This document shows, piece by piece, positions 1-64,000 of a DNA stretch of 64,000 nt. Both the position numbers and the translations under genes were made by a program. How positions within the stretch are numbered: the first letter of the stretch is position 1; each line of letters begins with the position of its first letter. The DNA is taken from IMG/VR virus record IMGVR_UViG_3300032245_001746, positions 248,001 through 312,000 of that record; one strand, written 5' to 3'. The notes under the pieces are model-generated. The model made no database searches and had not been told where the DNA came from. It saw nothing but the letters and a program-made list of their open reading frames with translations. The stretch comes from a virus.

Positions 1-39
1 TCGTGAAATAAATAATTTCACAAAATTAATTGACATGTC
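1..39. other. short intergenic hairpin
   Basis: GTGAAAT and ATTTCAC at about 3-21 form a 7-bp hairpin just before the first gene. It could be the end of an upstream transcript or a leader element; the window edge prevents a decision. Confidence 0.3.
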
Positions 40-531
40 ATGATTACTTTTAAAGAATGGAACGAAAACAGAAAACCCTACGTTTATCAAACCACTTATT
101 TGATAAACGTAGATTCTATTTTTCAATCAAAATTATTTCCTGCTGCTGGTCAATCGGCTTGGTCTAAACCCGACATCACACGTCATTCTAAAAAAGGTGT
201 GTTTTTTGCTGATAATCCAAATGGAATAAAATATTGGGTTTGGAATTTGATAGAACAATCATATAACAATTCAGATTATCCATATGAAGAAAATTTGATT
301 CCAATTATATTAAAATTTAAACTAAACATAAATAGTTGGGAAAAAGATGATTTGGGAAATTTAGAAACACAAGGAAATTTCTTTACTAAAAGGTCTGTAA
401 ATCCTTTAGGAATAATGTTGTGGAATGGATCGGAATGGAATTCAGACCCAGAAGATGCTTATAATATAAAAAACTATTTTTCTGAAGAAGATTATTCAGA
501 AGACAATTATCCATATCCGAAAGTTTGGTAA
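40..531 (+). CDS. hypothetical phage protein
   Basis: 163 codons from ATG. Soluble, aromatic-rich and acidic at the C-terminus. The N-terminus (YQTTYLINVDSIFQSKLFPA) and a later HSKKGVFFADNP segment resemble proteins that read a sheltered ligand, but I recognise no family. It ends 2 bp before the next gene, so the two are probably co-transcribed. Confidence 0.75.
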   Translation: MITFKEWNENRKPYVYQTTYLINVDSIFQSKLFPAAGQSAWSKPDITRHSKKGVFFADNPNGIKYWVWNLIEQSYNNSDYPYEENLIPIILKFKLNINSWEKDDLGNLETQGNFFTKRSVNPLGIMLWNGSEWNSDPEDAYNIKNYFSEEDYSEDNYPYPKVW

Positions 532-533
532 CT

Positions 534-2390
534 ATGAATATAGAATTTAAAAATTTATTATCAGAAATAGATTATGAAGATCATGAAGTAATTCATAATT
601 GGATGAAAGAAAACCCCAATAAATTGGCTTTTACCAATCTTTTTAAAGATAAAATTAGAGTGATATTACCACCAACAAATCAAAAAGATGCTATTAATAT
701 ACTTGAAAAAATTAAAAATGCAGGATATAAAATAGACTTTAATGCCGGATTAGTGTCTAAAGATAGACCAATCAAACTTGGAAGATTTGTTTTAAATAAT
801 GACATGTTTACTGATAAAGAAAAAAATTGGTGGAATAAATCTCCAAATCCTATAAAACAACTTGAATCTGTTGATAAAATTAAAAATTATTCAATTATAC
901 TTTCGCGTAGTCCAATAGATGTTCTTAGAATGTCTGATCACAAAGGTTTAAGCTCATGCCACTCACCAGGTGATGATTATTTTAAATGTGCAATTGCTGA
1001 AGCAAAAGGTGAAGGCGCAATTGCATATTTAGTTAATAAACATGATTTAGATCTTCTTGGTGAAGATGAATTGCAAGACAAAGAAATATTTCAAGACTCA
1101 GATAGAAATATTAAAGGTATAAGACCATTAGCTAGAATAAGATTAAGAAGATTTGTTAACAAAAAAGAAGGATATGAATTCGCAGTACCAGAAATCAGAA
1201 CTTATGGAAATAAAGATTTCAATGGATTTTACGATACAATTAGAACTTGGTTATTAGATAAACAAAAAGAAAATACTGAAGGAAAAAGAGTTAGAATGAA
1301 AGATTTTGTTCTAACTGGAGGTACATATTCAGACACATCTGCATCAACATTATTTAATAAAATGTTTGATGATAAATTAGATTCTGGTAATGTTGAATAT
1401 GGCGGAAGTCAAGATGGATATGTTGATATTATTACACAATATAAAAACGAATTACAACAAATTGAAGAAAGATATCCATCAATTAATTGTATATCATATG
1501 ATACACAAGTCCCAGCAGAAGGTTATGATGATAATAATACAGTTTACATTTCTTTCAATGTTTATTTTAAAATAAATCTTCCAGAATATTTATTTAACAA
1601 AGAATCTTTTAAAAAATTTCAAATTAATAATAAACAAGTAAATTATTATTTGCAGTCGGAATTAGGATTCAATTATTTAGAACAAGTAGAAATGGATGAA
1701 AAAGATTATTCTATTAGTTGTTGGTATTCTAATGTTTATGATGATCCACAAAGAATTGAAGAATATCTTTCTTCATTAAATGAAACTTTAAATGAAAATT
1801 ATAATAAATTTTCTTATTCTTTATATAGAAAATTACAAGAGCTAGGAATAGCTATAAATAATGATACAAATAATCTTGTTAATCACAAAGAAGATCAAAA
1901 TTATCCTTTAACTAATTTTGAATGGGAAGTGGATAAAAAAGAACAATTAAGAATAATGGTAATTGATCCAATAAAACTAGGAGTATTAGATAAAGAAAAT
2001 CGATTACATCAAAATCATTTAATGAAAAAAGAAAATTTTAAAAAAGAATTGACATCATTTGTAAATAATTTAGAATATAAATATTTTAATAATATATCAA
2101 ATCGACAAAAATTTCTTTTTGATCCACAAATTCCTAAACATAAAATTTTAACAAAATTAGATTTATCAATTTATCCATTTTTAATAGATAACATCTATTA
2201 TGACTGTTGCAGAATGGAAATAGATTTTGACAATCTATTGTCAAAAGAAGATTTTCAAAAAATATACAAATTTGTTCAGTATATAGATGATAATTTTAAA
2301 CAATTTTGTAATTCAGTTGTAATTATTTACAATAAACATTTTCATAACATACAAAGTAAACAAAATTTAAATCAAATATCTTTCAACTAA
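534..2390 (+). CDS. large conserved phage protein of unknown function
   Basis: 618 codons from the ATG at 534; an upstream in-frame TTG is less likely because it overlaps the previous stop. The most ordered part lies near residues 115-170: a SRSPIDVLRMSDHKGLSSCH stretch followed by GDDYFKCAIAEAKGEGAIAYLV. The Cys/His content there suggests a metal or nucleotide site, which is inference. The C-terminal half is Asn/Lys-rich and low in complexity. The last 24 bp overlap the 3' end of the convergent gene. Confidence 0.8.
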   Translation: MNIEFKNLLSEIDYEDHEVIHNWMKENPNKLAFTNLFKDKIRVILPPTNQKDAINILEKIKNAGYKIDFNAGLVSKDRPIKLGRFVLNNDMFTDKEKNWWNKSPNPIKQLESVDKIKNYSIILSRSPIDVLRMSDHKGLSSCHSPGDDYFKCAIAEAKGEGAIAYLVNKHDLDLLGEDELQDKEIFQDSDRNIKGIRPLARIRLRRFVNKKEGYEFAVPEIRTYGNKDFNGFYDTIRTWLLDKQKENTEGKRVRMKDFVLTGGTYSDTSASTLFNKMFDDKLDSGNVEYGGSQDGYVDIITQYKNELQQIEERYPSINCISYDTQVPAEGYDDNNTVYISFNVYFKINLPEYLFNKESFKKFQINNKQVNYYLQSELGFNYLEQVEMDEKDYSISCWYSNVYDDPQRIEEYLSSLNETLNENYNKFSYSLYRKLQELGIAINNDTNNLVNHKEDQNYPLTNFEWEVDKKEQLRIMVIDPIKLGVLDKENRLHQNHLMKKENFKKELTSFVNNLEYKYFNNISNRQKFLFDPQIPKHKILTKLDLSIYPFLIDNIYYDCCRMEIDFDNLLSKEDFQKIYKFVQYIDDNFKQFCNSVVIIYNKHFHNIQSKQNLNQISFN

Positions 2391-3149
2391 TTTCAACATG
2401 TAATTTACGGAAGAATTTAAATTATATTCATACAAAATATCAAATGGATTTTGACTATTGTTTAATGAAAAACCTTCATTTTTATAATGATTTTTACTCC
2501 AGTTTGGAGCAAAACCATGTTGGTAATGAATAAAATTATTATTGATTCCATCATGCATTAAAGTTTGTTCTAATGCATCTACTTTAACAGTATATCTTGT
2601 ATTATTAAAATAACCATAATAAGCTTTTAATATTGACTGTAAAAAACAAGTTCTTTTTATTCGTTTTTTTATATAATTATCAATTAAACTATTAAAAAAA
2701 ATTTCTGGAAGTTGATTGAAAATCAAAACGTCACCAATAGGAATTAGTTCTGGATATGAATCTGTTTTTTTAATTATATCTTTAATTTCATTAACAATTA
2801 ATTGCTTGTCAATTTTTAATGTTTCTGGATTATAACTCGTTATAATATTTTCTTCATATGATGAAATGGGATTCTGAATCAACATATCTGGATGTATTAA
2901 ACAAACAGATTTGTTTTTTTCACTAAATTGCTTTAAAATAAAAAGTTTATCATAAAAATAATCTCCACTACTTTTATAATAAACTTTATTTTTATGATTA
3001 GAAATATTTTTCATATAAGAAGATGAATTAAATTTCCCATGATAAAGAAATAAATTATCTTCTAAATTATGATATTTGAAACTTTCAATACATAATTCTG
3101 TTTGCCATCTATGATAATAACTTCCATCAATAATCAATAAATAATTCAT
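2367..3149 (-). CDS. glycosyltransferase-like protein
   Basis: 260 residues from ATG. It opens with a beta-strand (MNYLLIIDGSYYHRW), then YDKLFILKQF and VCLIHPDMLIQNP near residue 100. That layout matches a GT-A-type sugar transferase in which HPDM sits where the metal-binding DxD would be. The canonical DxD is not evident, so the assignment is tentative. It forms a leftward pair with the downstream HAD gene in an otherwise rightward block, and a mutase for galactofuranose lies 7 kb away. Confidence 0.6.
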   Translation of the reverse strand: MNYLLIIDGSYYHRWQTELCIESFKYHNLEDNLFLYHGKFNSSSYMKNISNHKNKVYYKSSGDYFYDKLFILKQFSEKNKSVCLIHPDMLIQNPISSYEENIITSYNPETLKIDKQLIVNEIKDIIKKTDSYPELIPIGDVLIFNQLPEIFFNSLIDNYIKKRIKRTCFLQSILKAYYGYFNNTRYTVKVDALEQTLMHDGINNNFIHYQHGFAPNWSKNHYKNEGFSLNNSQNPFDILYEYNLNSSVNYMLKLVERYLI

Positions 3150-3157
3150 AAACTAAA

Positions 3158-3889
3158 TTAGTAAGTCATTCCCTTTTTTATTGGAATATGAACTATTCTA
3201 GCTGTTCCACCATTATTAATTGGTTGAAATACTCTGTGAAAAATAACTTTCTTTAATTTTCCACCATTTTCTATTCCATATTGATCTATTAACTCTAAAC
3301 CTAATTTAATAAATTCTGAAGCATGATCTTCTCGATCATCCCAAAATTCTACAATTTCTATATTTGAATTCATTTTTTTGTTTTTTATTACATACAATTT
3401 ATGAGCAATAGTTGATGCGTCTGGTTTGCCCTTTAAAGTTTTTGGATAATCATCTTCATAATTATGATCCCCAGAATAATACTCTTCATGTGAATGATCA
3501 TCAACATGTACATCAAGTCCAGATTTAATTTCTGAATCATGTGAATTTTTTGCTTTTAAATTTGAATCTGGAATTACTCTCTTACCATGTAAACCATTTG
3601 TTCTTAGAACGTTTCTGACACCATGTGCAATTACACCACGTCGTCCAGTTAAAAGAATTACATCGGTTTTTGGATCAGTTGTGTCTGATTTAAATGAAGA
3701 AACAACCTCTTGATGAACTGCTCCATCATAATAAGGATGATTTAATGAATCTTTGTGACCCCACCAATCAGAACCAGTCCAATCAGATGGACGCTCTGGG
3801 ACATCAGCAATGGTTCCATCAAAATCATAAACTACCAACCTGTTCTTTAACACAACTGTACTTTCTATAAAATATTGTTTGAAATTCAT
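3158..3889 (-). CDS. HAD-superfamily phosphatase, SAK (RNA-repair) type
   Basis: 243 residues. The HAD nucleophile motif VVYDFDGTIADVP is at residues 18-30, with motif II in VILLTGRRG near residue 80 and an acidic FWDDREDHASEF motif near residue 182. The spacing and the NHPYYDGAV segment recall the HAD_SAK_1 (Swiss-army-knife RNA repair) group, so end-processing of RNA or another phosphomonoester is plausible. It starts 27 bp from the divergent gene at 3917, so that gap probably holds promoters for both directions. Confidence 0.75.
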   Translation of the reverse strand: MNFKQYFIESTVVLKNRLVVYDFDGTIADVPERPSDWTGSDWWGHKDSLNHPYYDGAVHQEVVSSFKSDTTDPKTDVILLTGRRGVIAHGVRNVLRTNGLHGKRVIPDSNLKAKNSHDSEIKSGLDVHVDDHSHEEYYSGDHNYEDDYPKTLKGKPDASTIAHKLYVIKNKKMNSNIEIVEFWDDREDHASEFIKLGLELIDQYGIENGGKLKKVIFHRVFQPINNGGTARIVHIPIKKGMTY

Positions 3890-3916
3890 ATGTTATTTAT
3901 AAATTAAAAGGTAAAA

Positions 3917-4597
3917 ATGAAAAATAAATTTGGTAAATTTGGAGGAATTGGTGATTCCTCTATTGTAAAAGATTCTAATGTGCCAAAAGCATTAGAGTAT
4001 GAAAAAAGAATTAAAAAAGCTAAAGTCTTAGAAAACTTGTTTTTTGATAAAATTAAAAAAGAAATAGGATTTATTATAAAAAAGCCAACTGATTTTCAAG
4101 ATATGCATCAAGGAATTGATGGGTTTTTAATTTCAATTAATAATGGAAAATCATTTTTGAAAAATCAAATACCCTTCCAATTAAAAATTAGAAATTCTAA
4201 AGATGAAAGTCAAAATGGAATTTTAATTGAAATGATTAAGCCTTGGTTTCCAAGTTGTGATTTTCAACTTTTAAAAGAAAAAGCTTTCACTGGAAAAGAT
4301 TTTAAATGTAAAGCAGAATTACTTTTTAGTCTTTCTTCAAATGGTAAATCTCTAAGAATGAGAAAAATGAAAGAAGTAATAAGCAATTCAGTTTTATTAA
4401 CAAACGCTTTTCTTAAAAATTTTGAAACAAATAAAACTTTTATGTTTGAAAATCAATACGGACAATGTAGAATCATTCGGGAAAAATTTGAAGAATCAAA
4501 CGCTCATCTTGCTGGAAAAATTCAAAAATTAGTCTGCTTCCTCAATCCAGATGAATTTAAATGGAAAAAAGATGTAGAGTTTCAAACTAAACTTTAA
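3917..4597 (+). CDS. hypothetical protein, possible PD-(D/E)xK nuclease
   Basis: 226 residues from ATG, with a GGTAAAA ribosome-binding site. Residues 60-105 contain FQDMHQGIDGFLI then PFQLKIRNSK, which resembles the D...(Q/E)xK core of restriction-endonuclease-fold proteins. The match is by eye only. It is followed after 12 bp by the helicase gene, consistent with a DNA-processing role. Confidence 0.6.
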   Translation: MKNKFGKFGGIGDSSIVKDSNVPKALEYEKRIKKAKVLENLFFDKIKKEIGFIIKKPTDFQDMHQGIDGFLISINNGKSFLKNQIPFQLKIRNSKDESQNGILIEMIKPWFPSCDFQLLKEKAFTGKDFKCKAELLFSLSSNGKSLRMRKMKEVISNSVLLTNAFLKNFETNKTFMFENQYGQCRIIREKFEESNAHLAGKIQKLVCFLNPDEFKWKKDVEFQTKL

Positions 4598-4609
4598 TAG
4601 AAAAAAACA

Positions 4610-6781
4610 ATGGAACTTAAAGAATTAACAAAAGAACAAAATGAAGTTTATGATAATATATTATCATCAATTAAATCTCAACAAATCACAACACTTGGAG
4701 GTTTCGCAGGAACGGGTAAGGCGAATGCAAATAGCTCAATAATTTACACTCCATTTGGTCCTAAAAAAATGGGCGATATTCGTTTGGGAGATCAAGTATC
4801 TAATCCAGATGGATCTGTTGCGAGGGTAATTGCTGTATATCCACAAGGCAAGAAACAAATTTATAAAGTTTCCTTTATCGATGGCAGATCAACAAGAGTA
4901 ACTGAAGATCACTTGTGGCTTTTTAGCATGGCATCCAAAAAATATAAAGCAAATAAAAAATATTTAAATGAATTTCCAAATAAGAAAATTTCTTATGAAA
5001 TTAATACAACAAAATTTTTAATTGATTATTTAAATCAAGAGAAAATTAAAAAAAGACCTTCATGGCCATTAATACCATTATCAAAACCAACACAATTTAC
5101 AATTATAGGCAATAATGAAAGATTATCTGTTGATCCTTATTTGCTTGGCTTGTTGCTTGGAGATGGTGGATTAACTAAAAATTGTTTAATTTTTACATCA
5201 GCAGATGAAGAATTACTTAACGCATTTATAGATAAAGGATATGTATTAAACAAATGCGCCAATTATGGATATGATTACAGACTTGTTGGTGAAAAAGCTA
5301 TAAAATTAAAAAAAGATTTAAAAGATCTTGAATTGCTTGAAACTAAATCACACACGAAGTTTATTCCTAAAGATTATTTGTTTTCATCAAAAGAAAATAG
5401 ATTGAAGATAATTCAAGGACTAATGGATACAGATGGCAGTTTAACCAAAAGTGGAACTTGTGAATATTCTTCTACATCCGAAAGATTAGCACATGAAGTT
5501 CAGTGGATAATCCGAAGTCTTGGTGGCAAAGCAACAATAAGAACTAAAATTGGAAAATACAGATCTAAAAAAACAAAAGAAATTGTTATTTGTAAAAAGG
5601 TTTATAGAGTTTATATTCAATTTGAAAATAAAGAATTATTATTTAATTTAAAAAGAAAAAAAGAAAATTCAAAATTATTTAATGGAGGCAATTCTGTACT
5701 TAAAAATAGAATGATTTCAATAGAAAAAGATGGAATTGAAGATGCTACGTGCATTCAAGTTGATCATCCAAATAGTCTTTATTTAACAGATGATTTTATA
5801 GTTACACACAACACGACTGTTGTTAGCCATTTAATTAACAAACTTCCAAATTGGAAAGTAGCCGCATTTACCGGAAAAGCTTCCAACGTTCTTAGAAAAA
5901 AAGGCGTTTTAGATGCTTCAACAATTCATAGCACAATATATAAACCAAGAACAGATGAATATGGAAATGTAATCGTTGATAAAAATGGAGTGCCAATTTT
6001 TGATCTAGCATCCAGCATAGAATGTGATGGTTTTATTATAGATGAAGCCTCTATGGTTCCAGAAGAATTACAAATTGATTTAAAATCATTTGGACTTCCT
6101 GTCATTTATGTAGGAGATCATGGTCAATTACCACCTATTGGTAAAGATAATTATCTAATGCAACAACCTATGTTTAAATTAGAAAAAATTCATAGAAACG
6201 CAGGAGAAATTGCAATGTTCTGTGAATATATTCGACGTGGATATAGCCCTAGATCTTTCTCTCAATACTCAAAAGGTTCCGTTGAATTTATTTCAAGAAG
6301 ACAAGCAGAAAAGCAATGGAAAAATGCAGATCAAATCATTTGTGCTTTTAATAAAACAAGAGTTGAAATTAATAAAAATATTCGAAAACAATTGGGATTT
6401 GAAGGAAATTGGCCACAAATTGGTGACAAAATTATGTGTCTTAAAAATAATTCTCAAGCAAAATTGTTTAATGGCATGCAAGGAATCGTTAAGTCTTTTT
6501 CTTACAAACATAAAAATAAATTTACATTCGAATCAGACGAAACTTTGTTTGATGTGTTTTTTGATCCAAGTCAGTTTAATAAAGAAAAAATGGAATTCAT
6601 AGGATCAAAAGATGATCCTATGCCATTTGATTTTTGTTATTGTGCAACTTGTCATAAATGTCAAGGTGATGAATTTGATTTAGGATATGTACTCGAACAA
6701 TCTTGTGATCTATGGGAATTTAAAAGATGGGCATACACAGCAGCATCTAGATTTAAACAAAAATTATATTGGGTCATTTAA
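4610..6781 (+). CDS. Dda/RecD-like DNA helicase containing an intein
   Basis: 723 codons before splicing. The Walker A motif GGFAGTGK ends at residue 37, is interrupted by a 364-residue intein, and resumes with TTVVSHLINKL. After removal the 359-residue host protein has FIIDEASMV (Walker B), VYVGDHGQLPP (motif III), an Arg-rich KIHRNAGEIA segment and a UvrD_C_2-type end (CATCHKCQGDEFD, WAYTAASRF). That is the layout of short superfamily-1B 5'-3' helicases such as T4 Dda, which act in replication initiation and fork restart. The next gene starts directly after the stop. Confidence 0.93.
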   Translation: MELKELTKEQNEVYDNILSSIKSQQITTLGGFAGTGKANANSSIIYTPFGPKKMGDIRLGDQVSNPDGSVARVIAVYPQGKKQIYKVSFIDGRSTRVTEDHLWLFSMASKKYKANKKYLNEFPNKKISYEINTTKFLIDYLNQEKIKKRPSWPLIPLSKPTQFTIIGNNERLSVDPYLLGLLLGDGGLTKNCLIFTSADEELLNAFIDKGYVLNKCANYGYDYRLVGEKAIKLKKDLKDLELLETKSHTKFIPKDYLFSSKENRLKIIQGLMDTDGSLTKSGTCEYSSTSERLAHEVQWIIRSLGGKATIRTKIGKYRSKKTKEIVICKKVYRVYIQFENKELLFNLKRKKENSKLFNGGNSVLKNRMISIEKDGIEDATCIQVDHPNSLYLTDDFIVTHNTTVVSHLINKLPNWKVAAFTGKASNVLRKKGVLDASTIHSTIYKPRTDEYGNVIVDKNGVPIFDLASSIECDGFIIDEASMVPEELQIDLKSFGLPVIYVGDHGQLPPIGKDNYLMQQPMFKLEKIHRNAGEIAMFCEYIRRGYSPRSFSQYSKGSVEFISRRQAEKQWKNADQIICAFNKTRVEINKNIRKQLGFEGNWPQIGDKIMCLKNNSQAKLFNGMQGIVKSFSYKHKNKFTFESDETLFDVFFDPSQFNKEKMEFIGSKDDPMPFDFCYCATCHKCQGDEFDLGYVLEQSCDLWEFKRWAYTAASRFKQKLYWVI
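4721..5812 (+). mobile_element. intein with LAGLIDADG homing endonuclease, inserted in Walker A
   Basis: 364 codons in frame. The N-terminal splicing block begins with Ala rather than Cys or Ser (ANANSSIIYTPFGPKKMGDI), with RVTEDHLW as the block B histidine. The endonuclease has both LAGLIDADG helices: LLGLLLGDGGL and IIQGLMDTDGSL. The C-terminal block is DDFIVTHN followed by Thr as the +1 nucleophile. The insertion splits GTGK from TT in the P-loop, the most conserved point of the helicase, so the helicase should be inactive until splicing. Confidence 0.92.
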
Positions 6782-7003
6782 ATGAATTATGAAGAAGTTA
6801 TTGAAAAATTAATACCATGCCCATTTTGTGGAAAAAAAGACAAAATTGAAATTACTTATTGTGATGAATTTTGTTGTGGAGCTAGACCAAGATGGATTAA
6901 TTGTGATTGTGGTTGCCAACTTTATGGAGATTGGTACTCTAATGATGATGTAATCAATTCTTGGAATAATAGAAATTATAATTCATACGATACCACTATA
7001 TGA
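6782..7003 (+). CDS. Lar-like restriction alleviation / zinc-ribbon protein
   Basis: 73 residues. The pattern LIPCPFCGKK ... CCGARPRWINCDCGC ... VINSWNNR is that of the Lar family (PF14354): CPxCG, a second Cys pair and a terminal WNxR. Family members bind zinc, and some modulate type I restriction in enterobacterial phages. It follows the helicase stop with no gap, so it is translationally coupled. Confidence 0.75.
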   Translation: MNYEEVIEKLIPCPFCGKKDKIEITYCDEFCCGARPRWINCDCGCQLYGDWYSNDDVINSWNNRNYNSYDTTI

Positions 7004-7043
7004 AAGTTATTAACTATTAATTTAGAATTATGAGAAAATTATT

Positions 7044-7644
7044 ATGAGAAGCAAAATTACAAAATGGTTTACAAATCAACTCAACCTTTCCTTCATAAGT
7101 CTGGGCGTTCCTAAAAATTATTCAATAGCTTTCGCTAAATCAATTAACGAATTAATGAATAACAAATCTCTTTATTACCATAATACTACCCATATTTTTT
7201 CAATAATCGAATTTGCAAAAAAATATAAAATAAAATTAGACAAAAAAGAAAGACATATTGTATTAATGCATGACGCATTTTTCGTTGTTAACTCAAAATT
7301 AAATGAAGATAATTCTGCTAAATTAAACCAAATGTTTCTGGAAAATTTCTGTGATGCCGAAACAGTTTCATTTATTAATCAAGGAATTATGCAAACAAAA
7401 CAACACCTGAATTCTGAAACCTCTAATTATGATCTAATACTAGACCTAGATCTACACTCTCTCTTTTGATTATTATGATTTCCAAAAAATTAATAAAAGT
7501 ATTTGTAAAGAAAATGAAGGAAATTCTACTAATTCAAAAGAATTTCTTAAATGTTTAATAAATAAACCATATATTTATAAAACAAAACTTTTCTTACCAT
7601 TTGAAGAAATTGCAAGAAATAATATAAATAAATATCTAAGTTAA
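7044..7644 (+). CDS. HD-superfamily phosphohydrolase, split by a +1 frameshift
   Basis: The first frame (7044-7469, 141 codons) has YHNTTH near residue 45, LMHDAFF near residue 75 and LDLDLHSLF at the end. These are the metal-binding residues of the COG4339 HD hydrolases. It stops at TGA 7467-7469. The +1 frame continues at once with DYYDFQKINKSICKENEGNS and ends with PFEEIARNNINKYLS at 7644, the expected C-terminal part of that family. The shift site reads CTC TTT TGA T. Without a shift the product lacks its last 58 residues. Confidence 0.7.
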
Positions 7645-7653
7645 AGGAAATTT

Positions 7654-8145
7654 ATGAATAAAGAAACATTAAAAACTATTGGATTCGTATTGTTATTTCA
7701 AATACTAATATTAATTACTTTTCAAAAAGATATTATGGAATTTGTTAATTTTAAATTCAACCCACCAAATTTACAACAAAATATTCAAATTGAACAAAAT
7801 ATTCCGAAACAACAAAATGAACAATTGTTTGAATATACAACATATATTTCATCAAATTCAAAATTGTTAGATGAAATAGTAAATGATAATTCTAAAATTT
7901 TTACAGTTAAAAAAACATTCTCTGGAAAAAATCCAAATGTTGAAATAACATATAATGGATTCGAACCATGTCACCTTTACTGGAATGTTATTTCAAAAGA
8001 TAAATTCCAATTCTTCTACTTCGAACCAGATCAAACTATTATCTTTTCCTTCAAAGAAATGATGCCAGATACACCTTGTATCCTTCTTAAAAAAGAATCA
8101 AAAGACTACATTCTCATCGAATTGTCAAACATCACTTTACCTTGA
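7654..8145 (+). CDS. membrane-anchored hypothetical protein
   Basis: 163 residues with a strong AAAGGAAATTT ribosome-binding site. One N-terminal hydrophobic segment (about residues 10-22) is followed by a Gln/Asn-rich linker and a soluble domain (about residues 55-163). The topology suggests a periplasmic or inner-membrane-attached domain. I recognise no family. Confidence 0.7.
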   Translation: MNKETLKTIGFVLLFQILILITFQKDIMEFVNFKFNPPNLQQNIQIEQNIPKQQNEQLFEYTTYISSNSKLLDEIVNDNSKIFTVKKTFSGKNPNVEITYNGFEPCHLYWNVISKDKFQFFYFEPDQTIIFSFKEMMPDTPCILLKKESKDYILIELSNITLP

Positions 8146-8200
8146 TAAAAACTGATGGTATAATCTAAAATCAAAACAAACTATTTTAGAAAATATTAAC

Positions 8201-8626
8201 ATGATAATAGGGTATAAAGGAACTTACAATTTCACTTGTCTTAGTCATAAATATGAAATTGGTAAATCTTATGAATTACCATACCATCCAATTCCTCGTC
8301 AATATGGATTTCATTATTGTAAAAATCCAAAACATGTTTTAGGTTATTATAATATCACACCTGATTTCAAATTAATTGAAATTGAAGATCTAAGTAAAGA
8401 CACAAAAACAGAATACGATAAACGTGTAACAAATAAATTGCGTGTTATTAGAGAAGTTTTAATAGAAGAATATTGTAAATTATTTAATCAACAAATTGAA
8501 ATTAATGGAAATCAAGTTAAAATCACACGCCCAAATGGATCATGGAATATATGTGAATATCATAATAATATGATAATTAACTATGAAGATTCAAATAAAA
8601 TAGTCCGTAAATATAAAAGAATATAA
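8201..8626 (+). CDS. DUF7666-like protein
   Basis: 141 residues. It shows the family core seen repeatedly on the other strand: GYKGTYNFTC, YEIGKSYELP, YGFHYCKNP, FKLIEIEDL and VTNKLRVIRE. Unlike the leftward copies it has no YD-type repeat tail, only a short region ending NSWNICEYHN-like. It is the only rightward member here and lacks the array promoter, so it may be an older or differently timed copy. Function unknown. Confidence 0.8.
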   Translation: MIIGYKGTYNFTCLSHKYEIGKSYELPYHPIPRQYGFHYCKNPKHVLGYYNITPDFKLIEIEDLSKDTKTEYDKRVTNKLRVIREVLIEEYCKLFNQQIEINGNQVKITRPNGSWNICEYHNNMIINYEDSNKIVRKYKRI

Positions 8627-8628
8627 TT

Positions 8629-8958
8629 ATGCTATCAAATATGTCAACCTATATGGTAATATGTATTTTTATTATCGGAATAATAAAAATTGTTTGTAAA
8701 AACAAATGCTATATGGATCTAGGTTTCTTCGAATTAGATGAAGAATTTAAAAAAGAACATGAACTTCAAGAAAATATTTACTTCTTCTCCTGTTTAACAA
8801 TGTACATTCTAGCTTTAATGCAATTATTCATGGTAATTCTTACAAGTATATCTCAATTGTTTTTAATAATAATAATCGTTACAATATTCTATGTGAGAAA
8901 TCAAGAAAATTTTAAAAAGGAAACTACAAATGAACCACCCAGCAATAATAATACTTAA
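8629..8958 (+). CDS. small membrane protein
   Basis: 109 residues with an N-terminal membrane segment (about 6-24) and a second hydrophobic stretch (about 58-88) that is probably two helices. The start is 2 bp after the DUF7666 stop and the end overlaps the next gene by 29 bp, so it belongs to a tight operon. Confidence 0.65.
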   Translation: MLSNMSTYMVICIFIIGIIKIVCKNKCYMDLGFFELDEEFKKEHELQENIYFFSCLTMYILALMQLFMVILTSISQLFLIIIIVTIFYVRNQENFKKETTNEPPSNNNT

Positions 8959-9190
8959 TGCATTACTAAATGGACAAGAAATCAAAACAAATAATATGAC
9001 ATACGTCATGAGTAATGATGATCAATTTGGAGTAAAAGTAATAGATGAATCTGGAGAAGAATGCGTAATGATCACAGATTACTCCATTAATTGGCTACTT
9101 AAATTCGCTAATTCACTAACTCCAGATGAAATCACACTCATTGCAGCAAACACAGCATTTAATAAAGTAAAATTCAATGAGTCCAGATGA
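8930..9190 (+). CDS. small hypothetical protein
   Basis: 86 residues, preceded by AAAAAGGAAACTACAA, a good ribosome-binding site. It is acidic with no recognised motif. It overlaps both neighbours (29 bp and 14 bp), typical of coupled phage genes. Confidence 0.65.
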   Translation: MNHPAIIILNALLNGQEIKTNNMTYVMSNDDQFGVKVIDESGEECVMITDYSINWLLKFANSLTPDEITLIAANTAFNKVKFNESR

Positions 9191-9419
9191 TTTGTTAGCA
9201 TATCTAGCCGCTAAACCTAAAAAAGAAAAACCAACTCTCGCAAAATCAGATAAATCCATGTTAAAAGCATGGATCTATCTAAGAAATAATAAATACTTTA
9301 TTAATGATGTTTTATGCAGACATGGTCTTTCAAGTTGCTATCAAATTGATGAAATCGAACATGAACACGCTATCGCAAATGCATGGAGCCATATATCAGA
9401 TTATCTAGCTAATATTTGA
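9177..9419 (+). CDS. small hypothetical protein
   Basis: 80 residues. A Lys-rich linker (about 13-25) precedes a helical C-terminal part containing RHGLSSCYQIDEIEHEHA. It is the last rightward gene and overlaps the 3' end of the convergent mutase gene by 19 bp. Confidence 0.6.
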   Translation: MSPDDLLAYLAAKPKKEKPTLAKSDKSMLKAWIYLRNNKYFINDVLCRHGLSSCYQIDEIEHEHAIANAWSHISDYLANI

Positions 9420-10498
9420 CTTAAATCTTTTAACGCCATTCCAAATACAGCATCCATATCTAAATACTTATAACTACCTAATCTGCCTCCAAATAATACA
9501 TTGTCAGATTTACTCTTTTCATAATACTTTTTATATAATTCCTGATTTCTAACACTATTTACAGGATAATATCTCTCTCCACCTAATTTATACTCAATAG
9601 GATATTCCTCAGTTATTATCGTATGTTTTAAATTTAAATTATTAACAAAATGCTTATGCTCAATCACACGTGTATAAGGAATGTTTATGTCTGTATAATT
9701 AACCTGAGCTATCCCCTGATAATCACTAATTTCATGACGATACTCTTTAAAATTTAAACTTCTATATTCTAAAAAACCATAACAATAATTATAATATTCG
9801 TCTATACTTCCACTGTATATCAAATTCTTAGCTATTGATTTCCAGTTTAAATCAAACTCTTCACCTAATTTAACCTCAATACCATCCAACAATCTACTAA
9901 ATATATTGGTATAACTTCCATTCATTGGTATTCCACTATACTTTGAATTATGATAATGATCATTATCGTTATATCTAATTGGTAATCTTTTACCTATAGA
10001 ACAAGGAATATTACTGCAACTCGTTCCCCACTGCTTCTCAGAATATCCCTTGTAAAATTTTAAATATATCTCCTCACCTAATTCATTTAATACATGTTTC
10101 TCTAAATTATCCACTTTATCAAAATGTTTTTTTCTTAATTTTAATTCATTTAATACTTCTTCTTCATTATTACAACCCCATAATTGATTAAATGTTTTTA
10201 AATTTATAGGAAAACTGTAAATCTCGCCCTTATAATTTACTTTCACTTTGTGATTATAATTATTTATAGGATATATTGAATTCACATATTCCCAAATTTT
10301 ATCAGAATTAGTATTAAATATATGAGGTCCATATTTATGAACCTCTATTCCATCTACACTCTCAGTATAACAATTACCACCTATATGACACCTTCTATCA
10401 ATTACCAAACAACTCTTACCAACTTTAGTTAACTCATATGCAAGTACACTTCCATATATTCCACTGCCCACAATCATATAATCATACATGCTTACCAC
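9401..10498 (-). CDS. glf: UDP-galactopyranose mutase
   Basis: A flavoenzyme that interconverts UDP-galactopyranose and UDP-galactofuranose. 365 residues, close to the usual 370. The FAD-binding GSGIYGSVLAYELTKVGK is at residues 12-29, followed by VIDRRCHIGGNCYTE, HKYGPHIFNT, the substrate-loop YSEKQWGTSC and RVIEHKHF. The first ATG gives MVSM; MYDYMIVGSG four codons in is equally good. It overlaps the upstream gene by 17 bp. With the neighbouring sulfotransferase- and glycosyltransferase-like genes it suggests modification of a surface glycan or of phage DNA or protein. Confidence 0.95.
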   Translation of the reverse strand: MVSMYDYMIVGSGIYGSVLAYELTKVGKSCLVIDRRCHIGGNCYTESVDGIEVHKYGPHIFNTNSDKIWEYVNSIYPINNYNHKVKVNYKGEIYSFPINLKTFNQLWGCNNEEEVLNELKLRKKHFDKVDNLEKHVLNELGEEIYLKFYKGYSEKQWGTSCSNIPCSIGKRLPIRYNDNDHYHNSKYSGIPMNGSYTNIFSRLLDGIEVKLGEEFDLNWKSIAKNLIYSGSIDEYYNYCYGFLEYRSLNFKEYRHEISDYQGIAQVNYTDINIPYTRVIEHKHFVNNLNLKHTIITEEYPIEYKLGGERYYPVNSVRNQELYKKYYEKSKSDNVLFGGRLGSYKYLDMDAVFGMALKDLSQILAR

Positions 10499-11159
10499 CT
10501 AATAAATTAATTAATCTTAATTTTATATTATCAAAATTGTCCTCTTTATTTAATACAATATACTCATCATTATAGTCTATTGATAAAAAATTAAACATTT
10601 TATTGATATTTTTCTTATTAATTAATTCATCATAATCGAGAATTATAAAATATCGCTCTCCTATGCCATATAAATAATTCTTCCATAAATTATCAAAATA
10701 ACATACTTGATGATAACACTGTATCAACGAATAATCTCCATTTAATCTTTTATTAATGTACATAGATACACTTTGATCTATAATGTTTCTTTTCATTACA
10801 ATGTATTTTTCAACATCATAATTATTATAATCAAAACAACTTATCATTAACGTTATATTGTTGTAATTATATTCACATAATTCATTACTTGTTAATCTGG
10901 ATAAAAAAGGCACACCAGATATTAATTCATAATATTGAATAAAATTCAATTGTAAATTATTGGGCGAATTTGATTTAAAATCATTTATATTCTTGTAAAG
11001 ATAACACCATTTGCCAAAAGCAATATTGTTGATGTTATTATAGCCGCTTACAACTTCCTTGTTCTTATGAATAAAATTATTGTATTTATTTGTACTATTT
11101 AACAAATTACTGACTTCATTGCCACCATCATAATCATTTGATAATATCCAACAACTCAT
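10482..11159 (-). CDS. sulfotransferase-like protein
   Basis: 225 residues, Asn/Tyr-rich. The N-terminus (SNDYDGGNEVSNLL) is where a PAPS phosphate loop would be. VMKRNIIDQSVSMYINKR near residue 125 resembles the 3'-phosphate-binding RNxxDxxVSxY motif, and FIILDYDELINKKNINKMFN precedes a FLSI-like end, as in bacterial and phage sulfotransferases. The P-loop is atypical, so the call is moderate. Confidence 0.5.
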   Translation of the reverse strand: MSCWILSNDYDGGNEVSNLLNSTNKYNNFIHKNKEVVSGYNNINNIAFGKWCYLYKNINDFKSNSPNNLQLNFIQYYELISGVPFLSRLTSNELCEYNYNNITLMISCFDYNNYDVEKYIVMKRNIIDQSVSMYINKRLNGDYSLIQCYHQVCYFDNLWKNYLYGIGERYFIILDYDELINKKNINKMFNFLSIDYNDEYIVLNKEDNFDNIKLRLINLLGGKHV

Positions 11160-11174
11160 AATAATTATATAGTA

Positions 11175-11366
11175 CTATTTGCTCCAAAAATCAGGATCTG
11201 CTCGCCTCGCAACCCTTAATCCTATTAATCTTTGACAATTATTAATTGATGAAAAAAAATCATTTATATTAGATTCTTTAGTCTCTAACAAAAGATACTT
11301 ATCCCATGCATCAACCAATAAACTTAAAATTTCTTTTTCTTTATCCGTTAAACGCACATCACTCAT
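11175..11366 (-). CDS. small hypothetical protein
   Basis: 63 residues, helical, charged (MSDVRLTDKEKEILSLL). It overlaps the stop of the upstream TIM-barrel gene by 4 bp (ATGA), showing translational coupling. Confidence 0.6.
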   Translation of the reverse strand: MSDVRLTDKEKEILSLLVDAWDKYLLLETKESNINDFFSSINNCQRLIGLRVARRADPDFWSK

Positions 11367-12001
11367 TCAGAATATCTCCTAACTGTACTAATAAATGCTT
11401 CTAAAGCCGTTAAATCAATGTTTTCATCATTCTTGCAAATAGAACTGGATAACATAAAAATATCTGCATCATATATGTAATCAACAACATTAACAAAATC
11501 TAATCCACTAGCAATTGCTAATATATGAGAACCCAAGTATTCTCTCATTTCCCTTATCTTCTTAATCTCAGGAGCAAAACCAGTAGATGGTCCACTTGTA
11601 GTTACTACATTCATACTTGTAATTGCCGCTTCACACGCACCCTTTAAATCTTTCTCAATCGGCTGATACTTAAATGCTACTCCACCAAAATATAAACCAT
11701 CATATTTAAAACTATCAAATAAATTAAATGCCTGATCTGTCCATAATCCATCCAAAAATAACAAATCACCTAAATCATCAACCGCTCTCACACTCAAATC
11801 ATTAATTCCTAACCAATAATCAGGAAATAATCTTCTACACTCTTTAGCAATTGTTATTAACTCTTCTCTGGAAATTACATGATTAATTAAAAAACATCCA
11901 TCTGCACCCGCAGATATACACGTATTAATGTTTCTAATCGCTTGATCCAAACTCTCAACATGAATTACTGGCAACACAGCTTTTATATTAAATTCTTTCA
12001 T
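11363..12001 (-). CDS. TIM-barrel protein, BtpA-like
   Basis: 212 residues with alternating strands and helices: AVLPVIHVESLDQAI, AGADGCFLINHVIS, DYWLGINDLS, DGLYFGGVAFKYQ, NVVTTSGPSTGFAPE, ILAIASGLDF, DIFMLSSSICK. This matches phosphate-binding (beta/alpha)8 proteins such as the BtpA group, with the glycine-rich phosphate loop late in the chain. The substrate is unknown, but its place in a sugar/nucleotide-modification operon suggests a phosphorylated metabolite. Confidence 0.6.
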   Translation of the reverse strand: MKEFNIKAVLPVIHVESLDQAIRNINTCISAGADGCFLINHVISREELITIAKECRRLFPDYWLGINDLSVRAVDDLGDLLFLDGLWTDQAFNLFDSFKYDGLYFGGVAFKYQPIEKDLKGACEAAITSMNVVTTSGPSTGFAPEIKKIREMREYLGSHILAIASGLDFVNVVDYIYDADIFMLSSSICKNDENIDLTALEAFISTVRRYSE

Positions 12002-12011
12002 AATATTCTTT

Positions 12012-12329
12012 CTAAAATTTGTCCCAAACTTTTAACGCAACATCATCAGAATCATAATCTCCATAATGCATAACTATTTCATAACGCAAACCACATTTAT
12101 TACAACAATGATTACTTGCTCTAATCCAATTCTTACATCTAGGACAAAATTCCCTCACCCATAATGGTATACTTATTACAAATAATGCATATATCCCAAA
12201 TAATACTAAAAATATAGTTGTAATTATATTTATCGCATTTTTAAGTGTTAATAATGCAATTATAGTTAATGGCAAATGAATTATAAAAACAACTATTAAT
12301 GCAAATAAAAATGATTTTTTCCAACTCAT
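12012..12329 (-). CDS. membrane protein with C-terminal zinc ribbon
   Basis: 105 residues. Two hydrophobic segments (about 6-28 and 33-58) are followed by CPRCKNW ... CCNKCG, a four-cysteine zinc ribbon, then an acidic tail. The ribbon should face the cytoplasm if the N-terminus does. It lies in the leftward operon of the mutase. Confidence 0.65.
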   Translation of the reverse strand: MSWKKSFLFALIVVFIIHLPLTIIALLTLKNAINIITTIFLVLFGIYALFVISIPLWVREFCPRCKNWIRASNHCCNKCGLRYEIVMHYGDYDSDDVALKVWDKF

Positions 12330-12401
12330 ACTCTACCTTTTATAATTTGTTTAAAACAATAATAACAAATACATAACATTAATATAATTGCAATTATATC
12401 C

Positions 12402-12746
12402 TTAATTATATTCATCTTCTTTGTCTTCCTCTACTTGTTTAAAAGTCATTGTATTAAAATCTAATTCAAAAAATTTAATAGGCTCCCAATTATTGCCATA
12501 ATTTAACCTCTCCAACAAATTCTCCTTTATCTCACTATCACGCTGAATAGTAGAACCTAATAACTCAATACAAACATTATTCTTAGAAACTCCAAATCTA
12601 ACCTTGCGATTATATAATGATTTATTTAATACACTCTTATCAGATGGTTTAAATACAAAGTTATCTAAAATAACACCAAGAATAAATCCCAAAATTAAAA
12701 ATATAATGAATATTACAAATAAATTAAATTGAAAATTAGCAAACAT
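12402..12746 (-). CDS. single-pass membrane protein
   Basis: 114 residues with one N-terminal transmembrane helix (about 5-30) and a soluble acidic C-terminus ending EEDKEDEYN. It starts 3 bp after the stop of the upstream gene. No family recognised. Confidence 0.6.
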   Translation of the reverse strand: MFANFQFNLFVIFIIFLILGFILGVILDNFVFKPSDKSVLNKSLYNRKVRFGVSKNNVCIELLGSTIQRDSEIKENLLERLNYGNNWEPIKFFELDFNTMTFKQVEEDKEDEYN

Positions 12747-12749
12747 AAA

Positions 12750-13028
12750 TTAATAATACCTCTTAATCTCTTTCAAAGTGACTAAATTATCTAAATATTC
12801 AATTTTAATTTTAATAAAACCTTGACATAACTCTTTTTTAACAAAATTAATTACATCAAACAAATTATAAAAAATTCTAGTAGTTATAATCTTATATGGA
12901 TCAACCTCTTTAAGAGTTTCCCAAATTGGAAAAAACAATAAATACCAAGGATTAATCCTTTTATATATTATATAATAAGGCTCAAACTCTTCATCTCTAA
13001 ATTGTATTATACTATATGTTGGAAACAC
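12750..13028 (-). CDS. hypothetical protein, first gene of the mutase operon
   Basis: 92 residues. The start is GTG, chosen because AGGAG lies 7 bp upstream. It is rich in Tyr, Phe and Ile, with a possible amphipathic helix near residue 60. It follows a good sigma70-type promoter and is probably the first gene of the operon that runs to 9401. Confidence 0.6.
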   Translation of the reverse strand: MFPTYSIIQFRDEEFEPYYIIYKRINPWYLLFFPIWETLKEVDPYKIITTRIFYNLFDVINFVKKELCQGFIKIKIEYLDNLVTLKEIKRYY

Positions 13029-13056
13029 AGTATTGCTCCTTTTAAAAAAACATTCT

Positions 13057-13085
13057 ATTATACCAGCATGGAACCAAAAGTGTAA
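13057..13085 (-). promoter_or_regulatory. sigma70-like promoter of the 13.0-9.4 kb operon
   Basis: On the minus strand TTACAC (13080-13085), a 17-bp spacer and TATAAT (13057-13062) with TGG just before the -10 form a near-consensus host promoter. It lies 28 bp upstream of the GTG of the first operon gene. It does not resemble the array element, which suggests a different expression class. Confidence 0.7.
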
Positions 13086-13372
13086 TGAAATTACTGCAAA
13101 TTACTTAATAAAAAATTTTGTAACAATTTTTTTGTAATACCCCCATGTTAATTTTAACTCATTTACCTATTACAGATTATGTTATAATTAATCATTAAAC
13201 AATTTTGTAACAATTAATAATTAAATTTGAGTTGAAAACCCTACAAAATAAAAAACAATTTTTAATTGAAAATAAAATGACCGGGTGATAGCTGGTAAGA
13301 GGGGTATGCCCTACCAAACTTTTTTAAAGTTTTTTCAAATTAATTTCTTTATTTTTAATTTTGCAACAATTT
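13086..13372 (-). ncRNA. possible non-coding transcript and regulatory spacer
   Basis: This gene-free stretch separates the host-type operon from the array. It lies downstream of the last array promoter (13373-13389) and contains no open frame of note. A hairpin in GGTAGGGCATACCCC with flanking TACC is at about 13291-13315, and a segment AGCTATCAC recurs in a structured RNA at 53.9 kb. Three copies of a TTTTGYAACAATT sequence (about 13115, 13202 and 13362) could be protein-binding sites. Confidence 0.35.
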
Positions 13373-13408
13373 ATTGTACAATCAAACTTCCTGTTAAGAA
13401 AATGTTAA

Positions 13409-13438
13409 GAAAGGACTGGCACCATTTCCAGTCCTTTC
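13409..13438 (-). terminator. intrinsic terminator
   Basis: GAAAGGACTGG and CCAGTCCTTTC form an 11-bp stem after the first array gene, followed on the minus strand by a T-rich tract and then the last array promoter. Confidence 0.65.
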
Positions 13439-13459
13439 AAACTTCGTCAACCACCTAGA

Positions 13460-13735
13460 TCAACAACGTTTGGCAAGTTTGATGTCGACCTCGTTCGTTC
13501 GAACCCAATGATCGTAGATCTCATTACCAGCCAGTTCGATGATCAGGTCTCGCGTCTTGCCATACAATCCCTGAGAGCTTGCATCGTATGACACGAGCCA
13601 TTCTTCTGCGGGTTCAGGAGAGTCGGCAGTGTTGCATACTGCAATCAATCCGAAAAGTTGAATGATTCTTCTTGCATAATCATTCAATTCGGTCTCACCA
13701 TCACGATAAACAACGAGAACAGAAGGCTTTGACAT
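13460..13735 (-). CDS. small early-type hypothetical protein
   Basis: 91 residues starting MSKPSVLVVYRDGE, with AAAGGAATAACA upstream. The open frame extends into the promoter element (MIVQ...), but the ATG after the ribosome-binding site is the likely start. It looks alpha/beta and soluble. It is higher in GC than the flanking regions and has its own promoter at 13777. Confidence 0.7.
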   Translation of the reverse strand: MSKPSVLVVYRDGETELNDYARRIIQLFGLIAVCNTADSPEPAEEWLVSYDASSQGLYGKTRDLIIELAGNEIYDHWVRTNEVDIKLAKRC

Positions 13736-13785
13736 TGTTATTCCTTTGACAAGAAGTGTTTGACTTACAACAGGATATTGTACAA

Positions 13786-14031
13786 TCAAACTAGGATGTC
13801 CCAGGTCTCACAAAGCGAATCAATTGCTTCGTTAATGGTCAGAACCATTGTCAACCAGTCATCGAAATCGAGAAGTCTTCCGACCAGAGTCTCAGCCTCC
13901 GAATAAAGCTGAGACTCTGCGAATTTCAACTGATCCACTAACTGAACAGCCGTATCGTATTCAGTACAGCGTTCTGCTTCGAACAGAACAGAGATCAGAT
14001 GTGTTATCTCGTTTTTGATTGATGCTATCAT
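13786..14031 (-). CDS. small helical hypothetical protein
   Basis: 81 residues from MIASIKNEITHLI, with GGAGAAAACAA before the start. Predicted all-helical and acidic. The stop TGA lies inside the next promoter element. Confidence 0.7.
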   Translation of the reverse strand: MIASIKNEITHLISVLFEAERCTEYDTAVQLVDQLKFAESQLYSEAETLVGRLLDFDDWLTMVLTINEAIDSLCETWDILV

Positions 14032-14063
14032 TTGTTTTCTCCTGATAGCATCAGATTGTACAA

Positions 14064-14303
14064 TCAAACTGGAATGCTGTTGTACTCTTCAACGGCAAGT
14101 GAAAACGACGTGAATCGTTTTGGTTCCTCGTCATTGTGTTGCACCACATAATTGACGTGATCAAGTCGAGACTTATCGCAATAGTAGGGCTTCACAACAA
14201 CAACCAGGGATTTTTTCCCAATTCCAGAAACCGCACAGGATGCGATTGTTGTTGAGACTTCTTGATCCTTCGTGCTTTCCAGATCGATTTCGTGTTTTCT
14301 CAT
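14064..14303 (-). CDS. small hypothetical protein
   Basis: 79 residues from MRKHEIDLEST; GGAGAAAACA precedes it. A central KKSLVVVVKPYY strand is flanked by polar segments. Own promoter at 14337. Confidence 0.7.
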   Translation of the reverse strand: MRKHEIDLESTKDQEVSTTIASCAVSGIGKKSLVVVVKPYYCDKSRLDHVNYVVQHNDEEPKRFTSFSLAVEEYNSIPV

Positions 14304-14360
14304 TGTTTTCTCCAAGTTTGTGGCTGACAACGAGATATTGTACAATCAAACTTGATGGTT

Positions 14361-14543
14361 CTACTTGGAAAAATAGAACCCAAACAAGCACACAACCGCA
14401 ATTCCAAATGAAATGATCATTGCAGATCGAATCAGGAAAATCATTCCTTCGCCGCCAAAATGATTTGGGTTGGTTTCTTTATGCATTTTGACAGCGAGAG
14501 CCATCAAAAACAAGTTAAAGATGAAAATGAAGACGTAGATCAC
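14361..14543 (-). CDS. two-helix membrane protein, GTG start
   Basis: 60 residues starting at GTG, chosen because GGAGAAAACAA is immediately upstream and no ATG is in phase. Hydrophobic segments lie at about 2-17 and 36-57, with a short polar loop containing HKETNPNHFGGEG. Promoter at 14580. Confidence 0.65.
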   Translation of the reverse strand: MIYVFIFIFNLFLMALAVKMHKETNPNHFGGEGMIFLIRSAMIISFGIAVVCLFGFYFSK

Positions 14544-14610
14544 TTGTTTTCTCCTGTTGTTTGTTTCTCGTATCGTTGTATTGTACAATCAAACTTGTTG
14601 ATTTGTGAAT

Positions 14611-14644
14611 AAAAAAACGGGGATAATTTAATTATCCCCGTTTT
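14611..14644 (-). terminator. intrinsic terminator of the 81-nt RNA
   Basis: AAAACGGGGATAA pairs with TTATCCCCGTTTT and a T-run follows. It lies directly 3' of the structured RNA. Confidence 0.8.
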
Positions 14645-14725
14645 ACAACACGACTACGTATGGAACATTTATGTCAGCTTAAAGCTGCGTTTTGTTTTTG
14701 GGTCCAATCGAGTCGGGTGTTGTAT
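14645..14725 (-). ncRNA. 81-nt structured RNA, class B copy 1
   Basis: It has no credible ORF, its own promoter (14732) and an immediate terminator. The ends pair (ACAACAC with GTGTTGT, then GACT with AGTC after a 2-nt bulge) and a CAGC/GCTG hairpin lies inside. It is almost identical in length and sequence to 18217-18297. The differences fall mainly in the hairpin loop, where pairing is kept, as expected for a functional RNA. It is unlike any RNA family I know. Confidence 0.7.
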
Positions 14726-14747
14726 CGTTGAATTGTACAATCAAACT

Positions 14748-15005
14748 TCAATCGATTTTGAATTCTGATCCGTCTGGAAGTTCAACTTTTGTGACATTTG
14801 GAATAAGTCCTTGTTCGCGACTGTCAAACAGTGCGGAACGCAGATCTTGTTCGTTTGGATTTGGCCAATGAATTGAGTTTGCTCCCTCAGTATGAGAGAT
14901 CAAAATACAAACTCCATCGTCTTCGTAATGAGCCTTCATCAATTCGTCGACGATATCGTCTTCAGAAGTGTAAAGTGTTCCGTCGATTGCAATTAATCGC
15001 ACCAT
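14748..15005 (-). CDS. small acidic hypothetical protein
   Basis: 85 residues (MVRLIAIDGTLYTSEDDIVD). It looks like a compact alpha/beta protein ending VTKVELPDGSEFKID. GGAAACGATCA precedes the ATG. Promoter at 15046. Confidence 0.7.
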   Translation of the reverse strand: MVRLIAIDGTLYTSEDDIVDELMKAHYEDDGVCILISHTEGANSIHWPNPNEQDLRSALFDSREQGLIPNVTKVELPDGSEFKID

Positions 15006-15061
15006 TGATCGTTTCCTTTGAGGTTGACGTGTTTTGTATCAATGGATTGTACAATCAAACT

Positions 15062-15259
15062 TCAGTCAACAATCCAGACAATTTTGCCAGTGCCTTTAAC
15101 AAAAGCAACCTCTTTGCCATCCTGTTTCACACATACGGGGCATCCGTCCATGCTATTTTCGGCGGTTCGAAGTCCGTCCTGAACGCATTTTTCAACAGCT
15201 TTACGATCAGGCAGATTATTCGTTGGATGTGTGGTTCCGTTGTAATGCACTGAATACAT
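15062..15259 (-). CDS. small hypothetical protein
   Basis: 65 residues from MYSVHYNGTTHP, after GGGGAAAACGCA. A CPVC pair near residue 46 and a terminal IVWIVD strand are the only features. Related in style to the next-but-two gene with an LPDGSVKTIRIVDG motif. Confidence 0.65.
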   Translation of the reverse strand: MYSVHYNGTTHPTNNLPDRKAVEKCVQDGLRTAENSMDGCPVCVKQDGKEVAFVKGTGKIVWIVD

Positions 15260-15316
15260 TGCGTTTTCCCCTGGATTACCTGTGATTGTTCTGAGAGGGG
15301 ATTGTACAATCAAACT

Positions 15317-15640
15317 TCAATCCCAACTTACAAGGTCCCAGCGAACCTCACCTGTATCTCGCAGGATTTCGAGCATTTGAATTGCTTGCAATGGAGTGGC
15401 TTGTTCTACTTTTCCACACATGTATCCATTAAATTCTGGATAAACGACACGTTCAGATTGTCTTACAGGCACACCCGTGAAGTCGGCAAACAAATCAGGA
15501 CTTATGAAATGTTCGTATTGCGGTTTGCAGACGGTTCGAATATGTCCAGCAATACAACGTTCAAGACTCCACATGTCAAATGAGTCTTCATTAACATTCT
15601 TCAAAATGTCAATGGCTTTTTGCACATTTGGATAGATCAT
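15317..15640 (-). CDS. hypothetical protein
   Basis: 107 residues from MIYPNVQKAIDIL, helical N-terminal half with two cysteines (RCIAG, VCKPQYEHF). Its promoter is 15684, a variant with AAAATT in place of AAACTT. Confidence 0.65.
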   Translation of the reverse strand: MIYPNVQKAIDILKNVNEDSFDMWSLERCIAGHIRTVCKPQYEHFISPDLFADFTGVPVRQSERVVYPEFNGYMCGKVEQATPLQAIQMLEILRDTGEVRWDLVSWD

Positions 15641-15718
15641 TTGCTCATTCCGTTTTGTTTGGGGCTGATATCGATATCGGTTCATTGTACAATCAAAATT
15701 CATTGATTAAGTACAAGA

Positions 15719-15755
15719 GAAAACGGCAAAGATGGCGTACATCCCTACCGTTTTT
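15719..15755 (-). terminator. probable terminator
   Basis: On the minus strand AAACGGTAGGGATG pairs imperfectly with CATCTTTGCCGTTTT, after a 23-codon gene and before promoter 15684. Confidence 0.5.
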
Positions 15756-15779
15756 CAGTTCTAAAGTTTGGGAGCTTGA

Positions 15780-15851
15780 TCAAACTGAAGAACGATTTCG
15801 ATTTCGAATTTTTCGCAGGACGATTCCTGTCAGCAGGAACAATGAAATCAT
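15780..15851 (-). CDS. 23-residue hydrophobic micropeptide
   Basis: MISLFLLTGIVLRKIRNRNR-like peptide preceded by ACGGAGTAAACAAATG, a strong ribosome-binding site. It is the only frame behind promoter 15890 and ends before a terminator. A hydrophobic N-half followed by a basic tail suggests a membrane-active peptide. The length makes the call uncertain. Confidence 0.5.
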   Translation of the reverse strand: MISLFLLTGIVLRKIRNRNRSSV

Positions 15852-15923
15852 TTGTTTACTCCGTTCGGGTGAAGGGCTGATACGGTTACATTGTACAATC
15901 AAACTTAATTAATTAAGTATAAG

Positions 15924-15960
15924 AAAAAACGAATGAGGTTCTTACTCTCATTCGTTTTTT
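15924..15960 (-). terminator. intrinsic terminator
   Basis: AAAAACGAATGAG pairs with CTCATTCGTTTTT, ending the non-coding transcript at 15962-16107. Confidence 0.8.
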
Positions 15961-15961
15961 C

Positions 15962-16107
15962 TTTTTTTCATAGAGGAGACTATGCGGCGTAGATTAGTCT
16001 CTCAGCACTCTTATTTCCCTGCAACATTTGGGTTGACCATCACCAAAATTAGGTCTTGTTGTTTAAGTACAACAAGCAAAACTAATTATTTTGTAGTACA
16101 TCAACTC
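15962..16107 (-). ncRNA. stand-alone structured RNA
   Basis: Between promoter 16108 and the terminator there is no ORF longer than about 12 codons. Two strong hairpins are visible: CTTGTTGT/ACAACAAG at 16055-16076, extended by AATTAG/CTAATT, and GAGACTA/TAGTCTC at 15976-16001. I see no second copy in the window. Confidence 0.6.
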
Positions 16108-16123
16108 ATTGTACAATCAAACT

Positions 16124-16315
16124 TCAACCGCCAATACTCCAATGAGATGGCTTTGTTGGTTTTTGAATGGTCACATATCGTCTTCCATCAACAATTCTGA
16201 TGGTTTTGACACTTCCATCTGGCAATCTCACCGTTCCAGATCCATTCGAACAACGAGTTTGTGTGTCATGTCTGTCATGTGTGTCGTAATAGCCACCATA
16301 TAGGTTTTTGCTCAT
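16124..16315 (-). CDS. small basic hypothetical protein
   Basis: 63 residues (MSKNLYGGYYDTHDRH) with GGAAACAAAC before the ATG. A Tyr/His/Asp-rich N-terminus is followed by VRLPDGSVKTIRIVDGRR. Promoter 16341. Confidence 0.7.
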   Translation of the reverse strand: MSKNLYGGYYDTHDRHDTQTRCSNGSGTVRLPDGSVKTIRIVDGRRYVTIQKPTKPSHWSIGG

Positions 16316-16374
16316 GTTTGTTTCCTTCTGACATCGTCATATTGTACAATCAAACTTCATTGATTAAGTATAAG

Positions 16375-16404
16375 AAAAAACAGGAATGTTTCATTCCTGT
16401 TTTT
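16375..16404 (-). terminator. intrinsic terminator after class A RNA copy 1
   Basis: AAAACAGGAATG pairs with CATTCCTGTTTT, followed by T6 on the minus strand. Confidence 0.85.
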
Positions 16405-16509
16405 AGCGATTTTTGGATAAAATTAGTGTTTTACTCGTTACTTATACAGTAGTATATACTAACGTGGTATACCTTTGTATAAGAACATCGCCAAACGCTC
16501 TACACTAAT
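16405..16509 (-). ncRNA. pseudoknotted RNA, class A copy 1
   Basis: On the minus strand: P1 ATTAGTGT ... ACACTAAT (8 bp); conserved AGAGCGTTT and GGCGATGT; a variable hairpin (CTTATAC/GTATAAG enclosing GGTATACC); conserved ACGAGTAAA; then ATCGCT beyond P1, which can pair with GGCGAT to make a pseudoknot. It is transcribed after tRNA-Lys from promoter 16638 and ends in a terminator. Two further copies are at 32811 and 33387. Confidence 0.75.
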
Positions 16510-16536
16510 CCAGCTTTATCAATACCCTAAAGCTGG
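16510..16536 (-). other. hairpin between tRNA-Lys and class A RNA
   Basis: CCAGCTTTA pairs with TAAAGCTGG (9 bp). It could be a processing signal separating the tRNA from the downstream RNA. Confidence 0.4.
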
Positions 16537-16553
16537 AAATCGGGATAAATTAG

Positions 16554-16626
16554 TGGTGCCGGTGGGAATCGAACCCACGACCATCGGATTAAAAGTCCGG
16601 TGCTCTACCAACTGAGCTACGACACC
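16554..16626 (-). tRNA. tRNA-Lys (UUU)
   Basis: A 73-nt cloverleaf: acceptor GGTGTCG/CGGCACC, D arm GTAGCTCAGTTGG, anticodon loop CTTTTAA (UUU), T arm GTGGGTTCGATTCCCAC. CCA is not encoded. It has its own array promoter 12 bp upstream. Confidence 0.95.
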
Positions 16627-16652
16627 AATACTGTCAGATTGTACAATCAAAC

Positions 16653-16892
16653 TTACCAGCCGTAATCGGATGGATCGAAACAAGACATGTCTGGATCTGT
16701 ATCTAGTTCCAGATCTAAATCCTCATCCAGATATTCATCCAAATAGCTGTCATTACAGCAACCACATGGACAATACTGATCATATTCCAGATAGGAAAAA
16801 TACAGATCTTCCAATTCGAGTTCTTCACGAACTTGTTCTTCTCTTTCGAGACGTTGTTCTTCGTTGAATTTTGCTACCAGGTTTTTTGACAT
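16653..16892 (-). CDS. very acidic small protein
   Basis: 79 residues from MSKNLVAKFNEEQRL, with GGAGAACAAC before the start. An N-terminal helix of alternating Glu/Arg is followed by CPCGCC and a C-terminus that is largely Asp/Glu. DNA mimicry or metal binding would suit the composition but is speculation. Confidence 0.7.
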   Translation of the reverse strand: MSKNLVAKFNEEQRLEREEQVREELELEDLYFSYLEYDQYCPCGCCNDSYLDEYLDEDLDLELDTDPDMSCFDPSDYGW

Positions 16893-16926
16893 TGTTGTTC
16901 TCCTGAAGCAGGATTGTACAATCAAA

Positions 16927-17220
16927 CTAAATCATAGCAGCATTTCGAGCCGCACATTTTCGTGCATAGTGCAATGATGGAGAATCACGTTTCAGTACAA
17001 TTAAACCCTTTTTCTGAGTTTCATACATCCAGGTAACGCAGATTGCCTGGTTGACTTCTCCATTCTGATTTTCAATTTCCACTTCAGTTTCGCCAACAGG
17101 AATTTCTTCCTGTTCTTTCATGGTGGGAATGTCGTATCCCATGAAATCATTGGCTAACGCATGGAAATAAATCCATGATACTGTGTTTTTTGGAAACGCA
17201 TCGTAATGAAACAATCGCAT
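16927..17220 (-). CDS. hypothetical protein with structured leader
   Basis: 97 residues (MRLFHYDAFPKNT), mixed fold, ending ARKCAARNAAMI. Its 5' leader contains a 20-bp perfect inverted repeat close to the start codon, so translation is probably regulated or the leader is cleaved. Confidence 0.7.
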   Translation of the reverse strand: MRLFHYDAFPKNTVSWIYFHALANDFMGYDIPTMKEQEEIPVGETEVEIENQNGEVNQAICVTWMYETQKKGLIVLKRDSPSLHYARKCAARNAAMI

Positions 17221-17233
17221 TTGATTTGATCCT

Positions 17234-17297
17234 ATAGGTGGATATTACAGCAAGGTGTTTCACCTTTGTGTCTTATTTTGCTGTAATATCCACCTAT
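17234..17297 (-). promoter_or_regulatory. 20-bp perfect stem in the 5' leader
   Basis: 17234-17253 and 17278-17297 are perfect reverse complements (ATAGGTGGATATTACAGCAA and its complement). The loop carries an inner AAGGTG/CACCTT hairpin. It begins 7 bp after promoter element 17304 and ends 13 bp before the ATG. Such a long stem would suit RNase III cleavage or control of ribosome access. Confidence 0.65.
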
Positions 17298-17317
17298 CAT
17301 CAGATTGTACAATCAAA

Positions 17318-17629
17318 CTAAGTGGTATCCCAATTTTCTTTCCAGAAAAGTGGCCAGGATTCTTCTGAATACCACGCTTCCCCCCACGATGGAGAGTCGT
17401 TTTCGTTGACTTCTTTCACTTTATCAGGATATTTTTCACATGCCTGATCAAATGAAATTGATGTTTCATAAACGGCATCGTGCCATTTCATGGTTTGATG
17501 ATCGATTTTGTTTCCAGGCAGAACCTTAGAACCGTTCGGAAAATAATATCCTCCCGGCTTGACTTCTGTCATTGCATCAGTCAATTCCTTTTCAGGATAA
17601 CTACCTTGAGGCACAAGCAGAATTTTCAT
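17318..17629 (-). CDS. hypothetical protein
   Basis: 103 residues (MKILLVPQGSYPEKEL), Trp-rich C-terminus (SWGEAWYSEESWPLFWKENW). AAGGAATACACA precedes the ATG. Promoter 17660. Confidence 0.7.
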   Translation of the reverse strand: MKILLVPQGSYPEKELTDAMTEVKPGGYYFPNGSKVLPGNKIDHQTMKWHDAVYETSISFDQACEKYPDKVKEVNENDSPSWGEAWYSEESWPLFWKENWDTT

Positions 17630-17675
17630 TGTGTATTCCTTGTGAAGTGATAAATCTCAATTGTACAATCAAACT

Positions 17676-17840
17676 TCATCGATCGGACTGATCTGGACCG
17701 TTTCCATATGGACCAACATATTTTGTTGATTCTGGTTTAGAAACGGGATCTGTCAAAGCTACACCGTTGCCGTATGGACCAACGTAATCAGATTTTTTCT
17801 TTTCGTCAACCTGAACGTCGATTTTAATTGTGATTGTCAT
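17676..17840 (-). CDS. small repeat-containing protein
   Basis: 54 residues from MTITIKIDVQVDEK. It contains YVGPYGNG twice (about residues 20 and 43), separated by a Pro/Ser linker. GAGAACAATC lies upstream. Promoter 17873. Confidence 0.65.
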   Translation of the reverse strand: MTITIKIDVQVDEKKKSDYVGPYGNGVALTDPVSKPESTKYVGPYGNGPDQSDR

Positions 17841-17906
17841 GATTGTTCTCTTTGAGATTGTGATATCACTACATTGTACAATCAAACTTCATTGATTAAG
17901 TACGAC

Positions 17907-17940
17907 AAAAAATGCATGGATTTATTTCCATGCATTTTTT
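17907..17940 (-). terminator. intrinsic terminator
   Basis: AAAAATGCATGGA pairs with TCCATGCATTTTT and a T-run follows. It ends the transcript started at promoter 18151. Confidence 0.8.
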
Positions 17941-18150
17941 GTTTTTCAATATAGGAGAAGAAATCAGATTTCAGGGGGAGCACGATTATTAATCATGGAT
18001 GTGTCCAATATTGGATCGGGCTGCGGCGAATATTAGAGATGAAAAGAAAGAAATTTATGTTTTAGGTCATGTCCTCATGGTAGTTTCTCCTTGACTAGTG
18101 GTTTTTGTTTTAGTTAAGTTTAACTTTTCTAACGTTCGTTGCATCGCAAC
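17941..18150 (-). ncRNA. orphan transcript with minimal ORF
   Basis: About 210 bp between promoter and terminator without a normal gene. AAGGAGAAACTACC is followed by ATGAGGACATGA, that is Met-Arg-Thr-stop, overlapping ATGACCTAA. The 5' end has small hairpins (GTTGC/GCAAC, AGTTAA/TTAACT). It may be an RNA regulator, a translation-stalling leader or a decayed gene. Confidence 0.4.
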
Positions 18151-18183
18151 ATTGTACAATCAAACTTCATTGATTAAGTACAT

Positions 18184-18216
18184 AAAAAAACAGAGATAAA
18201 TTAATATCTCTGTTTT
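18184..18216 (-). terminator. intrinsic terminator of class B copy 2
   Basis: AAACAGAGATA pairs with TATCTCTGTTT, followed by a T-run, directly 3' of the RNA. Confidence 0.8.
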
Positions 18217-18297
18217 ACAACACGACTACGTATGGAACATTTATGTCAGCTTATTTGCTGGTATTGTTTTTGGGTCCAATCGAGTCGGGTGTTGTAT
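18217..18297 (-). ncRNA. 81-nt structured RNA, class B copy 2
   Basis: Same length and outer pairing as 14645-14725. The internal hairpin is CAGCAAATAAGCTG instead of CAGCTTTAAGCTG: the stem is kept and the loop changed. It has its own promoter (18304) and terminator. Confidence 0.7.
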
Positions 18298-18318
18298 CAA
18301 TGGATTGTACAATCAAAC

Positions 18319-18495
18319 TCACTTCGTGAAGCTCAAAAGTGAAGCTACAAATCCAACAAAACACCACAAAATCAACCAAATATGAGCCAATTTGATTGAA
18401 ATTGGCAGTTTTTCTTTTTCTACCCAATGACCAATTGAGATGAAAATCACGAGAGAAGTCACCAACATTGCAAAAATAGCTTGGAATGTTGTCAT
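18319..18495 (-). CDS. two-helix membrane protein
   Basis: 58 residues from MTTFQAIFAMLVTSL; GGAAACAAAC precedes the ATG. Transmembrane segments at about 5-21 and 36-55 are joined by a charged loop. Confidence 0.65.
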   Translation of the reverse strand: MTTFQAIFAMLVTSLVIFISIGHWVEKEKLPISIKLAHIWLILWCFVGFVASLLSFTK

Positions 18496-18570
18496 GTTTG
18501 TTTCCTTGTTTGATTTTTGATTCACTTCGATATCGGTTCATTGTACAATCAAACTTTTTATTGTTTTAAC

Positions 18571-18601
18571 AAAAAAAACAGGGATATTTCTATCCCTGTT
18601 T
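18571..18601 (-). terminator. intrinsic terminator of the first AT-hook gene
   Basis: AAACAGGGATA pairs with TATCCCTGTTT and T8 follows. Confidence 0.8.
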
Positions 18602-18626
18602 AATCGATTCTCTGAGATTTCTCAGA

Positions 18627-19037
18627 TTATGCAGCTTCTGCCGTTGTCGTCGGTTCCAGAACAACAGTTTCGACGGTTTCTTCTGCCGTTTCCGTTGTTT
18701 CGAGGACAACAGTTTCAGTTTCTTCGTCCGTTGGCAGTTCGACGTTCAGGTGTTCGCAGATCAGTTCGAGCATATCTGCGTTCTTGTCCGTCTTCGCGTC
18801 AACAATCGTGTCGATCAGAGAGGTAACAATTGTTCCCTTGAGGAACTGGAGAAGATAGTAACAGGCGAGTTCTGCGTCAGAACCCTGTTCCAGTGTCGCC
18901 ATGAACTTGGCAAATACTTTTGCCATTGTCTTGTCGATTGTGCCGCCCTGTGAGTTCTTATTCTTAGAACCCTTCGGGCGTCCACGTCCACGCTTAGGAG
19001 CTTCGACGTTTACAGTTGTTTCGGCTGAATTTCCCAC
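18627..19037 (-). CDS. AT-hook DNA-binding protein 1
   Basis: 136 residues. The start is GTG, supported by GAAAGGG 8 bp upstream and by the same arrangement in its relative at 33569. KRGRGRPKGSKNKN (residues 15-28) is an AT-hook that would bind AT-rich minor groove. A helical domain (about 35-105) and a Thr/Glu-rich tail follow. The codons are markedly more GC-rich than those of its neighbours. The gene probably acts as a nucleoid or regulatory protein on this AT-rich genome. Confidence 0.75.
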   Translation of the reverse strand: MGNSAETTVNVEAPKRGRGRPKGSKNKNSQGGTIDKTMAKVFAKFMATLEQGSDAELACYYLLQFLKGTIVTSLIDTIVDAKTDKNADMLELICEHLNVELPTDEETETVVLETTETAEETVETVVLEPTTTAEAA

Positions 19038-19068
19038 GGCAGTAACCCTTTCAGAATTGTTTTTGACT

Positions 19069-19088
19069 TGTCAACACCGTTGTTGACA
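19069..19088 (-). promoter_or_regulatory. operator-like palindrome in AT-hook leader
   Basis: TGTCAACAACGGTGTTGACA: 8-bp perfect arms around ACGG, placed just downstream of promoter 19096. An identical copy is at 34043-34062, before the other AT-hook gene. Its position over the start of transcription suits a repressor site. Confidence 0.6.
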
Positions 19089-19112
19089 TCGTCATATTGT
19101 ACAATCAAACTT

Positions 19113-19190
19113 CAAAGCCCTTCTCAACTTAGAGAAGGAAGTTTGACCTGACTCTTCCGAGTCATCTTTGAGTCATCCTTATGAGGAATC
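19113..19190 (-). ncRNA. double-hairpin RNA, class C copy 1
   Basis: Transcribed from promoter 19191 toward the AT-hook promoter. Two hairpins: GACTC-GGAA-GAGTC and CCTTCTC-TAAGTT-GAGAAGG. A 13-codon frame exists here but is not kept in the copy at 34087, whereas both stems are. Confidence 0.55.
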
Positions 19191-19223
19191 ATTGTACAAT
19201 CAAACTTAATTGATTTAAGGAAT

Positions 19224-19254
19224 AAAAAAAGCAGAGATGTATTATCTCTGCTTT
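19224..19254 (-). terminator. intrinsic terminator after tRNA-Arg
   Basis: AAAGCAGAGAT pairs with ATCTCTGCTTT, with a T-run. Confidence 0.75.
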
Positions 19255-19262
19255 ATAATAAA

Positions 19263-19336
19263 TGTCCCCATCAGGGATCGAACCTGAAACCTACTGCTTA
19301 GAAGGCAGTTGCTCTATCCAATTGAGCTACGAGGAC
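19263..19336 (-). tRNA. tRNA-Arg (UCU)
   Basis: A 74-nt cloverleaf: acceptor GTCCTCG/TGGGGAC with G-U pairs, D arm GTAGCTCAATTGGA, anticodon loop CTTCTAA (UCU), T arm CAGGTTCGATCCCTG. CCA is not encoded. AGA is a rare codon in many enterobacteria, so the phage may be compensating. Confidence 0.94.
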
Positions 19337-19337
19337 A

Positions 19338-19486
19338 AAAGAAACAGACCGATTCAGCATTTCACTATCAATCAGGTGATACGCCCTTACTGGAACTGAT
19401 ATCCAATATTGAATATCAAAAGACGTTTTAAAGTGAAATTTTTTATTAATCCAGTTTATCAGAATTGCTCAGTCTGTTTCTAACTT
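19338..19486 (-). ncRNA. structured 5' leader of tRNA-Arg
   Basis: About 150 nt between promoter 19490 and the tRNA with no ORF. Outer arms AGAAACAGAC/GTCTGTTTCT (19340-19349 and 19472-19481) enclose TTTCACT/AGTGAAA and a TGATAT/ATATCA hairpin. This is much longer than a tRNA leader needs to be, so a separate RNA released by tRNA processing is likely. Confidence 0.55.
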
Positions 19487-19503
19487 CAAATTGTACAATC
19501 AAA

Positions 19504-19752
19504 CTATGCTGCGAGTCCAATTCGTTGATTCAATGAATTGAAGACACTTTCAACAAGTTGCTGTCCTGGAATCGGAAGATATTGCAACGTGAGAAGTCCA
19601 TCGGTTTCAAGATCAAAAACAGACCCTACGTCTTCCATTTTGAATTCATAGGATTTCTGATTTGTGCATCTGACATAAAGTTCAACTCCTTTTTCAAAGG
19701 AAAGAAGTTTTGAACTTGTAGAATCATTTGTCAACAGAACGAAAAAAAACAT
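19504..19752 (-). CDS. small hypothetical protein
   Basis: 82 residues (MFFFVLLTNDSTSSKLL), predicted beta-rich, no motif. GGAAACAAAC before the ATG. Promoter 19790. Confidence 0.7.
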   Translation of the reverse strand: MFFFVLLTNDSTSSKLLSFEKGVELYVRCTNQKSYEFKMEDVGSVFDLETDGLLTLQYLPIPGQQLVESVFNSLNQRIGLAA

Positions 19753-19805
19753 GTTTGTTTCCTTGTGTTGTTTGAACCGACATCAACACATTGTACAATC
19801 AAACA

Positions 19806-20153
19806 TCACCAGCCGAATTCGATTTTTGACCGAACTTCATCAGACAATCCAGCTACAAAAACGGTCAAAGAAAAATCTTTGATCAATTTTCTGTAAACTT
19901 TGACACAATCAACAAAAGTTTTACAATCAATGTGAAAATCACGGAAATTGTCATTGTAGCCAAAAACATAGAATTCTGTTTTTGGTTTTGGTCTGGATTC
20001 GACACAGCCGCATTTTTCGCCATCAACACACAATGCGTCCAAAAATCCTTTTTTTGCACGCCGATGTGCTTGCCACCATAGTGGACTTTTGTACTTTGGT
20101 GAAAAAACATCACCACAACTTTCACAAACAACATTGTACAGTGGAAGGTTCAT
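19806..20153 (-). CDS. zinc-finger-like hypothetical protein
   Basis: 115 residues from MNLPLYNVVCESCGDVF, with AAGGAGAACACTG upstream. CESC (10-13) with CVDGEKCGC (about 44-52) could bind zinc. The C-terminus looks alpha/beta. Promoter 20178. Confidence 0.7.
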   Translation of the reverse strand: MNLPLYNVVCESCGDVFSPKYKSPLWWQAHRRAKKGFLDALCVDGEKCGCVESRPKPKTEFYVFGYNDNFRDFHIDCKTFVDCVKVYRKLIKDFSLTVFVAGLSDEVRSKIEFGW

Positions 20154-20210
20154 CAGTGTTCTCCTTGATGACGAATCATTGTACAATCAAACTTTTTTGA
20201 TTTAATCAAT

Positions 20211-20233
20211 AAAAAAGGAGGGTTTCCCCTCCT
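20211..20233 (-). terminator. intrinsic terminator
   Basis: AGGAGGG-GAAA-CCCTCCT then T6, with a GNRA loop, after the 34-codon gene. Confidence 0.85.
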
Positions 20234-20262
20234 AGTAGTTTTAAATTGTAGAACGCTGTTTG

Positions 20263-20367
20263 CTAGAGTCCGAATTGATCCAGCAATTCTTCCAGACGAC
20301 GCAATTCTCGTCGGTTCAAGCGATATCCAACAGACTTCAATCCGATAAGTCGGTCGAGTTCTTCCAT
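20263..20367 (-). CDS. 34-residue helical micropeptide
   Basis: MEELDRLIGLKSVGYRLNRR... ends LLDQFGL. It is an amphipathic helical peptide, the only frame between promoter 20413 and its terminator. The ribosome-binding site (TGGAAAAAAG) is moderate. Confidence 0.6.
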   Translation of the reverse strand: MEELDRLIGLKSVGYRLNRRELRRLEELLDQFGL

Positions 20368-20421
20368 TTTTCTTTTTTCCAGAAGGGAGTGAAACAAATT
20401 GAACAACGTCACATTGTACAA

Positions 20422-20589
20422 TCAAACTTCTTCAGTTGAAACAACTGTAAATGAGTTGTCAACATATTGATTGTCTGAATTGTCTGGAATTTCAATGTCT
20501 TCAATGAGATCTTCTACAGTCTCACCGTCCTGGACAGTCAATTCGGTTTCAAATTTCACCGAATATGTGACACGAATTTTCTTTGGCAT
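20422..20589 (-). CDS. small acidic hypothetical protein
   Basis: 55 residues from MPKKIRVTYSVKFETEL; AGGAAAACAAA upstream. A beta-strand pair is followed by acidic DGETVEDLIEDIEIPD. Confidence 0.65.
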   Translation of the reverse strand: MPKKIRVTYSVKFETELTVQDGETVEDLIEDIEIPDNSDNQYVDNSFTVVSTEEV

Positions 20590-20639
20590 TTTTGTTTTCC
20601 TGAGATTCACTAGATCAGAGATATGAGTACATTGTACAA

Positions 20640-20909
20640 TCAAAAACCAGAAAACGCATCGTAGTATTTACTGAATGGTTGAGTTGTAGCAATTTCTTCA
20701 AGATTTTCGTTGGAAATCCAGCGAGAAAACGTTGAGTCGATATCGGTTGTGAATCTGATTAAACTGCGATCTTCATCGCGATAAATCAAAACTCCCACAT
20801 GATTTAACAAAGTTTCCTGATCTTCCACTTCTTCTTTTTTCATATTGTCATCAAAATCAAAAACTGGTGCTTTTTTGATTTTGACATAAACAACATTATT
20901 TTTTGGCAT
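20640..20909 (-). CDS. hypothetical protein with structured leader
   Basis: 89 residues (MPKNNVVYVKIKKAPVF), charged, no family. It is preceded by a long structured leader from promoter 21018. Confidence 0.7.
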   Translation of the reverse strand: MPKNNVVYVKIKKAPVFDFDDNMKKEEVEDQETLLNHVGVLIYRDEDRSLIRFTTDIDSTFSRWISNENLEEIATTQPFSKYYDAFSGF

Positions 20910-20920
20910 GAAAGATCTCC

Positions 20921-21002
20921 GATAAGTAGAGATAGATATTAAGACACAAAGCCCGCATTTTGTTTTGTTATTAGGTACATTACATGTGTCTTAACACTTA
21001 TC
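20921..21002 (-). promoter_or_regulatory. nested-helix leader, riboswitch-like
   Basis: On the minus strand GATAAGT pairs with ACTTATC (21002-20996 with 20927-20921), and inside it TTAAGACACA pairs with TGTGTCTTAA (10 bp perfect), leaving a 36-nt loop containing CAAAATGCGGGC. The closing strand lies 11 bp before the ATG and next to GGAGAT, so folding could mask the ribosome-binding site. Confidence 0.55.
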
Positions 21003-21052
21003 CCTCGATATGAGTACATTGTACAATCAAACTTTATTGATTAAGTATAAAT

Positions 21053-21088
21053 AAAAAACGTGAATCGTCTGGTAACGATTCACGTTTT
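21053..21088 (-). terminator. intrinsic terminator
   Basis: AAAACGTGAATCG pairs with CGATTCACGTTTT, followed by a T-run, after the membrane-peptide gene and its 3' stem. Confidence 0.8.
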
Positions 21089-21119
21089 AATTTTAATTTT
21101 ATTTAAAAATCTGAATACG

Positions 21120-21204
21120 CTCACATAATTCATTTTTGGTTGATTAGTCCAAAAATTGCTTTAGGAAGTCCAACCCTACTTAGACTCCTGCTAAATTATG
21201 TGAG
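21120..21204 (-). ncRNA. 3' structured element of the 55-residue membrane gene
   Basis: CTCACATAATT and AATTATGTGAG (11 bp) close an 85-nt domain that starts over the last codons and stop of the gene. It contains TTTTTGG/CCAAAAA and GGAGTC/GACTTCC-type stems. The paralogous gene at 39014 has the same arrangement with different bases. Confidence 0.55.
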
Positions 21205-21363
21205 CCACCTGGGCAGTGATATAGAACACCAACGGTACTTGGCGAATTCCCGTTGGGTCTTGCTGTATTTTTCAACAGCTTCTTGAGATTCAAAATTAAG
21301 AAAGGGTTTTTCTTCAATGAATCCTACAACCACTGCCAGGATGATGAAAACCATCCTGAACAT
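21196..21363 (-). CDS. small membrane protein, family with 39014-39184
   Basis: 55 residues: MFRMVFIILAVVVGF then IEEKPF, AVEKYSKTQREFAKYRW and PRWLT. One transmembrane helix plus a basic amphipathic tail. The pattern EKPxF...(A)xEKYSxxQRxFAxxRWxxxSxxxWL is shared with the gene at 39014. Confidence 0.7.
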   Translation of the reverse strand: MFRMVFIILAVVVGFIEEKPFLNFESQEAVEKYSKTQREFAKYRWCSISLPRWLT

Positions 21364-21406
21364 TTCTTTTTCTCCTTGATTGAGATATCAGAGAATTGTA
21401 CAATCA
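21359..21406 (-). repeat. duplicated promoter-leader (with 21622-21668)
   Basis: The sequence from the promoter element through ATATC, GGAGAAAAAGAAATG is repeated at 21622-21668. Two consecutive genes therefore share the same initial transcript and ribosome-binding site. Confidence 0.6.
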
Positions 21407-21625
21407 ATCTTCGATAACGCCCGTACTGAATGTGTAAACGTTATCGGCATCTTCGTCATTGTAGATCTCAAATTCATTTTCAAGAGATTCAATCTCTTCA
21501 GTATTCAACGGACGTTGAAATTGATTTTCAGCCAATTCTTTCAAGCGAATTTTTGCTTCATCCCAAGATGAAACCGCTGTACAAGCACCCAATGAATTGT
21601 TGTGAATTACACAAACAAACAACAT
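21404..21625 (-). CDS. small hypothetical protein
   Basis: 73 residues (MLFVCVIHNNSLGACTAVSS), helix-rich centre, acidic end YNDEDADNVYTF. Promoter 21657. Confidence 0.7.
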   Translation of the reverse strand: MLFVCVIHNNSLGACTAVSSWDEAKIRLKELAENQFQRPLNTEEIESLENEFEIYNDEDADNVYTFSTGVIED

Positions 21626-21671
21626 TTCTTTTTCTCCTTGATTGAGATATCAGAGAATTGTACAATCAAAC

Positions 21672-21935
21672 TCAGAGTTCTTCCAATCCAAGACAATCAA
21701 CAAAAGCCTTGACCAAATCACCATGAACACCACAATGAAGAACCTTGCCATCTGGATTGGTAAGATCAAATCCGTCACCATCGAGACATGGAAGAATGGA
21801 AAGAACGTGATTTTCCTGTCGATCGTAAATCCGAACAACATTGTTCTGAGGAATAACCTCAGTTGCGATATCAAATCGCTCATTAGAATCAGCAGCAGAT
21901 TCCAGACGGTCCTGAACAGAATTGGAATTACACAT
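21672..21935 (-). CDS. small hypothetical protein
   Basis: 87 residues from MCNSNSVQDRLES; AAAGGAACAAAAAA upstream. It contains GDGFDLTNPDGKVL, a beta-hairpin shared in style with neighbouring small proteins (FxxxxPDGxxI). Promoter 21978. Confidence 0.65.
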   Translation of the reverse strand: MCNSNSVQDRLESAADSNERFDIATEVIPQNNVVRIYDRQENHVLSILPCLDGDGFDLTNPDGKVLHCGVHGDLVKAFVDCLGLEEL

Positions 21936-21986
21936 TTTTTTGTTCCTTTGAGTTGTGTGTTGTTCCGATATCGGAAGATTGTACAA

Positions 21987-22256
21987 TCAAACTTCTTCAA
22001 GTGGCATTTCTCGTCCATATTGTTTAACATAATTAAACATATGAACATTAAAAATCATAGATGGATCAAATGGTGTTTCATTCCATTTTATGATTTTGTA
22101 GTTTGATCTAACAGGACGATAAATACCAAGATCAATCCAACGTGATGTATCTCGATTTTCGATATTTGCTGAAATCCAATTTCCAACCACAACTCCATCC
22201 ACCGCTACGAAAAAGCAATTTGGATTTATTGTGCTTTCAAGATATTGAATTTTCAT
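21987..22256 (-). CDS. hypothetical protein
   Basis: 89 residues from MKIQYLESTINPNCFF. The ATG overlaps the end of the upstream gene by 20 bp, so the two are coupled. The central VAVDGVVVGNWISANIEN suggests a beta-rich fold. Confidence 0.65.
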   Translation of the reverse strand: MKIQYLESTINPNCFFVAVDGVVVGNWISANIENRDTSRWIDLGIYRPVRSNYKIIKWNETPFDPSMIFNVHMFNYVKQYGREMPLEEV

Positions 22257-22491
22257 TTCGTCTCGGTAATAGAGTTTCTGCCACTGGCATTGAAACAGAA
22301 TCAATTCCTTCGCCCAATGTTCCAATAGTAAACAATTTGATTCCAGTTGGAGACATTACATCCCAATCACGACGATTGTCTGAGTTTTTCAGACAAATCA
22401 GCCCGCTGCGTTTTTCAAAACGCCGAATTGAATCTGGTTTTTGTATTGGTTTTTTCCCGGAAAATTTAGATAGCAAGTAAGTTCGGATCAT
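22237..22491 (-). CDS. hypothetical protein
   Basis: 84 residues from MIRTYLLSKFSGKKP, GGAGAGACA upstream. Contains WDVMSPTGIKLFTIGTLGEG, again the two-strand motif with a turn. Promoter 22523. Confidence 0.65.
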   Translation of the reverse strand: MIRTYLLSKFSGKKPIQKPDSIRRFEKRSGLICLKNSDNRRDWDVMSPTGIKLFTIGTLGEGIDSVSMPVAETLLPRRNENSIS

Positions 22492-22541
22492 TGTCTCTCC
22501 AGTGTTGTTCCGATATCGAAGGATTGTACAATCAAACTTTA

Positions 22542-22730
22542 TCAATTGATTTTGAAGAACGCAATACGATACGTTTCAATCAAAATCAAAGATACAAATC
22601 CAGAAAGCACAACCATTGAAAGAGATTTAAAGTTGACTTCTGGATTCATTACCATGTTGTTAAAGAAAACTACAATCATGCCAATGAAAAAACTCATCAG
22701 AATTTGAAGAAATCGCAAAAATCGACTCAT
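22542..22730 (-). CDS. two-helix membrane protein
   Basis: 62 residues (MSRFLRFLQILMSFFIGMIV) with transmembrane segments at about 7-25 and 37-55. AGGAACATAAA before the ATG. Promoter 22758. Confidence 0.65.
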   Translation of the reverse strand: MSRFLRFLQILMSFFIGMIVVFFNNMVMNPEVNFKSLSMVVLSGFVSLILIETYRIAFFKIN

Positions 22731-22766
22731 GATTTTTTATGTTCCTGCATTGAAGGAATTGTACAA

Positions 22767-23105
22767 TCAAACTTCCCAAGAGCACTCTGTTTCATGAAAT
22801 TGATTCAGGCATTCTCTTGAACAAAAAGATGGATCATCAGCAAATTCTGATTTAATCCTACCATCAAGAATATGTTTTCCACAAATATGACAACAAAACA
22901 TTTCTTTCAAATGATCAAGAATTGCTTGTTCAAGATTAGCAAAATGAGAAATCAGATTGCAAGTTTCAATTCCGCCACCAGAAAAGCAACTGGAAGCTAT
23001 TTCTTCAGCTTGTTTTTCAAGAGTATTGTGTCTTTTTACTTTTGACAAAGTCAATTGAAATTGTACAAAAGTATCAAGCAAAGCTCTAGCTTGAATATCG
23101 TTCAT
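22767..23105 (-). CDS. helical protein with C-terminal zinc finger
   Basis: 112 residues. The helical N-terminal part (about 1-65) is followed by CCHICGKHIL ... FCSREC, a treble-clef-like Cys4 site. AGGAGAACAAC lies upstream. Promoter 23125. A host-protein or nucleic-acid-binding role is possible. Confidence 0.7.
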   Translation of the reverse strand: MNDIQARALLDTFVQFQLTLSKVKRHNTLEKQAEEIASSCFSGGGIETCNLISHFANLEQAILDHLKEMFCCHICGKHILDGRIKSEFADDPSFCSRECLNQFHETECSWEV

Positions 23106-23144
23106 GTTGTTCTCCTAAGAGGAGATTGTACAATCAAACTTCAA

Positions 23145-23288
23145 TTAACTGAAATCCATTTTCTCCAACCAATCAATGAAAACAACCAGAGCCAAGCTGA
23201 AAGCAAGAATGATTGGAAATCCAAGACAAATCAGATAATATGCAAATCCAACCCATACTGTGGAATATGCCAAAAGAGCTTTTTTCAT
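23145..23288 (-). CDS. small membrane peptide
   Basis: 47 residues from MKKALLAYSTVWVGF; GGAGAAAACA upstream. Almost wholly hydrophobic up to the acidic end DWLEKMDFS. Promoter 23308. Confidence 0.6.
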   Translation of the reverse strand: MKKALLAYSTVWVGFAYYLICLGFPIILAFSLALVVFIDWLEKMDFS

Positions 23289-23316
23289 TGTTTTCTCCTG
23301 AAACAGGATTGTACAA

Positions 23317-23691
23317 TCAAACTTCATCAATTGATTTCAAATGATCATTAAATTGTTGCATGAGTGAACGAATGTTCTCTCTTCCAACTGTATTTGCTGA
23401 ATGAACATAGAAATCAAAAGGTTTTGTGATATTTTTAACAATCCAATTGGCAACATCTTTGCCGGTTTTTGAGTTTTCACCAAGATCATGATCAAAAAAG
23501 ATAAGATCATATACATTTGACGAAAGATATGCAATTGCTTCGTCATAATTGCGAGCAATATGAACGTTTCGTCGATTTGCAGCAATGTATCTTCTTTGAT
23601 CTTCATTGAAATTGGGAAGCATTGCCTTTTCGCGATATCGAAAAGAACAAACATAACTAAAATCACGTTCATCATCAATGAAAAGAATCAT
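23317..23691 (-). CDS. cyclic-phosphate-processing receiver-like (cREC) protein
   Basis: 124 residues. MILFIDDERD at the start, DLIFFDHDLGE near residue 65 and FYVHSANTVGRENIRSLM near residue 93 match the cREC domain (PF20274): a receiver fold in which DHDLG replaces the phospho-acceptor region. That family is proposed to act on cyclic phosphate ends in RNA repair or nucleotide signalling. No array promoter lies between it and the gene at 23716. Confidence 0.75.
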   Translation of the reverse strand: MILFIDDERDFSYVCSFRYREKAMLPNFNEDQRRYIAANRRNVHIARNYDEAIAYLSSNVYDLIFFDHDLGENSKTGKDVANWIVKNITKPFDFYVHSANTVGRENIRSLMQQFNDHLKSIDEV

Positions 23692-23715
23692 TGTTAGCTT
23701 CCAAATTTAAGAAGA

Positions 23716-23901
23716 TTAAGTAGAAATTGATTCAATGAATTCTTGTTCGAATTCTTTGAATGACAATTCATGAACAAAAACAATTGTGCCTTTATCGATA
23801 GGCACAATTTCATATTTAGTTTTTATTCTTTGAATCAAATTCACATAATCTTCTTCGTGATCATAAATCGCAACAACGACAACATTGCTTCGAATTAACA
23901 T
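23716..23901 (-). CDS. small hypothetical protein
   Basis: 61 residues (MLIRSNVVVVAIYDHEEDYV), alpha/beta. It lies just downstream of tRNA-Leu and upstream of the cREC gene, probably on the tRNA transcript. Confidence 0.6.
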   Translation of the reverse strand: MLIRSNVVVVAIYDHEEDYVNLIQRIKTKYEIVPIDKGTIVFVHELSFKEFEQEFIESIST

Positions 23902-23920
23902 GGTTTTTATCCAAAAATAA

Positions 23921-24006
23921 TGTCGGAGACGGGAATCGAACCCGTACGCCCCTTCCAGGACCCAGGATTTTAAGTCCTGTGCGTCTGCCTATTTCGCCAC
24001 TCCGAC
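23921..24006 (-). tRNA. tRNA-Leu (UAA)
   Basis: An 86-nt class II tRNA: acceptor GTCGGAG/CTCCGAC, anticodon loop CTTAAAA (UAA), long variable arm GGTCCTGGAAGGGGC region, T arm ACGGGTTCGATTCCCGT. It lies 10 bp downstream of array promoter 24017 and is followed by two protein genes. Confidence 0.94.
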
Positions 24007-24025
24007 GCATTTAATCATTGTACAA

Positions 24026-24214
24026 TCAAACTTCAGGGTTTGTTAATGGCCAAACAGAATATAACCATCTCAAACCCATTACATCAAATGCATCATCAAG
24101 TGATTTTCGAATTTTGTCAACATGCATAAAGGCTTCAGCCTCATTGAAAAATGGACCGTAAATTTGATGCACTCCATAGGGCTTTTCGACATAAATGATA
24201 AGAGTGTATTGCAT
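24026..24214 (-). CDS. small hypothetical protein
   Basis: 62 residues from MQYTLIIYVEKPYGVH, with an IYGPFFNEAEAFMHVDKI strand-helix unit. It resembles in layout the small proteins at 45007 and 51331 (short strand, acidic helix). Promoter 24254. Confidence 0.65.
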   Translation of the reverse strand: MQYTLIIYVEKPYGVHQIYGPFFNEAEAFMHVDKIRKSLDDAFDVMGLRWLYSVWPLTNPEV

Positions 24215-24286
24215 GATCAGTCCATTTTGTTTGTTGACTTCTGACATCGTCACATTGTACAATCAAACTTCATTGATTAAGTGTAA

Positions 24287-24316
24287 TAAAAAACAGGGAT
24301 GTTTCCACCCCTGTTT
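24287..24316 (-). terminator. intrinsic terminator
   Basis: AAACAGGGGTGG pairs with CATCCCTGTTTT (one G-U), then T-rich. Confidence 0.7.
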
Positions 24317-24332
24317 CTCAGATCAATTGCCC

Positions 24333-24536
24333 TTAACCATTATGATCAAAATCGAACTCAAATTCGTATTCGTCTTCAGACAAAAAGCAATCGAATTCTT
24401 CTTGAAGAATTTCATCAAAAAGAAGAATTTCTTCAATGTAATCATCAAGAAGAAGTTCGTCAAACAATTCGATTTCTTCTTCTCGATCTTCTTCAGTTGC
24501 TTCGAAGAAGTCGGGCAATGTGCTGGTACGAATCAT
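24333..24536 (-). CDS. highly acidic small protein
   Basis: 67 residues from MIRTSTLPDFFEATEEDREE; AAGGAATTTCCA upstream. About half the residues are Asp or Glu, and Phe and Leu recur (ELFDELLLDDYIEEILLFDE). It could be a DNA mimic, by composition only. Promoter 24582. Confidence 0.65.
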   Translation of the reverse strand: MIRTSTLPDFFEATEEDREEEIELFDELLLDDYIEEILLFDEILQEEFDCFLSEDEYEFEFDFDHNG

Positions 24537-24590
24537 TGGAAATTCCTTGAAGTTTTGATTGAATTGAACCAACATCAGTCAATTGTACAA

Positions 24591-24872
24591 TCAAACTAAT
24601 GTGGCACCTTCCGGAATTTGCCATTTTTCATTTTCTGATGGTTTTGGCTTAAACCATGTTGATTCAATAGCATCAGAAGATGATTTTGCCATTGAACAAA
24701 TGGCATTTAATTGCCACATTGCTTCTTTCAAATCATTCCGAGCAGACAAAAATAATCGAATCAATGTCTCAACATTATCTCGATTCGATACAATTTCATC
24801 AATAATGTGTTCAGGTACTTCATCACATTTCTCTGCTTCATCAAGCAGAGATAAAATGTTTTGATTTGACAC
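24591..24872 (-). CDS. helical hypothetical protein
   Basis: 93 residues (MSNQNILSLLDEAEKCDEV), mostly helical. It starts 2 bp after the stop of the gene at 24875, so the two are co-transcribed from promoter 25182. Confidence 0.65.
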   Translation of the reverse strand: MSNQNILSLLDEAEKCDEVPEHIIDEIVSNRDNVETLIRLFLSARNDLKEAMWQLNAICSMAKSSSDAIESTWFKPKPSENEKWQIPEGATLV

Positions 24873-24874
24873 TT

Positions 24875-25159
24875 TTACTCTCCAGGTGGATACTTAGGAT
24901 CAGGGGCGGGTAAATGTTCTGATGATTTTTCTTTTTTTGGCCAATCATTTTTGGCATATCCGATATGTTGAGCCTGACCGCTTTGAATATCGGTAATGTC
25001 AATGATGTTTGACCATGTTCCTGAAATGTGTTTTCTTTCAAAACCAAATTCTTCAGCGTAATGATCAAGAATCTGGTTTAATGAAAGAAACTCGATTCTA
25101 TGGACAACAAGGACTGTAAATACCTGATTGTCATAAAATACTACAATGCCATTTTCCAT
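24875..25159 (-). CDS. hypothetical protein
   Basis: 94 residues (MENGIVVFYDNQVFTVLVVH); alpha/beta N-terminal part and a proline-rich tail LPAPDPKYPPGE. Promoter 25182. Confidence 0.65.
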   Translation of the reverse strand: MENGIVVFYDNQVFTVLVVHRIEFLSLNQILDHYAEEFGFERKHISGTWSNIIDITDIQSGQAQHIGYAKNDWPKKEKSSEHLPAPDPKYPPGE

Positions 25160-25198
25160 TGAATTCTCTCATTGGAGACAGATTGTACAATCAAACTC

Positions 25199-25492
25199 TT
25201 ACCACCAGAAAACGATTTTGTGTGGAATCTTTTTTGTGGGAAGAATGATTTCAAATTTATCGTATCGAACACGAAACAATTCAACCTCAAAATCCATACT
25301 TACAGGATTTACAGGCAAATTTAATGGAGATTCCGTGTTTTTAGCTTTGTATCTTACTAATACTCCACGGGGTCCACTGGAGACAGATTCGACTTGATCA
25401 ATACAATTTTGATCAAATGATCTTCTGAAAGCATCAAGTTTGTCAAAATCTTCTGATGTTTTTGCAATAATGCTGATTTTTTCAAAACTCAT
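25199..25492 (-). CDS. hypothetical protein
   Basis: 97 residues from MSFEKISIIAKTSED; a second ATG two codons upstream is possible. Looks like a ferredoxin-like strand-helix protein ending VFWW. It is linked to the gene at 25532 upstream, with no promoter between. Confidence 0.65.
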   Translation of the reverse strand: MSFEKISIIAKTSEDFDKLDAFRRSFDQNCIDQVESVSSGPRGVLVRYKAKNTESPLNLPVNPVSMDFEVELFRVRYDKFEIILPTKKIPHKIVFWW

Positions 25493-25531
25493 GTGCAACT
25501 CAGCCTTTTAATTGAGAATCGCCAATTACTG

Positions 25532-25828
25532 TCAATCCATTTTGATTTTTTGAGGGTTTCCATTTCGGATTGAAAAACGCCATTTTGCGCCAGCCCAAGA
25601 AACCACCCAACCTGATTCTGAAATCACTTTACGATTTTCATCGTAAATTTTACCTCCAATCAAATGTTGTTCCACATAAAGAAAACCCTCTGGATCACAT
25701 TTTTCATGAAAATTTTCAAGTTGCTTTGCGATTTTTGATAATTGAGATGAAATCTCAAGTTTTAGTTCAGCAAGTTTTCTTGCTTCAACCAAAGTGGTAT
25801 AATCATTTGCTTGTGGAAATTTGTTCAT
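25532..25828 (-). CDS. helical hypothetical protein
   Basis: 98 residues (MNKFPQANDYTTLVEARKLA). The pattern of a coiled helix, an xxLxxFxxK segment and a strand with ESGWVVSW recalls the gene at 26644 (EKAGWLFSE), so the two may be distant paralogues. Promoter 25853. Confidence 0.6.
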   Translation of the reverse strand: MNKFPQANDYTTLVEARKLAELKLEISSQLSKIAKQLENFHEKCDPEGFLYVEQHLIGGKIYDENRKVISESGWVVSWAGAKWRFSIRNGNPQKIKMD

Positions 25829-25861
25829 TTGTTAGGCTTTCGACAACAAGAGATTGTACAA

Positions 25862-26233
25862 TCAAACATTCTTTTCGTCTTGAGGCAAACCCCATGCTCT
25901 TTCAATATCAAATTCGTCAAATTGCCAGAGTTCTTCTGGAGAATGTTGCTTTAACAATTGATGATTAGCAAAATGACGGTTTTTGATACTAATTGCTGCT
26001 CTCAAACCATTTTTCAAGCCTTGCAAATAGGCTTTTTGCCGTTCTTCTTCAATCAATTCAAGAATTGTTTTGTTTTGATTGACAGATTCTTCAAATGGTG
26101 GTGAAAATCTTGCATCATTCAAATCGAAAAGTCGTGCATTTACAATACTTCCATCATGATTTGCAACATGAAATCCATTTTGCTTTTCGAAAGTATCAAC
26201 AATACGACCCGAACTAATCAGTTTTCTGAACAT
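25862..26233 (-). CDS. hypothetical protein
   Basis: 123 residues from MFRKLISSGRIVDTF. An N-terminal strand region (NGFHVANHDGSIVNARLF) is followed by long helices with EEERQKAYLQGLKNGLRAA. Promoter 26277. Confidence 0.65.
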   Translation of the reverse strand: MFRKLISSGRIVDTFEKQNGFHVANHDGSIVNARLFDLNDARFSPPFEESVNQNKTILELIEEERQKAYLQGLKNGLRAAISIKNRHFANHQLLKQHSPEELWQFDEFDIERAWGLPQDEKNV

Positions 26234-26285
26234 CGTTTTCCCCTTACCAGTTTGAGTTTGATCCGAACACTGATCAATTGTACAA

Positions 26286-26588
26286 TCAAACTGTAAATCC
26301 TGCAAATCTCATCAGATAGATAAATTTACGTTTGATTTTAATCCATAAATAATTCAGATTAGATCTGAAATTATTTCTTTGGACCACAGAGAAAGGACTT
26401 AATTGAGTTAACACATTTGTTCTCAAGTTAACAGCCCAAAATCGTCCTAGATTTTGAAATGCATCTCTTGATGATGGAATGTAAAACACTTCACCAACAG
26501 AAAGTTGGTTAAGCGTGAAATCAAATCCATGCTTTTTACTGTTTTTTGTGAAAACTTCATTCAATTTTTGAAGGCTGTTTGATTTCAT
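26286..26588 (-). CDS. basic hypothetical protein
   Basis: 100 residues from MKSNSLQKLNEVFTKNS; basic throughout, ending IKIKRKFIYLMRFAGFTV. A nucleic-acid-binding role is conceivable from charge only. Promoter 26628. Confidence 0.65.
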   Translation of the reverse strand: MKSNSLQKLNEVFTKNSKKHGFDFTLNQLSVGEVFYIPSSRDAFQNLGRFWAVNLRTNVLTQLSPFSVVQRNNFRSNLNYLWIKIKRKFIYLMRFAGFTV

Positions 26589-26643
26589 CTTGAAATTCCA
26601 TGAATTGGAAGGTGTTTGTACACAAACATTGTACAATCAAACT

Positions 26644-26961
26644 TTATTTTCGTTCGATTTCTACACAATAAATTATCGAACTTCCAGAAGATCCTTGTTC
26701 AGAAAACAACCAACCTGCTTTTTCCAACTTTACTTCATTAGCCACATGAAGTTTTTCTTTCAAATAGATCGTCATTCTTGCATTTTCATCTGCTTTGATA
26801 TAAAAATCTTTCAAATGAAGAGCAATTTCAGCCAATTGTTCTTCTTCATTTTTCCTTGTCCGGTTCATGAACCAATTGAATTGTTCATTCGATGACGGAA
26901 TATTCACCGATTTTTTCATTGTTCGTTGCTCAGAAGTTGTAGAACTTGTTTTCCTGACCAT
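26644..26961 (-). CDS. hypothetical protein
   Basis: 105 residues from MVRKTSSTTSEQRT, with GGAAAACAAA upstream. Basic N-terminus, then a helix and a strand (KAGWLFSEQGSSGSSIIYCV). It lies in an operon with the gene at 26973. Confidence 0.65.
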   Translation of the reverse strand: MVRKTSSTTSEQRTMKKSVNIPSSNEQFNWFMNRTRKNEEEQLAEIALHLKDFYIKADENARMTIYLKEKLHVANEVKLEKAGWLFSEQGSSGSSIIYCVEIERK

Positions 26962-26972
26962 TTTGTTTTCCT

Positions 26973-27185
26973 TCAAACAGAAACCGCAGTTTCTGTAGCA
27001 TGTGCAACATAAATTGTTGAATTTGGATCTTTTGGATCTTTTGGAAACTGGAAACTCATGCCAACTTTAGTGGTTTTTGGATAAAAACCAAACTTGGTCT
27101 GAAACTTTTCCGGAGAAAGAGCACAAACTGGAATTCCATTTTCCAATACAACGATAGCAACTTCGCCTGACATCGTAAGAACCAT
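26973..27185 (-). CDS. small hypothetical protein
   Basis: 70 residues (MVLTMSGEVAIVVLENGIPV), beta-rich, with a FPKDPKDPNSTIYVA loop. Promoter 27232. Confidence 0.65.
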   Translation of the reverse strand: MVLTMSGEVAIVVLENGIPVCALSPEKFQTKFGFYPKTTKVGMSFQFPKDPKDPNSTIYVAHATETAVSV

Positions 27186-27247
27186 GACGATTTTCCTTTG
27201 ATTTTTTTTGGAAGCTAACCGATGTTGATCAATTGTACAATCAAACT

Positions 27248-27392
27248 AAAAAAGACAGATTTCCACGTTGCCCTTCGAAAGATAATTATCTTGATTAGTT
27301 ACCAATCAAAATAATTATCTTTTCTTCTCACAGCTTCCGTTTCTTTTTAAAGTCGGTCGCATCTCTGCTTCTATCCAACTTCTGTCTTTTTT
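27248..27392 (-). ncRNA. structured 3' region or small RNA after the nucleotidyltransferase gene
   Basis: AAAAAAGACAGA and TCTGTCTTTTTT (12 bp) close a 145-nt domain. Inside is a strong stem AAAGATAATTAT/ATAATTATCTTT with a TTGATT-type extension. The closing strand followed by T6 would work as a terminator, and the opening strand includes the TAA of the preceding gene. It is either an elaborate terminator or a 3'-derived small RNA. Confidence 0.5.
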
Positions 27393-27880
27393 TAGATCAT
27401 ATTTGCACCAAATTCAGGATATTCAGTACCTCTCATTTCTGAAGGACCGCCATCATATTTTGTGTGATGTGGATTTTTCAACAAATGAAATGCAAAATTC
27501 CACAACCAATTTCGTTGAAGTTTTGACATTCTTTCATGAAAAGAATGGAATCTTGCATAAATGATTCTTTGTGCTTTTTCTTTCAATTCAGCACATTGAA
27601 CCAACTGAATGTCAAAATGCGTTTTGCCAACAAATTTTCTTAACACACAAACAACTTGTTGGTCAACATATGTTGCTGGTGCAGCAATGGTTGAATAACC
27701 ATTTGACAGTAAATCCGAATGTGTTTTTTCTGTGAATTCGACAAAAAAGTCGTAATCATTTGGGTTTTTACTTCCAAAGTATCTTGACCCAGTCAGATAA
27801 AACAAGACGTTCATCTTATCCAATTCAGCTAATTCAGCTTTAATTGGATCGCACTCAGCAATTGAGCTTCCACGAATCAT
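27392..27880 (-). CDS. minimal nucleotidyltransferase-like protein
   Basis: 162 residues. FYLTGSRYFGSKNPNDYDFF (about 27-46) is the GSx..G...DxD signature of the DNA-polymerase-beta/MNT fold. THFDIQLV further on could supply the third carboxylate. These proteins transfer NMP groups, for example in toxin-antitoxin systems. The target here is unknown. Promoter 27927 is on the far side of a small gene, or an unseen start is used. Confidence 0.7.
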   Translation of the reverse strand: MIRGSSIAECDPIKAELAELDKMNVLFYLTGSRYFGSKNPNDYDFFVEFTEKTHSDLLSNGYSTIAAPATYVDQQVVCVLRKFVGKTHFDIQLVQCAELKEKAQRIIYARFHSFHERMSKLQRNWLWNFAFHLLKNPHHTKYDGGPSEMRGTEYPEFGANMI

Positions 27881-27935
27881 CTGAAATTTCCTTGTTTTTT
27901 CGCTTTGAATCTCTCGACATCAACACATTGTACAA

Positions 27936-28052
27936 TCAAACTCTGTGAAACCAATCTTTGATTTTCCAATAACCCGAATGTAAACAAACAAACGGAACGA
28001 AAATCAAGAAGAAATAAAAAACCCAACCAGCATGTTTCAAACTTTTAATCAT
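27936..28052 (-). CDS. 38-residue membrane peptide
   Basis: MIKSLKHAGWVFYFFLIFVP ... WFHRV: one transmembrane helix and a basic C-terminus. AGAGGGTTT precedes the ATG, and the TGA lies inside promoter element 27927. It starts 7 bp after the metalloprotease stop. Confidence 0.6.
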   Translation of the reverse strand: MIKSLKHAGWVFYFFLIFVPFVCLHSGYWKIKDWFHRV

Positions 28053-28059
28053 AAACCCT

Positions 28060-28608
28060 CTATTCATAGATTGAAAAGATTGCATTATATGCCTTCATTT
28101 CATAGGCAAGTGCATCACTTTCCACCAGAGAATCATTTCCTTCGTTGTAGATCAGAAAAGAAAGTGTATATTTAATGAATTTTGTGTAATTCTGTCTGCT
28201 ATGACGATATTCATGTGCTAATGTAACAGCAATGATACCATCAGATTCAGAAAAAACAGATTTGTTAACATACAACTTTTTGCTGATAAAGTCGTATTTT
28301 GCAAAATACCCCTTATCGTCATTGGTAAATACCAATTCCTTGTTTTCAATCTTTTCCTTAATCCAAATTGCAATTTTTGGATTAACCTCTTCCAAAATTT
28401 GGATAGCATTTTGGAGAGATTCCAGTCTTACCGAATCTGGAGTATTGGTGAAAATACTGTATTTGTTTGAAACAATGTGTGGATCAATGTTAATCAAACT
28501 TTTGAAGTCATCAATTTCTGAGTCTTTTTTGCAATCAAAAAGAATGAAAGCCAAAAGACTCAGACAAATTGTTGCCAACACACTTTTCTTGCAAAAAAAT
28601 TCAAACAT
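28060..28608 (-). CDS. membrane-anchored zinc metallopeptidase-like protein
   Basis: 182 residues from MFEFFCKKSVLATI; GAAGAGAACAATC upstream. An N-terminal hydrophobic segment ending FILFDCKKD could be a signal anchor, and Cys25 would allow lipidation although the lipobox is poor. HEYRHSRQNY near residue 131 is an HExxH site and SLVESDALAYE about 30 residues later offers the third ligand. Export to the periplasm is inferred. Promoter 28654. Confidence 0.7.
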   Translation of the reverse strand: MFEFFCKKSVLATICLSLLAFILFDCKKDSEIDDFKSLINIDPHIVSNKYSIFTNTPDSVRLESLQNAIQILEEVNPKIAIWIKEKIENKELVFTNDDKGYFAKYDFISKKLYVNKSVFSESDGIIAVTLAHEYRHSRQNYTKFIKYTLSFLIYNEGNDSLVESDALAYEMKAYNAIFSIYE

Positions 28609-28669
28609 GATTGTTCTCTTCATAAGAGTTTTCACCTTGATTCATATGAAGAGATTGTACAATCAAACT

Positions 28670-29140
28670 TTAGTTTGTCAAAATTGACTGAATTTCAGGT
28701 GCAAACAAATTGGCATTAGTTTCTGGCAAAGTCTCAACAATATGTTTGACAAGCATTGTTTTTGCTTCTGTCAACATAAGAGACAAATATTCTTGTGTAG
28801 CCAGAAAAGAAAAATCGTCTGCAAATCTGTTGAGAAATGCCTGTTTCAGAATTAACGATGGAAGCTGATCAGCAATAATGTGTGCAATATTAATCACCAA
28901 AATAGGTGAAATAAGCGTGAATTTTGATGATCTTGACCAACTCCAAGTAGCAACACGACTGTTCATTCTTGGATTTTTAGTATCCAACATTTCAGTGAAT
29001 TGATCACATTTTTCATCTCTTGAAATGACAATATATTCAGTTTTCAGAGTGTTTTCTCCATTATCATGTTGTAAACGCTGTGTTGGAAAAAAATACTTTG
29101 AAGTAATTGGTTTCAATGTAAGAAACTCTGAAAGCGTCAT
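28670..29140 (-). CDS. hypothetical protein
   Basis: 156 residues from MTLSEFLTLKPITSKYFF. Mixed N-terminal half, helical C-terminal half; no family. Promoter 29173. Confidence 0.65.
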   Translation of the reverse strand: MTLSEFLTLKPITSKYFFPTQRLQHDNGENTLKTEYIVISRDEKCDQFTEMLDTKNPRMNSRVATWSWSRSSKFTLISPILVINIAHIIADQLPSLILKQAFLNRFADDFSFLATQEYLSLMLTEAKTMLVKHIVETLPETNANLFAPEIQSILTN

Positions 29141-29198
29141 GTTTTTATTCCTAAAAGAGTTAGTAAAGACACATTGTACAATCAAACTGAATCAAATT

Positions 29199-29363
29199 CT
29201 AAGATTTGTTTGACTCAATAATATCCTGCATTTTTTTGTTGTAAATATCAACTAATTGTTGATATTCTGTGTTGAAACAATGTTGATTAATTGCGGACGG
29301 CATGTTGACCAACACAACCGCCAAACAAATAATAACAATTATTCCATAGATGTGTGTGAACAT
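29199..29363 (-). CDS. 54-residue membrane protein
   Basis: MFTHIYGIIVIICLAVVLVN then a polar helix NTEYQQLVDIYNKKMQDIIE. Single-pass with an amphipathic tail, the same plan as the 21196/39014 family but without its motifs. Its start overlaps the upstream gene by 25 bp. Confidence 0.6.
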   Translation of the reverse strand: MFTHIYGIIVIICLAVVLVNMPSAINQHCFNTEYQQLVDIYNKKMQDIIESNKS

Positions 29364-29617
29364 GGTTGGTGATCCAAATCAATCGCAGTCAAAATTTTAT
29401 TCAAGTGAATCCCACAAGAATTGACATATGGTAACACAAAAACTGTGCCAGATTCACAATTCAATAACTCTTCTTGCAATTGACTATACCAATTCAGAGT
29501 TCTGAATTTATGATCTTCTTTAGAAGCTGATTCCAATTCATCCAAAGCTTCCAACAAATTCAGTTCTTTTGAAATTGAAAGATTTTCATCTATCAAAATG
29601 AAAAAACGCTTTGTCAT
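29339..29617 (-). CDS. hypothetical protein
   Basis: 92 residues (MTKRFFILIDENLSISKEL). Alpha/beta with a helix ALDELESASKEDHKF; Cys and His near the C-terminus (CGIHLNK, CSH). Confidence 0.65.
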   Translation of the reverse strand: MTKRFFILIDENLSISKELNLLEALDELESASKEDHKFRTLNWYSQLQEELLNCESGTVFVLPYVNSCGIHLNKILTAIDLDHQPCSHTSME

Positions 29618-29646
29618 GTGAAATCATTTCTTGAAAAAAAAGAATA

Positions 29647-29728
29647 AAAAACAGTGGTTCGGAATCGTTTTGTTTTTTACCTAATGTCAATATTATTTTA
29701 GACTCAGGTGATTCGTTCCACTGTTTTT
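29647..29728 (-). ncRNA. closed 3' RNA domain, terminator-like
   Basis: AAAAACAGTGG and CCACTGTTTTT (11 bp) enclose about 60 nt with further GAATC/GATTC pairing, and T-runs follow on the minus strand. It lies directly after the stop of the gene at 29735. Confidence 0.5.
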
Positions 29729-29734
29729 AGTTTT

Positions 29735-30040
29735 TCAACGAATAGTTCTCTGAAGAAAAGTCAAATCAAGTTGATTTCTTTCATTCAATCCAACTGCACG
29801 AATCAAATCAATTGTTTGAAAACACAACTTGACCGCTTTGAACACTTCCCAAGGATTCATACAATTATTCAAAATTTCAACCAACGCATCAGTACGTGGA
29901 AGAATCATTCCCATACACACAACAGTTTCACCTGTTTCATCAATAACCATTTTGATCGCATGATTTCCTGGAAGCTTTTCAATTCCAATCATCGTTCCAA
30001 AAATGACATTGTTGTCAGAATCAATGTGAATAATCTGCAC
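29735..30040 (-). CDS. hypothetical protein
   Basis: 101 residues (MQIIHIDSDNNVIFGTMIGI). Beta-rich N-terminal half and a helical end; AAAGGTAATTCA upstream. Promoter 30086 is a variant with CTTGTACAAT. Confidence 0.65.
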   Translation of the reverse strand: MQIIHIDSDNNVIFGTMIGIEKLPGNHAIKMVIDETGETVVCMGMILPRTDALVEILNNCMNPWEVFKAVKLCFQTIDLIRAVGLNERNQLDLTFLQRTIR

Positions 30041-30100
30041 TTGAATTACCTTTTGTTGAAAGAATTGTTAGTTCGATGTGAAGGAATTGTACAAGCAAAC

Positions 30101-30334
30101 TCAAAACAAGTTTGTGTAAAAATACTTTGCCAAATTTACACCAGCATATCCCAACACTGAACAAAGGAACACAATTACAATCGTTGCAATTACGAAAGCA
30201 ATTCGATCTTGAATCCAATAATTCTTTGGTTTTTCAAGAAAGATTCTTACCTTATCAGTTAAAGTAAAAAATGAAGCTGCAATTAACATTCCAATTACAG
30301 CATAAAAGAAAATTGAAGTAATCGTGGTCAACAT
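30101..30334 (-). CDS. two-helix membrane protein
   Basis: 77 residues from MLTTITSIFFYAVIGML. Transmembrane segments at about 4-22 and 43-65 with a charged loop RIFLEKPKNYWIQDR. GGAGATTTTC upstream. Promoter 30371. Confidence 0.65.
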   Translation of the reverse strand: MLTTITSIFFYAVIGMLIAASFFTLTDKVRIFLEKPKNYWIQDRIAFVIATIVIVFLCSVLGYAGVNLAKYFYTNLF

Positions 30335-30386
30335 GAAAATCTCCTGAGTTTTGTAAACTAACATACACTCATTGTACAATCAAACT

Positions 30387-30665
30387 TCAATCCAGTCTAA
30401 TTGTATTTCCTTTTAAAAATCCACTTGTTACCGCACCAGTAACAATATGTCCACTTGGTGATTTTGCCTTGAAACCAGTAGAAAATGTATCGCTTTTTGA
30501 TTTCATCCAAGGACGCCAACCAGTAATTTCAATTTCAGTGTAACCCTGTTCAGATAATACTCTTTTTGTATTATCAGGATCAATTGCACCACCATTTGCA
30601 ATCAAAATAACAAAAAAGAGTATTATCCCACAAAAGATCATTTCAATCAAACTAATTCTTTTCAT
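30387..30665 (-). CDS. membrane-anchored small protein of an enterobacterial/phage family
   Basis: 92 residues from MKRISLIEMIFCGIILFF. One transmembrane segment (about 5-24), then GYTEIEITGWRPWMKSKSD and TGFKAKSPSGHIVTGAV. This last part resembles short conserved proteins of enterobacteria and their phages; function unknown. Confidence 0.65.
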   Translation of the reverse strand: MKRISLIEMIFCGIILFFVILIANGGAIDPDNTKRVLSEQGYTEIEITGWRPWMKSKSDTFSTGFKAKSPSGHIVTGAVTSGFLKGNTIRLD

Positions 30666-30698
30666 TTCACTTTTCCTTTTAAAAACAGACAATCAGAG

Positions 30699-31109
30699 TT
30701 AAATGAAAGTTTTCCGAATATTTCCCGTTGATACTTTCCAAGTATAACCCGAATCCTGACTGTTTTGAGTATCTGAAAATAACTCAAGAATTATTTCGCT
30801 CTCATCACATGATTTAATTAACTCTGTTTCAGTTAATAAATCACGAATGGAATTCGTCTTATTCATTTCATCTTCATCATCCCAACCCATATTTTGCAGG
30901 GCTTGACCAAAAATACAACCCTTACAATCTGGTCCAGCCAATTTATTACCATCTATTGCTGGTCCATTCCAGGAACAAAGAACAACATGGTCAGAAGTGT
31001 TATAACGAAAATCAGGGTTTTCGTCTGCCAAACGAACAACTTCTTTTCTCAATTTCTCAAAAAAATCAAGTTGAGTACCATTACTCAGAATCACTTCTGA
31101 AATCTTCAT
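30699..31109 (-). CDS. NMGW-family protein 1
   Basis: 136 residues (MKISEVILSNGTQLDFFEKL). The family has three conserved blocks: ENPDFxYN near residue 34, GPxCKGCIFGQALQNMGW near residue 60 and Q(D/N)xGxxW near the end. The two cysteines with an upstream Cys suggest a metal or redox site. The core is nearly identical at DNA level to the gene at 31327. Function unknown. Confidence 0.75.
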   Translation of the reverse strand: MKISEVILSNGTQLDFFEKLRKEVVRLADENPDFRYNTSDHVVLCSWNGPAIDGNKLAGPDCKGCIFGQALQNMGWDDEDEMNKTNSIRDLLTETELIKSCDESEIILELFSDTQNSQDSGYTWKVSTGNIRKTFI

Positions 31110-31168
31110 GTTGTATCCTTGTTATTAAGAGTTGGAGTGGAATCAATTATTCCACACGTTAATGCTAT

Positions 31169-31330
31169 TTATTCTAAAGTGCGACTCAAAAATGAATGAA
31201 TAACTACATTTCCACTTTTTCGTGTTTCATAGCAATTCAAACATTCAAATAATCCAACACTACATGTTCGAATTAACGTACCAGCCCTTCCATTTCCTGC
31301 CTTGCAGGTTTCACACTGATTAAATGTCAT
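31169..31330 (-). CDS. small zinc-ribbon protein
   Basis: 53 residues: MTFNQCETCKAGNGRAGTLI then FECLNCYETRK. CxxC pairs at about 6-9 and 30-33 form a zinc ribbon. The ATG overlaps the stop of the gene at 31327 (ATGA), so it is translationally coupled. Confidence 0.65.
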   Translation of the reverse strand: MTFNQCETCKAGNGRAGTLIRTCSVGLFECLNCYETRKSGNVVIHSFLSRTLE

Positions 31331-31773
31331 GGATTTTTACTTGTTTCTTGAAGCAATTTTGAAATTCTTTCAATTGCTTTACCCCAGGATGCTCCATTAT
31401 CCTGATCAACTTGTGTATCCCTAAAAGATACAATCCATTTGTGAGTTCGAGGAGTTAAAATATCAGCATATTCTGTACACAGTATTTCTGATATATTGTG
31501 TCCACAATTCATTTCGTTTTCATCATCCCAACCCATATTTTGCAGGGCTTGACCAAAAATACAACCCTTACAATCTGGTCCAGCTTGAATTGGTGTCACA
31601 GATAAAGATGTTTTCAAAGTTGCTGGACCATTGTAATGGCAAGAAGCAAGCCTTTCAGAAGTATTATACTGAAAATCAGGATTTTCCGTTCCCAATTTAA
31701 CTACTTCTACTGCCACTTGCTTTACAAACTCAAGTTCAGAATTGAACTTGGCAATAATTTCTTTTAAATTCAT
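31327..31773 (-). CDS. NMGW-family protein 2
   Basis: 148 residues (MNLKEIIAKFNSELEFVKQV). Same blocks as 30699: LGTENPDFQYN, CHYNGP, GPDCKGCIFGQALQNMGW, then DQDNGASWGKAIE. A longer insert precedes the Cys block. Promoter 31803 lies upstream of the gene at 31829, or a read-through start is used. Confidence 0.75.
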   Translation of the reverse strand: MNLKEIIAKFNSELEFVKQVAVEVVKLGTENPDFQYNTSERLASCHYNGPATLKTSLSVTPIQAGPDCKGCIFGQALQNMGWDDENEMNCGHNISEILCTEYADILTPRTHKWIVSFRDTQVDQDNGASWGKAIERISKLLQETSKNP

Positions 31774-31828
31774 GATGTTATCCTTGTGGTTGATGTCACT
31801 CTATTGTACAATCAAACTTGATTTGATT

Positions 31829-32008
31829 TTACCACCATTCAGGTATTTCTTGATTTTTTTGATCTTCTTGATTTACATCAGAAATAACAAAAACTGGTGT
31901 TAGATTACCGTTTTGTTTCAATTTGATGTACATGCCTTTTACGATATATTTAATTTCACCTTGATACAACAAAACTGTATCACCTGTCTGAAGAATAACG
32001 TTTGACAT
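31829..32008 (-). CDS. small hypothetical protein
   Basis: 59 residues: MSNVILQTGDTVLLYQGEIK then YIKLKQNGNLTPVFVISDVN and a terminal EWW. It looks like a small beta-barrel of the KOW/SH3 kind (GDTVLLYQGE). The ATG follows a weak ribosome-binding site. Promoter 31803 lies just after its stop. Confidence 0.6.
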   Translation of the reverse strand: MSNVILQTGDTVLLYQGEIKYIVKGMYIKLKQNGNLTPVFVISDVNQEDQKNQEIPEWW

Positions 32009-32099
32009 GATTTTTATCTCAAATGGACTATAACAGAATTGAACTGTTTCTAATCACTATTATCGTGATCGTGCTCCGTACACTAATAATCCAGAGTTT
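32009..32099 (-). other. gene-free spacer with small hairpin
   Basis: A 91-bp spacer. ACTATTATCGTGAT at about 32058 can form a weak hairpin; I see no ORF and no array promoter. Confidence 0.3.
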
Positions 32100-32354
32100 T
32101 CAACCAACCAAATGAATTACCAGCGAAATGATACTGGAAATTGCACAAACAATTGTTGAAATCCAAAGACCAATAGTAACATAAAACTTCTCGAAACCAA
32201 TCGAATGCAATTTGTGAGAATTCAACTTATTCAAATCCATCTTGGATACATTTCCAAAAATAGATCGCACAGCAAAAACATGCCATGCCACAGTTGCAAC
32301 AAACAAAACCACAGCAGAAACAGCAAAAATAACAAACAAATTCATTGCCGTCAT
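32100..32354 (-). CDS. two-helix membrane protein
   Basis: 84 residues (MTAMNLFVIFAVSAVVLFVA), transmembrane segments at about 4-24 and 58-80. Coupled by an ATGA overlap to the stop of the gene at 32351. Confidence 0.65.
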   Translation of the reverse strand: MTAMNLFVIFAVSAVVLFVATVAWHVFAVRSIFGNVSKMDLNKLNSHKLHSIGFEKFYVTIGLWISTIVCAISSIISLVIHLVG

Positions 32355-32716
32355 TTTCTCAACTCCAAAAAGAAATTCAAAACATCAATCGTAAAATAAA
32401 TGGGTTCATTTTTTTGATCAACACCCGTTGTGTGACCATGAATCCATTTTTCAAATTGATCAACAAGACCAAATCCATCCAAATAATCAAACAGAAATTT
32501 CTGTGTATATCCCAACGCAGTGTTGGGAAGAATATGAATTTGTGATTTGATCCGCTCAATTGCAGTATCAACAACCAAATATTTCAATTCTTCAAGAGAA
32601 ATGTTGCCATGAACTGGATGGGTATATGGCTTGTTGTCTCGAAAACAAGCCAATGCAGCCTGAACTTCTTTCAAAGCTGAAAAGGAAATTGAAGACAATT
32701 GTTCTTTTTTGCTCAT
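32351..32716 (-). CDS. helical hypothetical protein
   Basis: 121 residues from MSKKEQLSSISFSALKEV. All-helical prediction with a basic core; no family. Promoter 32749. Confidence 0.65.
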   Translation of the reverse strand: MSKKEQLSSISFSALKEVQAALACFRDNKPYTHPVHGNISLEELKYLVVDTAIERIKSQIHILPNTALGYTQKFLFDYLDGFGLVDQFEKWIHGHTTGVDQKNEPIYFTIDVLNFFLELRK

Positions 32717-32780
32717 CTTATAACTCCAGAAAAGATTGATATTAACACATTGTACAATCAAACTTCATTGTATTAAAACA

Positions 32781-32810
32781 AAAAAAGAACAGGAAAATTT
32801 CCTGTTCTTT
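32781..32810 (-). terminator. intrinsic terminator after class A RNA copy 2
   Basis: AAAGAACAGGAAA pairs with TTTCCTGTTCTTT, followed by T7. Confidence 0.85.
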
Positions 32811-32896
32811 AGCGATTTTTTAATAATTAGTGTTTTACTCGTCATTAACTAGAAAGTTAATTCTAATTAATACACCGCCAAACGCTCCACACTAAT
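32811..32896 (-). ncRNA. pseudoknotted RNA, class A copy 2
   Basis: P1 ATTAGTGT/ACACTAAT, GGAGCGTTT, GGCGGTGT, a hairpin ATTAACT/AGTTAAT, ACGAGTAAA, P1', then AAAAAATCGCT. Here the pseudoknot is GGCGGT with ATCGCT, with a G-U pair on the minus strand (it would be an A-C mismatch on the plus strand). It follows a 56-residue gene. Confidence 0.75.
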
Positions 32897-32968
32897 GTTC
32901 TACTTTATACTATTGTGAGTATTAAATCCTAATCAATAAGTAGAAAAATGATTAGGTCAAAAATATGA
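32897..32968 (-). other. 3' untranslated spacer
   Basis: A 72-bp AT-rich spacer between the 56-residue gene and class A RNA copy 2. ATTAGGAT/ATGATTAG-type repeats could pair weakly. Confidence 0.3.
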
Positions 32969-33139
32969 TTAACAGAACAGTTGTTCCATTGCTTTGTCAA
33001 ATTCTTTTTCTGACATAGAACTCAAAACACCAATTTCAGGTGCCTTAGAAACAAACTTATTCTGATTTGTCTGCAAATTCGTAATGGTAAATCCACCATT
33101 CTCAGATCGAATTCTGTATTTTTTACTTTGAACGTTCAT
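32969..33139 (-). CDS. small hypothetical protein
   Basis: 56 residues: MNVQSKKYRIRSENGGFTIT ... FDKAMEQLFC. A two-strand N-terminal part precedes a helix. Its ATG is 19 bp from promoter 33158, and class A RNA copy 2 is on the same transcript. Confidence 0.65.
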   Translation of the reverse strand: MNVQSKKYRIRSENGGFTITNLQTNQNKFVSKAPEIGVLSSMSEKEFDKAMEQLFC

Positions 33140-33178
33140 CATTTCTCACAATCCTTCATTGTACAATCAAACTTCATG

Positions 33179-33313
33179 AAGTTGAACAATTAACTAATTA
33201 CCTAATAAAAGTGGCACAATTCTAATTAAATAAGTTGTACTAGGCAGATATTTTGTACCTATTAGGTAATCCACCCTGATAATTAGTTAGTTGCTCAAAC
33301 TCACAATTCTCGT
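33179..33313 (-). ncRNA. long-hairpin RNA between two promoters
   Basis: No ORF. Minus-strand GAGCAACTAACTAATTA pairs with TAATTAGTTAATTGTTC (17 positions, one mismatch, one G-U), and after a 10-nt bulge TTACCTAATA pairs with TATTAGGTAA. It starts at promoter 33314 and ends at promoter 33158 without an obvious terminator. Confidence 0.6.
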
Positions 33314-33350
33314 ATTGTACAATCAAACTTCATTAGAAGTAAATAAATAA

Positions 33351-33386
33351 AACAGGGAATAAGAATTCATCATTCCTATTCCCCGA
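33351..33386 (-). terminator. intrinsic terminator after class A RNA copy 3
   Basis: GGGAATAGGAAT pairs with ATTCTTATTCCC around a short loop, then TGTTTT. Confidence 0.7.
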
Positions 33387-33463
33387 GCGATTTTTTAATA
33401 CTTAACGTTTTACTCGTACGTTTGTAATAAATACAAACACATCGCTAAACGCTCCACGTTAAG
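33387..33463 (-). ncRNA. pseudoknotted RNA, class A copy 3
   Basis: P1 is CTTAACGT/ACGTTAAG, so several base pairs have changed on both sides compared with the other copies, while GGAGCGTTT, AGCGATGT, ACGAGTAAA and ATCGCT are unchanged. The variable hairpin is GTTTGTA/TACAAAC. The pseudoknot pair AGCGAT/ATCGCT is fully Watson-Crick here. Confidence 0.8.
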
Positions 33464-33568
33464 ATAATTGACCCCCAACATCATGGTCAATTGGACTAAT
33501 TTTATCTGTAATAATTACCTCAAAACAACAACAAAAATTAGTTAAAAACCATTGTTTTGAGTGATGTA
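33464..33568 (-). other. 3' untranslated region of AT-hook gene 2
   Basis: Gene-free. An AATTGACC/GGTCAATT hairpin lies at about 33467-33494, and TCAAAACAA repeats flank the stop codon. It links the AT-hook gene to class A RNA copy 3, so both may share a transcript. Confidence 0.4.
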
Positions 33569-34009
33569 TTAAGCCGCTACGGAAACCTCAACCGGCTCAG
33601 GAGTCAGCAAATCAATATATGTCTGACCCTTTGCGTCAACGTGCTCAGAAACCATTGCGAGCAATTTCGCAGTGATATCTACACCACGGGTGAGATCAGA
33701 ATAAAGATCCACCAATTCCGGCTTTGTACAAGAAGCACGAAGCTTTTCCATAATAACTCGGTGAGTCTTATCAACAACTGCCGTTGCTGAATTCTTATTC
33801 TTAGAACCCTTCGGACGACCACGACCAGGCTTTTCAGCCTTAATCGGAGTAAGATCCAAAACAATTCCGTACTCCACAATCTTATCAGCAATATAACTTG
33901 CTGACAAATTCGTAGAACGTGCAACCGCATTGATCAACTGCAATTCATCCTTGCAGTTTTCAAAAGATCGCACTGACAAAATTGCTGCTTCGAGACGTGT
34001 CTTTTCCAC
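33569..34009 (-). CDS. AT-hook DNA-binding protein 2
   Basis: 146 residues. The start is GTG with TTTGGAG 9 bp upstream, as in the relative at 18627; longer frames run through the operator. EKPGRGRPKGSKNKN (about 79-93) is the AT-hook, preceded by a helical region with ASYIADKIVEYG. The GRPKGSKNKN core is identical in the two genes, but the domain order differs (hook N-terminal in one, central in the other). Confidence 0.75.
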   Translation of the reverse strand: MEKTRLEAAILSVRSFENCKDELQLINAVARSTNLSASYIADKIVEYGIVLDLTPIKAEKPGRGRPKGSKNKNSATAVVDKTHRVIMEKLRASCTKPELVDLYSDLTRGVDITAKLLAMVSEHVDAKGQTYIDLLTPEPVEVSVAA

Positions 34010-34042
34010 TGTACTAAACTCCAAAAAAAACTGTTTTTGACT

Positions 34043-34062
34043 TGTCAACACCGTTGTTGACA
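34043..34062 (-). promoter_or_regulatory. operator-like palindrome, second copy
   Basis: TGTCAACAACGGTGTTGACA, identical to 19069-19088, just downstream of promoter 34070. Confidence 0.6.
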
Positions 34063-34086
34063 TCGTCATATTGTACAACCAAACTT

Positions 34087-34154
34087 CAAAGCCCTTCTCA
34101 ACTCTGAGAAGGAAGTCTGGTTTCGACTCTCCTGAGTCTTCTTCACATCACCTC
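34087..34154 (-). ncRNA. double-hairpin RNA, class C copy 2
   Basis: GACTC-AGGA-GAGTC and CCTTCTC-AGAGTT-GAGAAGG. Between promoter 34155 and the AT-hook promoter, as in copy 1. The stems are kept, while loops and linkers differ and the 13-codon frame of copy 1 is lost. Confidence 0.55.
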
Positions 34155-34194
34155 ATTGTACAATCAAACTTCCTGTTAAAGAAGTATGTTTCAA

Positions 34195-34410
34195 TTACAA
34201 ATATGATTTTACCTTGTGAATTTGTCCAATGGTCTTTTGATCATTAAAATCCATAATAATTAACTTATCAGCAGTAACATAAACAGATTTTGCTGATGAA
34301 AATGACGCCTTCATATCCTCAATATTGTGAAATACTCCATTGTCTTCTGGACCAATGAATGTTTCATTGTTTGTCTGGAAAATTACAACATATTTTGTTT
34401 GACGATTCAT
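34195..34410 (-). CDS. small hypothetical protein
   Basis: 71 residues (MNRQTKYVVIFQTNNETFIG), alpha/beta. ATGA overlap with the gene at 34407. Confidence 0.65.
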   Translation of the reverse strand: MNRQTKYVVIFQTNNETFIGPEDNGVFHNIEDMKASFSSAKSVYVTADKLIIMDFNDQKTIGQIHKVKSYL

Positions 34411-34853
34411 GATATTTTTCCAATTGCATTAGAGATCATTTCTTTTACCGTTTTTCGTCCACTTTTCTCTCCAATATTGTAAAATGTATTAGCAAATATG
34501 GAAAGAAATGAAATCAATTGTCCTGATTCCACAATTTTCGTTAAAGCAACTTTGAACAATCTCTCTTCCAAAACATTAGTCAATAATGTCTCTTCTGTTT
34601 CTGTTTTGTTGATAACTCCAATTACAGTTGGATCTGTAATTTCAATTCGAAGTTTCAATCCCAAATTGGAAAAAACAATTGCACTATCCTTCGATTGATC
34701 AGAATCTCGAAAGAAAATTTCACTTTCATTAAAATCAACTGGTTTCCAAACAACAGAACGAGTCAAAATCAAATCTGAATAATCTTCACCAATACAAATT
34801 GTGATTGAATCATTGTTGTCTTTTGTGATGTTAACTCGTGTCATTTTAACCAT
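34407..34853 (-). CDS. hypothetical protein
   Basis: 148 residues (a start at MTRVNI three codons later is possible). A beta-rich N-terminal part (TICIGEDYSDLILTR, EIFFRDSDQSKDSAIVFSN) is followed by helices. The first part resembles the protein at 40287 (ITVWLGP..., SIFFGQ, LFSMNERATNCVF), suggesting distant paralogues. Promoter 34880. Confidence 0.65.
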   Translation of the reverse strand: MVKMTRVNITKDNNDSITICIGEDYSDLILTRSVVWKPVDFNESEIFFRDSDQSKDSAIVFSNLGLKLRIEITDPTVIGVINKTETEETLLTNVLEERLFKVALTKIVESGQLISFLSIFANTFYNIGEKSGRKTVKEMISNAIGKIS

Positions 34854-34888
34854 CCAAAAAAATCTTTTACTTCAACACCATTGTACAA

Positions 34889-35296
34889 TCAAACTTCAAG
34901 AAGTGGTTTAATTGCTTCACCCCAAGAAGCACCAAAATCTTGTTTGCTTTGAATTTCCTGCAAAATATTAAGTTTTTGACGATCAATACCTCTGTTTTTC
35001 AGAACATAAATAATTGGACCAGCCATTTCCTCTTCAGAATTCCAACCCATATTCTGAAATGCCTGTCCAAAAATACAACCCTTGCATTCCGGTCCAATCT
35101 GGACTTTTTCAAATCCTAACTTGTCAGACCATGTTTCATTATATGATGGTCCAGAATATGAACAATAACGACCACCATTTTTAAGATTGTAAATAAAATC
35201 AGGATTTTCTGTTCCTAATTTAATTACTTCCGTCTTCAATACAGAAAGAAATTCATCTTCTGATGAATACTTTGCAATTAATTCACTCAGTTTCAT
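34889..35296 (-). CDS. NMGW-family protein 3
   Basis: 135 residues from MKLSELIAKYSSEDEFL, with AAGGATAATAAA upstream. It has LGTENPDFIYN, CSYSGP, GPECKGCIFGQAFQNMGW (one change from the others) and QDFGASWGEAIKPLL. Promoter 35331. Confidence 0.75.
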   Translation of the reverse strand: MKLSELIAKYSSEDEFLSVLKTEVIKLGTENPDFIYNLKNGGRYCSYSGPSYNETWSDKLGFEKVQIGPECKGCIFGQAFQNMGWNSEEEMAGPIIYVLKNRGIDRQKLNILQEIQSKQDFGASWGEAIKPLLEV

Positions 35297-35339
35297 TTTA
35301 TTATCCTTCAAAATTACTTGATATCATCGTATTGTACAA

Positions 35340-35750
35340 TCAAACTACTTTTCTAAAAAGTGGTTTAATTGCTTCACCCCAACTAAGCCCTTTATCTTGA
35401 TCGTTTTGAATTTCCTGAAAAACATCAAGCTTTGTATAATGAAATTCATGATTTCTCAAAACTGTGGAAATTGAACCAATTAATTCCTCTTCAGGATTCC
35501 AACCCATATTTTGTAGGGCTTGACCGAAAATACAACCCTTACATTCCGGTCCAACTGTTTTCTTTATAGGATTTAACCAATCAGTATTGTTAGTACGATA
35601 TGCTGGTCCATTGTAAGAACAAAGACCAAGATTTCCAGGATTGTAAATAAAATCAGGATTTTCTGTTCCTAATTTAATTACTTCTGATTTCAATGCAGAA
35701 AGAAATTCATCTTGAGATGAATACTTTGCAATTATTTCACTCAGTTTCAT
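35340..35750 (-). CDS. NMGW-family protein 4
   Basis: 136 residues from MKLSEIIAKYSSQDEFL. The first 30 codons are nearly identical to the gene at 34889 and the middle differs, consistent with a recent tandem duplication. Contains GPECKGCIFGQALQNMGW and QDKGLSWGEAIKPLF. Confidence 0.75.
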   Translation of the reverse strand: MKLSEIIAKYSSQDEFLSALKSEVIKLGTENPDFIYNPGNLGLCSYNGPAYRTNNTDWLNPIKKTVGPECKGCIFGQALQNMGWNPEEELIGSISTVLRNHEFHYTKLDVFQEIQNDQDKGLSWGEAIKPLFRKVV

Positions 35751-35884
35751 TTTACTATCCTTCAAAAGTGTTTTACGAACGCTTCGGATTTCCACCGAAT
35801 TAACATGGAACTAATTTGTCACAGTAGTTAATCGGCAGGTCTTTAAGGTGACATTCCTCTACCCACCTAGTTTCATTCCATGAT
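35751..35884 (-). promoter_or_regulatory. structured leader without array promoter
   Basis: 134 bp without a gene. Minus-strand CATGG...AACTA pairs with TAGTT-CCATG; GTCAC pairs with GTGAC, or AGGTG with CACCT as an alternative; TTCGG/CCGAA forms a hairpin before the ribosome-binding site of the NMGW gene. Mutually exclusive stems suggest a switchable leader or a processed intergenic RNA. Confidence 0.4.
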
Positions 35885-35886
35885 AC

Positions 35887-36186
35887 TCATTCGTTCTCAT
35901 TAAATAACTTATTTTTGATCATTTCACGCAATTGTGCAAATTCAACATTTTCCAAATTTACTGTAACCATCTTCAATATCTCGCCAGTAATTGTAAATAA
36001 ATCAGCGAGTTCCTTTGTTGCTTTCAAAGATCCTTGATATGGAATTATAGCAATGCAAAGATCGTTATACTTATCTGCATTTGGTTTTTGTACAACCCAA
36101 TTTCCATCAATACGACATTTGCTCTGTACATCTTGAAAAAATGTAGCAATTCGATTCATTTCTTCTTCAAGCTTTGTTTCTGCCAT
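35887..36186 (-). CDS. hypothetical protein
   Basis: 99 residues from MAETKLEEEMNRIATFF, chosen because GAGGACAATTCAA is the ribosome-binding site. Helical with one strand region, ending KLFNENE, the same seven residues as the next gene upstream. Confidence 0.6.
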   Translation of the reverse strand: MAETKLEEEMNRIATFFQDVQSKCRIDGNWVVQKPNADKYNDLCIAIIPYQGSLKATKELADLFTITGEILKMVTVNLENVEFAQLREMIKNKLFNENE

Positions 36187-36197
36187 TTGAATTGTCC

Positions 36198-36455
36198 TCA
36201 TTCGTTCTCATTAAATAATTTAATTGTGGCTGGCTTATCAGTCTCAGGCTGAGAAAAAATAGGCTGAGAAAGAAATGAAAAGAAATGAAGAGATAACAAT
36301 TCCCCCTCATTAATTTTAAGAACCAACCCATTATCCTCATTGGTAAAACCAACGTCAATTCCAACCGTTTTTACATATAGGTTGTAGCCAGTAACAAAAT
36401 CAAGAACTCTTGACTTTGTCAAATTGTCCGTTACATGTGTCCAAAATGCAAACAT
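36198..36455 (-). CDS. hypothetical protein
   Basis: 85 residues (MFAFWTHVTDNLTKSRVLDF), beta-rich. The 3' end (KLFNENE and the following bases) is repeated at the end of the gene at 35887, a short direct repeat of about 25 bp. Confidence 0.6.
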   Translation of the reverse strand: MFAFWTHVTDNLTKSRVLDFVTGYNLYVKTVGIDVGFTNEDNGLVLKINEGELLSLHFFSFLSQPIFSQPETDKPATIKLFNENE

Positions 36456-36664
36456 TATTCCGTTTCCTTAACAGCATTTAATAACGCATCTTCAAGTTTG
36501 TTCAATGCTTCCATGATTTTCGCATGCTTTTCATCATACCAATTTTCATCAATTGGTTCTCTTTTAAAGAGAACTGTATTGTCCACAATACAAGAAACCC
36601 AAGCAGCATTGACATTAATTTTCAATTTACGATTTTTATCGTGAATTTCAATGTTTGCAAGCAT
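36455..36664 (-). CDS. small hypothetical protein
   Basis: 69 residues (MLANIEIHDKNRKLKINVNA): two strands followed by a helix. It overlaps the neighbouring genes by 1 and 17 bp, so the four genes at 35887-36935 form an operon. Confidence 0.6.
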   Translation of the reverse strand: MLANIEIHDKNRKLKINVNAAWVSCIVDNTVLFKREPIDENWYDEKHAKIMEALNKLEDALLNAVKETE

Positions 36665-36935
36665 TATTCTGCTTTCTGAGAAAGAATTGCTTCAACTTTT
36701 CTGGATTGTTTGGAATGAAATAATAAACCTTGTAATCTATCTTTCCGTCAAATTCAAACTCAAAATCCAATCTTCCAGAAATTAAAACCCTTTTCTTGCC
36801 AAGTTTCAAACTCAAAGTCAACTTGACAGTATTCGGAATTCTCTTATTAGAAAATCCCCAGGAACTAATATTATAACCATTTGAACTAAATGTCAAATGA
36901 TCACATAAGTATTTTGAATCAAACTTTAAAATCAT
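36648..36935 (-). CDS. hypothetical protein
   Basis: 95 residues from MILKFDSKYLCDHLTFS. Beta-rich middle, basic C-terminus FFLRKQNNACKH. First gene after promoter 36986. Confidence 0.65.
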   Translation of the reverse strand: MILKFDSKYLCDHLTFSSNGYNISSWGFSNKRIPNTVKLTLSLKLGKKRVLISGRLDFEFEFDGKIDYKVYYFIPNNPEKLKQFFLRKQNNACKH

Positions 36936-36987
36936 TGTTGTTTCCTTGATTGTATAGCCATTGTTGTTTCCTTGATTGTATAGCCAT
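36936..36987 (-). repeat. tandem duplication of a leader
   Basis: A 26-bp unit beginning ATTGTTGTTTCCTTGATTGT is present twice in a row between promoter 36986 and the ATG, duplicating the ribosome-binding site. A single copy of the same leader precedes the gene at 37006. Confidence 0.7.
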
Positions 36988-37005
36988 TGTACAATCAAAC
37001 TTCAA

Positions 37006-37401
37006 TTACCATTCTTGATGGTATAAAGCATCTTCAATTTTAAGCTCTTCATTTAGCATTAACCACAAAATGATTGTAGTTAAACTAATTTCAACATATT
37101 TAAACTCACCTTGGTGAATTCTTTCTGTTGTAAACAATTTGAGCGAATCAACATATATGCTCATGTTCTTGTAACGTCCAAAACTCAAATACTCTTCTGG
37201 ATTTTTAAGAAGATAAGCATATTTGGATTCACCTGACAATACATGACCATCTGCATTTGTTGGATATGTCACGTCAAAAACAGGTTTGGTAAATTTAACA
37301 TTGTAAATCCCATCTTTTGTGGATTCCCAACCTGTTAATTCACAAAATACACTTATCACCTCATTAATGTCAATGTATTTCAATGTTTCAGCAATAATCA
37401 T
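37006..37401 (-). CDS. hypothetical protein
   Basis: 131 residues from MIIAETLKYIDINEVIS; GGAAACAACA upstream. Mixed fold, no family. Promoter 37422 (variant AAATTT). Confidence 0.65.
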   Translation of the reverse strand: MIIAETLKYIDINEVISVFCELTGWESTKDGIYNVKFTKPVFDVTYPTNADGHVLSGESKYAYLLKNPEEYLSFGRYKNMSIYVDSLKLFTTERIHQGEFKYVEISLTTIILWLMLNEELKIEDALYHQEW

Positions 37402-37430
37402 TGTTGTTTCCTTGATTATACATTGTACAA

Positions 37431-37745
37431 TCAAATTTCAAGACCACTAAATAATCCCTCTTCAATTGAACCTTCATCACGAATTACTCGTGCTTTAGTA
37501 AGTTCAATGAATTTAGGTCTGTTCTTTAACCTGTTCCTAATAGGATTTGTAGCAACAATTAATCCTAACATCATTTCAATGCAAATTGTATCAATTTCAA
37601 ACAAAGTTAATAACTGATCAATTTCATCAAACTTTCTTTCACACATCATGTTATTAATCAAGATATACATCTTGTCAATTCCACGATCCCTGCTCTCCAA
37701 ACAAATATTGTTTGATGAAATTATTTCATCATAATATTGATTCAT
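37431..37745 (-). CDS. hypothetical protein
   Basis: 104 residues (MNQYYDEIISSNNICLESRD). All-helical, with a segment MMCERKFDEIDQLLTLFEID typical of small phage adaptor-like proteins. ATGA overlap with the gene at 37742. Confidence 0.65.
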   Translation of the reverse strand: MNQYYDEIISSNNICLESRDRGIDKMYILINNMMCERKFDEIDQLLTLFEIDTICIEMMLGLIVATNPIRNRLKNRPKFIELTKARVIRDEGSIEEGLFSGLEI

Positions 37746-37942
37746 TTTGATTGCTCAGAATACTCTTGTGTTACTTGCTTCTCAACAGGCATTGAATCAA
37801 ATGCCCACATAAACAAAATAAGGGCAGCAAAAAACAAATCCTGAAATCGAATTCGAAAAGTGTAGTAATCTCGCTCGAAAACAAAAATCAAAAATCCAAC
37901 CACAATCAATGAAATCGATGCCGTCTGAAAAAGATAACTCAT
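37742..37942 (-). CDS. two-helix membrane protein
   Basis: 66 residues from MSYLFQTASISLIVVGF; TTAGGATTTG upstream. Transmembrane segments at about 5-22 and 34-50. Confidence 0.6.
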   Translation of the reverse strand: MSYLFQTASISLIVVGFLIFVFERDYYTFRIRFQDLFFAALILFMWAFDSMPVEKQVTQEYSEQSK

Positions 37943-37951
37943 TTTCAAATC

Positions 37952-38188
37952 CTAATCTTTTTTAAAGATTCCCTTAATAAACCCCTTCGCAAAATTCTTA
38001 CTCTGCTTTCCAGTAAATTCACCCACATCCTCAGTTGTAGGTAAATTAATTCTTTTTGGTTCCTTATATGGCTTTTCAGAACTGGTGAGAATTAAACTGG
38101 TAAGCCACCAAGTTACAACTCCAAAAAGAATTAAACAAATTCCACTAAGAATGATTTTACAAATCTCTACAACTTCATTCTTTTTCAT
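37952..38188 (-). CDS. single-pass membrane protein
   Basis: 78 residues from MKKNEVVEICKIILSGICLI; GGGGAATTGG upstream. One transmembrane helix (about 8-34) and a basic C-terminus KNFAKGFIKGIFKKD. The start overlaps the phosphoesterase gene by 14 bp. Confidence 0.6.
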   Translation of the reverse strand: MKKNEVVEICKIILSGICLILFGVVTWWLTSLILTSSEKPYKEPKRINLPTTEDVGEFTGKQSKNFAKGFIKGIFKKD

Positions 38189-38840
38189 AAACCAATTCCC
38201 CATTACACATATTAATTGTTTTTGTTTCCAATTCAGCCAAACAAATAAATTCACATGATCGATATACAAATGATCTGGAAACGTGATGATGACCAAATAC
38301 CCATAAATCCGGAACATGATCTCCTAACATCCACTGAAGCATATTTCTTGTAGATGTATTGTCATATACCATTTCTCGCTTCAAAAAACGAAGAATTTCT
38401 GTAGGACAATCATGAGATATAACTACTTTCGGTTTCGTTTTTTGATATAAATCAAATGCAGCAAATTGCTGTAATGTACTTAATTCCTCTTCCTGAAACC
38501 AATCTATTCGATCAATTAATCCAGGCTTATTAATCGAATATGCTCCACGTACATAATAAATACCATCCTCTGTTACTCCATAATCACCTAGAGAATATGG
38601 AGAATTTGGGTAGATATTATAATCATCATGATTGCCACCAAGAATTTTGTGATTATTGGAATCAACATTTGATTCATCTAATCTTAACCAAGCATTGGTT
38701 TCAGTTTTAAATGAATAATGTCCAAAATCACCTAATTGAATTGTTTTCGCAGCTTTTGTTGGTGAAGAGGATTCGTAATTAACAATTGATCGCCAAGCAT
38801 CAAAATTGTTATGAGAATCACCAATTAATGTGATATACAT
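38175..38840 (-). CDS. calcineurin-like metallophosphoesterase
   Basis: 221 residues from MYITLIGDSHNNFDAW. All five metal-binding blocks are visible: GDSHNN, LGDFGHY, GGNHDDY, VISHDCP and FGHHHVS. It is a dinuclear metal phosphatase; the substrate (protein phosphate, cyclic nucleotide or dinucleotide) cannot be told. Promoter 38867. It heads an operon of four genes with small membrane proteins. Confidence 0.9.
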   Translation of the reverse strand: MYITLIGDSHNNFDAWRSIVNYESSSPTKAAKTIQLGDFGHYSFKTETNAWLRLDESNVDSNNHKILGGNHDDYNIYPNSPYSLGDYGVTEDGIYYVRGAYSINKPGLIDRIDWFQEEELSTLQQFAAFDLYQKTKPKVVISHDCPTEILRFLKREMVYDNTSTRNMLQWMLGDHVPDLWVFGHHHVSRSFVYRSCEFICLAELETKTINMCNGELVYEKE

Positions 38841-38900
38841 GTTTTTTCCTTTGGTAACATCATCACATTGTACAATCAAACTTATATAAGTGTTTATGTA

Positions 38901-38938
38901 AAAAAAAGAGCGTGATTGTTATTATCACGCTCTTTTTA
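38901..38938 (-). terminator. intrinsic terminator
   Basis: AAAAGAGCGTGAT pairs with ATCACGCTCTTTT, with T8 following, after the 56-residue membrane gene. Confidence 0.8.
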
Positions 38939-38973
38939 TTTATTTATTTAGAAATTCATAAGTAGCTACTGGT

Positions 38974-39027
38974 TCACACATTTAATTAGTCAGGGCTTTA
39001 GCTAACTAATCTTTTAAAAATGTGCGA
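38974..39027 (-). ncRNA. 3' structured element of the 56-residue membrane gene
   Basis: Minus-strand TCGCACATTT pairs with AAATGTGTGA (one G-U), enclosing a TTAGT/ACTAA hairpin and covering the stop codon. This is the counterpart of 21120-21204. Confidence 0.5.
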
Positions 39028-39184
39028 GCCAACTAGATCGTGAACTCTTAGACCAACGAAAAATTGCGAATTTTCGTTGTACTAGACTATATTTTTCAAT
39101 AGCCGTCCAGATTTTATTAAAAACAAAAGAGGGTTTTTCAACAAAACAGAGAATTACAATCAACATAATGAATATATTGAACAT
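39014..39184 (-). CDS. small membrane protein, family with 21196-21363
   Basis: 56 residues: MFNIFIMLIVILCF, VEKPSFVF, AIEKYSLVQRKFAIFRW, SSWLAHF. Same length, topology and C-terminal motif as the gene at 21196, with only about 40% identity. GGAGAAAATC upstream. No array promoter is seen directly upstream. Confidence 0.65.
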   Translation of the reverse strand: MFNIFIMLIVILCFVEKPSFVFNKIWTAIEKYSLVQRKFAIFRWSKSSRSSWLAHF

Positions 39185-39450
39185 GATTTTCTCCTTACAT
39201 AAGAAATTTCTTATTCTTATGTGTAAAAATTATGTAAGACTAAATCGGGATGGATCAGGACATGTCCTTCTTATTTTTTATTAATCAAATAATTATTAAT
39301 TATTAATTAAAAAATTAATAATTAATAATTTGGCGCACATGGATTTGATTTAAAATCCTGATGAAATGAGATCAGAGTTTGGTTTATTTGGTTTAAGTAC
39401 AATATCTGAGTCGATATCGTTAATAACTGTTGAATTTTTTGGATTTAGTT
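39185..39450. other. gene-free region with an 18-bp perfect inverted repeat
   Basis: 39291-39308 and 39313-39330 are perfect reverse complements made only of A and T (AATTATTAATTATTAATT), with a 4-nt loop. A 12-bp palindrome AGGACATGTCCT lies at about 39268-39279. GGTTTAAGTACAAT on the plus strand near 39400 resembles a degenerate array element facing the other way. It could be a regulatory site or a replication-related structure; no ORF is evident. Confidence 0.5.
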
Positions 39451-40065
39451 TCATTTTTCACATTTTTCTTTATTCAGTTGATTTTTTACTGTGAAGATTT
39501 GTTGTACAACAAGAATCATTGCTTCGTGAGCATCTTCTTGAAAATCAAAAACTATTGAAGAGAACGAGACATTTTTGAATTTCAGAGTGAATCTGAATTT
39601 AGATGAATCTTTATACAGATATGATTGATTAAGTTCAATCATATCTGTAACTTGCATAATATGATTTGTGTATGGAATTCTGACCATACTTTCCATTGGA
39701 TTTTTTTCATCATGAAGAAACTTCAGTGTTTCAACACTTTTTGGTTTTTCAGCAATTGAAATAACATCATCATGAAGAGAATAGGTTCCATTTTCAAGAG
39801 ATTTGAGTGTATTTTGAGAAATATTGTTTAAATTCATTAGAAGTTGAATTAGGCTAAGAGCCTGATCCAGTTCAATTGGTTCTGAGTAGAAATCAGCCAG
39901 ATTATTTCCTGTATAAACATGTACATTATATTTTCCGGGTTCAACAAGACTTGATGAGTAGTCAATTTTGGTAATTTCTTGTAATTTAGAAATTACGATT
40001 GAGGTATTAACCTTTGGAAAGGTTAGAAAGTTTCCAGTTTTGGCAAAAGTGGCGATAGTTGTCAT
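39451..40065 (-). CDS. hypothetical protein
   Basis: 204 residues from MTTIATFAKTGNFLTFP. Mostly alternating strands and helices, with no recognised motif. Promoter 40108. Confidence 0.65.
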   Translation of the reverse strand: MTTIATFAKTGNFLTFPKVNTSIVISKLQEITKIDYSSSLVEPGKYNVHVYTGNNLADFYSEPIELDQALSLIQLLMNLNNISQNTLKSLENGTYSLHDDVISIAEKPKSVETLKFLHDEKNPMESMVRIPYTNHIMQVTDMIELNQSYLYKDSSKFRFTLKFKNVSFSSIVFDFQEDAHEAMILVVQQIFTVKNQLNKEKCEK

Positions 40066-40128
40066 TGTTAATAATTTCTTGAAATTGAAAGGAGTTGATA
40101 TCGTTGTATTGTACAATCAAACTTGGTT

Positions 40129-40290
40129 TTACTTTTTCATTTGATTGAGATCATCAATAAAGCTTTGTATCATAGCGTATACAACCCAGATTGGACCGAG
40201 AAGTGTAGGAATGATATCTTTTCCAAGAAAAGCGAGAGCCATTGAAAATGCGAGCCAGAACAATCCGATGAAATACAGTATATCGATCAT
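40129..40290 (-). CDS. 53-residue membrane protein
   Basis: MIDILYFIGLFWLAFSMALA, FLGKDIIPTLLGPIWVVYAM then a polar tail. Two transmembrane segments. ATGA overlap with the stop of the gene at 40287. Confidence 0.6.
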   Translation of the reverse strand: MIDILYFIGLFWLAFSMALAFLGKDIIPTLLGPIWVVYAMIQSFIDDLNQMKK

Positions 40291-40706
40291 GAAATGATAC
40301 CTCCGTTATTAATTCCCAGTTCATTTTGAATTTTTCTCAATTTACTTTTTTCACCTTCTTGAAAGGAAAGAAGGTGTCTCATTTCTTGAAAATCGGATAA
40401 GAAATTTCGAATTTGTTGTCCATTCATATTTTTGAATGTAGATTCTAAAATAAGATCTGGTGTATTTCTTTTTTCTGACAATCCAAGAATTTCAATTACG
40501 AGATTTTGGTTTGTTACCATAAAAACGCAATTTGTTGCTCTTTCGTTCATGGAAAAGAGTTTAATTTTTTGGTTATCAACATGAGTTTGTCCAAAAAAGA
40601 TGGATGTTGTATCTGATTCGAAATATGGATTTCCGGACCAATTTTTGACTTTTGGACCGAGCCACACAGTAATGGAGGTTGCATTATTTTGAATTGTTAT
40701 TTCCAC
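40287..40706 (-). CDS. hypothetical protein
   Basis: 139 residues (MEITIQNNATSITVWLGPKV). A beta-rich N-terminal half similar in layout to the protein at 34407, then a basic helical end. Promoter 40750. Confidence 0.65.
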   Translation of the reverse strand: MEITIQNNATSITVWLGPKVKNWSGNPYFESDTTSIFFGQTHVDNQKIKLFSMNERATNCVFMVTNQNLVIEILGLSEKRNTPDLILESTFKNMNGQQIRNFLSDFQEMRHLLSFQEGEKSKLRKIQNELGINNGGIIS

Positions 40707-40758
40707 AGTAAAACTCCAGAATTTAGTTTATTTGGATTAACATGTTTACATTGTACAA

Positions 40759-41319
40759 TCAAACTTTGTGATCATTTTGAATAATTTCGTCATATTGTAT
40801 TAAGCAACCATTTGAATCTTCAATAAAGATCAGGTTATTATTTTGATCATATTTGCGTTTTTCCCACCAACCATTTGAATCTTCAATAAAGATCAGATTA
40901 TTATTTTGATCATAATCATATTTTACTGAATAATCATTTGAATTTTTATAAAGAATTAGATTATTATTTTGATCATATTTGTGTTTCATGTGAAACGAGT
41001 ATGATCGTTTAATCGTCAGTTCGTTATTAACAATTCCAAATAGTTGATAATATTCTTCTTTTGGAATTTCTCTGATGACACGTAGTTTATTTGTTACAGA
41101 TTTATCACAAGAATGGATACATTCGCCTAAATCTTCAATTTCGAGTAATTTGAAATTATGTTGAATTGAATAATGGTTCAATACGTTAATTGGATTTTTA
41201 CAATAGTGGAATCCATATTTGCACATAACTGGAGTTCTTGGTAATTCGTAGGTTTTTCCGATTTCGAATTTATGATTTAGACAAATGAAATCATAGGTTG
41301 CTTTGAATCCGGTTTTCAT
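40759..41319 (-). CDS. DUF7666-like protein with YD-type repeats
   Basis: 186 residues. N-terminal domain: GFKATYDFICLNHKFEIGKT, YGFHYCKNP, FKLLEIEDLG, VTNKLRVIRE. The tail has three or four units of YDQNNNLIxxEDSNGWW type, repeated almost exactly at DNA level (units of about 51-60 bp). Such YD motifs are seen in RHS proteins. First of three tandem members behind promoters further right. Confidence 0.8.
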   Translation of the reverse strand: MKTGFKATYDFICLNHKFEIGKTYELPRTPVMCKYGFHYCKNPINVLNHYSIQHNFKLLEIEDLGECIHSCDKSVTNKLRVIREIPKEEYYQLFGIVNNELTIKRSYSFHMKHKYDQNNNLILYKNSNDYSVKYDYDQNNNLIFIEDSNGWWEKRKYDQNNNLIFIEDSNGCLIQYDEIIQNDHKV

Positions 41320-41346
41320 TTGTTACTTTCCTTTATTTGTTAATAA

Positions 41347-41862
41347 CTATTTTTGACCAAATTTGGCATCGATTAACTTATTATTTTGATCATATTCATA
41401 TTTTGACCACAAGCCATTTGCGGATTCACAATAAGTTTCATTATTATTTTCATTAAATTCGTATTTGGTCCAATCACCAAATGAATCTTCATAACGAATA
41501 CGATTATTATTTTCATCAAATGTTTGTTTTGTCCAATAACCAGCTTCATAATTAGTTGTCAATTGATTGTTAATAATTCCAAATAGTTGATAATATTCTT
41601 CTTTTGGAATTTCTCTGATGACACGTAGTTTATTTGTTACAGATTTATCGTATTTGGTGATTGATATGCCAAGATCTTCAATTTCGAGCAAACGAAAAGT
41701 GTGTTTAATTGGATAATAACCAAGAACATCGATTGGATTTTTACAATAATGAAATCCATATTTACAAGGAATTGGAGTTCCTGATAATTCGTAGGTTTTT
41801 CCGATTTCGAATTTATGATTTCTGCAAGAGAAATCGTAGGTTGCTTTGAGTCCAGTTTTCAT
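41347..41862 (-). CDS. DUF7666-like protein
   Basis: 171 residues (MKTGLKATYDFSCRNHKFEI). Same N-terminal domain as the neighbouring copies; the tail carries NxNNxxYEDSFGDWTKYEF-type units. No promoter element lies between it and the adjoining copies, so the three are co-transcribed. Confidence 0.8.
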   Translation of the reverse strand: MKTGLKATYDFSCRNHKFEIGKTYELSGTPIPCKYGFHYCKNPIDVLGYYPIKHTFRLLEIEDLGISITKYDKSVTNKLRVIREIPKEEYYQLFGIINNQLTTNYEAGYWTKQTFDENNNRIRYEDSFGDWTKYEFNENNNETYCESANGLWSKYEYDQNNKLIDAKFGQK

Positions 41863-41865
41863 TTG

Positions 41866-42396
41866 TTACTTTCTATCTTTTTGTTTGTGATAAGAGAAAT
41901 AACTAGTTACATTGTTATTTTGATCATATGTACGAATTGAATGATAACCAGATGAATCTTCAATATATGTTAGATTATTTCTTTCATCATATTCATATTT
42001 TAGCCAAGCACCATATGAGTTTTCAAGATAAATCAGATTATTATTTTGATCATATTTGTGTTTTACCCAAATACCATTTAGTCCATTAATAGTCAGTTCA
42101 TTATTAATCATACCAAATAATTCATAATATTCTTCTTTTGGAATTTCTCTTACAACACGTAATTTATTTGTTGCAATTTTATCTTCATGATAGATTGATA
42201 TGCCAATATCTTCAATTTCCAATAGATGGAAATCATTTTGAATTGGATAATATCCAAGAACATCAATTGGTTTGACGCAATAATGAAAACCATATTCGCA
42301 AGGAATTGGAGTTCCTGGTAATTCATAGGTTTTTCCGATTTCGAATTTGTGATCTCTGCAATAGAAATCGCGTGTAGCTTTGAATCCGATTTTCAT
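41866..42396 (-). CDS. DUF7666-like protein
   Basis: 176 residues from MKIGFKATRDFYCRDHKFEI. The tail has three YD-like units (YDQNNNLIYLENSYGAWLKY). ATGA overlap with the gene at 42393. Confidence 0.8.
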   Translation of the reverse strand: MKIGFKATRDFYCRDHKFEIGKTYELPGTPIPCEYGFHYCVKPIDVLGYYPIQNDFHLLEIEDIGISIYHEDKIATNKLRVVREIPKEEYYELFGMINNELTINGLNGIWVKHKYDQNNNLIYLENSYGAWLKYEYDERNNLTYIEDSSGYHSIRTYDQNNNVTSYFSYHKQKDRK

Positions 42397-42785
42397 GATT
42401 TTTTCTTTACTGCATTTAGACAATGGTGGAAATTATTTGCATCACAGCGTTTATTTGGATTCGGATAATATTTTTCGAACCAATTTTCAATCATTTTATG
42501 ATCAATGAGTTCTGATGTTGGATTCCAAAAACAAACGACACAACCGTCTAAAATGCACCAATTAAGGGAGATACAAACTGATCTATCGTCATATTTTCCT
42601 ACAGTTATTAGGAATCCATTAATTTGGTCCCAATTTTCAATTTCTGGATATTGGCAATAACTGCTTTTTTTGCAAAATTTTGACCATAATTCATGGTAAG
42701 CAAAATCATCTGCTTCAACAAGAAATTGTGTAACAGCAATACGACTTTCTGGGTTATTATATTTTTCAAAAAATTCGCGATTCAT
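42393..42785 (-). CDS. hypothetical protein
   Basis: 130 residues (MNREFFEKYNNPESRIAVTQ), Cys/Trp-rich: CISLNWCILDGCVVCFWNP. No family recognised. Confidence 0.65.
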   Translation of the reverse strand: MNREFFEKYNNPESRIAVTQFLVEADDFAYHELWSKFCKKSSYCQYPEIENWDQINGFLITVGKYDDRSVCISLNWCILDGCVVCFWNPTSELIDHKMIENWFEKYYPNPNKRCDANNFHHCLNAVKKKS

Positions 42786-42806
42786 AATTTTCCCTTTAAA
42801 TCGAAT

Positions 42807-43098
42807 TTAGTTGCAAGATTGAATTTCGAAATATGAAGAGCAGCAATCGCAACCTGGTTCAATTCTTACAACTTGTACTTTTCTGAGTTTAGATCTTTTT
42901 GATCCATGAGGTTTATAGGATTGGACGAATTTTTTTCTTCCGAATTTTTCCAGAGCATCCCAGGGATGATCAATTTTAGAAATTGGAAGATTTTTTGGAT
43001 TTACAGCACCTGGAATTCCGTAGTCGATAAGTTTTACCAATTTCAAACTTATAACCTCGGCACACGAAATTATAAGTGGCTTTAAATCCTGTTTTCAT
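42807..43098 (-). pseudogene. broken DUF7666 copy fused out of frame to another tail
   Basis: From the ATG at 43098 the frame reads MKTGFKATYNFVCRGYKFEI then GKTY, exactly the start of a DUF7666 protein. It then runs into RLRNSRCCKS and stops at 42973. The adjacent frame is open from there to 42807 (DYGIPGAVNPKN ... PGCDCCSSYFEIQSCN) but has no good start codon of its own. A one-base change or a recombination joint near 43030 explains both. Confidence 0.65.
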
Positions 43099-43115
43099 TT
43101 GAAATGCTTTCATGT

Positions 43116-43514
43116 TTAGGCAGCTTTTTGCTCATAAGAGCAAGTTAGACAATATTTATTGTCATTAATAGATATTGTCCAGTCAACACCAACTTTGTTA
43201 TTTCTTGGAGAAAAGAAACAAACTGAATCTGTCAAATGGTTGTCATTAATTCCAGCGTGAATTAATAATCCTTTTAGAGTTCTTGGACCTTGACCAAAAT
43301 AACCCCAACAAACGCCATCGAAAATGCAAAATCCATTTTCTCCAACGAATTTAACTCTTTCATGAAAGTTAGAATAAGTTACACCATTAGATGTTCTTTT
43401 GCTATACCATCGGTATCCAATAATTTCATGAATTTTTCCGAGACGATCAATATGTTTTGGAGCATTTTCTTCAACTTTTGAAGAAGATCCATATTCGTAG
43501 CGATATTTAACCAT
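43116..43514 (-). CDS. hypothetical protein
   Basis: 132 residues from MVKYRYEYGSSSKVEEN. Cys/Trp-rich centre (GFCIFDGVCWGYFGQGPRTL) comparable to the gene at 42393. CLTCSYEQ at the end. Promoter 43559. Confidence 0.65.
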   Translation of the reverse strand: MVKYRYEYGSSSKVEENAPKHIDRLGKIHEIIGYRWYSKRTSNGVTYSNFHERVKFVGENGFCIFDGVCWGYFGQGPRTLKGLLIHAGINDNHLTDSVCFFSPRNNKVGVDWTISINDNKYCLTCSYEQKAA

Positions 43515-43572
43515 TATTAAATACTCCAAAAACACAATAAAAGTGAAGACGTATTTATATTGTACAATCAAA

Positions 43573-43591
43573 CTTTGAATCCAGTTTTCAT
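43573..43591 (-). pseudogene. DUF7666 start truncated by a promoter element
   Basis: ATGAAAACTGGATTCAAAG encodes MKTGFK, the exact start of the DUF7666 genes, and is immediately joined to the array promoter, giving MKTGFKV-stop. The rest of the gene is missing. Confidence 0.6.
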
Positions 43592-43616
43592 GATGTATTT
43601 TCTTTGTTTGATTATA

Positions 43617-44189
43617 CTATAGATCAGTAAAAACTATTCCATCAGGATTAATTTTCAAGTTTGCCAGATTTGATGATGGATGTTTGAAATAAAACATTTC
43701 CCACAAATTATTGTTAAACACTAATTTCATGATTAGTTCTTTATTTTCATTATAGAAATATTCTTGGCATGGTTTTCCTTCGTAAAAAACTTTACGATTT
43801 AAGATATTTCCGTTTTCAAAATAAATTGAGATTTCCATTATCTCAATTTCATTTCGAATAATAAGTGTTCGATTTGATGAATCATAAGAAAAATTTCTTC
43901 CCAATAGATTCATGATTTCATCAGGATTAGTTATTTCTCTTACAATTCGAATGTGATTAGAAAAAGAATAAGATTGATAATGTTCAGTAACTTTGGATAA
44001 GTCTTCGATTTGTAACAATTTAAATGTTGGACAAATCGAGACATAATTAAACATATCTTTTGGATTACGAAAATAAAGTAATCCATTTTTAAATCGTTCA
44101 ATTTTACCTGATACTTGATATTCTTTTCCAATTGACCATTTTGATTCAAAACATTCTTCATTTACTGTTGCTAAATAACCTTTTGACAT
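43617..44189 (-). CDS. divergent DUF7666-like protein
   Basis: 190 residues (MSKGYLATVNEECFESKWSI). The family pattern is recognisable: SIGKEYQVSGK, GLLYFRNPKDMFNYV, FKLLQIEDLS, NHIRIVREIT. The cysteines and His of the FHYC block are replaced (LLYF). The tail differs and keeps one NENKELIMKLV unit. Confidence 0.7.
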   Translation of the reverse strand: MSKGYLATVNEECFESKWSIGKEYQVSGKIERFKNGLLYFRNPKDMFNYVSICPTFKLLQIEDLSKVTEHYQSYSFSNHIRIVREITNPDEIMNLLGRNFSYDSSNRTLIIRNEIEIMEISIYFENGNILNRKVFYEGKPCQEYFYNENKELIMKLVFNNNLWEMFYFKHPSSNLANLKINPDGIVFTDL

Positions 44190-44218
44190 AATTTTCTCAG
44201 TTTGAAAAATTTTGTTGA

Positions 44219-44752
44219 TTACATTTTCCTATTAATGCCATTTAAAGCATCTTGCCAATAAGAAAGTGAGGTGGTTAATCTTTTGTTTTCTGTAGAACAG
44301 ATTAATTTGTTTAGAAAATCAAACAATTTTTGAGCAAGTTTTTCTTGACCAAGAATTGTAGCAGAAGCTAAAAATCTTGTAATTCTTAGTGAATTGTGAT
44401 TAAATTCTGCCCATGTGTATAATTGTTTATCCAAATTTGGAAGAATTTGAATGTTGTCATTTTCAAATGAAAGACCAAGAAATTTCAAAAATCTTTTTGA
44501 TGCTTTTTCGAAATTTCGAATTAATTCAAGATCTGTTCGAAATAGTTCGATAGTTTCTCGATCTAACAATGGAGCATCTTTATTAAAAGCGCTTGCTTTT
44601 TCTAAAGGAAAAATAACTTGAATGAAGTTATGGCATTCTTCGAACCAATCATCATTTTGATTCAAAACTTGATCAAAAGTTAAGTTGTAAACTTGTTCAT
44701 TTTTATAAAATGAAATCAATCTTTTATTCAAGCTATTCTCCTTTTTCTTCAA
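44219..44752 (-). CDS. opioid-growth-factor-receptor-like (OGFr) domain protein
   Basis: 177 residues. NDDWFEECHNFIQVIFPLEK, ASAFNKDAPLLDRETIELF and RFLKFLGLSF match the OGFr_N domain (PF04664), which opens with a W/F-E-x-x-H-x-x-I-Q-x-x-FPL signature. The family occurs in bacteria and phages as well as animals, with no known biochemical role. It overlaps the gene at 44749 by 4 bp. Confidence 0.75.
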   Translation of the reverse strand: MKKKENSLNKRLISFYKNEQVYNLTFDQVLNQNDDWFEECHNFIQVIFPLEKASAFNKDAPLLDRETIELFRTDLELIRNFEKASKRFLKFLGLSFENDNIQILPNLDKQLYTWAEFNHNSLRITRFLASATILGQEKLAQKLFDFLNKLICSTENKRLTTSLSYWQDALNGINRKM

Positions 44753-44988
44753 TACATGAGTTCTTCATTTTTTTCTTCTTCTGCAAATTTAGATAAGCAT
44801 CTAGGGCAATCTGCATGTGCTTTAATATGCAAAGAATCAATAATTGAACAAATTTGTTCAATTATTGATTCTTCAACGCCTTCTTTTTCCAATATTGCCC
44901 AAGCTTTTTCTGCATCGGGACTCATTACATTATCTTCTGGTGGACCAGAGCAACCGGGAGGATATGACCAGCCAAACATTCCTGACAT
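44749..44988 (-). CDS. small hypothetical protein
   Basis: 79 residues (MSGMFGWSYPPGCSGPPEDN). The proline-rich N-terminus resembles short phage/proteobacterial proteins with a WSYPPGC signature. A helix and CPRC follow. ATGA coupling to the OGFr gene. Confidence 0.65.
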   Translation of the reverse strand: MSGMFGWSYPPGCSGPPEDNVMSPDAEKAWAILEKEGVEESIIEQICSIIDSLHIKAHADCPRCLSKFAEEEKNEELMY

Positions 44989-45006
44989 TTTTAATATTCC
45001 TGTTTT

Positions 45007-45174
45007 TTAGTAAAGTTTTTCAATTTCTCTGTATACTCCAGTAATAATGTTATTGTTTTTCAATTTCAAACTGTCATGAACTAGATCAGCAAGTTCTTTT
45101 GTTTCAAACTTCAAAACAATTGAATGAATTGCATTGCCAGATTTATGAGTCGTTGTTACGAAAATTTGATACAT
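45007..45174 (-). CDS. small hypothetical protein
   Basis: 55 residues from MYQIFVTTTHKSGNAIH. One strand pair and a helix (TKELADLVHDSLKL). Same plan as the genes at 51331 and 56384. Confidence 0.6.
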   Translation of the reverse strand: MYQIFVTTTHKSGNAIHSIVLKFETKELADLVHDSLKLKNNNIITGVYREIEKLY

Positions 45175-45177
45175 TGT

Positions 45178-45341
45178 TTGACTTTCTGAAAAGAGAGAAT
45201 ACTTGTATATCATTGGTAATTACTGTTGTAATGACCAACCATTCACTATAACAGCATAGTTACTTTACAAGTGTTGATTTTCGTGTCGTTTAATTTAGAC
45301 ACTGCTTTCTCAACACTAATAAGTGTGTTGAGTTTTGCCTG
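45178..45341 (-). ncRNA. structured intergenic RNA
   Basis: A 164-bp gene-free stretch on the leftward transcript. CTCAACAC/GTGTTGAG (8 bp), GTGTC/GACAC, then ACTTGTA/TACAAGT (7 bp) enclosing ACTAT/ATAGT and GGT-ATTAC/GTAAT-ACC hairpins. The last domain has a tRNA-like outline but only two arms. No array promoter precedes it. Confidence 0.5.
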
Positions 45342-45536
45342 TTAGTTCACATTGTTAGTAGCATGTGGCTTTGATCGCCATGAAGGAATTTTCTTCATAG
45401 CAATTCCTTCATTCATTGCTTGGCGATCAAATTCATCCAGTACAATTGTTGCATTTGCTGGAATCGTTCCATATCCGCCACCAGAAGTTCTTGCAATTGG
45501 TTTACGTCTTACTGTATTACGATTGCGAGGCATCAT
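45342..45536 (-). CDS. small basic protein
   Basis: 64 residues (MMPRNRNTVRRKPIARTSGG); TTGGAGATTA upstream. Basic N-terminus, then FDRQAMNEGIAMKKIPSW. Possibly nucleic-acid-binding. Promoter 45577. Confidence 0.65.
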   Translation of the reverse strand: MMPRNRNTVRRKPIARTSGGGYGTIPANATIVLDEFDRQAMNEGIAMKKIPSWRSKPHATNNVN

Positions 45537-45585
45537 TAATCTCCAAAGAATTATTGTTTAGAACCAACACTCACAGATTGTACAA

Positions 45586-45873
45586 TCAAACTTCTGGACG
45601 GATTGTTGAAAACGATACTGGTATAATTTCCTGAAAACAAAGTATCCAATTTTCACTTATAGCTTGTTCAAGCACATCATAATGAACAAGTGCTTGTTCA
45701 GCTTCCGAAACCGTATTAAAAATAAAATCAAACGCAAATTCGTAAACTTCAGGATCGGAGTTTGGAACAATCAGTCTTTTATTTTTGCTTTCATCTTCAA
45801 CAAGAATTCGCCACACATAATTCTTTTCTGAACTTAATTCCATTATGTGGAATTCATTAATTTTTTTAAGCAT
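45586..45873 (-). CDS. hypothetical protein
   Basis: 95 residues (MLKKINEFHIMELSSEKNYV), alpha/beta, no motif. No array element directly upstream; the gene may be read from promoter 46301 through the DUF4313 gene. Confidence 0.65.
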   Translation of the reverse strand: MLKKINEFHIMELSSEKNYVWRILVEDESKNKRLIVPNSDPEVYEFAFDFIFNTVSEAEQALVHYDVLEQAISENWILCFQEIIPVSFSTIRPEV

Positions 45874-45938
45874 GTTGTTTTTCTTAAAAAGTTGGAAGAA
45901 AAAAAAGACATAACACTTATGTCATCAATGATCAATTG

Positions 45939-46259
45939 TTAAGGAATGTTTTTCATAAGCTTCCAGACTTGTAATTCTACAAATCCAGATGCAATTCGTT
46001 TTTGTGTATCACGAAAAACATCAGGAAGCAAATTCAGCAATTGGAGAACCCATTCATTTTCTGAATGAACTTTTACAATAATTTCATTCTCTTCGAGAGG
46101 AATTTCTGGCACATTAACTGTAACCTTTCCCCAAGATTCAATTAATTGATTATCTTCAACAACATAAGCGATAATACACAATCGTTTAGATTGATGATAA
46201 AGATCGGTCTTCAACTCAATTTCAACATTTTCATTAAATGCTTTAATTGTTGTTCTCAT
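45939..46259 (-). CDS. DUF4313-like protein
   Basis: 106 residues from MRTTIKAFNENVEIELKTDL. WGKVTVNVPEIPLEENEI, KVHSENEWVLQLL and SGFVELQVWKL match DUF4313, a family common on conjugative elements and phages. No established function. Promoter 46301. Confidence 0.65.
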   Translation of the reverse strand: MRTTIKAFNENVEIELKTDLYHQSKRLCIIAYVVEDNQLIESWGKVTVNVPEIPLEENEIIVKVHSENEWVLQLLNLLPDVFRDTQKRIASGFVELQVWKLMKNIP

Positions 46260-46315
46260 TTTATGATCCAAAAAAGAAAGTTTTGTTTCAACATCAACAC
46301 ATTGTACAATCAAAC

Positions 46316-46936
46316 TTAAAAAGCTTGAATGTTTTCAGAGTTATTATTTCTCCAATGAGCCAAGCAAAAATGTTGTTTTAATTCTGCATTATAACCAATT
46401 ACGGCACAAGGAGAATTTTCTTGAATATTGTTGGGATACAAAATCGCAACATATTCAAATGGATTATCTGTAGTGTGGAAATTAACAATTTCTCGTACAG
46501 TTTTTGGTAAAAGAACAAATGTTGTTGGAATATATTTTTCATCTTCTTCAATATGAAAGATAACTCCAGATCTGAAGTTTGAATACGTATTTTTGTAACA
46601 TGGAATTTTATAAACTCCAAATTCATTAATTGAGTGTTCTGTTAGAACAAAGTGTGGATTTACCAATGACCATTTTGGTAAACCATCATTATTCTTCATT
46701 GAGAGCAACAATTGCAAATTAATTAATTTGCCATTAAATTTTAGAACGCCACCACTACTTGCTTTTAACAAAGCAGCATATTGCATTTCAGCAATAGTTC
46801 CAGATTCAAGTTGATCAATTAATTTTTGATTAATTGATGCTTTGGTTTCTTCTGAAACCAAAGCATCAACAATTGGATTTTCTGAATTTTGCAGTGGATG
46901 TACAGATTTAGTATGACGCTTAAAGAGATTAAACAT
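46316..46936 (-). CDS. hypothetical protein
   Basis: 206 residues from MFNLFKRHTKSVHPLQN. Helical N-terminal part (EETKASINQKLIDQLESGT) and a beta-rich rest; no family. Confidence 0.65.
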   Translation of the reverse strand: MFNLFKRHTKSVHPLQNSENPIVDALVSEETKASINQKLIDQLESGTIAEMQYAALLKASSGGVLKFNGKLINLQLLLSMKNNDGLPKWSLVNPHFVLTEHSINEFGVYKIPCYKNTYSNFRSGVIFHIEEDEKYIPTTFVLLPKTVREIVNFHTTDNPFEYVAILYPNNIQENSPCAVIGYNAELKQHFCLAHWRNNNSENIQAF

Positions 46937-46974
46937 AAATTGCTTTACTTTCTTTATCAAAATTTATTTTAAGG

Positions 46975-47286
46975 TCAGTGAGACATTTGTACAAATTTTA
47001 CAACATTTTGTTGTGCAATATACAGAGAATACAAAAGTGTGAAATTGTGATCTCCATAACGGCAACGTGCAATAATTCTGTTTTCAGGAACTGTCAAAAC
47101 GGCTTCATTTAGTGCTTGTGGATGACGATATTTAACTTGTTCTACAACAGAAAGAACAAGTTCAACTTCACCAAATCCAACTACTTCTTTTTCATTTGAT
47201 GAAATGTGAAATCCAAGAATATTTCCATATCCAACAGGATTTTCCATTGAATTAACAAAGGCACATGGAATGAAATTTTCAGTCAT
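46975..47286 (-). CDS. hypothetical protein
   Basis: 103 residues from MTENFIPCAFVNSMENPVG. The leader between promoter 47335 and the ATG is nearly the same as that of the gene at 45939 (GATCCAAAAAAGAAAG), a duplicated promoter-leader. Confidence 0.65.
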   Translation of the reverse strand: MTENFIPCAFVNSMENPVGYGNILGFHISSNEKEVVGFGEVELVLSVVEQVKYRHPQALNEAVLTVPENRIIARCRYGDHNFTLLYSLYIAQQNVVKFVQMSH

Positions 47287-47343
47287 TTTGTGATCCAAAA
47301 AAGAAAGTTTTGTTTTACATCATTACATCAACACATTGTACAA

Positions 47344-47856
47344 TCAAACTTTACTTACATATTTGCGGTCAATTTCATTATTGTTTTCATCAAATTTTTG
47401 CCAATAGCCATTCGAGTTTTCAAAATAAATTTCATTATTATTTTCATCATATTCGTATTTCATCCAATAATTATCTGAATCTTCATAACGAATACGATTA
47501 TTTCTTTCATCAAATGTTCGTTTTGCCCAATAACCAAATTCATCAGTAGTTGTTAATTGATTATTAACAATTCCAAACAAAGAATAATATTCTTCTTTTG
47601 GTACTTCTCTTACAATTCGGATTTTATTTGTTACTGTTTTATTTCCTTCGGTGATTGATTCACCCAAATCTTCAATTTCCAATAATCGAAAATTATGTTT
47701 AATTGGGTAATAACCAATAACATCAATTGGTTTGATGCAATAATGAAAACCATAATTGCAAGGAATTGGAGTTCCTGGTAATTCGTAAGTTTGACCAATT
47801 TCAAACTTATGATCTATACACATAAAATCGTAGGTAGCTTTAAATCCGGTTTTCAT
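47344..47856 (-). CDS. DUF7666-like protein
   Basis: 170 residues (MKTGFKATYDFMCIDHKFEI). N-terminal domain as in the other copies; the tail has three units around YEYDENNNEIYFENSNGYW. ATGA overlap with the gene at 47853. Confidence 0.8.
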   Translation of the reverse strand: MKTGFKATYDFMCIDHKFEIGQTYELPGTPIPCNYGFHYCIKPIDVIGYYPIKHNFRLLEIEDLGESITEGNKTVTNKIRIVREVPKEEYYSLFGIVNNQLTTTDEFGYWAKRTFDERNNRIRYEDSDNYWMKYEYDENNNEIYFENSNGYWQKFDENNNEIDRKYVSKV

Positions 47857-48107
47857 TCTCTTTTAAGAGTTAAGTTCACAAGATAAAATCCATCTAGATT
47901 TTCATCAAAATTAGACGTATCCATTGGAATTGCATAAAATGTTGGAATATCGTTAATAACTTCGCCAATGCAAGCGAATGCAACTTTTCCATTAAAAATG
48001 GAAGGAATTGTTGCAGAAAAACCATTTCCACCATCTTTATCAGATCTTACATACAAATGATTTTTGTATGAAATCAATTTATTACATGGAACGTCTTTGC
48101 ACAACAT
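47853..48107 (-). CDS. hypothetical protein
   Basis: 84 residues (MLCKDVPCNKLISYKNHLYV), beta-rich, with two N-terminal cysteines. Overlaps both neighbours. Confidence 0.6.
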   Translation of the reverse strand: MLCKDVPCNKLISYKNHLYVRSDKDGGNGFSATIPSIFNGKVAFACIGEVINDIPTFYAIPMDTSNFDENLDGFYLVNLTLKRE

Positions 48108-48310
48108 TATTGTAATTTACCTTTAAAGAATCTTGAAAAGATAATTTTGGTTACTTTTTTAGAACCAGAATTATAAGAATCACCAAAAATGGATTTTCCC
48201 CAAAATTTGTTTTCTTTAATGCTACTTGGACAGACAGTGAGCATTTCTCCATTATGCTCAACTGTATCTCCAATTACAATTTCATTAATGTTAACTTGTT
48301 TTTTAATCAT
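48107..48310 (-). CDS. small hypothetical protein
   Basis: 67 residues (MIKKQVNINEIVIGDTVEHN). IVIGDTVEHNGEMLTV and SKKVTKIIFSRF suggest a small beta-barrel. One-base overlap with the next gene (TAATG). Confidence 0.6.
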   Translation of the reverse strand: MIKKQVNINEIVIGDTVEHNGEMLTVCPSSIKENKFWGKSIFGDSYNSGSKKVTKIIFSRFFKGKLQ

Positions 48311-48331
48311 TTTTGATCTTATCAGTAATTT

Positions 48332-48928
48332 TCAATTAACCCAAATTTGGTTATTTACTACATGAACAACACAAGGAACTTTGCCTTTTACGCCTGTTTC
48401 TGTTTCTGTAACAAATGATCTTTCGCCCACAGAAAATTTTACTTCAAAGCTTGACCAAACTCCAGGATATTTTCCGTCTGGAATAGGATTTGGATTGGTT
48501 TCTACAAATTCTCTTGTGTTTACGCATTTTTTCATTTGTTTATTTCCTTTATGGAGATTGACAATCAAACTAAAACTTGGATAAATTTTAAGTAATCTTT
48601 CTTTCCGCCAATCAGGTTTTTCATTATACCAAATACAAATGTATTCTTTTGTAGCGTTATCAATTTCAATATTTCTGTGATACGGACGTTCAATTCCTGT
48701 ATCGCCATTGCAATAATTAATAAGCTTGTACCCGCATTTTTTCAATTGATTAGCAATTGAATCCCAGTAAATTCCATTAATTACTCGAACGGATCTGTAA
48801 TCTGAATAACGGCATAATTCAAGTTCCATAATGAAATTAGGCAGTTCGGCAATTTGCCATTTTTCTTCTCGACCCCAATAAACATTACAACTTTCTAGTA
48901 GAAACGAATCACTATCAATTTTGAACAT
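48332..48928 (-). CDS. probable accidental fusion of two genes across a damaged promoter
   Basis: The frame runs 198 codons. Residues 120-131 (SLIVNLHKGNKQ) are the translated promoter element and ribosome-binding site; M132 (48535) is a normal start (MKKCVNTREF) with AAGGAAATAAACAA upstream. The element at about 48557 has lost one base of ATTGTACAAT, which removes the stop that would follow. So a 120-codon gene and a 67-codon gene (48332-48535) are probably separate in relatives, and the second may still be translated on its own. Confidence 0.65.
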   Translation of the reverse strand: MFKIDSDSFLLESCNVYWGREEKWQIAELPNFIMELELCRYSDYRSVRVINGIYWDSIANQLKKCGYKLINYCNGDTGIERPYHRNIEIDNATKEYICIWYNEKPDWRKERLLKIYPSFSLIVNLHKGNKQMKKCVNTREFVETNPNPIPDGKYPGVWSSFEVKFSVGERSFVTETETGVKGKVPCVVHVVNNQIWVN

Positions 48929-48947
48929 TTTTAATATTCCTAAAAAG

Positions 48948-49020
48948 TGGTGCGGGTGGGAATTGAACCCACGACCAATAGATTAAAAGTCTAGTGCTCT
49001 ACCAACTGAGCTACCACACC
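48948..49020 (-). tRNA. tRNA-Lys (UUU), second copy
   Basis: 73 nt: acceptor GGTGTGG/CCGCACC, anticodon loop CTTTTAA, T arm GTGGGTTCAATTCCCAC. It resembles the gene at 16554 but differs in the acceptor, anticodon stem (CTAGA/TCTAT region) and T loop, so it is not a recent duplicate. No array promoter directly upstream; it follows the gene at 49027 by 6 bp. Confidence 0.94.
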
Positions 49021-49026
49021 ATTTAT

Positions 49027-49278
49027 TTACTTAATATTAGCAATTGCTTTCAATTCTTTTTTCAATCGTTTAGCTGAATCACCACGAAATGATGATGCGT
49101 TACTCAAAAAATACAAAATAATAGATTTTGCACTATCCATTAGATAGTTATCATTAATTGAATTCAGTGAAAACATTGCCGAAAGATATGGTGCGGCAGC
49201 GAAATTGACATTTTTCCATTCTTTTTGAATTTCGCGTGCAACTTCACAAATTGGACGTGTTGAAATTACTTCAGCCAT
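49027..49278 (-). CDS. hypothetical protein
   Basis: 83 residues from MAEVISTRPICEVAREI. All-helical; the start resembles an ICE-VAREI-xx-W segment found in small phage proteins. AAGGATTTCCGCA upstream. Promoter 49322. Confidence 0.65.
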   Translation of the reverse strand: MAEVISTRPICEVAREIQKEWKNVNFAAAPYLSAMFSLNSINDNYLMDSAKSIILYFLSNASSFRGDSAKRLKKELKAIANIK

Positions 49279-49348
49279 TGCGGAAATCCTTTTTAATTTT
49301 TTTAAGTTATCACTAACTAACATTGTACAATCAAACTTAAACAAGTAA

Positions 49349-49858
49349 TTATTTATTGTTTAATACTGTTTGAATATATCTTTTTGCATCGTCATAAGAC
49401 CAAGCATGAATAAGATGTTTTTCTTTTGTAACATCTTCATTTGGGAATATCTGTCTGGCATCTGGTGGATTAGATATATTTTCCCATTCAATTGAAATAA
49501 CTCTTTTTCTCCATCCAATAACAAAATATCCTCTTGGTGTTTTTACTTTAATCCAAGGCGAACTTAGATAAACTGGATGGTTTGAATATTGGTTTGGCAT
49601 TTCTTGAAAAGAAATGTATTCAGAAAAACATTCCAGTAAGTTTTGAATTACTTGTTTTTTCTGAATTTCTACATTTGGATCTTTTGCTTTTTCTGATCTC
49701 AATAATTCTTCTACAATTTGAGAACAATGTTGTGAAATACGATTTTGTTGTTCGTCATTAAATTCTTCAATCCCTGCCACATCAATTTTAACAGAGATAT
49801 TCATTCCCATAGTACATACTGAATGAATAGCAACATTTTTAAAATTTTTATTAAACAT
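49349..49858 (-). CDS. hypothetical protein
   Basis: 169 residues (MFNKNFKNVAIHSVCTMGMN); MGMNISV at residue 17 is an alternative start. Helical first half, then a beta-rich part with WIKVKTPRGYFVIGWRKRV. Confidence 0.6.
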   Translation of the reverse strand: MFNKNFKNVAIHSVCTMGMNISVKIDVAGIEEFNDEQQNRISQHCSQIVEELLRSEKAKDPNVEIQKKQVIQNLLECFSEYISFQEMPNQYSNHPVYLSSPWIKVKTPRGYFVIGWRKRVISIEWENISNPPDARQIFPNEDVTKEKHLIHAWSYDDAKRYIQTVLNNK

Positions 49859-49888
49859 TTAATTTTCTTTGTTAAATTTTAGAATTGT

Positions 49889-50689
49889 TTATTGAGCTTT
49901 TGGAATTGGACCTTTTCCTTCGATCCATTGTTCTAATTCTTCGACAGTAAACCATCCGTAATTATTTTTATTTTGATTAATTGGATTTAGCCAGAATACA
50001 ACATCATATTTTGATGTTTGATTTTTCTTCCATGCTGGTGATAGAGCATAGTATGGTTTAAAAAAATCAGTTTTGATATTTTCACAAATTTTCTTTTCAA
50101 TACCTGTTTCTTCGGCAGTTTTAACAAGTTTAAGACAATCTTCGTCTGCTTCTTTCATTTCTGTTGCACTTTTTTCTGGAAAAGTATCAAGAAGTGCAAC
50201 GATTAATCCTGAATTGCGATAGGATCTTTTTCCTTCGGTTGAGCAATTACCTAGAAATACAGCGACATTATTTGACTTAATTGCTTCATGAATCATGCTC
50301 AATTTATTGATGTTTTCTTGACCTTTAACAAGGATACCGAAATCTTTTTCGGACCAAGCAGATGTGATAAAATCATTATCATTATTTTTTTTAGAATAAT
50401 ATTTCAGTTCGCTCGGAATAGAGTCAAACAATCCTTTATCACTATAATAAATTCGGTATCCTATCGTTAGGATAGCCATATTGTCTTTTTGTTCATAACG
50501 AAGAGAAGTTGGAACATTTCTTGCTGTTCTTGCTTCAATTCCAACAAGATTTTCGTGTTGAATTCCAAATGAATTTGTTAGAGTTTTAATGCCCCATTCA
50601 TGTTCTGCACAAAAATCAGCAGCCATGAAAATTCCATAGAAAACATTATTATCATCAACAACAAATTGTGTTTCACTACTACGTCGCAT
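49889..50689 (-). CDS. hypothetical protein
   Basis: 266 residues (MRRSSETQFVVDDNNVFYGI). Among the longer array genes. NNVAVFLGNCSTEGKRSYRNSG-like region suggests a small-molecule or nucleotide site but I cannot name it. Promoter 50715. Confidence 0.65.
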   Translation of the reverse strand: MRRSSETQFVVDDNNVFYGIFMAADFCAEHEWGIKTLTNSFGIQHENLVGIEARTARNVPTSLRYEQKDNMAILTIGYRIYYSDKGLFDSIPSELKYYSKKNNDNDFITSAWSEKDFGILVKGQENINKLSMIHEAIKSNNVAVFLGNCSTEGKRSYRNSGLIVALLDTFPEKSATEMKEADEDCLKLVKTAEETGIEKKICENIKTDFFKPYYALSPAWKKNQTSKYDVVFWLNPINQNKNNYGWFTVEELEQWIEGKGPIPKAQ

Positions 50690-50741
50690 TGTATTTTTCC
50701 TTTGTTTGAACCTTATTGTACAATCAAACTACTTTTTTTCA

Positions 50742-51131
50742 TTATTCATTATCAAAAATATTTCTTAGTGTTTCAATATCGAAAGGAACTACGCGATTTT
50801 CAACGTGAATTCCATATTCTGGACCCCAGCCCATATCTCTTTCTTCATTTGAGCACATGATATTTGCTACTTTGATTGCATCATCTTTATTATCTGCAAC
50901 AATTGGATCAAATGCACACATACTGGAATCTTCCAGAAATGTTTCCATTGAGATTGGACTATAATTACGAATAAAGTATCTGTAAATTGCATTTAAGTTG
51001 TAATAACATTCAGATCCATTTACTGGAACAACATTTGGCTCAAATGTTAGATTTTCTGCCGCTTGAACGTTTTTAACATAGAATTTTCCATTTACACATG
51101 GAATTACAATGACCGTATTATCTTTTGACAT
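50742..51131 (-). CDS. hypothetical protein
   Basis: 129 residues (MSKDNTVIVIPCVNGKFYVK). Mixed fold with DDAIKVANIMCSNEERDMGW near residue 92. It is followed upstream by a membrane gene 4 bp away. Confidence 0.65.
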   Translation of the reverse strand: MSKDNTVIVIPCVNGKFYVKNVQAAENLTFEPNVVPVNGSECYYNLNAIYRYFIRNYSPISMETFLEDSSMCAFDPIVADNKDDAIKVANIMCSNEERDMGWGPEYGIHVENRVVPFDIETLRNIFDNE

Positions 51132-51134
51132 ATT

Positions 51135-51317
51135 TTATCCTTTAGTAATCATAGAAATGAATAATACCAACCAAAACACAAATGTTGAAATAGCAACAGC
51201 TAATGTTTCAAATATTTGTCGATTTTTGCTAATTCGAACACTTGGTATATCACAAGTGATGCAAATTGCACAAAATGAAAAGATATACATCATGATAAAT
51301 ATAGCGATTTCTTCCAT
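51135..51317 (-). CDS. two-helix membrane protein
   Basis: 60 residues (MEEIAIFIMMYIFSFCAICI), transmembrane segments at about 3-22 and 38-57. Confidence 0.6.
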   Translation of the reverse strand: MEEIAIFIMMYIFSFCAICITCDIPSVRISKNRQIFETLAVAISTFVFWLVLFISMITKG

Positions 51318-51330
51318 GATTTGTTATCTT

Positions 51331-51540
51331 TTAGAATAATTCTGATTGTTTGGATGCGTGAATATGGGTTTTGATTTTTGGATTTTTTGCTGAGTTCAAT
51401 ATAGTTTCAGCAATATTTTTAGCATGTTCGTGATTTGTAATTCCTTGAATATCTTCATTTAGAATGAATGTTGGAATTTGTCGAGTGATAGATCCATCTT
51501 CTGTTTCTTCGGTAACAGAAGCAGTAATTACATAAAACAT
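51331..51540 (-). CDS. small hypothetical protein
   Basis: 69 residues (MFYVITASVTEETEDGSITR); strand, acidic loop and a helix NHEHAKNIAETILN. Same plan as 45007 and 56384 (MFYVIRTHS). Promoter 51590. Confidence 0.65.
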   Translation of the reverse strand: MFYVITASVTEETEDGSITRQIPTFILNEDIQGITNHEHAKNIAETILNSAKNPKIKTHIHASKQSELF

Positions 51541-51613
51541 TTTTTTTGTTTTCCGTTAAATTTTAGTTTAATTGATTCAGTTTAATACTATTGTACAATC
51601 AAACTTTGTAATA

Positions 51614-51796
51614 TTATTGGTGTGCAAGAAACCAAATAATAATTCCGAAAAAGACAAACATTGCGATAAAATAAACAGCACAACCAGCAGCTTGCTGTGC
51701 ATTAATTGGTTCTTTTTCGCATTTTTCGCACAAAATGCCTAATGGACCATAATCGTTTGTTGCGAATTTACCACATCTTGTGCATGAATTTTTCAT
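51614..51796 (-). CDS. zinc-ribbon membrane protein
   Basis: 60 residues: MKNSCTRCGKFATNDYGPLG, ILCEKCEKEP, then one transmembrane helix (about 36-57). CxxCG/CxxC should bind zinc at the cytoplasmic face. Confidence 0.65.
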   Translation of the reverse strand: MKNSCTRCGKFATNDYGPLGILCEKCEKEPINAQQAAGCAVYFIAMFVFFGIIIWFLAHQ

Positions 51797-51799
51797 AAA

Positions 51800-51913
51800 T
51801 TATTTATTCCTTTTCATTAAAGAGGTGTCAGTCATGATCCCTGTAAATTTATCTCCAAAAGCATTACATTTTCGACAAACAAATGTAATTTGCAAACTAA
51901 TTCCAACTTTCAC
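51800..51913 (-). CDS. small GTG-start protein, coupled
   Basis: 37 residues, KVGISLQITFVCRKCNAFGD ... SLMKRNK. The GTG overlaps the TGA of the upstream gene (GTGA). CRKC suggests half a zinc site. The ribosome-binding site is poor, so coupling would be needed; it could also be a remnant. Confidence 0.45.
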   Translation of the reverse strand: MKVGISLQITFVCRKCNAFGDKFTGIMTDTSLMKRNK

Positions 51914-52341
51914 CAATTTGGATTATACTCATTTTCGCCTTCTCTTTCAACTATTTTAAGGTATCCAGCTTCTTTCAATCTTTGTGCCGATTTTCTTTCT
52001 GAGATATTTAAACTTGAAATACTTATGAAACATAAATTGTATGCTAGTTGTCTAAGTAACACTTTCATATTATGAATAATATCATTTGAAGAAGCAGCAG
52101 CAAATCCTTGCCACGCTGAAACAAATGATTTCCAATCCCACGTTGCATCATCGCCTTGACGAATAATCTCCAATACTTGGTCTCTATTGACTTTTTCTAC
52201 TTCATCAGTCAATAAATTTTTAAGAATCATTCCATCGGCAATTTTCAATTCATATTTTTGGTGCGTAAAATTCGTTTCAAAAACGATTGAACCAGTCATG
52301 AGACATGAAGTGGCACTATGAATTTTAATGTTACCAGTCAT
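51910..52341 (-). CDS. hypothetical protein
   Basis: 143 residues (MTGNIKIHSATSCLMTGSIV). Helical C-terminal half ending ENEYNPNW. AAGGATTCAAAT upstream. Promoter 52362. Confidence 0.65.
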   Translation of the reverse strand: MTGNIKIHSATSCLMTGSIVFETNFTHQKYELKIADGMILKNLLTDEVEKVNRDQVLEIIRQGDDATWDWKSFVSAWQGFAAASSNDIIHNMKVLLRQLAYNLCFISISSLNISERKSAQRLKEAGYLKIVEREGENEYNPNW

Positions 52342-52453
52342 ATTTGAATCCTTTTTGGATCATTGTACAATCAAACACTGACTATTATCTTGAGAACTTT
52401 GAACTTCTCTTAATAAGAAAAAATATTCATTGTCTTTATTGGAATCTTTATTT

Positions 52454-52783
52454 TTAAGAAACTTGTTGATTCCAAATATTTTTATTTTGTTTTTCTTTTT
52501 TAATTGAATTAAATTTTCGATAGTAATTTACCACTTCATCTCCGATACATACTGGAATTATGTAGAAAATTAAAGTGAGTAAAAAAAATATAATAGCACA
52601 AACCAAAACAACAAGTACACAAGAAGTAACTAGGTAAAATCCAATAATGGGATATTCAATTAAATCTGGAATTGAATCAAACTCTGGCATAATTGCCGAG
52701 TAATAATTCATTAACATTCCTAGCAAACCAAGAAAAACAATGAACACTGTCAGAATAATTGCTCCAATAGACCATGATTTCAT
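52454..52783 (-). CDS. membrane protein
   Basis: 109 residues with three hydrophobic stretches (about 6-28, 48-66 and 66-82) and a basic tail KKEKQNKNIW. It overlaps the upstream NMGW gene by 4 bp. The spacer 52377-52453 has no gene. Confidence 0.65.
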   Translation of the reverse strand: MKSWSIGAIILTVFIVFLGLLGMLMNYYSAIMPEFDSIPDLIEYPIIGFYLVTSCVLVVLVCAIIFFLLTLIFYIIPVCIGDEVVNYYRKFNSIKKEKQNKNIWNQQVS

Positions 52784-53166
52784 TTTAATTTTCCTGACAA
52801 AAGTGTTTTAATTGCTTCACCCCAAGAATGACCTTCATCTTGTAGTTGCTGAACAACCAAAAAATGACTATCATATGTAATGATGTTATCAGATATGAGG
52901 TTTGTAAATAATCGAACCAAATTCATTTCAATGAATAATTCGTATTTATCATCCCAACCCATATTTTGGAGTGCTTGACCAAAGATACATCCTTTGCATC
53001 CTGGTCCTGTATCTGATCCGCGATTATAATAACACCGCCCAACACCACTGGTGTTATACACAAAATCAGGATTTTCCGTTCCTAATTTAATTACTTCTTG
53101 CTTTAGTGCATCAAAAAACGCATCAGCATTTTCGTTGTATTTTTTATAAACATCAATTAATTTCAT
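52780..53166 (-). CDS. NMGW-family protein 5
   Basis: 128 residues from MKLIDVYKKYNENADAFF. LGTENPDFVYN, CYYNRG, GPGCKGCIFGQALQNMGW (Pro/Glu replaced by Gly) and QDEGHSWGEAIKTLL. Confidence 0.75.
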   Translation of the reverse strand: MKLIDVYKKYNENADAFFDALKQEVIKLGTENPDFVYNTSGVGRCYYNRGSDTGPGCKGCIFGQALQNMGWDDKYELFIEMNLVRLFTNLISDNIITYDSHFLVVQQLQDEGHSWGEAIKTLLSGKLK

Positions 53167-53168
53167 GA

Positions 53169-53570
53169 TTAATTGCTCCATCTATTTAGTGGTTCAATTG
53201 CTTCTTGCCATGATTTTCCATGATCTTGATTAGTTTGAACTTCGCTCAAAATATTTAAGTATATACTGTTTTCTGTTTTTGAAACACAACCTTTTACGTT
53301 AGCATCTACGTCAAGAATGTAAGCGATAGAATCGCGACTTTCTAATTCATCTGAATCATTCCAACCCATATTTTGGAGTGCTTGACCAAAAATGCATCCT
53401 TTACTTTCTTTGCCACCTTCTGGACCTCGATTATAATAGCACTGACCAATGCTATTTGAATTGTAAATAAAATCGGGATTTTCAACAGCAAGTGTTTGAA
53501 CTTTTTCTTTAATCTTTGTAAGAAAAGAAAGATCAGATTCAAATTGACTACGAATTTCAGCAAGTTTCAT
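53169..53570 (-). CDS. NMGW-family protein 6
   Basis: 133 residues (MKLAEIRSQFESDLSFLTKI). Here the first block Cys is missing (GKESKGCIFGQALQNMGW: CKGC is SKGC), so the first Cys of the pair is not essential or the copy is decaying. Promoter 53594, a variant with GTGCAAT. Confidence 0.72.
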   Translation of the reverse strand: MKLAEIRSQFESDLSFLTKIKEKVQTLAVENPDFIYNSNSIGQCYYNRGPEGGKESKGCIFGQALQNMGWNDSDELESRDSIAYILDVDANVKGCVSKTENSIYLNILSEVQTNQDHGKSWQEAIEPLNRWSN

Positions 53571-53622
53571 ATTTGTTTTTCCTTTATTGTATCATTGTGC
53601 AATCAAACTTAGATTTCTTACT

Positions 53623-53838
53623 TCAAGTTAAGGCATTTTCGAAAAATGGAGTATTAATCCATTTTAAATATTCAGCACAGCCGAAAAGTTCTTGAGATAC
53701 CATGCCAATTCCAGATTGCCAAACTTGAAATTTTACAACAGATTTACTGTCTTCAAAAAAGCTTGACCAAAAATCAATATCAGAAACAACTACTTCTTGA
53801 ACTTTTTGTCTATCACACAGCAATCGAATTGTGTACAT
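53623..53838 (-). CDS. small hypothetical protein
   Basis: 71 residues (MYTIRLLCDRQKVQEVVVSD). Short alpha/beta protein with aromatic-rich centre. No array promoter directly upstream. Confidence 0.6.
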   Translation of the reverse strand: MYTIRLLCDRQKVQEVVVSDIDFWSSFFEDSKSVVKFQVWQSGIGMVSQELFGCAEYLKWINTPFFENALT

Positions 53839-53861
53839 TTTTATACCTAATAAAAAAAATT

Positions 53862-53946
53862 GTCACACCTGATAGCTCCATGCTACCTATGCTTTTTACA
53901 CCAAACTTAAATTAAAGTCCCACTCAACTTTAATTTAAGTTGTGAC
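53862..53946 (-). ncRNA. three-way-junction RNA after an NMGW gene
   Basis: GTCACA pairs with TGTGAC; inside are a perfect 14-bp stem (53904-53917 with 53928-53941, AACTTAAATTAAAG) and GGTAGC/GCTATC around ATGGA. T8 follows on the minus strand, so it may end transcription. The stretch TTTGGT...AGCTATCA recurs at 13.28 kb. Confidence 0.55.
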
Positions 53947-54320
53947 TAAGTGGTTTCGAATAATGGCTGAATTGCTTTTCCCCAAGTAAATCCACTATCT
54001 TGATAAGCTTGAACAGTAATAAACGCACTATCTTCAGACATAAAGTCTGATCTAATCAGACTATTAAACAAATCATCAACAGTTGATTTATTTGCCAATT
54101 CATCTGGATCATTCCACCCCATATTTTGGAGGGCTTGACCAATAATACATCCTTTACATTCTGGACCATTTTCTACACCAGAATTGTAATGACACATTTG
54201 TTGATTAGGATTGTAAACAAAATCGGGATTTTCCGCTCCCAATTTAACTAGTTGATATCTGAATGAATCAAAAAATTCAACTTCATTTTTGTATTTTTTT
54301 ACAACATCATTTAATTTCAT
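53946..54320 (-). CDS. NMGW-family protein 7
   Basis: 124 residues from MKLNDVVKKYKNEVEFF. LGAENPDFVYN, CHYNSG, GPECKGCIIGQALQNMGW and QDSGFTWGKAIQPLF. Promoter 54354. Confidence 0.75.
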   Translation of the reverse strand: MKLNDVVKKYKNEVEFFDSFRYQLVKLGAENPDFVYNPNQQMCHYNSGVENGPECKGCIIGQALQNMGWNDPDELANKSTVDDLFNSLIRSDFMSEDSAFITVQAYQDSGFTWGKAIQPLFETT

Positions 54321-54362
54321 GTTTAAATCCCATTTAGAGGTTGATGACTCATCATTGTACAA

Positions 54363-54521
54363 TCAAACTTGATTTAGGTGTTTAATTGCATTTCCCCAAG
54401 AATGACCTGAATCTTGACTATTTTGAACTCTTGACAAAGACTGAATTATTTCGCTATAAATGCCATAATTGTGAAACATAGTTGTTACTCCAATTTGTTT
54501 TTTAAGTTCAATTAAATTCAT
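54363..54521 (-). CDS. internally deleted NMGW-family copy
   Basis: 52 residues: MNLIELKKQIGVTTMFHNYG ... SRVQNSQDSGHSWGNAIKHL. It keeps the family start and the C-terminal Q(D)SGxSWGxAIK block but lacks the ENPDF and Cys blocks. The frame stays open and is next to a promoter, so a shortened protein could be made. Confidence 0.6.
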   Translation of the reverse strand: MNLIELKKQIGVTTMFHNYGIYSEIIQSLSRVQNSQDSGHSWGNAIKHLNQV

Positions 54522-54536
54522 GATTTAATCCTTTGA

Positions 54537-55082
54537 TTAGACTGGCAATTCAATACCCAGAAATTTAATTATTTCTGATAATTCAATAACGGCAGATGAT
54601 TTGAAATTATGTTTCAAAATCTGATTAATTCCCATATCATTTTTAAAATGAGCTAATTGTAATGCAAATAATCCTTGTGTTTCAGATAAAAAGTGTGGTG
54701 AATCAACAGAATCAGAAATAATATTTCTGATTTCTTGTTCGGAACTTTCGATTCTATATGAGTGAATATTTCTGGAATTTCCATCCGTTAAAGATACTAG
54801 ATGTTCAAATCTATGTTTTTGACAATGAAAATTAATTTCTTCAATTAATTCTCTTTGCAATGCATCAACGAGATTTTCGCCAGGATCAACATTTCCTCCT
54901 GGAAATCCCAAACAACCATCCCATCTTGTTAACATTAAAACCAGAGGAATATTAATTCCTCTTTGTTCTTTTTCAACATGAGTATAACTAACATATGGTT
55001 TTGCGTTTGGTGTGTAAATTACACCAAAAACCATTTGTCTCATATTTGGTTGAATTTCACATGGTTCTATTTTAGAGTACAT
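54537..55082 (-). CDS. Nudix hydrolase
   Basis: 181 residues. The Nudix box is complete: GGNVDPGENLVDALQRELIE then EI (GX5EX7REUXEE), residues 66-87. The enzyme hydrolyses nucleoside diphosphate-X bonds, with mRNA caps, NAD or dinucleotides as possible substrates. FPGGNVDPGE resembles the decapping-like phage subfamily, which is inference. Confidence 0.88.
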   Translation of the reverse strand: MYSKIEPCEIQPNMRQMVFGVIYTPNAKPYVSYTHVEKEQRGINIPLVLMLTRWDGCLGFPGGNVDPGENLVDALQRELIEEINFHCQKHRFEHLVSLTDGNSRNIHSYRIESSEQEIRNIISDSVDSPHFLSETQGLFALQLAHFKNDMGINQILKHNFKSSAVIELSEIIKFLGIELPV

Positions 55083-55091
55083 AAAAAACTT

Positions 55092-55742
55092 TCAATTATT
55101 TTTGACAAAAGATTCAGCAAATTCTTTTACTTTTTGATGTGTTGTTTGTAAAATTGGGTTAATTATTTGATATAAAGCTTCCAATTTTGGTGGACGTGTC
55201 CAAAGTTTATCTTCATGAAACATGATAATATAATCATTCTCATAAAATGCAATTTCAAATATTGCGTTTTCTTTTTCATATGGAAATCGATTGATTGGCA
55301 ATTCTACATTGCCATAAACAATTTTACCATCAATTAATTTAGCAATTACACAATACGCAATTCCGCTTTCTATGTTGGATATTCTTCCTGGATTCCATTG
55401 AGTTATTTTGGAGTTATTCCATTGTTTTGGAAAAGATAAATGTGGACCATTCCACCAATTTCTGTATGGTACAATTAATGGAAAAATTCCATAGAAATTA
55501 TTTGCTTCCATTACTGCTTGATAAAAATCATTTAGACACAGATAAGTTTCATCATTTTTATTATCGCACATATTCATTAGTTGTTCTGCTTTTTCAAGCA
55601 TTACAAAATGAATATGATAGCATATTAATGGATAATGAATTTCTGGATCAAATTTGATTTGAATCAATTTATGAAAAAGTTCATTTATATCTTTTCCAGA
55701 TTGATTTTTGCAGTAAATATTAATTATTTCTTCGATTTTCAT
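55092..55742 (-). CDS. hypothetical protein
   Basis: 216 residues from MKIEEIINIYCKNQSGKD. Helical N-terminal third, then WWNGPHLSFPKQWNNSKITQ and a beta-rich part. The start shares a base with the stop of the gene at 55742. Confidence 0.65.
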   Translation of the reverse strand: MKIEEIINIYCKNQSGKDINELFHKLIQIKFDPEIHYPLICYHIHFVMLEKAEQLMNMCDNKNDETYLCLNDFYQAVMEANNFYGIFPLIVPYRNWWNGPHLSFPKQWNNSKITQWNPGRISNIESGIAYCVIAKLIDGKIVYGNVELPINRFPYEKENAIFEIAFYENDYIIMFHEDKLWTRPPKLEALYQIINPILQTTHQKVKEFAESFVKNN

Positions 55743-56332
55743 CACAAATACCATGAAGCATTGAATGGTTGAGTAAGTTTCTCAGATTTAAACTTTTCAA
55801 TTCTTCTCAAGGTTTCAATATCTTTTAAAACAGATTCTACGTGGTTGTGAATTTGCAGATAGGCTTTTGTACTTAATGTGATATGACCATCTACAAATAA
55901 AGAACTATTTCCATTCAAAGAATGGTATAGAATTCTTTCTCCACCGTATTTTTGATTATCATTTTTGTAAAGATTAGAAGTTTGAACATCAAAATATTCT
56001 GAATGTGTTTTATCGTTTACTACGATTGTTTCATAATAAATAAATATTGCAGAACCTGCATCCATTCTGGAATGAGTCGACCATTCTTCGTATTCATGAA
56101 GATTTTCTCTATCAATTGGAATGCAACATAGAAATTTATGTTTAGTTCCTGGTTTTTTATCAAATGTTTCATAAGGTTCAAATTTGTAGTATGTTTGCAC
56201 ATAGAATTTGTTTAAAACAAACTCATCTTTAAACGCTTCAGACAAATAAAACATTACTTCTGCACACGTTCGAGTAAAATTACTTAATCGAACATCAATA
56301 ATTGGTTCAAGTTTTGCCTCTGTGATATTCAT
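55742..56332 (-). CDS. hypothetical protein
   Basis: 196 residues (MNITEAKLEPIIDVRLSNFT). Mixed fold with a long C-terminal helix IHNHVESVLKDIETLRRIEK. Promoter 56359. Confidence 0.65.
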   Translation of the reverse strand: MNITEAKLEPIIDVRLSNFTRTCAEVMFYLSEAFKDEFVLNKFYVQTYYKFEPYETFDKKPGTKHKFLCCIPIDRENLHEYEEWSTHSRMDAGSAIFIYYETIVVNDKTHSEYFDVQTSNLYKNDNQKYGGERILYHSLNGNSSLFVDGHITLSTKAYLQIHNHVESVLKDIETLRRIEKFKSEKLTQPFNASWYL

Positions 56333-56383
56333 TTTTATCTCCAGTTGTTTTTAACAACATTGTACAATCAAACTTAATATTGT

Positions 56384-56563
56384 TTATTCTTGTTTTTCTA
56401 CAACAAAGAATTTATGATGTCCATTTGGATTTTCCTCAAGATATTGTTGTTCACAAAAATCTTTCCAATCATCACATTGTTGTTTTTCCTTTATTCCTCT
56501 GGACATTACTTTCCACAATTGTTGTTTATCTGTATGACTGTGCGTTCGAATTACATAAAACAT
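56384..56563 (-). CDS. small hypothetical protein
   Basis: 59 residues: MFYVIRTHSHTDKQQLWKVM ... HHKFFVVEKQE. Strand-helix-strand, similar at the N-terminus to the gene at 51331. It starts 16 bp after the gene at 56579. Confidence 0.6.
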   Translation of the reverse strand: MFYVIRTHSHTDKQQLWKVMSRGIKEKQQCDDWKDFCEQQYLEENPNGHHKFFVVEKQE

Positions 56564-56578
56564 TTTTACACCTGATTA

Positions 56579-57046
56579 TTAACAAGCATATTTAACAACA
56601 CCATAAATAATTTGAATATCAAACCATTGTTTCATGTATTCAATTTCATCTTTGAATAAAGTTTCAAATTGATCTAAAGATTTTTGAATCTTTTCTGGAG
56701 TAATTTCAAATTTAAGATAATCATCACAAGAATCTATGAATGAAATTTCATTTTGAAATTTGTTTGGAAAGTAGAATTGTAATGATTTTTCTTTTGAAGC
56801 ATATTCAATGTGATGATTAGGTAACAAAAAATCATCTAAATGACCTTTTGGATAATCTTCTTCCCAAAAATCTGGAGTGTCAGATACGGTTTGTTTCACA
56901 TATCTTTGACTTTTACTTCTTCCACATTTTGGGCAAAAATTCGCATCTTTTGGAAAATTATGCTTTTCACACAAATCAGTTTCAACTTCTTTGATATTTA
57001 CTGTTGCGATAATATATGGACCAATATAAGTATATTTATCACTCAT
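56579..57046 (-). CDS. zinc-finger hypothetical protein
   Basis: 155 residues from MSDKYTYIGPYIIATVN. CEKHNFPKDANFCPKCG (about 26-42) is a CxxH...CxxC zinc site; an acidic/aromatic part and helices follow. Confidence 0.65.
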   Translation of the reverse strand: MSDKYTYIGPYIIATVNIKEVETDLCEKHNFPKDANFCPKCGRSKSQRYVKQTVSDTPDFWEEDYPKGHLDDFLLPNHHIEYASKEKSLQFYFPNKFQNEISFIDSCDDYLKFEITPEKIQKSLDQFETLFKDEIEYMKQWFDIQIIYGVVKYAC

Positions 57047-57048
57047 TT

Positions 57049-57507
57049 TCAAACACTTTCTAATAGATTTTCTACGCAATTACTCCAGGAGTTTCCAGAA
57101 TCTTGTAAATTTTGTGTTTCTCGAAAAGAAGATAATAAAACATCAATTTGGTCATCAACAAATTCTAGTTGAAAAACTCCAGCAAAATTTCTTAAAATAG
57201 TCTTAATATTGTAAGTCACATTCATTTGTTGTGAATCAGTCCAGCCCATATTTTGGAGTGCTTGACCAAAAATGCAGCCTTTACAATCTGGACCTACAAC
57301 TTCTTGAATTTTATTTTCTTTATCAACTGAAACAACTGGACCATTATATTTACATTTTGTTCTTATTTTTAACGCTTTATTTTGTTCATAGTTTGGATTA
57401 TAAACAAAATTTGGATTTTCACTTGCTAGTTTCAAAACTTGTTTTTTAAGTTCAATTAAAAAATCTTGATGTGATTCGAATTTATTAACAATTTGTTTTA
57501 AGTTCAT
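57049..57507 (-). CDS. NMGW-family protein 8
   Basis: 152 residues from MNLKQIVNKFESHQDFL. The longest member, with an insert before GPDCKGCIFGQALQNMGW; ends QDSGNSWSNCVENLL. ATGA overlap with the gene at 57504. Confidence 0.75.
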   Translation of the reverse strand: MNLKQIVNKFESHQDFLIELKKQVLKLASENPNFVYNPNYEQNKALKIRTKCKYNGPVVSVDKENKIQEVVGPDCKGCIFGQALQNMGWTDSQQMNVTYNIKTILRNFAGVFQLEFVDDQIDVLLSSFRETQNLQDSGNSWSNCVENLLESV

Positions 57508-57899
57508 GAATGTTCCTCTAATTTTCCAATACAAAATCTTACAAATGACTGTTCTGTTTCATAGTCTAGAACCAATCCAGTAGTTTTATCAAATATCTTA
57601 CGATATTCTGGCGTTCCGTAGAAATCATCATAATATAGATTGTGAGAAGTTATTAGGTTCAGTTCAATTAGTGGCAATAAATGTTTTTCAAAAGAATATT
57701 CTTCTCCAACAAATTTTTCGAATTTTTCTTTTTCAATGTGAAATGGACGAACATATTCCACGAAACATTTTAGAGAAATTTTGTCTTCACCACTGATAAA
57801 ATCATTTGCGGCTTTTTCAATTTCTCCATCAGTAGTTTCTGATTCATAATAGAAACAGTTTCTTACCATCCAATTAAATAATTCATCTGGATTAACCAT
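57504..57899 (-). CDS. hypothetical protein
   Basis: 131 residues (MVNPDELFNWMVRNCFYYES), acidic, helical at the start. It overlaps the NMGW genes on both sides (4 and 8 bp). Confidence 0.65.
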   Translation of the reverse strand: MVNPDELFNWMVRNCFYYESETTDGEIEKAANDFISGEDKISLKCFVEYVRPFHIEKEKFEKFVGEEYSFEKHLLPLIELNLITSHNLYYDDFYGTPEYRKIFDKTTGLVLDYETEQSFVRFCIGKLEEHS

Positions 57900-58302
57900 T
57901 GTTTACTCTCAAAAGTTTAATGCAATCACCCCAAGATGGTCCAACATCTTGTGTTCTTTGAACTAAAAGAAGTTGTTCAGGCACTTTTAATTCTTCGCTA
58001 ACACAAGAATATAACAAATCTTCTATATCTACTCTTAACTTCATTTCTTTTTCATCATCCCACCCCATATTTTGTAGGGCTTGACCAAAAATACAACCCT
58101 TACATTCTGGACCTGTGATTTCATATTCTTGAGTTGAATTATTATAAACCTTTGCAGGACCGTTATAAAAGCATACTGATGCTGCTGAATTTGTATATTT
58201 AAAATCAGGTTTTTCTTTTCCAAGTTTAATGACTTCTTGAATTAAAGCTTTTACAAAATCATCACAAGATGGAAATTGACTGGCTATTTGTTGCAAATTC
58301 AT
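57892..58302 (-). CDS. NMGW-family protein 9
   Basis: 136 residues (MNLQQIASQFPSCDDFVKAL). GKEKPDFKYTN, CFYNGP, GPECKGCIFGQALQNMGW and QDVGPSWGDCIKLL. No array promoter between it and tRNA-Met. Confidence 0.75.
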   Translation of the reverse strand: MNLQQIASQFPSCDDFVKALIQEVIKLGKEKPDFKYTNSAASVCFYNGPAKVYNNSTQEYEITGPECKGCIFGQALQNMGWDDEKEMKLRVDIEDLLYSCVSEELKVPEQLLLVQRTQDVGPSWGDCIKLLRVNNG

Positions 58303-58332
58303 TTTTTAATTCTTTATAAGTTTTTTAGTAAA

Positions 58333-58406
58333 TGGGACTTCTCGGACTTGAACCGAGAACCAACGAATTATGAGTTCGCTGCTCTAACCTATTGAGCTAA
58401 AGTCCC
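58333..58406 (-). tRNA. tRNA with CAU anticodon (Met, or Ile if lysidine-modified)
   Basis: 74 nt: acceptor GGGACTT/AAGTCCC, anticodon loop CTCATAA, T arm CTCGGTTCAAGTCCGAG. The first pair G-C excludes an Escherichia-like initiator tRNA (which has C1-A72). Elongator Met versus Ile2 cannot be decided here. Confidence 0.92.
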
Positions 58407-58416
58407 TTAAAATTAT

Positions 58417-58974
58417 TCATCTTACAGACATTACTGTTCCGTCGCTGTTTAAATATTCTGTTGTTTTGCTTGTAAGACAACCACTCGAACAATATTCCAT
58501 TGTGGTGCGAAATCCAGAAGAACATTCTTCATAAGTCATGTCGTTATTTTCATTAAACTTGCGTTTAACCCATCTTCCTGTTGAAGATTCAAAGTAAATT
58601 CTATTTCTTTGTTTATCAAATTGATGTTTTTCCCAGTGACCATCTGGGTCTGTAATTTTAACTTCATTTTCAAAAATTTCAATTTGTTTATTAAATATTT
58701 TTTCGCATTCTTCTATTGGAACTTCTCGAATAACTCTCAATTTGTTTGTTACTGACTTATTCCATCTTGAATAAGATTCACCTAGATCTTCAATTTCCAA
58801 TAACTTGAAGTCAGGCATAATTGGATAATAAGTTAAAACATTAATTGCATTAGTGCAATAATGAAATCCATAATGGCACATAATTGGTATGCCTGGTAAT
58901 TCATAAGTTTCTCCAATTTCGAATTTATGATTAATACAAGTAAAATTGTAAGTGCCTTTATATCCAATAATCAT
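58417..58974 (-). CDS. DUF7666-like protein
   Basis: 185 residues (MIIGYKGTYNFTCINHKFEI). Closest in its first 60 residues to the rightward copy at 8201 (GYKGTYNFTC), with a YD-like tail (FDKQRNRIYFESSTGRWVKR) that the rightward copy lacks. Confidence 0.8.
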   Translation of the reverse strand: MIIGYKGTYNFTCINHKFEIGETYELPGIPIMCHYGFHYCTNAINVLTYYPIMPDFKLLEIEDLGESYSRWNKSVTNKLRVIREVPIEECEKIFNKQIEIFENEVKITDPDGHWEKHQFDKQRNRIYFESSTGRWVKRKFNENNDMTYEECSSGFRTTMEYCSSGCLTSKTTEYLNSDGTVMSVR

Positions 58975-58989
58975 TTTTATTCCTTAAAA

Positions 58990-59361
58990 TTACATCATTG
59001 TACATTGTTTTTGTGTTCCTTTAAAGAACACAAGTGATTTTAAGTTGTTGAAAGGAAACTTATCATCTGCTTTCATTTTTATTTCATTTATTTCAACATG
59101 ACCGTCATTCAATGTTCTTCTTCTTTCTGAATTAGAAGAAAACATTCCTTTTACACAAAGATTTTCGATCATCCACTCTAACACTGAATCTTCTTTAATG
59201 GAAAGATCATCTTTCAAAAATACTGGCTTTTCTCCAGTATTTTTGAAATGTTCAATTTGTTCTTGACTCCATGTTTTGGAGTTTTTCAAAATTTCTCCAA
59301 CTTTTTTGCCAGAGAAACCGTGTTTCATTACATCTTGTGCTGAAAGCATTTTACACCACAT
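58990..59361 (-). CDS. hypothetical protein
   Basis: 123 residues from MWCKMLSAQDVMKHGFSG; MLSAQD three codons later is an alternative. GFSGKKVGEILKNSKTWSQE resembles the RNA-binding tail of CCA-adding enzymes (G-x-x-G-xx-xG-xxL), a weak similarity. Promoter 59388. Confidence 0.6.
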   Translation of the reverse strand: MWCKMLSAQDVMKHGFSGKKVGEILKNSKTWSQEQIEHFKNTGEKPVFLKDDLSIKEDSVLEWMIENLCVKGMFSSNSERRRTLNDGHVEINEIKMKADDKFPFNNLKSLVFFKGTQKQCTMM

Positions 59362-59396
59362 TGTTGAAATAAGTTTGTTTTCAACAAATTGTACAA

Positions 59397-59615
59397 TCAA
59401 ACTTGTTGAAGTTTTGTGCAAATATCTTTCATAGATGATCTTTCCATCAAAGAATCATTTAGTTCATATGAATGAACTTCAAGTTTTGAATCATAAGTAC
59501 ACATATAACTGTGTAATATGATTTTTTTTCCAAAAATTTCAACCAAACTCCACGATTCATAAATCCAGCAATCATTTCCTTCTCTGGATTCATCAATTTG
59601 ATTAATAATTTTCAT
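59397..59615 (-). CDS. small hypothetical protein
   Basis: 72 residues (MKIINQIDESREGNDCWIYE), beta-rich then helical. It overlaps the gene at 59602 by 14 bp. Confidence 0.6.
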   Translation of the reverse strand: MKIINQIDESREGNDCWIYESWSLVEIFGKKIILHSYMCTYDSKLEVHSYELNDSLMERSSMKDICTKLQQV

Positions 59616-59862
59616 TTGATTCCTTAATCATTCCGTAAAAAGTTCGAACAATTTCAGTAATTGTCAAATTACTAATTGGTAACTCGCCAAGATAAATTTT
59701 AAACTTATTAAGAACTTCATTTTCTCTCAAAGAATCATCTGCGATAACAATAAATTTTGGAATTCCATTTTCAGAAATAACAAATCGATTTTGTCGAGAA
59801 TAATCAATATCCTTAAAGCAGATGCCAATAACAATACCATCAATATTCATTACGAATTCCAC
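59602..59862 (-). CDS. small hypothetical protein, GTG start
   Basis: 86 residues. GTG chosen because AGGAGAAACAA is directly upstream; ATG (MNIDG) is four codons further on. Beta-rich N-terminal half and a helix EIVRTFYGMIKE. Confidence 0.6.
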   Translation of the reverse strand: MEFVMNIDGIVIGICFKDIDYSRQNRFVISENGIPKFIVIADDSLRENEVLNKFKIYLGELPISNLTITEIVRTFYGMIKESNENY

Positions 59863-59871
59863 TTGTTTCTC

Positions 59872-60375
59872 CTAAATTACTTCTCGGTAAATAATAAAGT
59901 GATCAACAAGTTGCAATAATTCCTCATCGTTTGATGTTGTATTGCTGGAAATAAGCAGATCAGTTAATTGTTGACGATTTACATTGCACAATTTAATAAA
60001 TTTTTTAATTGTTACAATGTTAGTTTGTTCATCTGACCAATCAATTTTAACCATGCTTGATTTGGGAAACTTAATTTGCCAAGCATTTTCAAAAATATGA
60101 AGAGTAACATCAATTTCAAATTCAGACAAATCGCCATCGTTTTCTTTGTTAAACGAAGTGTATACAGCATTTGGAAGTTTTGCAACCAATCGAAGATTGA
60201 CTTTTTTTGATCTTGTATATTTTCCGGTTGAAAGAATATCTTCTTCTGAAATTACATGATTTTTTCCAGAAACAAAATAAAGTTCTTTTGTTACTATTTT
60301 TGTGATAGTATGTTCAACAAGCATCAGGTTATCGTCAATTGTGAATACTTTTTGACCAACTTTGAATTTTGACAT
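59872..60375 (-). CDS. hypothetical protein with SH3-like start
   Basis: 167 residues from MSKFKVGQKVFTIDDNL. KVGQKVFTI...HTITKIVTKELYFV and HVISEEDIL at the start form a small beta-barrel of the kind seen in phage proteins with YxxxDLxxTG endings; the rest is alpha/beta. Promoter 60418 (variant CTGTACAAT). Confidence 0.65.
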   Translation of the reverse strand: MSKFKVGQKVFTIDDNLMLVEHTITKIVTKELYFVSGKNHVISEEDILSTGKYTRSKKVNLRLVAKLPNAVYTSFNKENDGDLSEFEIDVTLHIFENAWQIKFPKSSMVKIDWSDEQTNIVTIKKFIKLCNVNRQQLTDLLISSNTTSNDEELLQLVDHFIIYREVI

Positions 60376-60448
60376 TTCAAAAATCCTTTTTGAGTTTAAA
60401 AAACCAGATACAATCACACTGTACAATCAAACTTGGTTGTAATGTCTT

Positions 60449-60943
60449 TTAAACCAAAAATTCTTTAATATCTTTTAATTCAGGAAAAAATTCTATGATT
60501 TTATCTAAATTATTAGATTCTAATGCGGAAATTCGAGCCAACTTTGTTTCTTCCACTGAATAATCTGCTCTTGGAATATAAATTGCAATTGATCCAACAT
60601 TATCAGATTTTAATGTTGGATCAAATTTATAACTAAATAAACCATAGCATTTTACTCCAATTGCATAAGCGGTACGTTGTTCTATAAGATCATTAAAATC
60701 ATGAAGGATTCTAGATTTTGTTTGAATAGAATTCAAAGTACAAGAATGAACCAAGCCTTGACCTACAATTTGTCCATAATAGAACGATCTTTTTTTAAGA
60801 TTTTTTGCAACAATAAGACCGTTTGATTTTATATCTGCATAATAATATGGAGTAAGCAATCTGCCACTAACATATTTAAGATATTTTTTTACTTTAAGAG
60901 TAATGTTGTTTTCAGTTGGTACATGAGTTACAAACATACACAT
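60449..60943 (-). CDS. hypothetical protein
   Basis: 164 residues (MCMFVTHVPTENNITLKVKK). Mixed fold ending LKDIKEFLV. No family recognised. Confidence 0.65.
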   Translation of the reverse strand: MCMFVTHVPTENNITLKVKKYLKYVSGRLLTPYYYADIKSNGLIVAKNLKKRSFYYGQIVGQGLVHSCTLNSIQTKSRILHDFNDLIEQRTAYAIGVKCYGLFSYKFDPTLKSDNVGSIAIYIPRADYSVEETKLARISALESNNLDKIIEFFPELKDIKEFLV

Positions 60944-60955
60944 AACATAAGCCTT

Positions 60956-61120
60956 TCAATTTTCTCGCACATATGGCATTTTATAAGTGCGATAAGGAAG
61001 CAAATCTTGAATTTTCAATATCAAACAAAGTGAAAAAATAAAAATTCCAAAACAAAAAACCAATATTATAATTGCAATTTCAAATAAATTTTCGAAAATC
61101 TTTTCAAGATAATACAACAT
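60956..61120 (-). CDS. 54-residue membrane protein
   Basis: MLYYLEKIFENLFEIAIIIL then VFCFGIFIFSLCLI and a polar tail. One or two transmembrane segments. GGAGATAGAA upstream; overlaps the gene at 61104 by 17 bp. Confidence 0.6.
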   Translation of the reverse strand: MLYYLEKIFENLFEIAIIILVFCFGIFIFSLCLILKIQDLLPYRTYKMPYVREN

Positions 61121-61448
61121 TTCTATCTCCTGTTGGAATTTGAATTTCTGTTGAATCTACTTCGAATTTTTTATTTTCTTGGATACATTTAAGTCCAGCA
61201 CTAATCATCATTTCTTCGATTTGTAATTTATACATTGGAATAAATGAGCGATTCATACTAATTGCATTTTTTATTCTTGGAATATGCTCCTCAACAACCA
61301 CCTTTATTCTTTCCTTCATCGTTGGAGATTTCCATTCCCAACGTTTGAATAAGAATAATATATAATCAATTCTCCACGAACAACACATCATTCCACTTTT
61401 ATCAGAATAATGTTTTTCTATTTTAGGAATTATTTCATAAGCTTGCAT
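61104..61448 (-). CDS. hypothetical protein
   Basis: 114 residues from MQAYEIIPKIEKHYSDK (AAAGAAAACAAAC upstream); a longer frame from 61481 (MRHFCK) lacks a ribosome-binding site. Basic, Met/Cys-rich (GMMCCSWR). Confidence 0.6.
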   Translation of the reverse strand: MQAYEIIPKIEKHYSDKSGMMCCSWRIDYILFLFKRWEWKSPTMKERIKVVVEEHIPRIKNAISMNRSFIPMYKLQIEEMMISAGLKCIQENKKFEVDSTEIQIPTGDRNVVLS

Positions 61449-61480
61449 GTTTGTTTTCTTTATTTTACAAAAATGACGCA

Positions 61481-61843
61481 TTAAACTTTAATTAATTTTG
61501 AATAATTTTCAAGTGCTATGCTCGCTTCATAGCTTGATTTATATTTTTCTTTTTCGTTAATAATCAAAACTTTTGATTTTTTGTTAACATCATAATTAAG
61601 AATTATAAAACTATCCTCGGTTTTAATTATTTTTGATGTATTCCTAATAGACATTGATCTACCAATAAGTTTGTCATTCCTTCCAAATGCGAAATATTGG
61701 TATTCTACATAATGGTTGTTACCATCTGTCCATTTATCTGGACCTCTTTGATTTATTGGCGTCCAAATATTGATTCCAGATATTGATGTGTATCCATCAA
61801 TATAGCCGTTAATCATTTTGTCATAAAAATCATCTGAGTTCAT
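61481..61843 (-). CDS. hypothetical protein
   Basis: 120 residues (MNSDDFYDKMINGYIDGYTS), beta-rich middle, helical end. One of a run of genes (61104-62474) with small gaps that appear to share a transcript. Confidence 0.65.
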   Translation of the reverse strand: MNSDDFYDKMINGYIDGYTSISGINIWTPINQRGPDKWTDGNNHYVEYQYFAFGRNDKLIGRSMSIRNTSKIIKTEDSFIILNYDVNKKSKVLIINEKEKYKSSYEASIALENYSKLIKV

Positions 61844-61857
61844 ATGATCGCTTTATA

Positions 61858-62295
61858 TCAGAGACCGGAAATGTGTTTTGCCATTAATTCAAGGTCGGAA
61901 TAATTATTTCTTCTTTTGATGAAATCAGGAAGTGTTCCAAATTCTGTTATTGGATCAATTGAGACAATCTCTCGCCACCATGTTTCTTTTTCAACTAAAG
62001 AAATAGATTCTGTTTCTTTTCTTGTAACTGGTTCTAGATTTCGTCTTATTAGTTTAAAGTAAAGTGAATTATATTCACCTCCAAATATTCTTGTGTTAAA
62101 TCCGTTTCCACCATGTCCAGCAAAAAAGGCAATAACTGTCGAATTAACAGGAGGACCATTTTCTCCAAATTGTTCGAAAGAAGCTTTTGCTAATTGATAA
62201 TAAGCTAACCAAGAAGTAGCTTTCATCAATTTAATTGTGAATTTATCTTGATTTTCTTGAATCAAGAATTGTTCTAAAGATGGAAATTTTTTCAT
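61858..62295 (-). CDS. hypothetical protein
   Basis: 145 residues (MKKFPSLEQFLIQENQDKFT). Contains STVIAFFAGHGGNGFNTRIF, glycine-rich, near residue 55. No family recognised. Confidence 0.65.
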   Translation of the reverse strand: MKKFPSLEQFLIQENQDKFTIKLMKATSWLAYYQLAKASFEQFGENGPPVNSTVIAFFAGHGGNGFNTRIFGGEYNSLYFKLIRRNLEPVTRKETESISLVEKETWWREIVSIDPITEFGTLPDFIKRRNNYSDLELMAKHISGL

Positions 62296-62297
62296 TA

Positions 62298-62474
62298 TTA
62301 GTTCTTTTTAAATAAGTCAATTAATACAGCGCCATATTTTTTTGCTGCTTCTTGTGCTTTTAATTTTTCTCTTTCTGTGAAATATAATGGAGTGTGACTA
62401 ACCCATGCTGGTAAATGTTCTGGTTTTGGCGTATTTACCACATATCTCATATATACCGAATTACTTTTTGTCAT
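62298..62474 (-). CDS. small hypothetical protein
   Basis: 58 residues from MTKSNSVYMRYVVNTPK; GGAGTGGTC upstream decides the start. Helical basic C-terminus (EREKLKAQEAAKKYGAVLID). Confidence 0.6.
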   Translation of the reverse strand: MTKSNSVYMRYVVNTPKPEHLPAWVSHTPLYFTEREKLKAQEAAKKYGAVLIDLFKKN

Positions 62475-62592
62475 GACCACTCCAGTTTAAAAAAATCGTT
62501 TCCGTGCTTTTTACGTTCCCACCAAACGATAAAAGTAAACGTCTGGCACCGAATTAATTGCAGGGTTAATTCCTGTGGCAGATAACTTTTAC
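62475..62592 (-). promoter_or_regulatory. structured leader
   Basis: 118 nt between promoter 62593 and the ATG at 62474. A GAATTAA/TTAATTC hairpin, and a stacked stem with CGTTT/AAACG, CTTTTA/TAAAAG and CGTT/AACG around TGGTGGG. Much longer than the usual 25-45 nt leader, so a regulatory role is likely. Confidence 0.5.
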
Positions 62593-62617
62593 ATTGTACA
62601 ATCAAACTAAAAGTATT

Positions 62618-63400
62618 TTAAATGAGAAGTCCATGATCATTATAATCTGTATCATCTTTTGATGATGATTTAATCAAACGATTGTTTTCGTCATATATGT
62701 TCTTTTGCCAATAACCGTCTGAACTCTTATAATAGGTCACATTTCCAAACATGTTATATTCAACATAAAATCCAATAAGATTCAACAATTCATTTTGATC
62801 AGTAATTTCTCTTACAATACGAATTTTATTTGTTACTGTTTTATCATATTCTGTTTCTGAATCGCCCAAATCTTCAATTTCAAGCAATTTAAAGTTATAT
62901 TGATGAGGGTAATATTTCAACACATCTTTAGCATTTTTGCAATAATGAAAGCCATAAAAACATGGAAGTGGCTTTCCTGATAATTCATAAGTTTCCCCGA
63001 TTTTAAACTCATGTCCACGACAAACATAGTTATATGTACCTTTATATCCTTTTTTTTCTTCTTTATAATTTGTCACTTGATTATCTAGCAATTTTTGCAT
63101 TTTATTTGTTGTTTCGATTGCATCTTGTTTTGCTAAATTCATAGCTTTTTCATCGGTTCCATAAAACACTTCTGTATTTGACATAGAACCAGATGAAAGT
63201 TTAAATCTCACACAACCCATAAAACCTTTGCCGTGAAATGCACGAACATGTGCAATAAAAGCATAATAATATTCTGTTTCGTAAAAAACAGAACCTTTGT
63301 GATGATAAACCACTGTGTTAATTGTTGGATGTTCATTCATTTTTTCAGGATGAAGAGTGTTTTGCCACAAATTTTCATTATCATAGAAGTTGTCAGACAT
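62618..63400 (-). CDS. fusion of an extra domain with DUF7666
   Basis: 260 residues. Residues 1-115 form a separate domain (VVYHHKGSVFYETEYYYAFI ... MNLAKQDAIETTNKMQ). From GYKGTYNYVCRGHEFKIGET the DUF7666 domain follows intact with YGFHYCKNA and VTNKIRIVRE, then one YD-like unit. The only two-domain member in the window. Confidence 0.78.
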   Translation of the reverse strand: MSDNFYDNENLWQNTLHPEKMNEHPTINTVVYHHKGSVFYETEYYYAFIAHVRAFHGKGFMGCVRFKLSSGSMSNTEVFYGTDEKAMNLAKQDAIETTNKMQKLLDNQVTNYKEEKKGYKGTYNYVCRGHEFKIGETYELSGKPLPCFYGFHYCKNAKDVLKYYPHQYNFKLLEIEDLGDSETEYDKTVTNKIRIVREITDQNELLNLIGFYVEYNMFGNVTYYKSSDGYWQKNIYDENNRLIKSSSKDDTDYNDHGLLI

Positions 63401-63448
63401 TTTATTTTACCTTCATGTTAAACAGCCAGTTTCTACTTGCTTATTTTT

Positions 63449-63646
63449 TCAACTCAACAAATAATTAATATTGTAAAGAATACATGAAACTATAATAAGA
63501 CTAGTAATTAAAAATGACCAAGCGGTTATTTTACCGATGTTTTTACTTGTTCCAGTAAACATAATAATTAATACATTAAAAGCAAGATATGCAAAAACAA
63601 ATGAGAAATAATTTGAAACCGAGTTCCAGAATAGATTCCAATTCAT
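63449..63646 (-). CDS. two-helix membrane protein
   Basis: 65 residues (MNWNLFWNSVSNYFSFVFAY), hydrophobic segments at about 12-31 and 40-62. Confidence 0.6.
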   Translation of the reverse strand: MNWNLFWNSVSNYFSFVFAYLAFNVLIIMFTGTSKNIGKITAWSFLITSLIIVSCILYNINYLLS

Positions 63647-63693
63647 GATTGTGCTTTCTACAAAAATTTTAGAAAATTGTATTTTGTCTGTTT

Positions 63694-63939
63694 TCAGATA
63701 ATAGAAATTGCCAACACTTCATTTGCTTGTGGAGAATAATCATCTGCTTTATCTCCAACGATTGTGCCACACATATCAATGTAAACCACATTTAACATAT
63801 TTACTTCATCAATAAACTGAACATCTTTTGAATCATTATCATTTTGATGAAGACCAATATATGTGTTTTCGCCATATTTTTCAATTAACAAATTGACTGC
63901 ATCTCTTAGAGTTCTAAGAGTGTTGAAATTATAGTGCAT
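63694..63939 (-). CDS. small hypothetical protein
   Basis: 81 residues (MHYNFNTLRTLRDAVNLLIE). N-terminal helix, then NTYIGLHQNDNDSKDVQFID. AAAGATCAAAAAC upstream. The promoter, if any, lies beyond the window. Confidence 0.6.
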   Translation of the reverse strand: MHYNFNTLRTLRDAVNLLIEKYGENTYIGLHQNDNDSKDVQFIDEVNMLNVVYIDMCGTIVGDKADDYSPQANEVLAISII

Positions 63940-64000
63940 GTTTTTGATCTTTCAATTTTTGAAGAATAGTCAATTCGCTATATGTGAATAAAAAATATAA

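What the first reader, a model, noticed from the sequence alone, without database searches (positions are those of the whole stretch)
30699..58302. Nine-member NMGW protein family with conserved cysteine block and a deletion derivative
Genes at 30699, 31327, 34889, 35340, 52780, 53169, 53946, 57049 and 57892 share ENPDFxYN, a single Cys, GPxCKGCIFGQALQNMGW and QDxGxSWGxAIK, with unrelated spacers. DNA of the Cys block is almost identical between several copies, so gene conversion or recent duplication is likely. At 53169 the first Cys is Ser, and at 54363 both middle blocks are deleted. Repeated expansion of one small family suggests an arms-race role such as binding variable host factors.
Basis: partly seen in the sequence, partly recalled or inferred. 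Interest (0 to 1): 0.7.

Follow-up and report, generated by a model that had tools for sequence, protein, structure and literature searches.

The report
Expanded phage gene family, function unknown
A giant T4-type phage carries eleven diverged copies of a small protein family that other phages usually hold in one to five copies; it probably makes host-binding proteins used early in infection, but what they bind is not known.

Summary
The window has nine full copies and one internally deleted remnant of a 124-152 aa family; two more full copies lie just beyond its end. All sit in the last 41 kb of a 320-kb record with a T4-type capsid gene. The family is not new: 30 of 30 aligned members hit PHROG 572 (unknown function), seen mainly in actinobacteriophages, where one to five copies per record were found. 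Eleven is the highest count here. The conserved features are C45-x-Y and C71-I-x-G-x-A-L, plus Q-x2-QD-x-G-x2-W. The CKGC cysteine C68 and NMGW itself belong only to this record's group. AlphaFold gives confident models, with no convincing PDB match. Gene conversion is mostly not supported: codon identity in the Cys block is near background; only two neighbouring pairs share long exact tracts (66 and 46 nt). The group expanded within its lineage by local duplication and changed mainly in loops. All copies lie in a 56-kb one-strand zone of small genes carrying 77 copies of a promoter-like element, AAGTTTGATTGTACAAT. Best reading: early host-takeover proteins, a conserved scaffold with variable surfaces. 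The arms-race role is plausible but untested. Interest moderate.

The parts
30699..31109 (-). family copy 1 (136 aa)
   Evidence: shares a 66-nt exact tract with copy 2
31327..31773 (-). family copy 2 (148 aa), promoter-like element 29 nt upstream
34889..35296 (-). family copy 3 (135 aa), element 34 nt upstream; frame open to 35311 from a TTG
35340..35750 (-). family copy 4 (136 aa); frame open to 35795 from a GTG; its stop overlaps the next element
52780..53166 (-). family copy 5 (128 aa; 133 aa from the upstream ATG at 53181)
53169..53570 (-). family copy 6 (133 aa), Ser in place of C68; element with one mismatch just upstream at 53594-53610
53946..54320 (-). family copy 7 (124 aa), element 33 nt upstream; first AlphaFold model
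54364..54521 (-). remnant: N-terminal start joined in frame to the C-terminal block, 52 codons, middle missing
57049..57507 (-). family copy 8 (152 aa), longest loops; second AlphaFold model
57892..58302 (-). family copy 9 (136 aa)
13373..62609 (-). zone with 71 copies of the promoter-like element AAGTTTGATTGTACAAT (core palindrome ATTGTACAAT), in which all window copies lie

Best explanation
This is a lineage-specific expansion of an already known, uncharacterised phage protein family (PHROG 572) inside the accessory early or host-takeover zone of a 320-kb phage with a T4-type capsid. Each gene makes a small, mostly acidic protein: a conserved scaffold (N-terminal helices; C45-x-Y strand; C71-I-x-G-x-A-L helix; Q-x2-QD-x-G-x2-W end) from which loops of variable length and sequence protrude. 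Inferred mechanism: the copies are made early, many from their own promoter, and bind host proteins to redirect or block them; duplicated copies diverge in the loops and so change or widen the target range. Shown: family membership, copy number, common origin, duplication of neighbours, conserved blocks, variable loops, shared one-strand zone with the element. Inferred: early timing, that the element is a promoter, host binding, and target change.
For: Membership: 30 of 30 members of alignment A6 hit phrog_572, best 1.2e-43; viral-model library hits are uncharacterised proteins, the named confident ones from actinophages, best E 4e-5. Expansion: 11 copies plus remnant here against 5 at most in 16 other records that hold the family; one group in the tree. 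Loops: pairwise identity among the 11 copies 0.81 and 0.87 in the ENPDF and Cys blocks, 0.14-0.33 in segments 38-50, 57-73 and 91-125 with 29-61% gaps. dN/dS of the six closest pairs 0.62-0.88, against 0.31-0.48 in the neighbouring DUF7666 paralogues. Location: all 12 matches at 278.7-314.9 kb of the record, inside 261.4-317.7 kb where 77 of 78 element sites lie on one strand; median - strand gene 99 aa; 8 of 10 neighbouring small proteins tested hit no PHROG. T4-type capsid (E 2.8e-89) and terminase.
Against: No functional datum was found for any member; no expression data. dN/dS below 1 overall can equally mean relaxed constraint, and the values above 1 in variable columns are circular because the columns were chosen for varying. 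The nearest capsid relative (66.6% identical, 595 kb) has no member (E <= 0.01) and only 4 near matches of the element, so the module is not general in that group. Only 3 of 9 window copies have an exact element just upstream, a fourth has one with a mismatch.
Confidence: 0.45

Rival explanations
1. Duplications in a permissive accessory zone: the ancestral gene has one ordinary phage-internal role (for example a small accessory factor in DNA or nucleotide metabolism) and the extra copies drift, some decaying, with no selection for new targets.
For: A deletion remnant and a copy that lost C68 exist; a second unrelated family (DUF7666) is expanded in the same zone; overall dN/dS is compatible with relaxed constraint; one cluster E member lies next to the DnaB helicase gene.
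Against: All 11 copies keep C45, C71 and the QD/W block with open frames, unlike drifting pseudogenes; conserved columns have dN 0.05-0.19 at dS 0.43-1.09 in the six closest pairs.
Confidence: 0.3
2. A redox-active or metal-binding protein: C45, C68 and C71 form a thiol pair or a three-cysteine metal or Fe-S site, and copies differ in redox tuning.
For: C45 and C71 are among the most conserved positions: C71 30 of 30 and C45 29 of 30 members (read); C68 is added in 10 of 11 copies here.
Against: C68 is missing in many relatives and in copy 53169; no conserved His; no Pfam, NCBIfam or PDB relative of any redox or metal family.
Confidence: 0.15
3. Counter-defence proteins specifically (a narrower form of the main reading): each copy inhibits or mimics one bacterial anti-phage system.
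For: Location, small acidic proteins (33 of 36 members with pI below 6.1), fast loops and multi-copy state are typical of such genes (general knowledge).
Against: No match to known families; PADLOC holds defence, not counter-defence, proteins and gives only one chance-level hit. Nothing links a copy to a defence system.
Confidence: 0.2

Closest known systems
PHROG 572 (unknown function), e.g. Rhodococcus phage Peregrin gp19, gp20, gp24; Gordonia phage Trax gp45, gp53; Mycobacterium phage Hoonter gp76, gp83
   Same: Same profile over nearly the whole length, same invariant positions, same predicted fold for actinophage members, several copies per genome in some phages.
   Different: Other records have 1-5 copies, mostly lack the CKGC cysteine C68 and NMGW and have shorter loops; here 11 copies in a large phage with a T4-type capsid.
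DUF6197 (PF19698)
   Same: Recalled resemblance: a C-x2-G helix start followed later by an ND motif; found in 5 of 13 family-bearing records.
   Different: No A6 member hits it at E <= 1; profile-profile probability 0.8%. Not a relative on this evidence.
Host-takeover modules with a promoter per gene (SPO1) and hypervariable early regions of T4-like phages (recalled, not looked up)
   Same: Many small orphan genes on one strand with a repeated promoter-like element before them.
   Different: One paper search for the element's letters showed no phage paper in the 10 titles listed of 31; timing here is not measured.

Membership tests
PHROG 572 | profile match over most of the protein | tested here: met
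   7 of 7 window copies tested, 30 of 30 A6 members, 11 copies plus remnant in the record
PHROG 572 | C-x-Y, C-[IL]-x-G, Q-x2-QD, W | tested here: met
   invariant or nearly invariant columns; all 11 copies keep C45, C71, Q121, Q124, D125, W130; Y47 is Trp in copy 30699
PHROG 572 | same predicted fold as actinophage members | tested here: met
   BFVD best E 4e-5, TM 0.67/0.72; named confident hits are actinophage proteins
DUF6197 (PF19698) | profile match over the curated cut-off | tested here: not met
   not among the 9 families listed for 30 members at E <= 1; no match in the record; hhalign probability 0.8%, E 0.073
Protein kinase C-lobe-like fold | structural match | tested here: inconclusive
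   best Z 3.5, rmsd 4.4, 108 aligned, many tied kinase chains, 8% identity; Foldseek E 0.67 or worse
Zn or Fe-S protein | three or four conserved Cys/His ligands across the family | tested here: not met
   only two cysteines and no histidine among invariant or nearly invariant columns of 30 members; whether metal is bound by this record's three-Cys group is not testable here
Known anti-phage defence proteins (PADLOC) | profile match | tested here: not met
   1 of 30 members at E 0.015, the rest none at E <= 0.1

The most novel reading that the evidence does not exclude
The family is a general phage binding scaffold: a fixed core with swappable loops, duplicated to make a set of binders each aimed at a different host protein and switched on early by a shared phage promoter.
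Probability: 0.22. Interest if true: 0.75.

Novelty: new member of a known kind. Interest (0 to 1): 0.42.

Why it matters
PHROG 572 is found in a hundred and more actinophage records (128 records with the window query; 222 with an actinophage query) and has no known function. A record with 11 diverged copies gives a natural comparison of what must stay and what may change, and a natural set for partner screens. The one-strand element array marks the whole zone as likely early, host-directed genes.

Tried and rejected
Sequence searches for a function: Pfam, NCBIfam, PADLOC, PDB sequences (best E 0.0072 to a designed protein, taken as chance): nothing convincing. Plasmids: no match. Species genomes: two scans found no relative, but these demand exact short peptides, so absence from bacteria is not shown.

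The second-look Z values are at most 2.9 and 3.5; the second list is full of kinase C-lobes, which are very redundant in the PDB, so I do not claim a relation. A weak PDB result does not show that the fold is new.

DUF6197 and a phage CCLG-type protein (L011:6770-7198) looked similar by eye. Tested for DUF6197 and not supported. The CCLG protein had no relatives to build on.

Gene conversion as a general cause: rejected from codon data. dN/dS in variable columns above 1: reported as circular, not used as evidence.

Papers: searches (phrog_572; DUF7666) returned no paper. One search listed overexpression screens of mycobacteriophage genes (listing only); I ran one find in PMC7474061, which gave one reference mention and no member. 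Whether any screened gene belongs to this family was not settled. One search was a listing. In PMC13313380 I saw passages. One search listed papers holding the letters ATTGTACAAT; none of the 10 titles shown (of 31) concerns phages.
Full report
OBSERVATION. Over the whole 319,857-base virus record (the window is bases 248001-312000) a search with PHROG 572 finds 12 places: 11 full copies and the C-terminal part of the remnant, all between 278.7 and 314.9 kb. Two full copies lie beyond the window end. The 11 copies share 23 invariant columns. The remnant at 54364-54521 keeps a family-like start and the last block in one open frame of 52 codons.

WHAT IS CONSERVED. In the record's own copies C45 and C71 are in 11 of 11 and C68 in 10 of 11. 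In 30 members from this and other phages, C71, G74, the two Q of Q-x2-Q, D and W are invariant; C45 is in 29 of 30 (L020:2956 lacks it) and no histidine is conserved. So CKGC and NMGW are local features; the family's core is C45-x-Y, C71-I-x-G-x-A-L and Q-x2-QD-x-G-x2-W. The Ser of copy 53169 hits the non-universal cysteine.

FAMILY. 30 of 30 aligned members hit phrog_572, unknown function, best E 1.2e-43. By tblastn the 31327 copy finds 128 of 50,697 phage records, all of Mycobacterium, Gordonia or Rhodococcus phages; an actinophage member finds 222, nearly all actinophages. IMG/VR gave 4 relatives with the window copies and 11 loci with the actinophage members. No Pfam or NCBIfam family fits.

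COPY NUMBER. In 16 other records known to hold the family (17 loci given, two in one record) the counts are 5, 5, 3, 3, five times 2 and seven times 1; some are near-duplicates of each other (same lengths as named isolates) and several are fragments. Eleven is the highest. Phages of the Peregrin and Weasels2 cluster, with 5 copies each here, are described as rich in small genes without known function (PMC13313380, passages seen).

HISTORY. A tree of 36 members puts the 11 copies in one group (support 89/72; 90% of 200 bootstrap trees), with neighbouring genes closest: 34889/35340, 52780/53946, 31327/30699. Many inner branches are weak (15 of 33 open). Codon identity at identical residues is 0.61 in the Cys block, 0.68 in ENPDF, 0.69 in the last block, 0.59 elsewhere; expected from codon usage 0.52-0.56. 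This does not single out the Cys block. Two neighbour pairs share exact tracts of 66 and 46 nt, but run-length permutation gives p 0.03 and 0.17 uncorrected in 55 pairs. Local conversion in the 30699/31327 pair is possible, not shown.

RATE. dN/dS in the six closest pairs is 0.62-0.88, against 0.31-0.48 in six DUF7666 paralogue pairs of the same zone; confidence intervals of five of the six family pairs include 1. Identity by segment is 0.81-0.87 in two blocks and 0.14-0.33 in three loop or inter-block segments with 29-61% gaps. The pattern is a fixed core with free loops. It fits diversifying or relaxed selection alike.

STRUCTURE. Two AlphaFold models, of the shortest and the longest window copy, are confident (pLDDT 84.9 and 90.5; pTM 0.83 and 0.87). 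The long copy shows helices 3-7 and 13-30, a helix at 40-45, three short strands (49-51, 59-61, 67-69; the first Cys follows the first strand), a helix from 79 just after the CKGC block, and C-terminal helices. PDB searches gave nothing convincing. Among viral models the confident named hits are uncharacterised actinophage proteins.

SETTING. The record has a T4-type major capsid gene (E 2.8e-89) and a terminase (E 1.9e-8); its closest capsid in the phage collection is 66.6% identical, from a 595-kb uncultured phage, LR756511. The palindrome ATTGTACAAT occurs 71 times in the window (TTGTACAAT 145 strand matches against 1.66 expected). With its flank the element is AAGTTTGATTGTACAAT, with a weak ATAT about 7 bases downstream. 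In the record 77 of 78 sites (up to 2 mismatches) lie on one strand between 261.4 and 317.7 kb. 48 of 71 window sites lie within 100 nt upstream of a called - strand gene, median 37 nt; 6 lie inside a called gene; 11 of 71 follow a simple terminator-like hairpin, against 4.5% of random positions. Two of the six tRNA genes (16553, 23921) start about 10 nt after an element, which fits a -10-like promoter box better than a translation signal. The promoter reading is an inference. A 102-kb IMG/VR fragment carries 12 of these elements on one strand (up to one mismatch) but no family member; LR756511 has only 4 near matches and no member. So element and family are separable.

MECHANISM. I commit to early host-takeover proteins that bind host factors through variable loops (0.45). 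Location, size, charge and pattern of change support it. No function, timing or partner is shown. Rivals are accessory drift around one phage-internal role (0.3), counter-defence in particular (0.2, a narrower form of the main reading) and a redox or metal protein (0.15); they overlap, so the numbers do not add to one.

VERDICT. A real and well-described observation of a known but unstudied family, with the largest copy number seen here. The element array around it may be the more useful discovery.

Noticed in passing
window 13373-62609, and 261.4-317.7 kb of the record: 71 copies of the palindrome ATTGTACAAT in the window, extended AAGTTTGATTGTACAAT, 77 of 78 record sites on one strand before small genes and two tRNAs: a repeated promoter-like element marking a 56-kb zone.
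   Followed up: partly
window 40759, 41347, 41866, 43617, 47344, 58417, 62618 (- strand), 8201 (+): A second expanded family, DUF7666 with C-terminal YDxNNNxxxYEDSxGxW repeats in several copies: 8 linked proteins by BLAST, 3 of 3 tested hit PF24703.
   Followed up: partly
L009:3776-4267: A phage contig with a relative of the NMGW family also holds a protein with the same YD-type repeats about 1.6 kb away.
   Followed up: no
IMGVR_UViG_3300032245_001763 (L032, L040, L045, L062, L065): A 102-kb contig with 12 of the same elements on one strand, one before what reads like a tRNA gene; possibly a relative of this phage, without NMGW members.
   Followed up: partly
window 4610-6781 (+): A helicase whose nucleotide-binding loop appears to be interrupted by an intein or homing element; its insert-like part begins after GFAGTGK (relatives). 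Read by eye.
   Followed up: no
window 54537-55082 and 38175-38879 (- strand): A Nudt16-like Nudix hydrolase and a calcineurin-like phosphoesterase gene lie among the orphan small genes.
   Followed up: no

Follow-up and report, generated by a model that had tools for sequence, protein, structure and literature searches.

The window considered here, meaning the whole 64,000-nt stretch of DNA that was analysed, covers bases 248001–312000 of the 319,857-base IMG/VR record IMGVR_UViG_3300032245_001746. T4-type genes for the portal, tail sheath, baseplate and terminase identify this uncultured phage as a jumbo myovirus. Its nearest named relative by portal protein (50% identity) is LR756511.1, an uncultured phage of 595 kb. 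The window also contains a UDP-galactopyranose mutase-like gene (9401–10498, minus strand), whose counterparts in Streptococcus, Rhizobium and human gut phages share 37–48% identity with it.

A hyperconserved motif, AAGTTTGATTGTACAAT, occurs about 75 times, at 13389–62592 and in the record to about 317.7 kb, always on the minus strand and with a weaker TGATATCA downstream. The motif is almost absent from the nearest kin. These motifs are very uniform and look like early promoters, and we used them to set the borders of predicted transcription units, giving about 60 promoter-to-promoter intervals. Only three of these intervals carry the RNA that is the subject of this analysis.

The first-pass annotation had proposed a pseudoknotted RNA in three copies, built from a set of shared motifs in a fixed order. 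We found all three copies on the minus strand at 16509–16405 (C1), 32896–32811 (C2) and 33463–33386 (C3). The coordinates of C1 and C2 stand as first given, and the end of C3 moves by one base, from 33387 to 33386. Every motif is present in every copy, in the order described. Read in the RNA sense, this order is P1, L1, S2, a hairpin segment, ACGAGUAAA, P1', L3, S2' and a terminator. The copies are single units of 78–105 nt that lie at least 490 nt apart.

In C1, P1 is at 16509–16502, L1 at 16501–16493, S2 at 16492–16487, the hairpin segment at 16486–16439, ACGAGTAAA at 16438–16430, P1' at 16429–16422, L3 at 16421–16411 and S2' at 16410–16405. The same parts of C2 are at 32896–32889 (P1), 32888–32880 (L1), 32879–32874 (S2), 32873–32843 (hairpin segment), 32842–32834 (ACGAGTAAA), 32833–32826 (P1'), 32825–32817 (L3) and 32816–32811 (S2'). 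For C3 they are at 33463–33456, 33455–33447, 33446–33441, 33440–33418, 33417–33409, 33408–33401, 33400–33392 and 33391–33386, in the same order. L1 is 9 nt long (RGAGCGUUU) and near-invariant among the three copies, and ACGAGUAAA, between the hairpin and P1', is identical in all three. L3 is A-rich and reads UUUAUCCAAAA or UAUUAAAAA, the latter in both C2 and C3. The hairpin segment varies in length, with 48, 31 and 23 nt in C1, C2 and C3.

A terminator had been reported behind each copy, and all three are there, with the stem adjoining S2'. Directly after C1 is an intrinsic terminator with a 13-bp stem (16376–16404), and directly after C2 there is one with a 12-bp stem (32784–32810). The terminator hairpin directly after C3 (33353–33385) has a 14-bp stem and an interrupted U-tract (TTTTATTTAT). 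All three are on the minus strand, as are the copies.

Each copy forms the 3' end of a predicted early transcription unit, not its 5' leader. The C1 unit has a promoter-like 16-mer, AGTTTGATTGTACAAT, at 16638–16653, and its sole recognisable gene is a tRNA-Lys(UUU) directly upstream of C1 (16553–16626). Upstream of C2 in its unit is a predicted ORF of 57 aa (32969–33142) with no significant family match, and upstream of C3 is a predicted ORF of 169 aa (33569–34078) with a GRGRPKGSKNK motif and no family match; all of these features are on the minus strand. The neighbours of the three copies gave no significant match in Pfam or PADLOC. Within tens of bases of each copy, the next unit opens with a strong promoter-like motif of its own, and the sequences downstream of C1, C2 and C3 are unrelated to each other. 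C1 and C2 are similar over their conserved 3' part and on through the terminator (16372–16438 with 32781–32842), and 5' of P1 there is no similarity among the copies. Since the similarity includes the terminator and stops at P1, we define the module as running from P1 to the terminator, and it would be independent of the gene upstream.

We made several other observations on these genes. The 169-aa ORF and an ORF at 18627–19037 (minus strand) are partly related and have similar 5' regions, and both carry the GRGRPKGSKNK motif, which is AT-hook or H-NS-like. There are two tRNA-Lys(UUU) genes, the one at 16553–16626 and another at 48947–49020, which are 89% identical. Additional tRNA predictions are a tRNA-Arg, a tRNA-Met and two tRNA-Leu(UAA); the tRNA-Leu at 32023–32093 has no Rfam support. 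The tRNA-Arg unit (19207–19489, minus strand) has a potentially structured leader of about 130 nt with a TTTCACT/AGTGAAA stem. We also asked whether a conserved hairpin upstream of the copies could be a processing signal. This hairpin ranked in the top 4% for C1, 17% for C3 and 68% for C2, and we rejected it as a shared feature because it is strong only in C1, weak in C3 and absent in C2.

The early region holds other candidate small RNAs. One of these, which we call RNA E, is a duplicated noncoding RNA of 119 nt (14726–14609 and 18298–18182, minus strand, 91% identical). Both copies have a rod-like fold and a promoter motif of their own and end in an abutting terminator, the stem of which is changed on both sides between the copies. 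RNA E has no match in Rfam and none by phage BLAST. It suggests that small structured RNA genes may be a habit of this phage. Between C3 and C2, at 33174–33313 on the minus strand, there is also a unit of 140 bases with no plausible ORF. It has a promoter motif of its own and a long paired stem, and is possibly another small RNA.

All three copies fold as an H-type pseudoknot with an additional hairpin in loop 2. P1 had been described as an 8-bp stem that changes on both sides, and this is what we see: it has 8 bp in every copy and reads ATTAGTGT/ACACTAAT in C1 and C2 and CTTAACGT/ACGTTAAG in C3. Three of the eight pairs differ between C3 and the other two copies, and every one of these differences is compensated. 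Among all three-change variants of the P1 3' strand, fully pairing strands are 1 in 1512. Cognate P1 strands pair with -6.8 and -7.4 kcal/mol, and swapped strands pair poorly (+0.7 kcal/mol for the 5' strand of C3 with the 3' strand of C1, -0.8 kcal/mol for the reverse). The second stem, S2, has 6 bp, and S2' (AUCGCU) pairs with RGCGRU across P1 in all three copies, as the first-pass annotation had proposed. It had also pointed to a G-U pair in S2 that is valid on the minus strand only. S2 departs only by such pairs: its first pair is G-U in C1 and C2, and so is the fifth in C2.

Of all cells, 94% are paired in the named structure, compared with 30–56% in slid controls. The embedded hairpins are unrelated in sequence, and each was matched or beaten by only 1–2 of 1000 shuffles. 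About 1084 places in the record fit a pseudoknot descriptor that is blind to sequence. When these places are combined with the loops, only C1, C2 and C3 reach 17–18 of 18 loop letters; the runner-up has 10. Chance is excluded for the triplet, taking fold and loops together, but not for the topology alone. As P1 is identical in C1 and C2, its covariation counts as a single divergence, and the covariation is this one divergence plus the hairpins, not many independent events. Folding energy z-scores, which were computed without the pseudoknot, range from -0.6 to -5.0 and are uninformative alone. For C1 and C2, other nested folds reach about the same stability as the ones with P1. The fold, the strand, the pattern of conservation and the position can all be read from the sequence itself, which supports a structured, pseudoknotted minus-strand RNA with genuine compensatory change.

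No family had been recognised for this RNA, and our searches agree with that. When we ran the Rfam 15 covariance models, only tRNAs reached the gathering threshold, and there was no credible match below the thresholds either: the best matches over C2 and C3 had 20–22 bits against thresholds of 56–59, and these bits came largely from the terminator. We also made a covariance model of the three copies themselves. It did not find a fourth in the 320-kb record, and it found none in six kin records, the 595-kb LR756511.1 among them, in a search that had no positive control. Strict and loosened motif patterns gave only chance matches in IMG/VR, among the matches listed, and patterns of the loop-containing core gave only chance matches in 85,000 prokaryote species genomes; none of the chance matches joins P1, L2 and S2'. 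Both pattern scans demand exact motif letters, and the family may exist elsewhere with different loops. BLASTN against GenBank phages and plasmids returned nothing meaningful. With these searches empty, all the evidence comes from three paralogues of a single metagenomic phage. We regard the three copies as a real, strand-specific family of predicted structured RNAs that is absent from Rfam and so far private to one phage.

The likeness to small riboswitches or ribozymes that had been suggested for the layout was not supported. The copies are 3'-terminal modules of their units, not 5' leaders, and the fold is H-type, not HDV-like. A riboswitch precedes the gene that it controls, as part of its 5' leader. 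The copies have no such location, and each subsequent unit starts with a promoter motif of its own, which argues against an ordinary riboswitch. The preQ1-I/II, SAM-II and fluoride riboswitches are small H-type pseudoknots with conserved loops, and they share with this RNA an A-rich loop 3 along stem 1 and an adjoining terminator. They differ from it in that our RNA lies at the 3' end of a unit, has a hairpin in loop 2 and has no Rfam match.

A self-cleaving ribozyme that cuts at the 5' edge of P1 would explain why the similarity among the copies starts there, and small ribozymes are typically pseudoknots with fixed loops and free stems. However, we found no match to an Rfam ribozyme. In HDV-like ribozymes J1/2 is short and J4/2 holds a conserved catalytic C, whereas L1 is 9 nt long here and the L3 of C2 and C3 (UAUUAAAAA) has no C. 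We give hardly any credence to this explanation.

Two other known types of RNA were tried and rejected. The record encodes a TnpB-like protein of 399 aa with OrfB_IS605 and Cas12f1-like_TNB domains at about 90.77–91.97 kb. We rejected a TnpB or Cas12f guide RNA, as tnpB is more than 170 kb away and the copies are followed by terminator hairpins, not a guide; the covariance model from the three copies had no credible match near tnpB. A retron (reverse-transcriptase-linked) RNA was rejected as there is no RVT_1 in the record. The stable RNAs C and D of phage T4 are small noncoding RNAs of unknown function that occur as single copies in a tRNA cluster. They are similar by description alone, as small noncoding RNAs of a large myovirus with adjoining tRNA genes, and differ in being single copies within the cluster. 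The pseudoknot RNA resembles other H-type pseudoknot RNAs and is a member of no tested family.

Its position raises the question of whether it serves the transcript that it ends. The pseudoknot could be a cis-acting 3'-end element that stabilises the transcript end or, in the manner of an xrRNA, halts a 5'-3' exonuclease and leaves a stable 3' fragment. It lies at the 3' end of a unit, immediately before the terminator, in all three copies, and fixed loops with free stems are compatible with a purely structural role. An exonuclease block is mechanically possible in bacteria, given that RNase J1, a bacterial 5'-3' exonuclease, can be stopped in vitro by a folded viral xrRNA (PMC5760640). The xrRNAs of flaviviruses and plant viruses may be analogous, as pseudoknotted 3'-UTR elements of the kind that would leave a stable 3' fragment. 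However, those RNAs have a three-way junction, and the pairing pattern here is unlike that of flaviviruses: it is a two-stem pseudoknot with a loop-2 hairpin, in a DNA phage. One copy also stands behind a tRNA, and tRNA 3' ends are produced by other enzymes. General 3'-end housekeeping is disfavoured because so few intervals (3 of about 60) carry the pseudoknot. We consider a 3'-end element possible but on balance doubtful.

A related proposal is that the pseudoknot regulates the terminator, as a sensor of a ligand or protein or as an antitermination element that sets read-through and couples one unit to the next. S2' adjoins the terminator stem in all three copies, and the AGCG within L1 could pair with S2' instead. 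On the other hand, read-through would add little because the next unit has its own strong promoter-like motif, and the abutment is not special because RNA E and the tRNA-Arg likewise end in abutting or nearby terminators. The lack of an Rfam riboswitch match and the unrelated sequences downstream of the three copies also count against such a regulator, which we judge to be quite unlikely.

The loops offer a different route to function. If the RNA were an antisense small RNA, its conserved single strands would pair with phage or host messages; the conserved single-stranded 9-mers and the A-rich stretch before a U-rich terminator do resemble Hfq-type small RNAs. However, 120 phage translation starts showed no enrichment of sequences complementary to L1, L2 or L3, and a simple seed would not need compensatory P1 and S2. 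We find antisense action very unlikely. Another idea is that the RNA holds a leader mini-ORF, with RGAG-N9-RUG as a ribosome site and a start codon that is partly hidden in S2. All three copies have (A/G)GAG followed at equal distance by AUG or GUG, and C2, with GUG in place of AUG, still has a start codon. The resulting peptides have 9, 2 and 10 codons with nothing useful in common, however, and we believe that this is the least credible of the explanations considered here.

The explanation that we favour, tentatively and with somewhat less than even confidence, is a phage-specific small noncoding RNA, consisting of the pseudoknot and terminator, that acts in trans and presents its fixed loops to a protein. 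The loops are fixed and the stems are free, so it would be the loops, as presented by the fold, that do the work. Because the copies are 3'-terminal and stand behind unrelated genes, once a tRNA, the RNA is probably not a switch for one gene. Nor could it serve a common message, since the upstream genes are unrelated and the only recognisable gene of the C1 unit is tRNA-Lys. We favour protein binding over pairing with phage messages because the loop complements are not enriched. Against the trans-acting RNA, the 3'-terminal position is equally expected of a cis-acting stability or termination element. We infer the transcription of the RNA, its processing or release, its action in trans and its protein partner.

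Under this explanation, a module made up of the H-type pseudoknot, the variable loop-2 hairpin and its own terminator would have been duplicated to three sites in the early region. An early promoter would transcribe each copy as the 3' end of a unit, behind the tRNA-Lys, the 57-aa ORF or the 169-aa ORF. The product would be a 3'-terminal RNA of roughly 110–135 nt, either released from the upstream gene or left as a stable end of decay. The stems would be interchangeable, and the conserved single strands (RGAGCGUUU, ACGAGUAAA and the A-rich L3) would form the working surface. The folded loops would then bind a protein in trans, which may be a host enzyme, a defence factor or a phage regulator, and having three copies would raise the dose of the RNA.

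A special case of the trans-acting RNA is a decoy or antitoxin mimic, which would imitate the pseudoknotted RNA that partners a host defence nuclease, such as a type III toxin, and would keep the nuclease inactive during infection. Type III antitoxins are H-type pseudoknots that precede an intrinsic terminator, and those of the ToxIN family are tandem repeats of 34–36 nt (PMC5086642). There is a phage precedent in PhiTE, which keeps the toxin inactive with a pseudo-ToxI RNA (PMC3475682). Our RNA shares with ToxI, CptI, TenpI and pseudo-ToxI the layout of an H-type pseudoknot followed by an intrinsic terminator, and the early region is rich in small genes without known function. However, judging by sequence, only the H-type fold is present and not an array of short tandem repeats: the copies are widely spaced single units with an extra hairpin and no Rfam match. 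The exact-pattern search for the loop core in the 85,000 species genomes, with its chance matches only, also argues against a decoy. A search of the record for the ToxN family gave no match, and the control search was equally silent. We think that a decoy is improbable, to the same degree as the antisense RNA.

It is unlikely, but conceivable, that the three copies represent a new class of phage RNA. This would be either a folded early pseudoknot, amplified in dose, that inhibits a host or defence protein by its shape alone, or an exonuclease-resistant RNA of a DNA phage that makes stable RNAs from unrelated 3' ends.

Functions are known for few of the structured RNAs that phages encode; pseudo-ToxI, which is among the best studied of these RNAs, counters host defence. 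A pseudoknot that has been kept through divergence at three sites in a jumbo phage is a concrete candidate for RNA-based control of the host. Together with the nearby RNA E, it suggests that very large phages may carry small RNA genes that are missed by protein-centred annotation.
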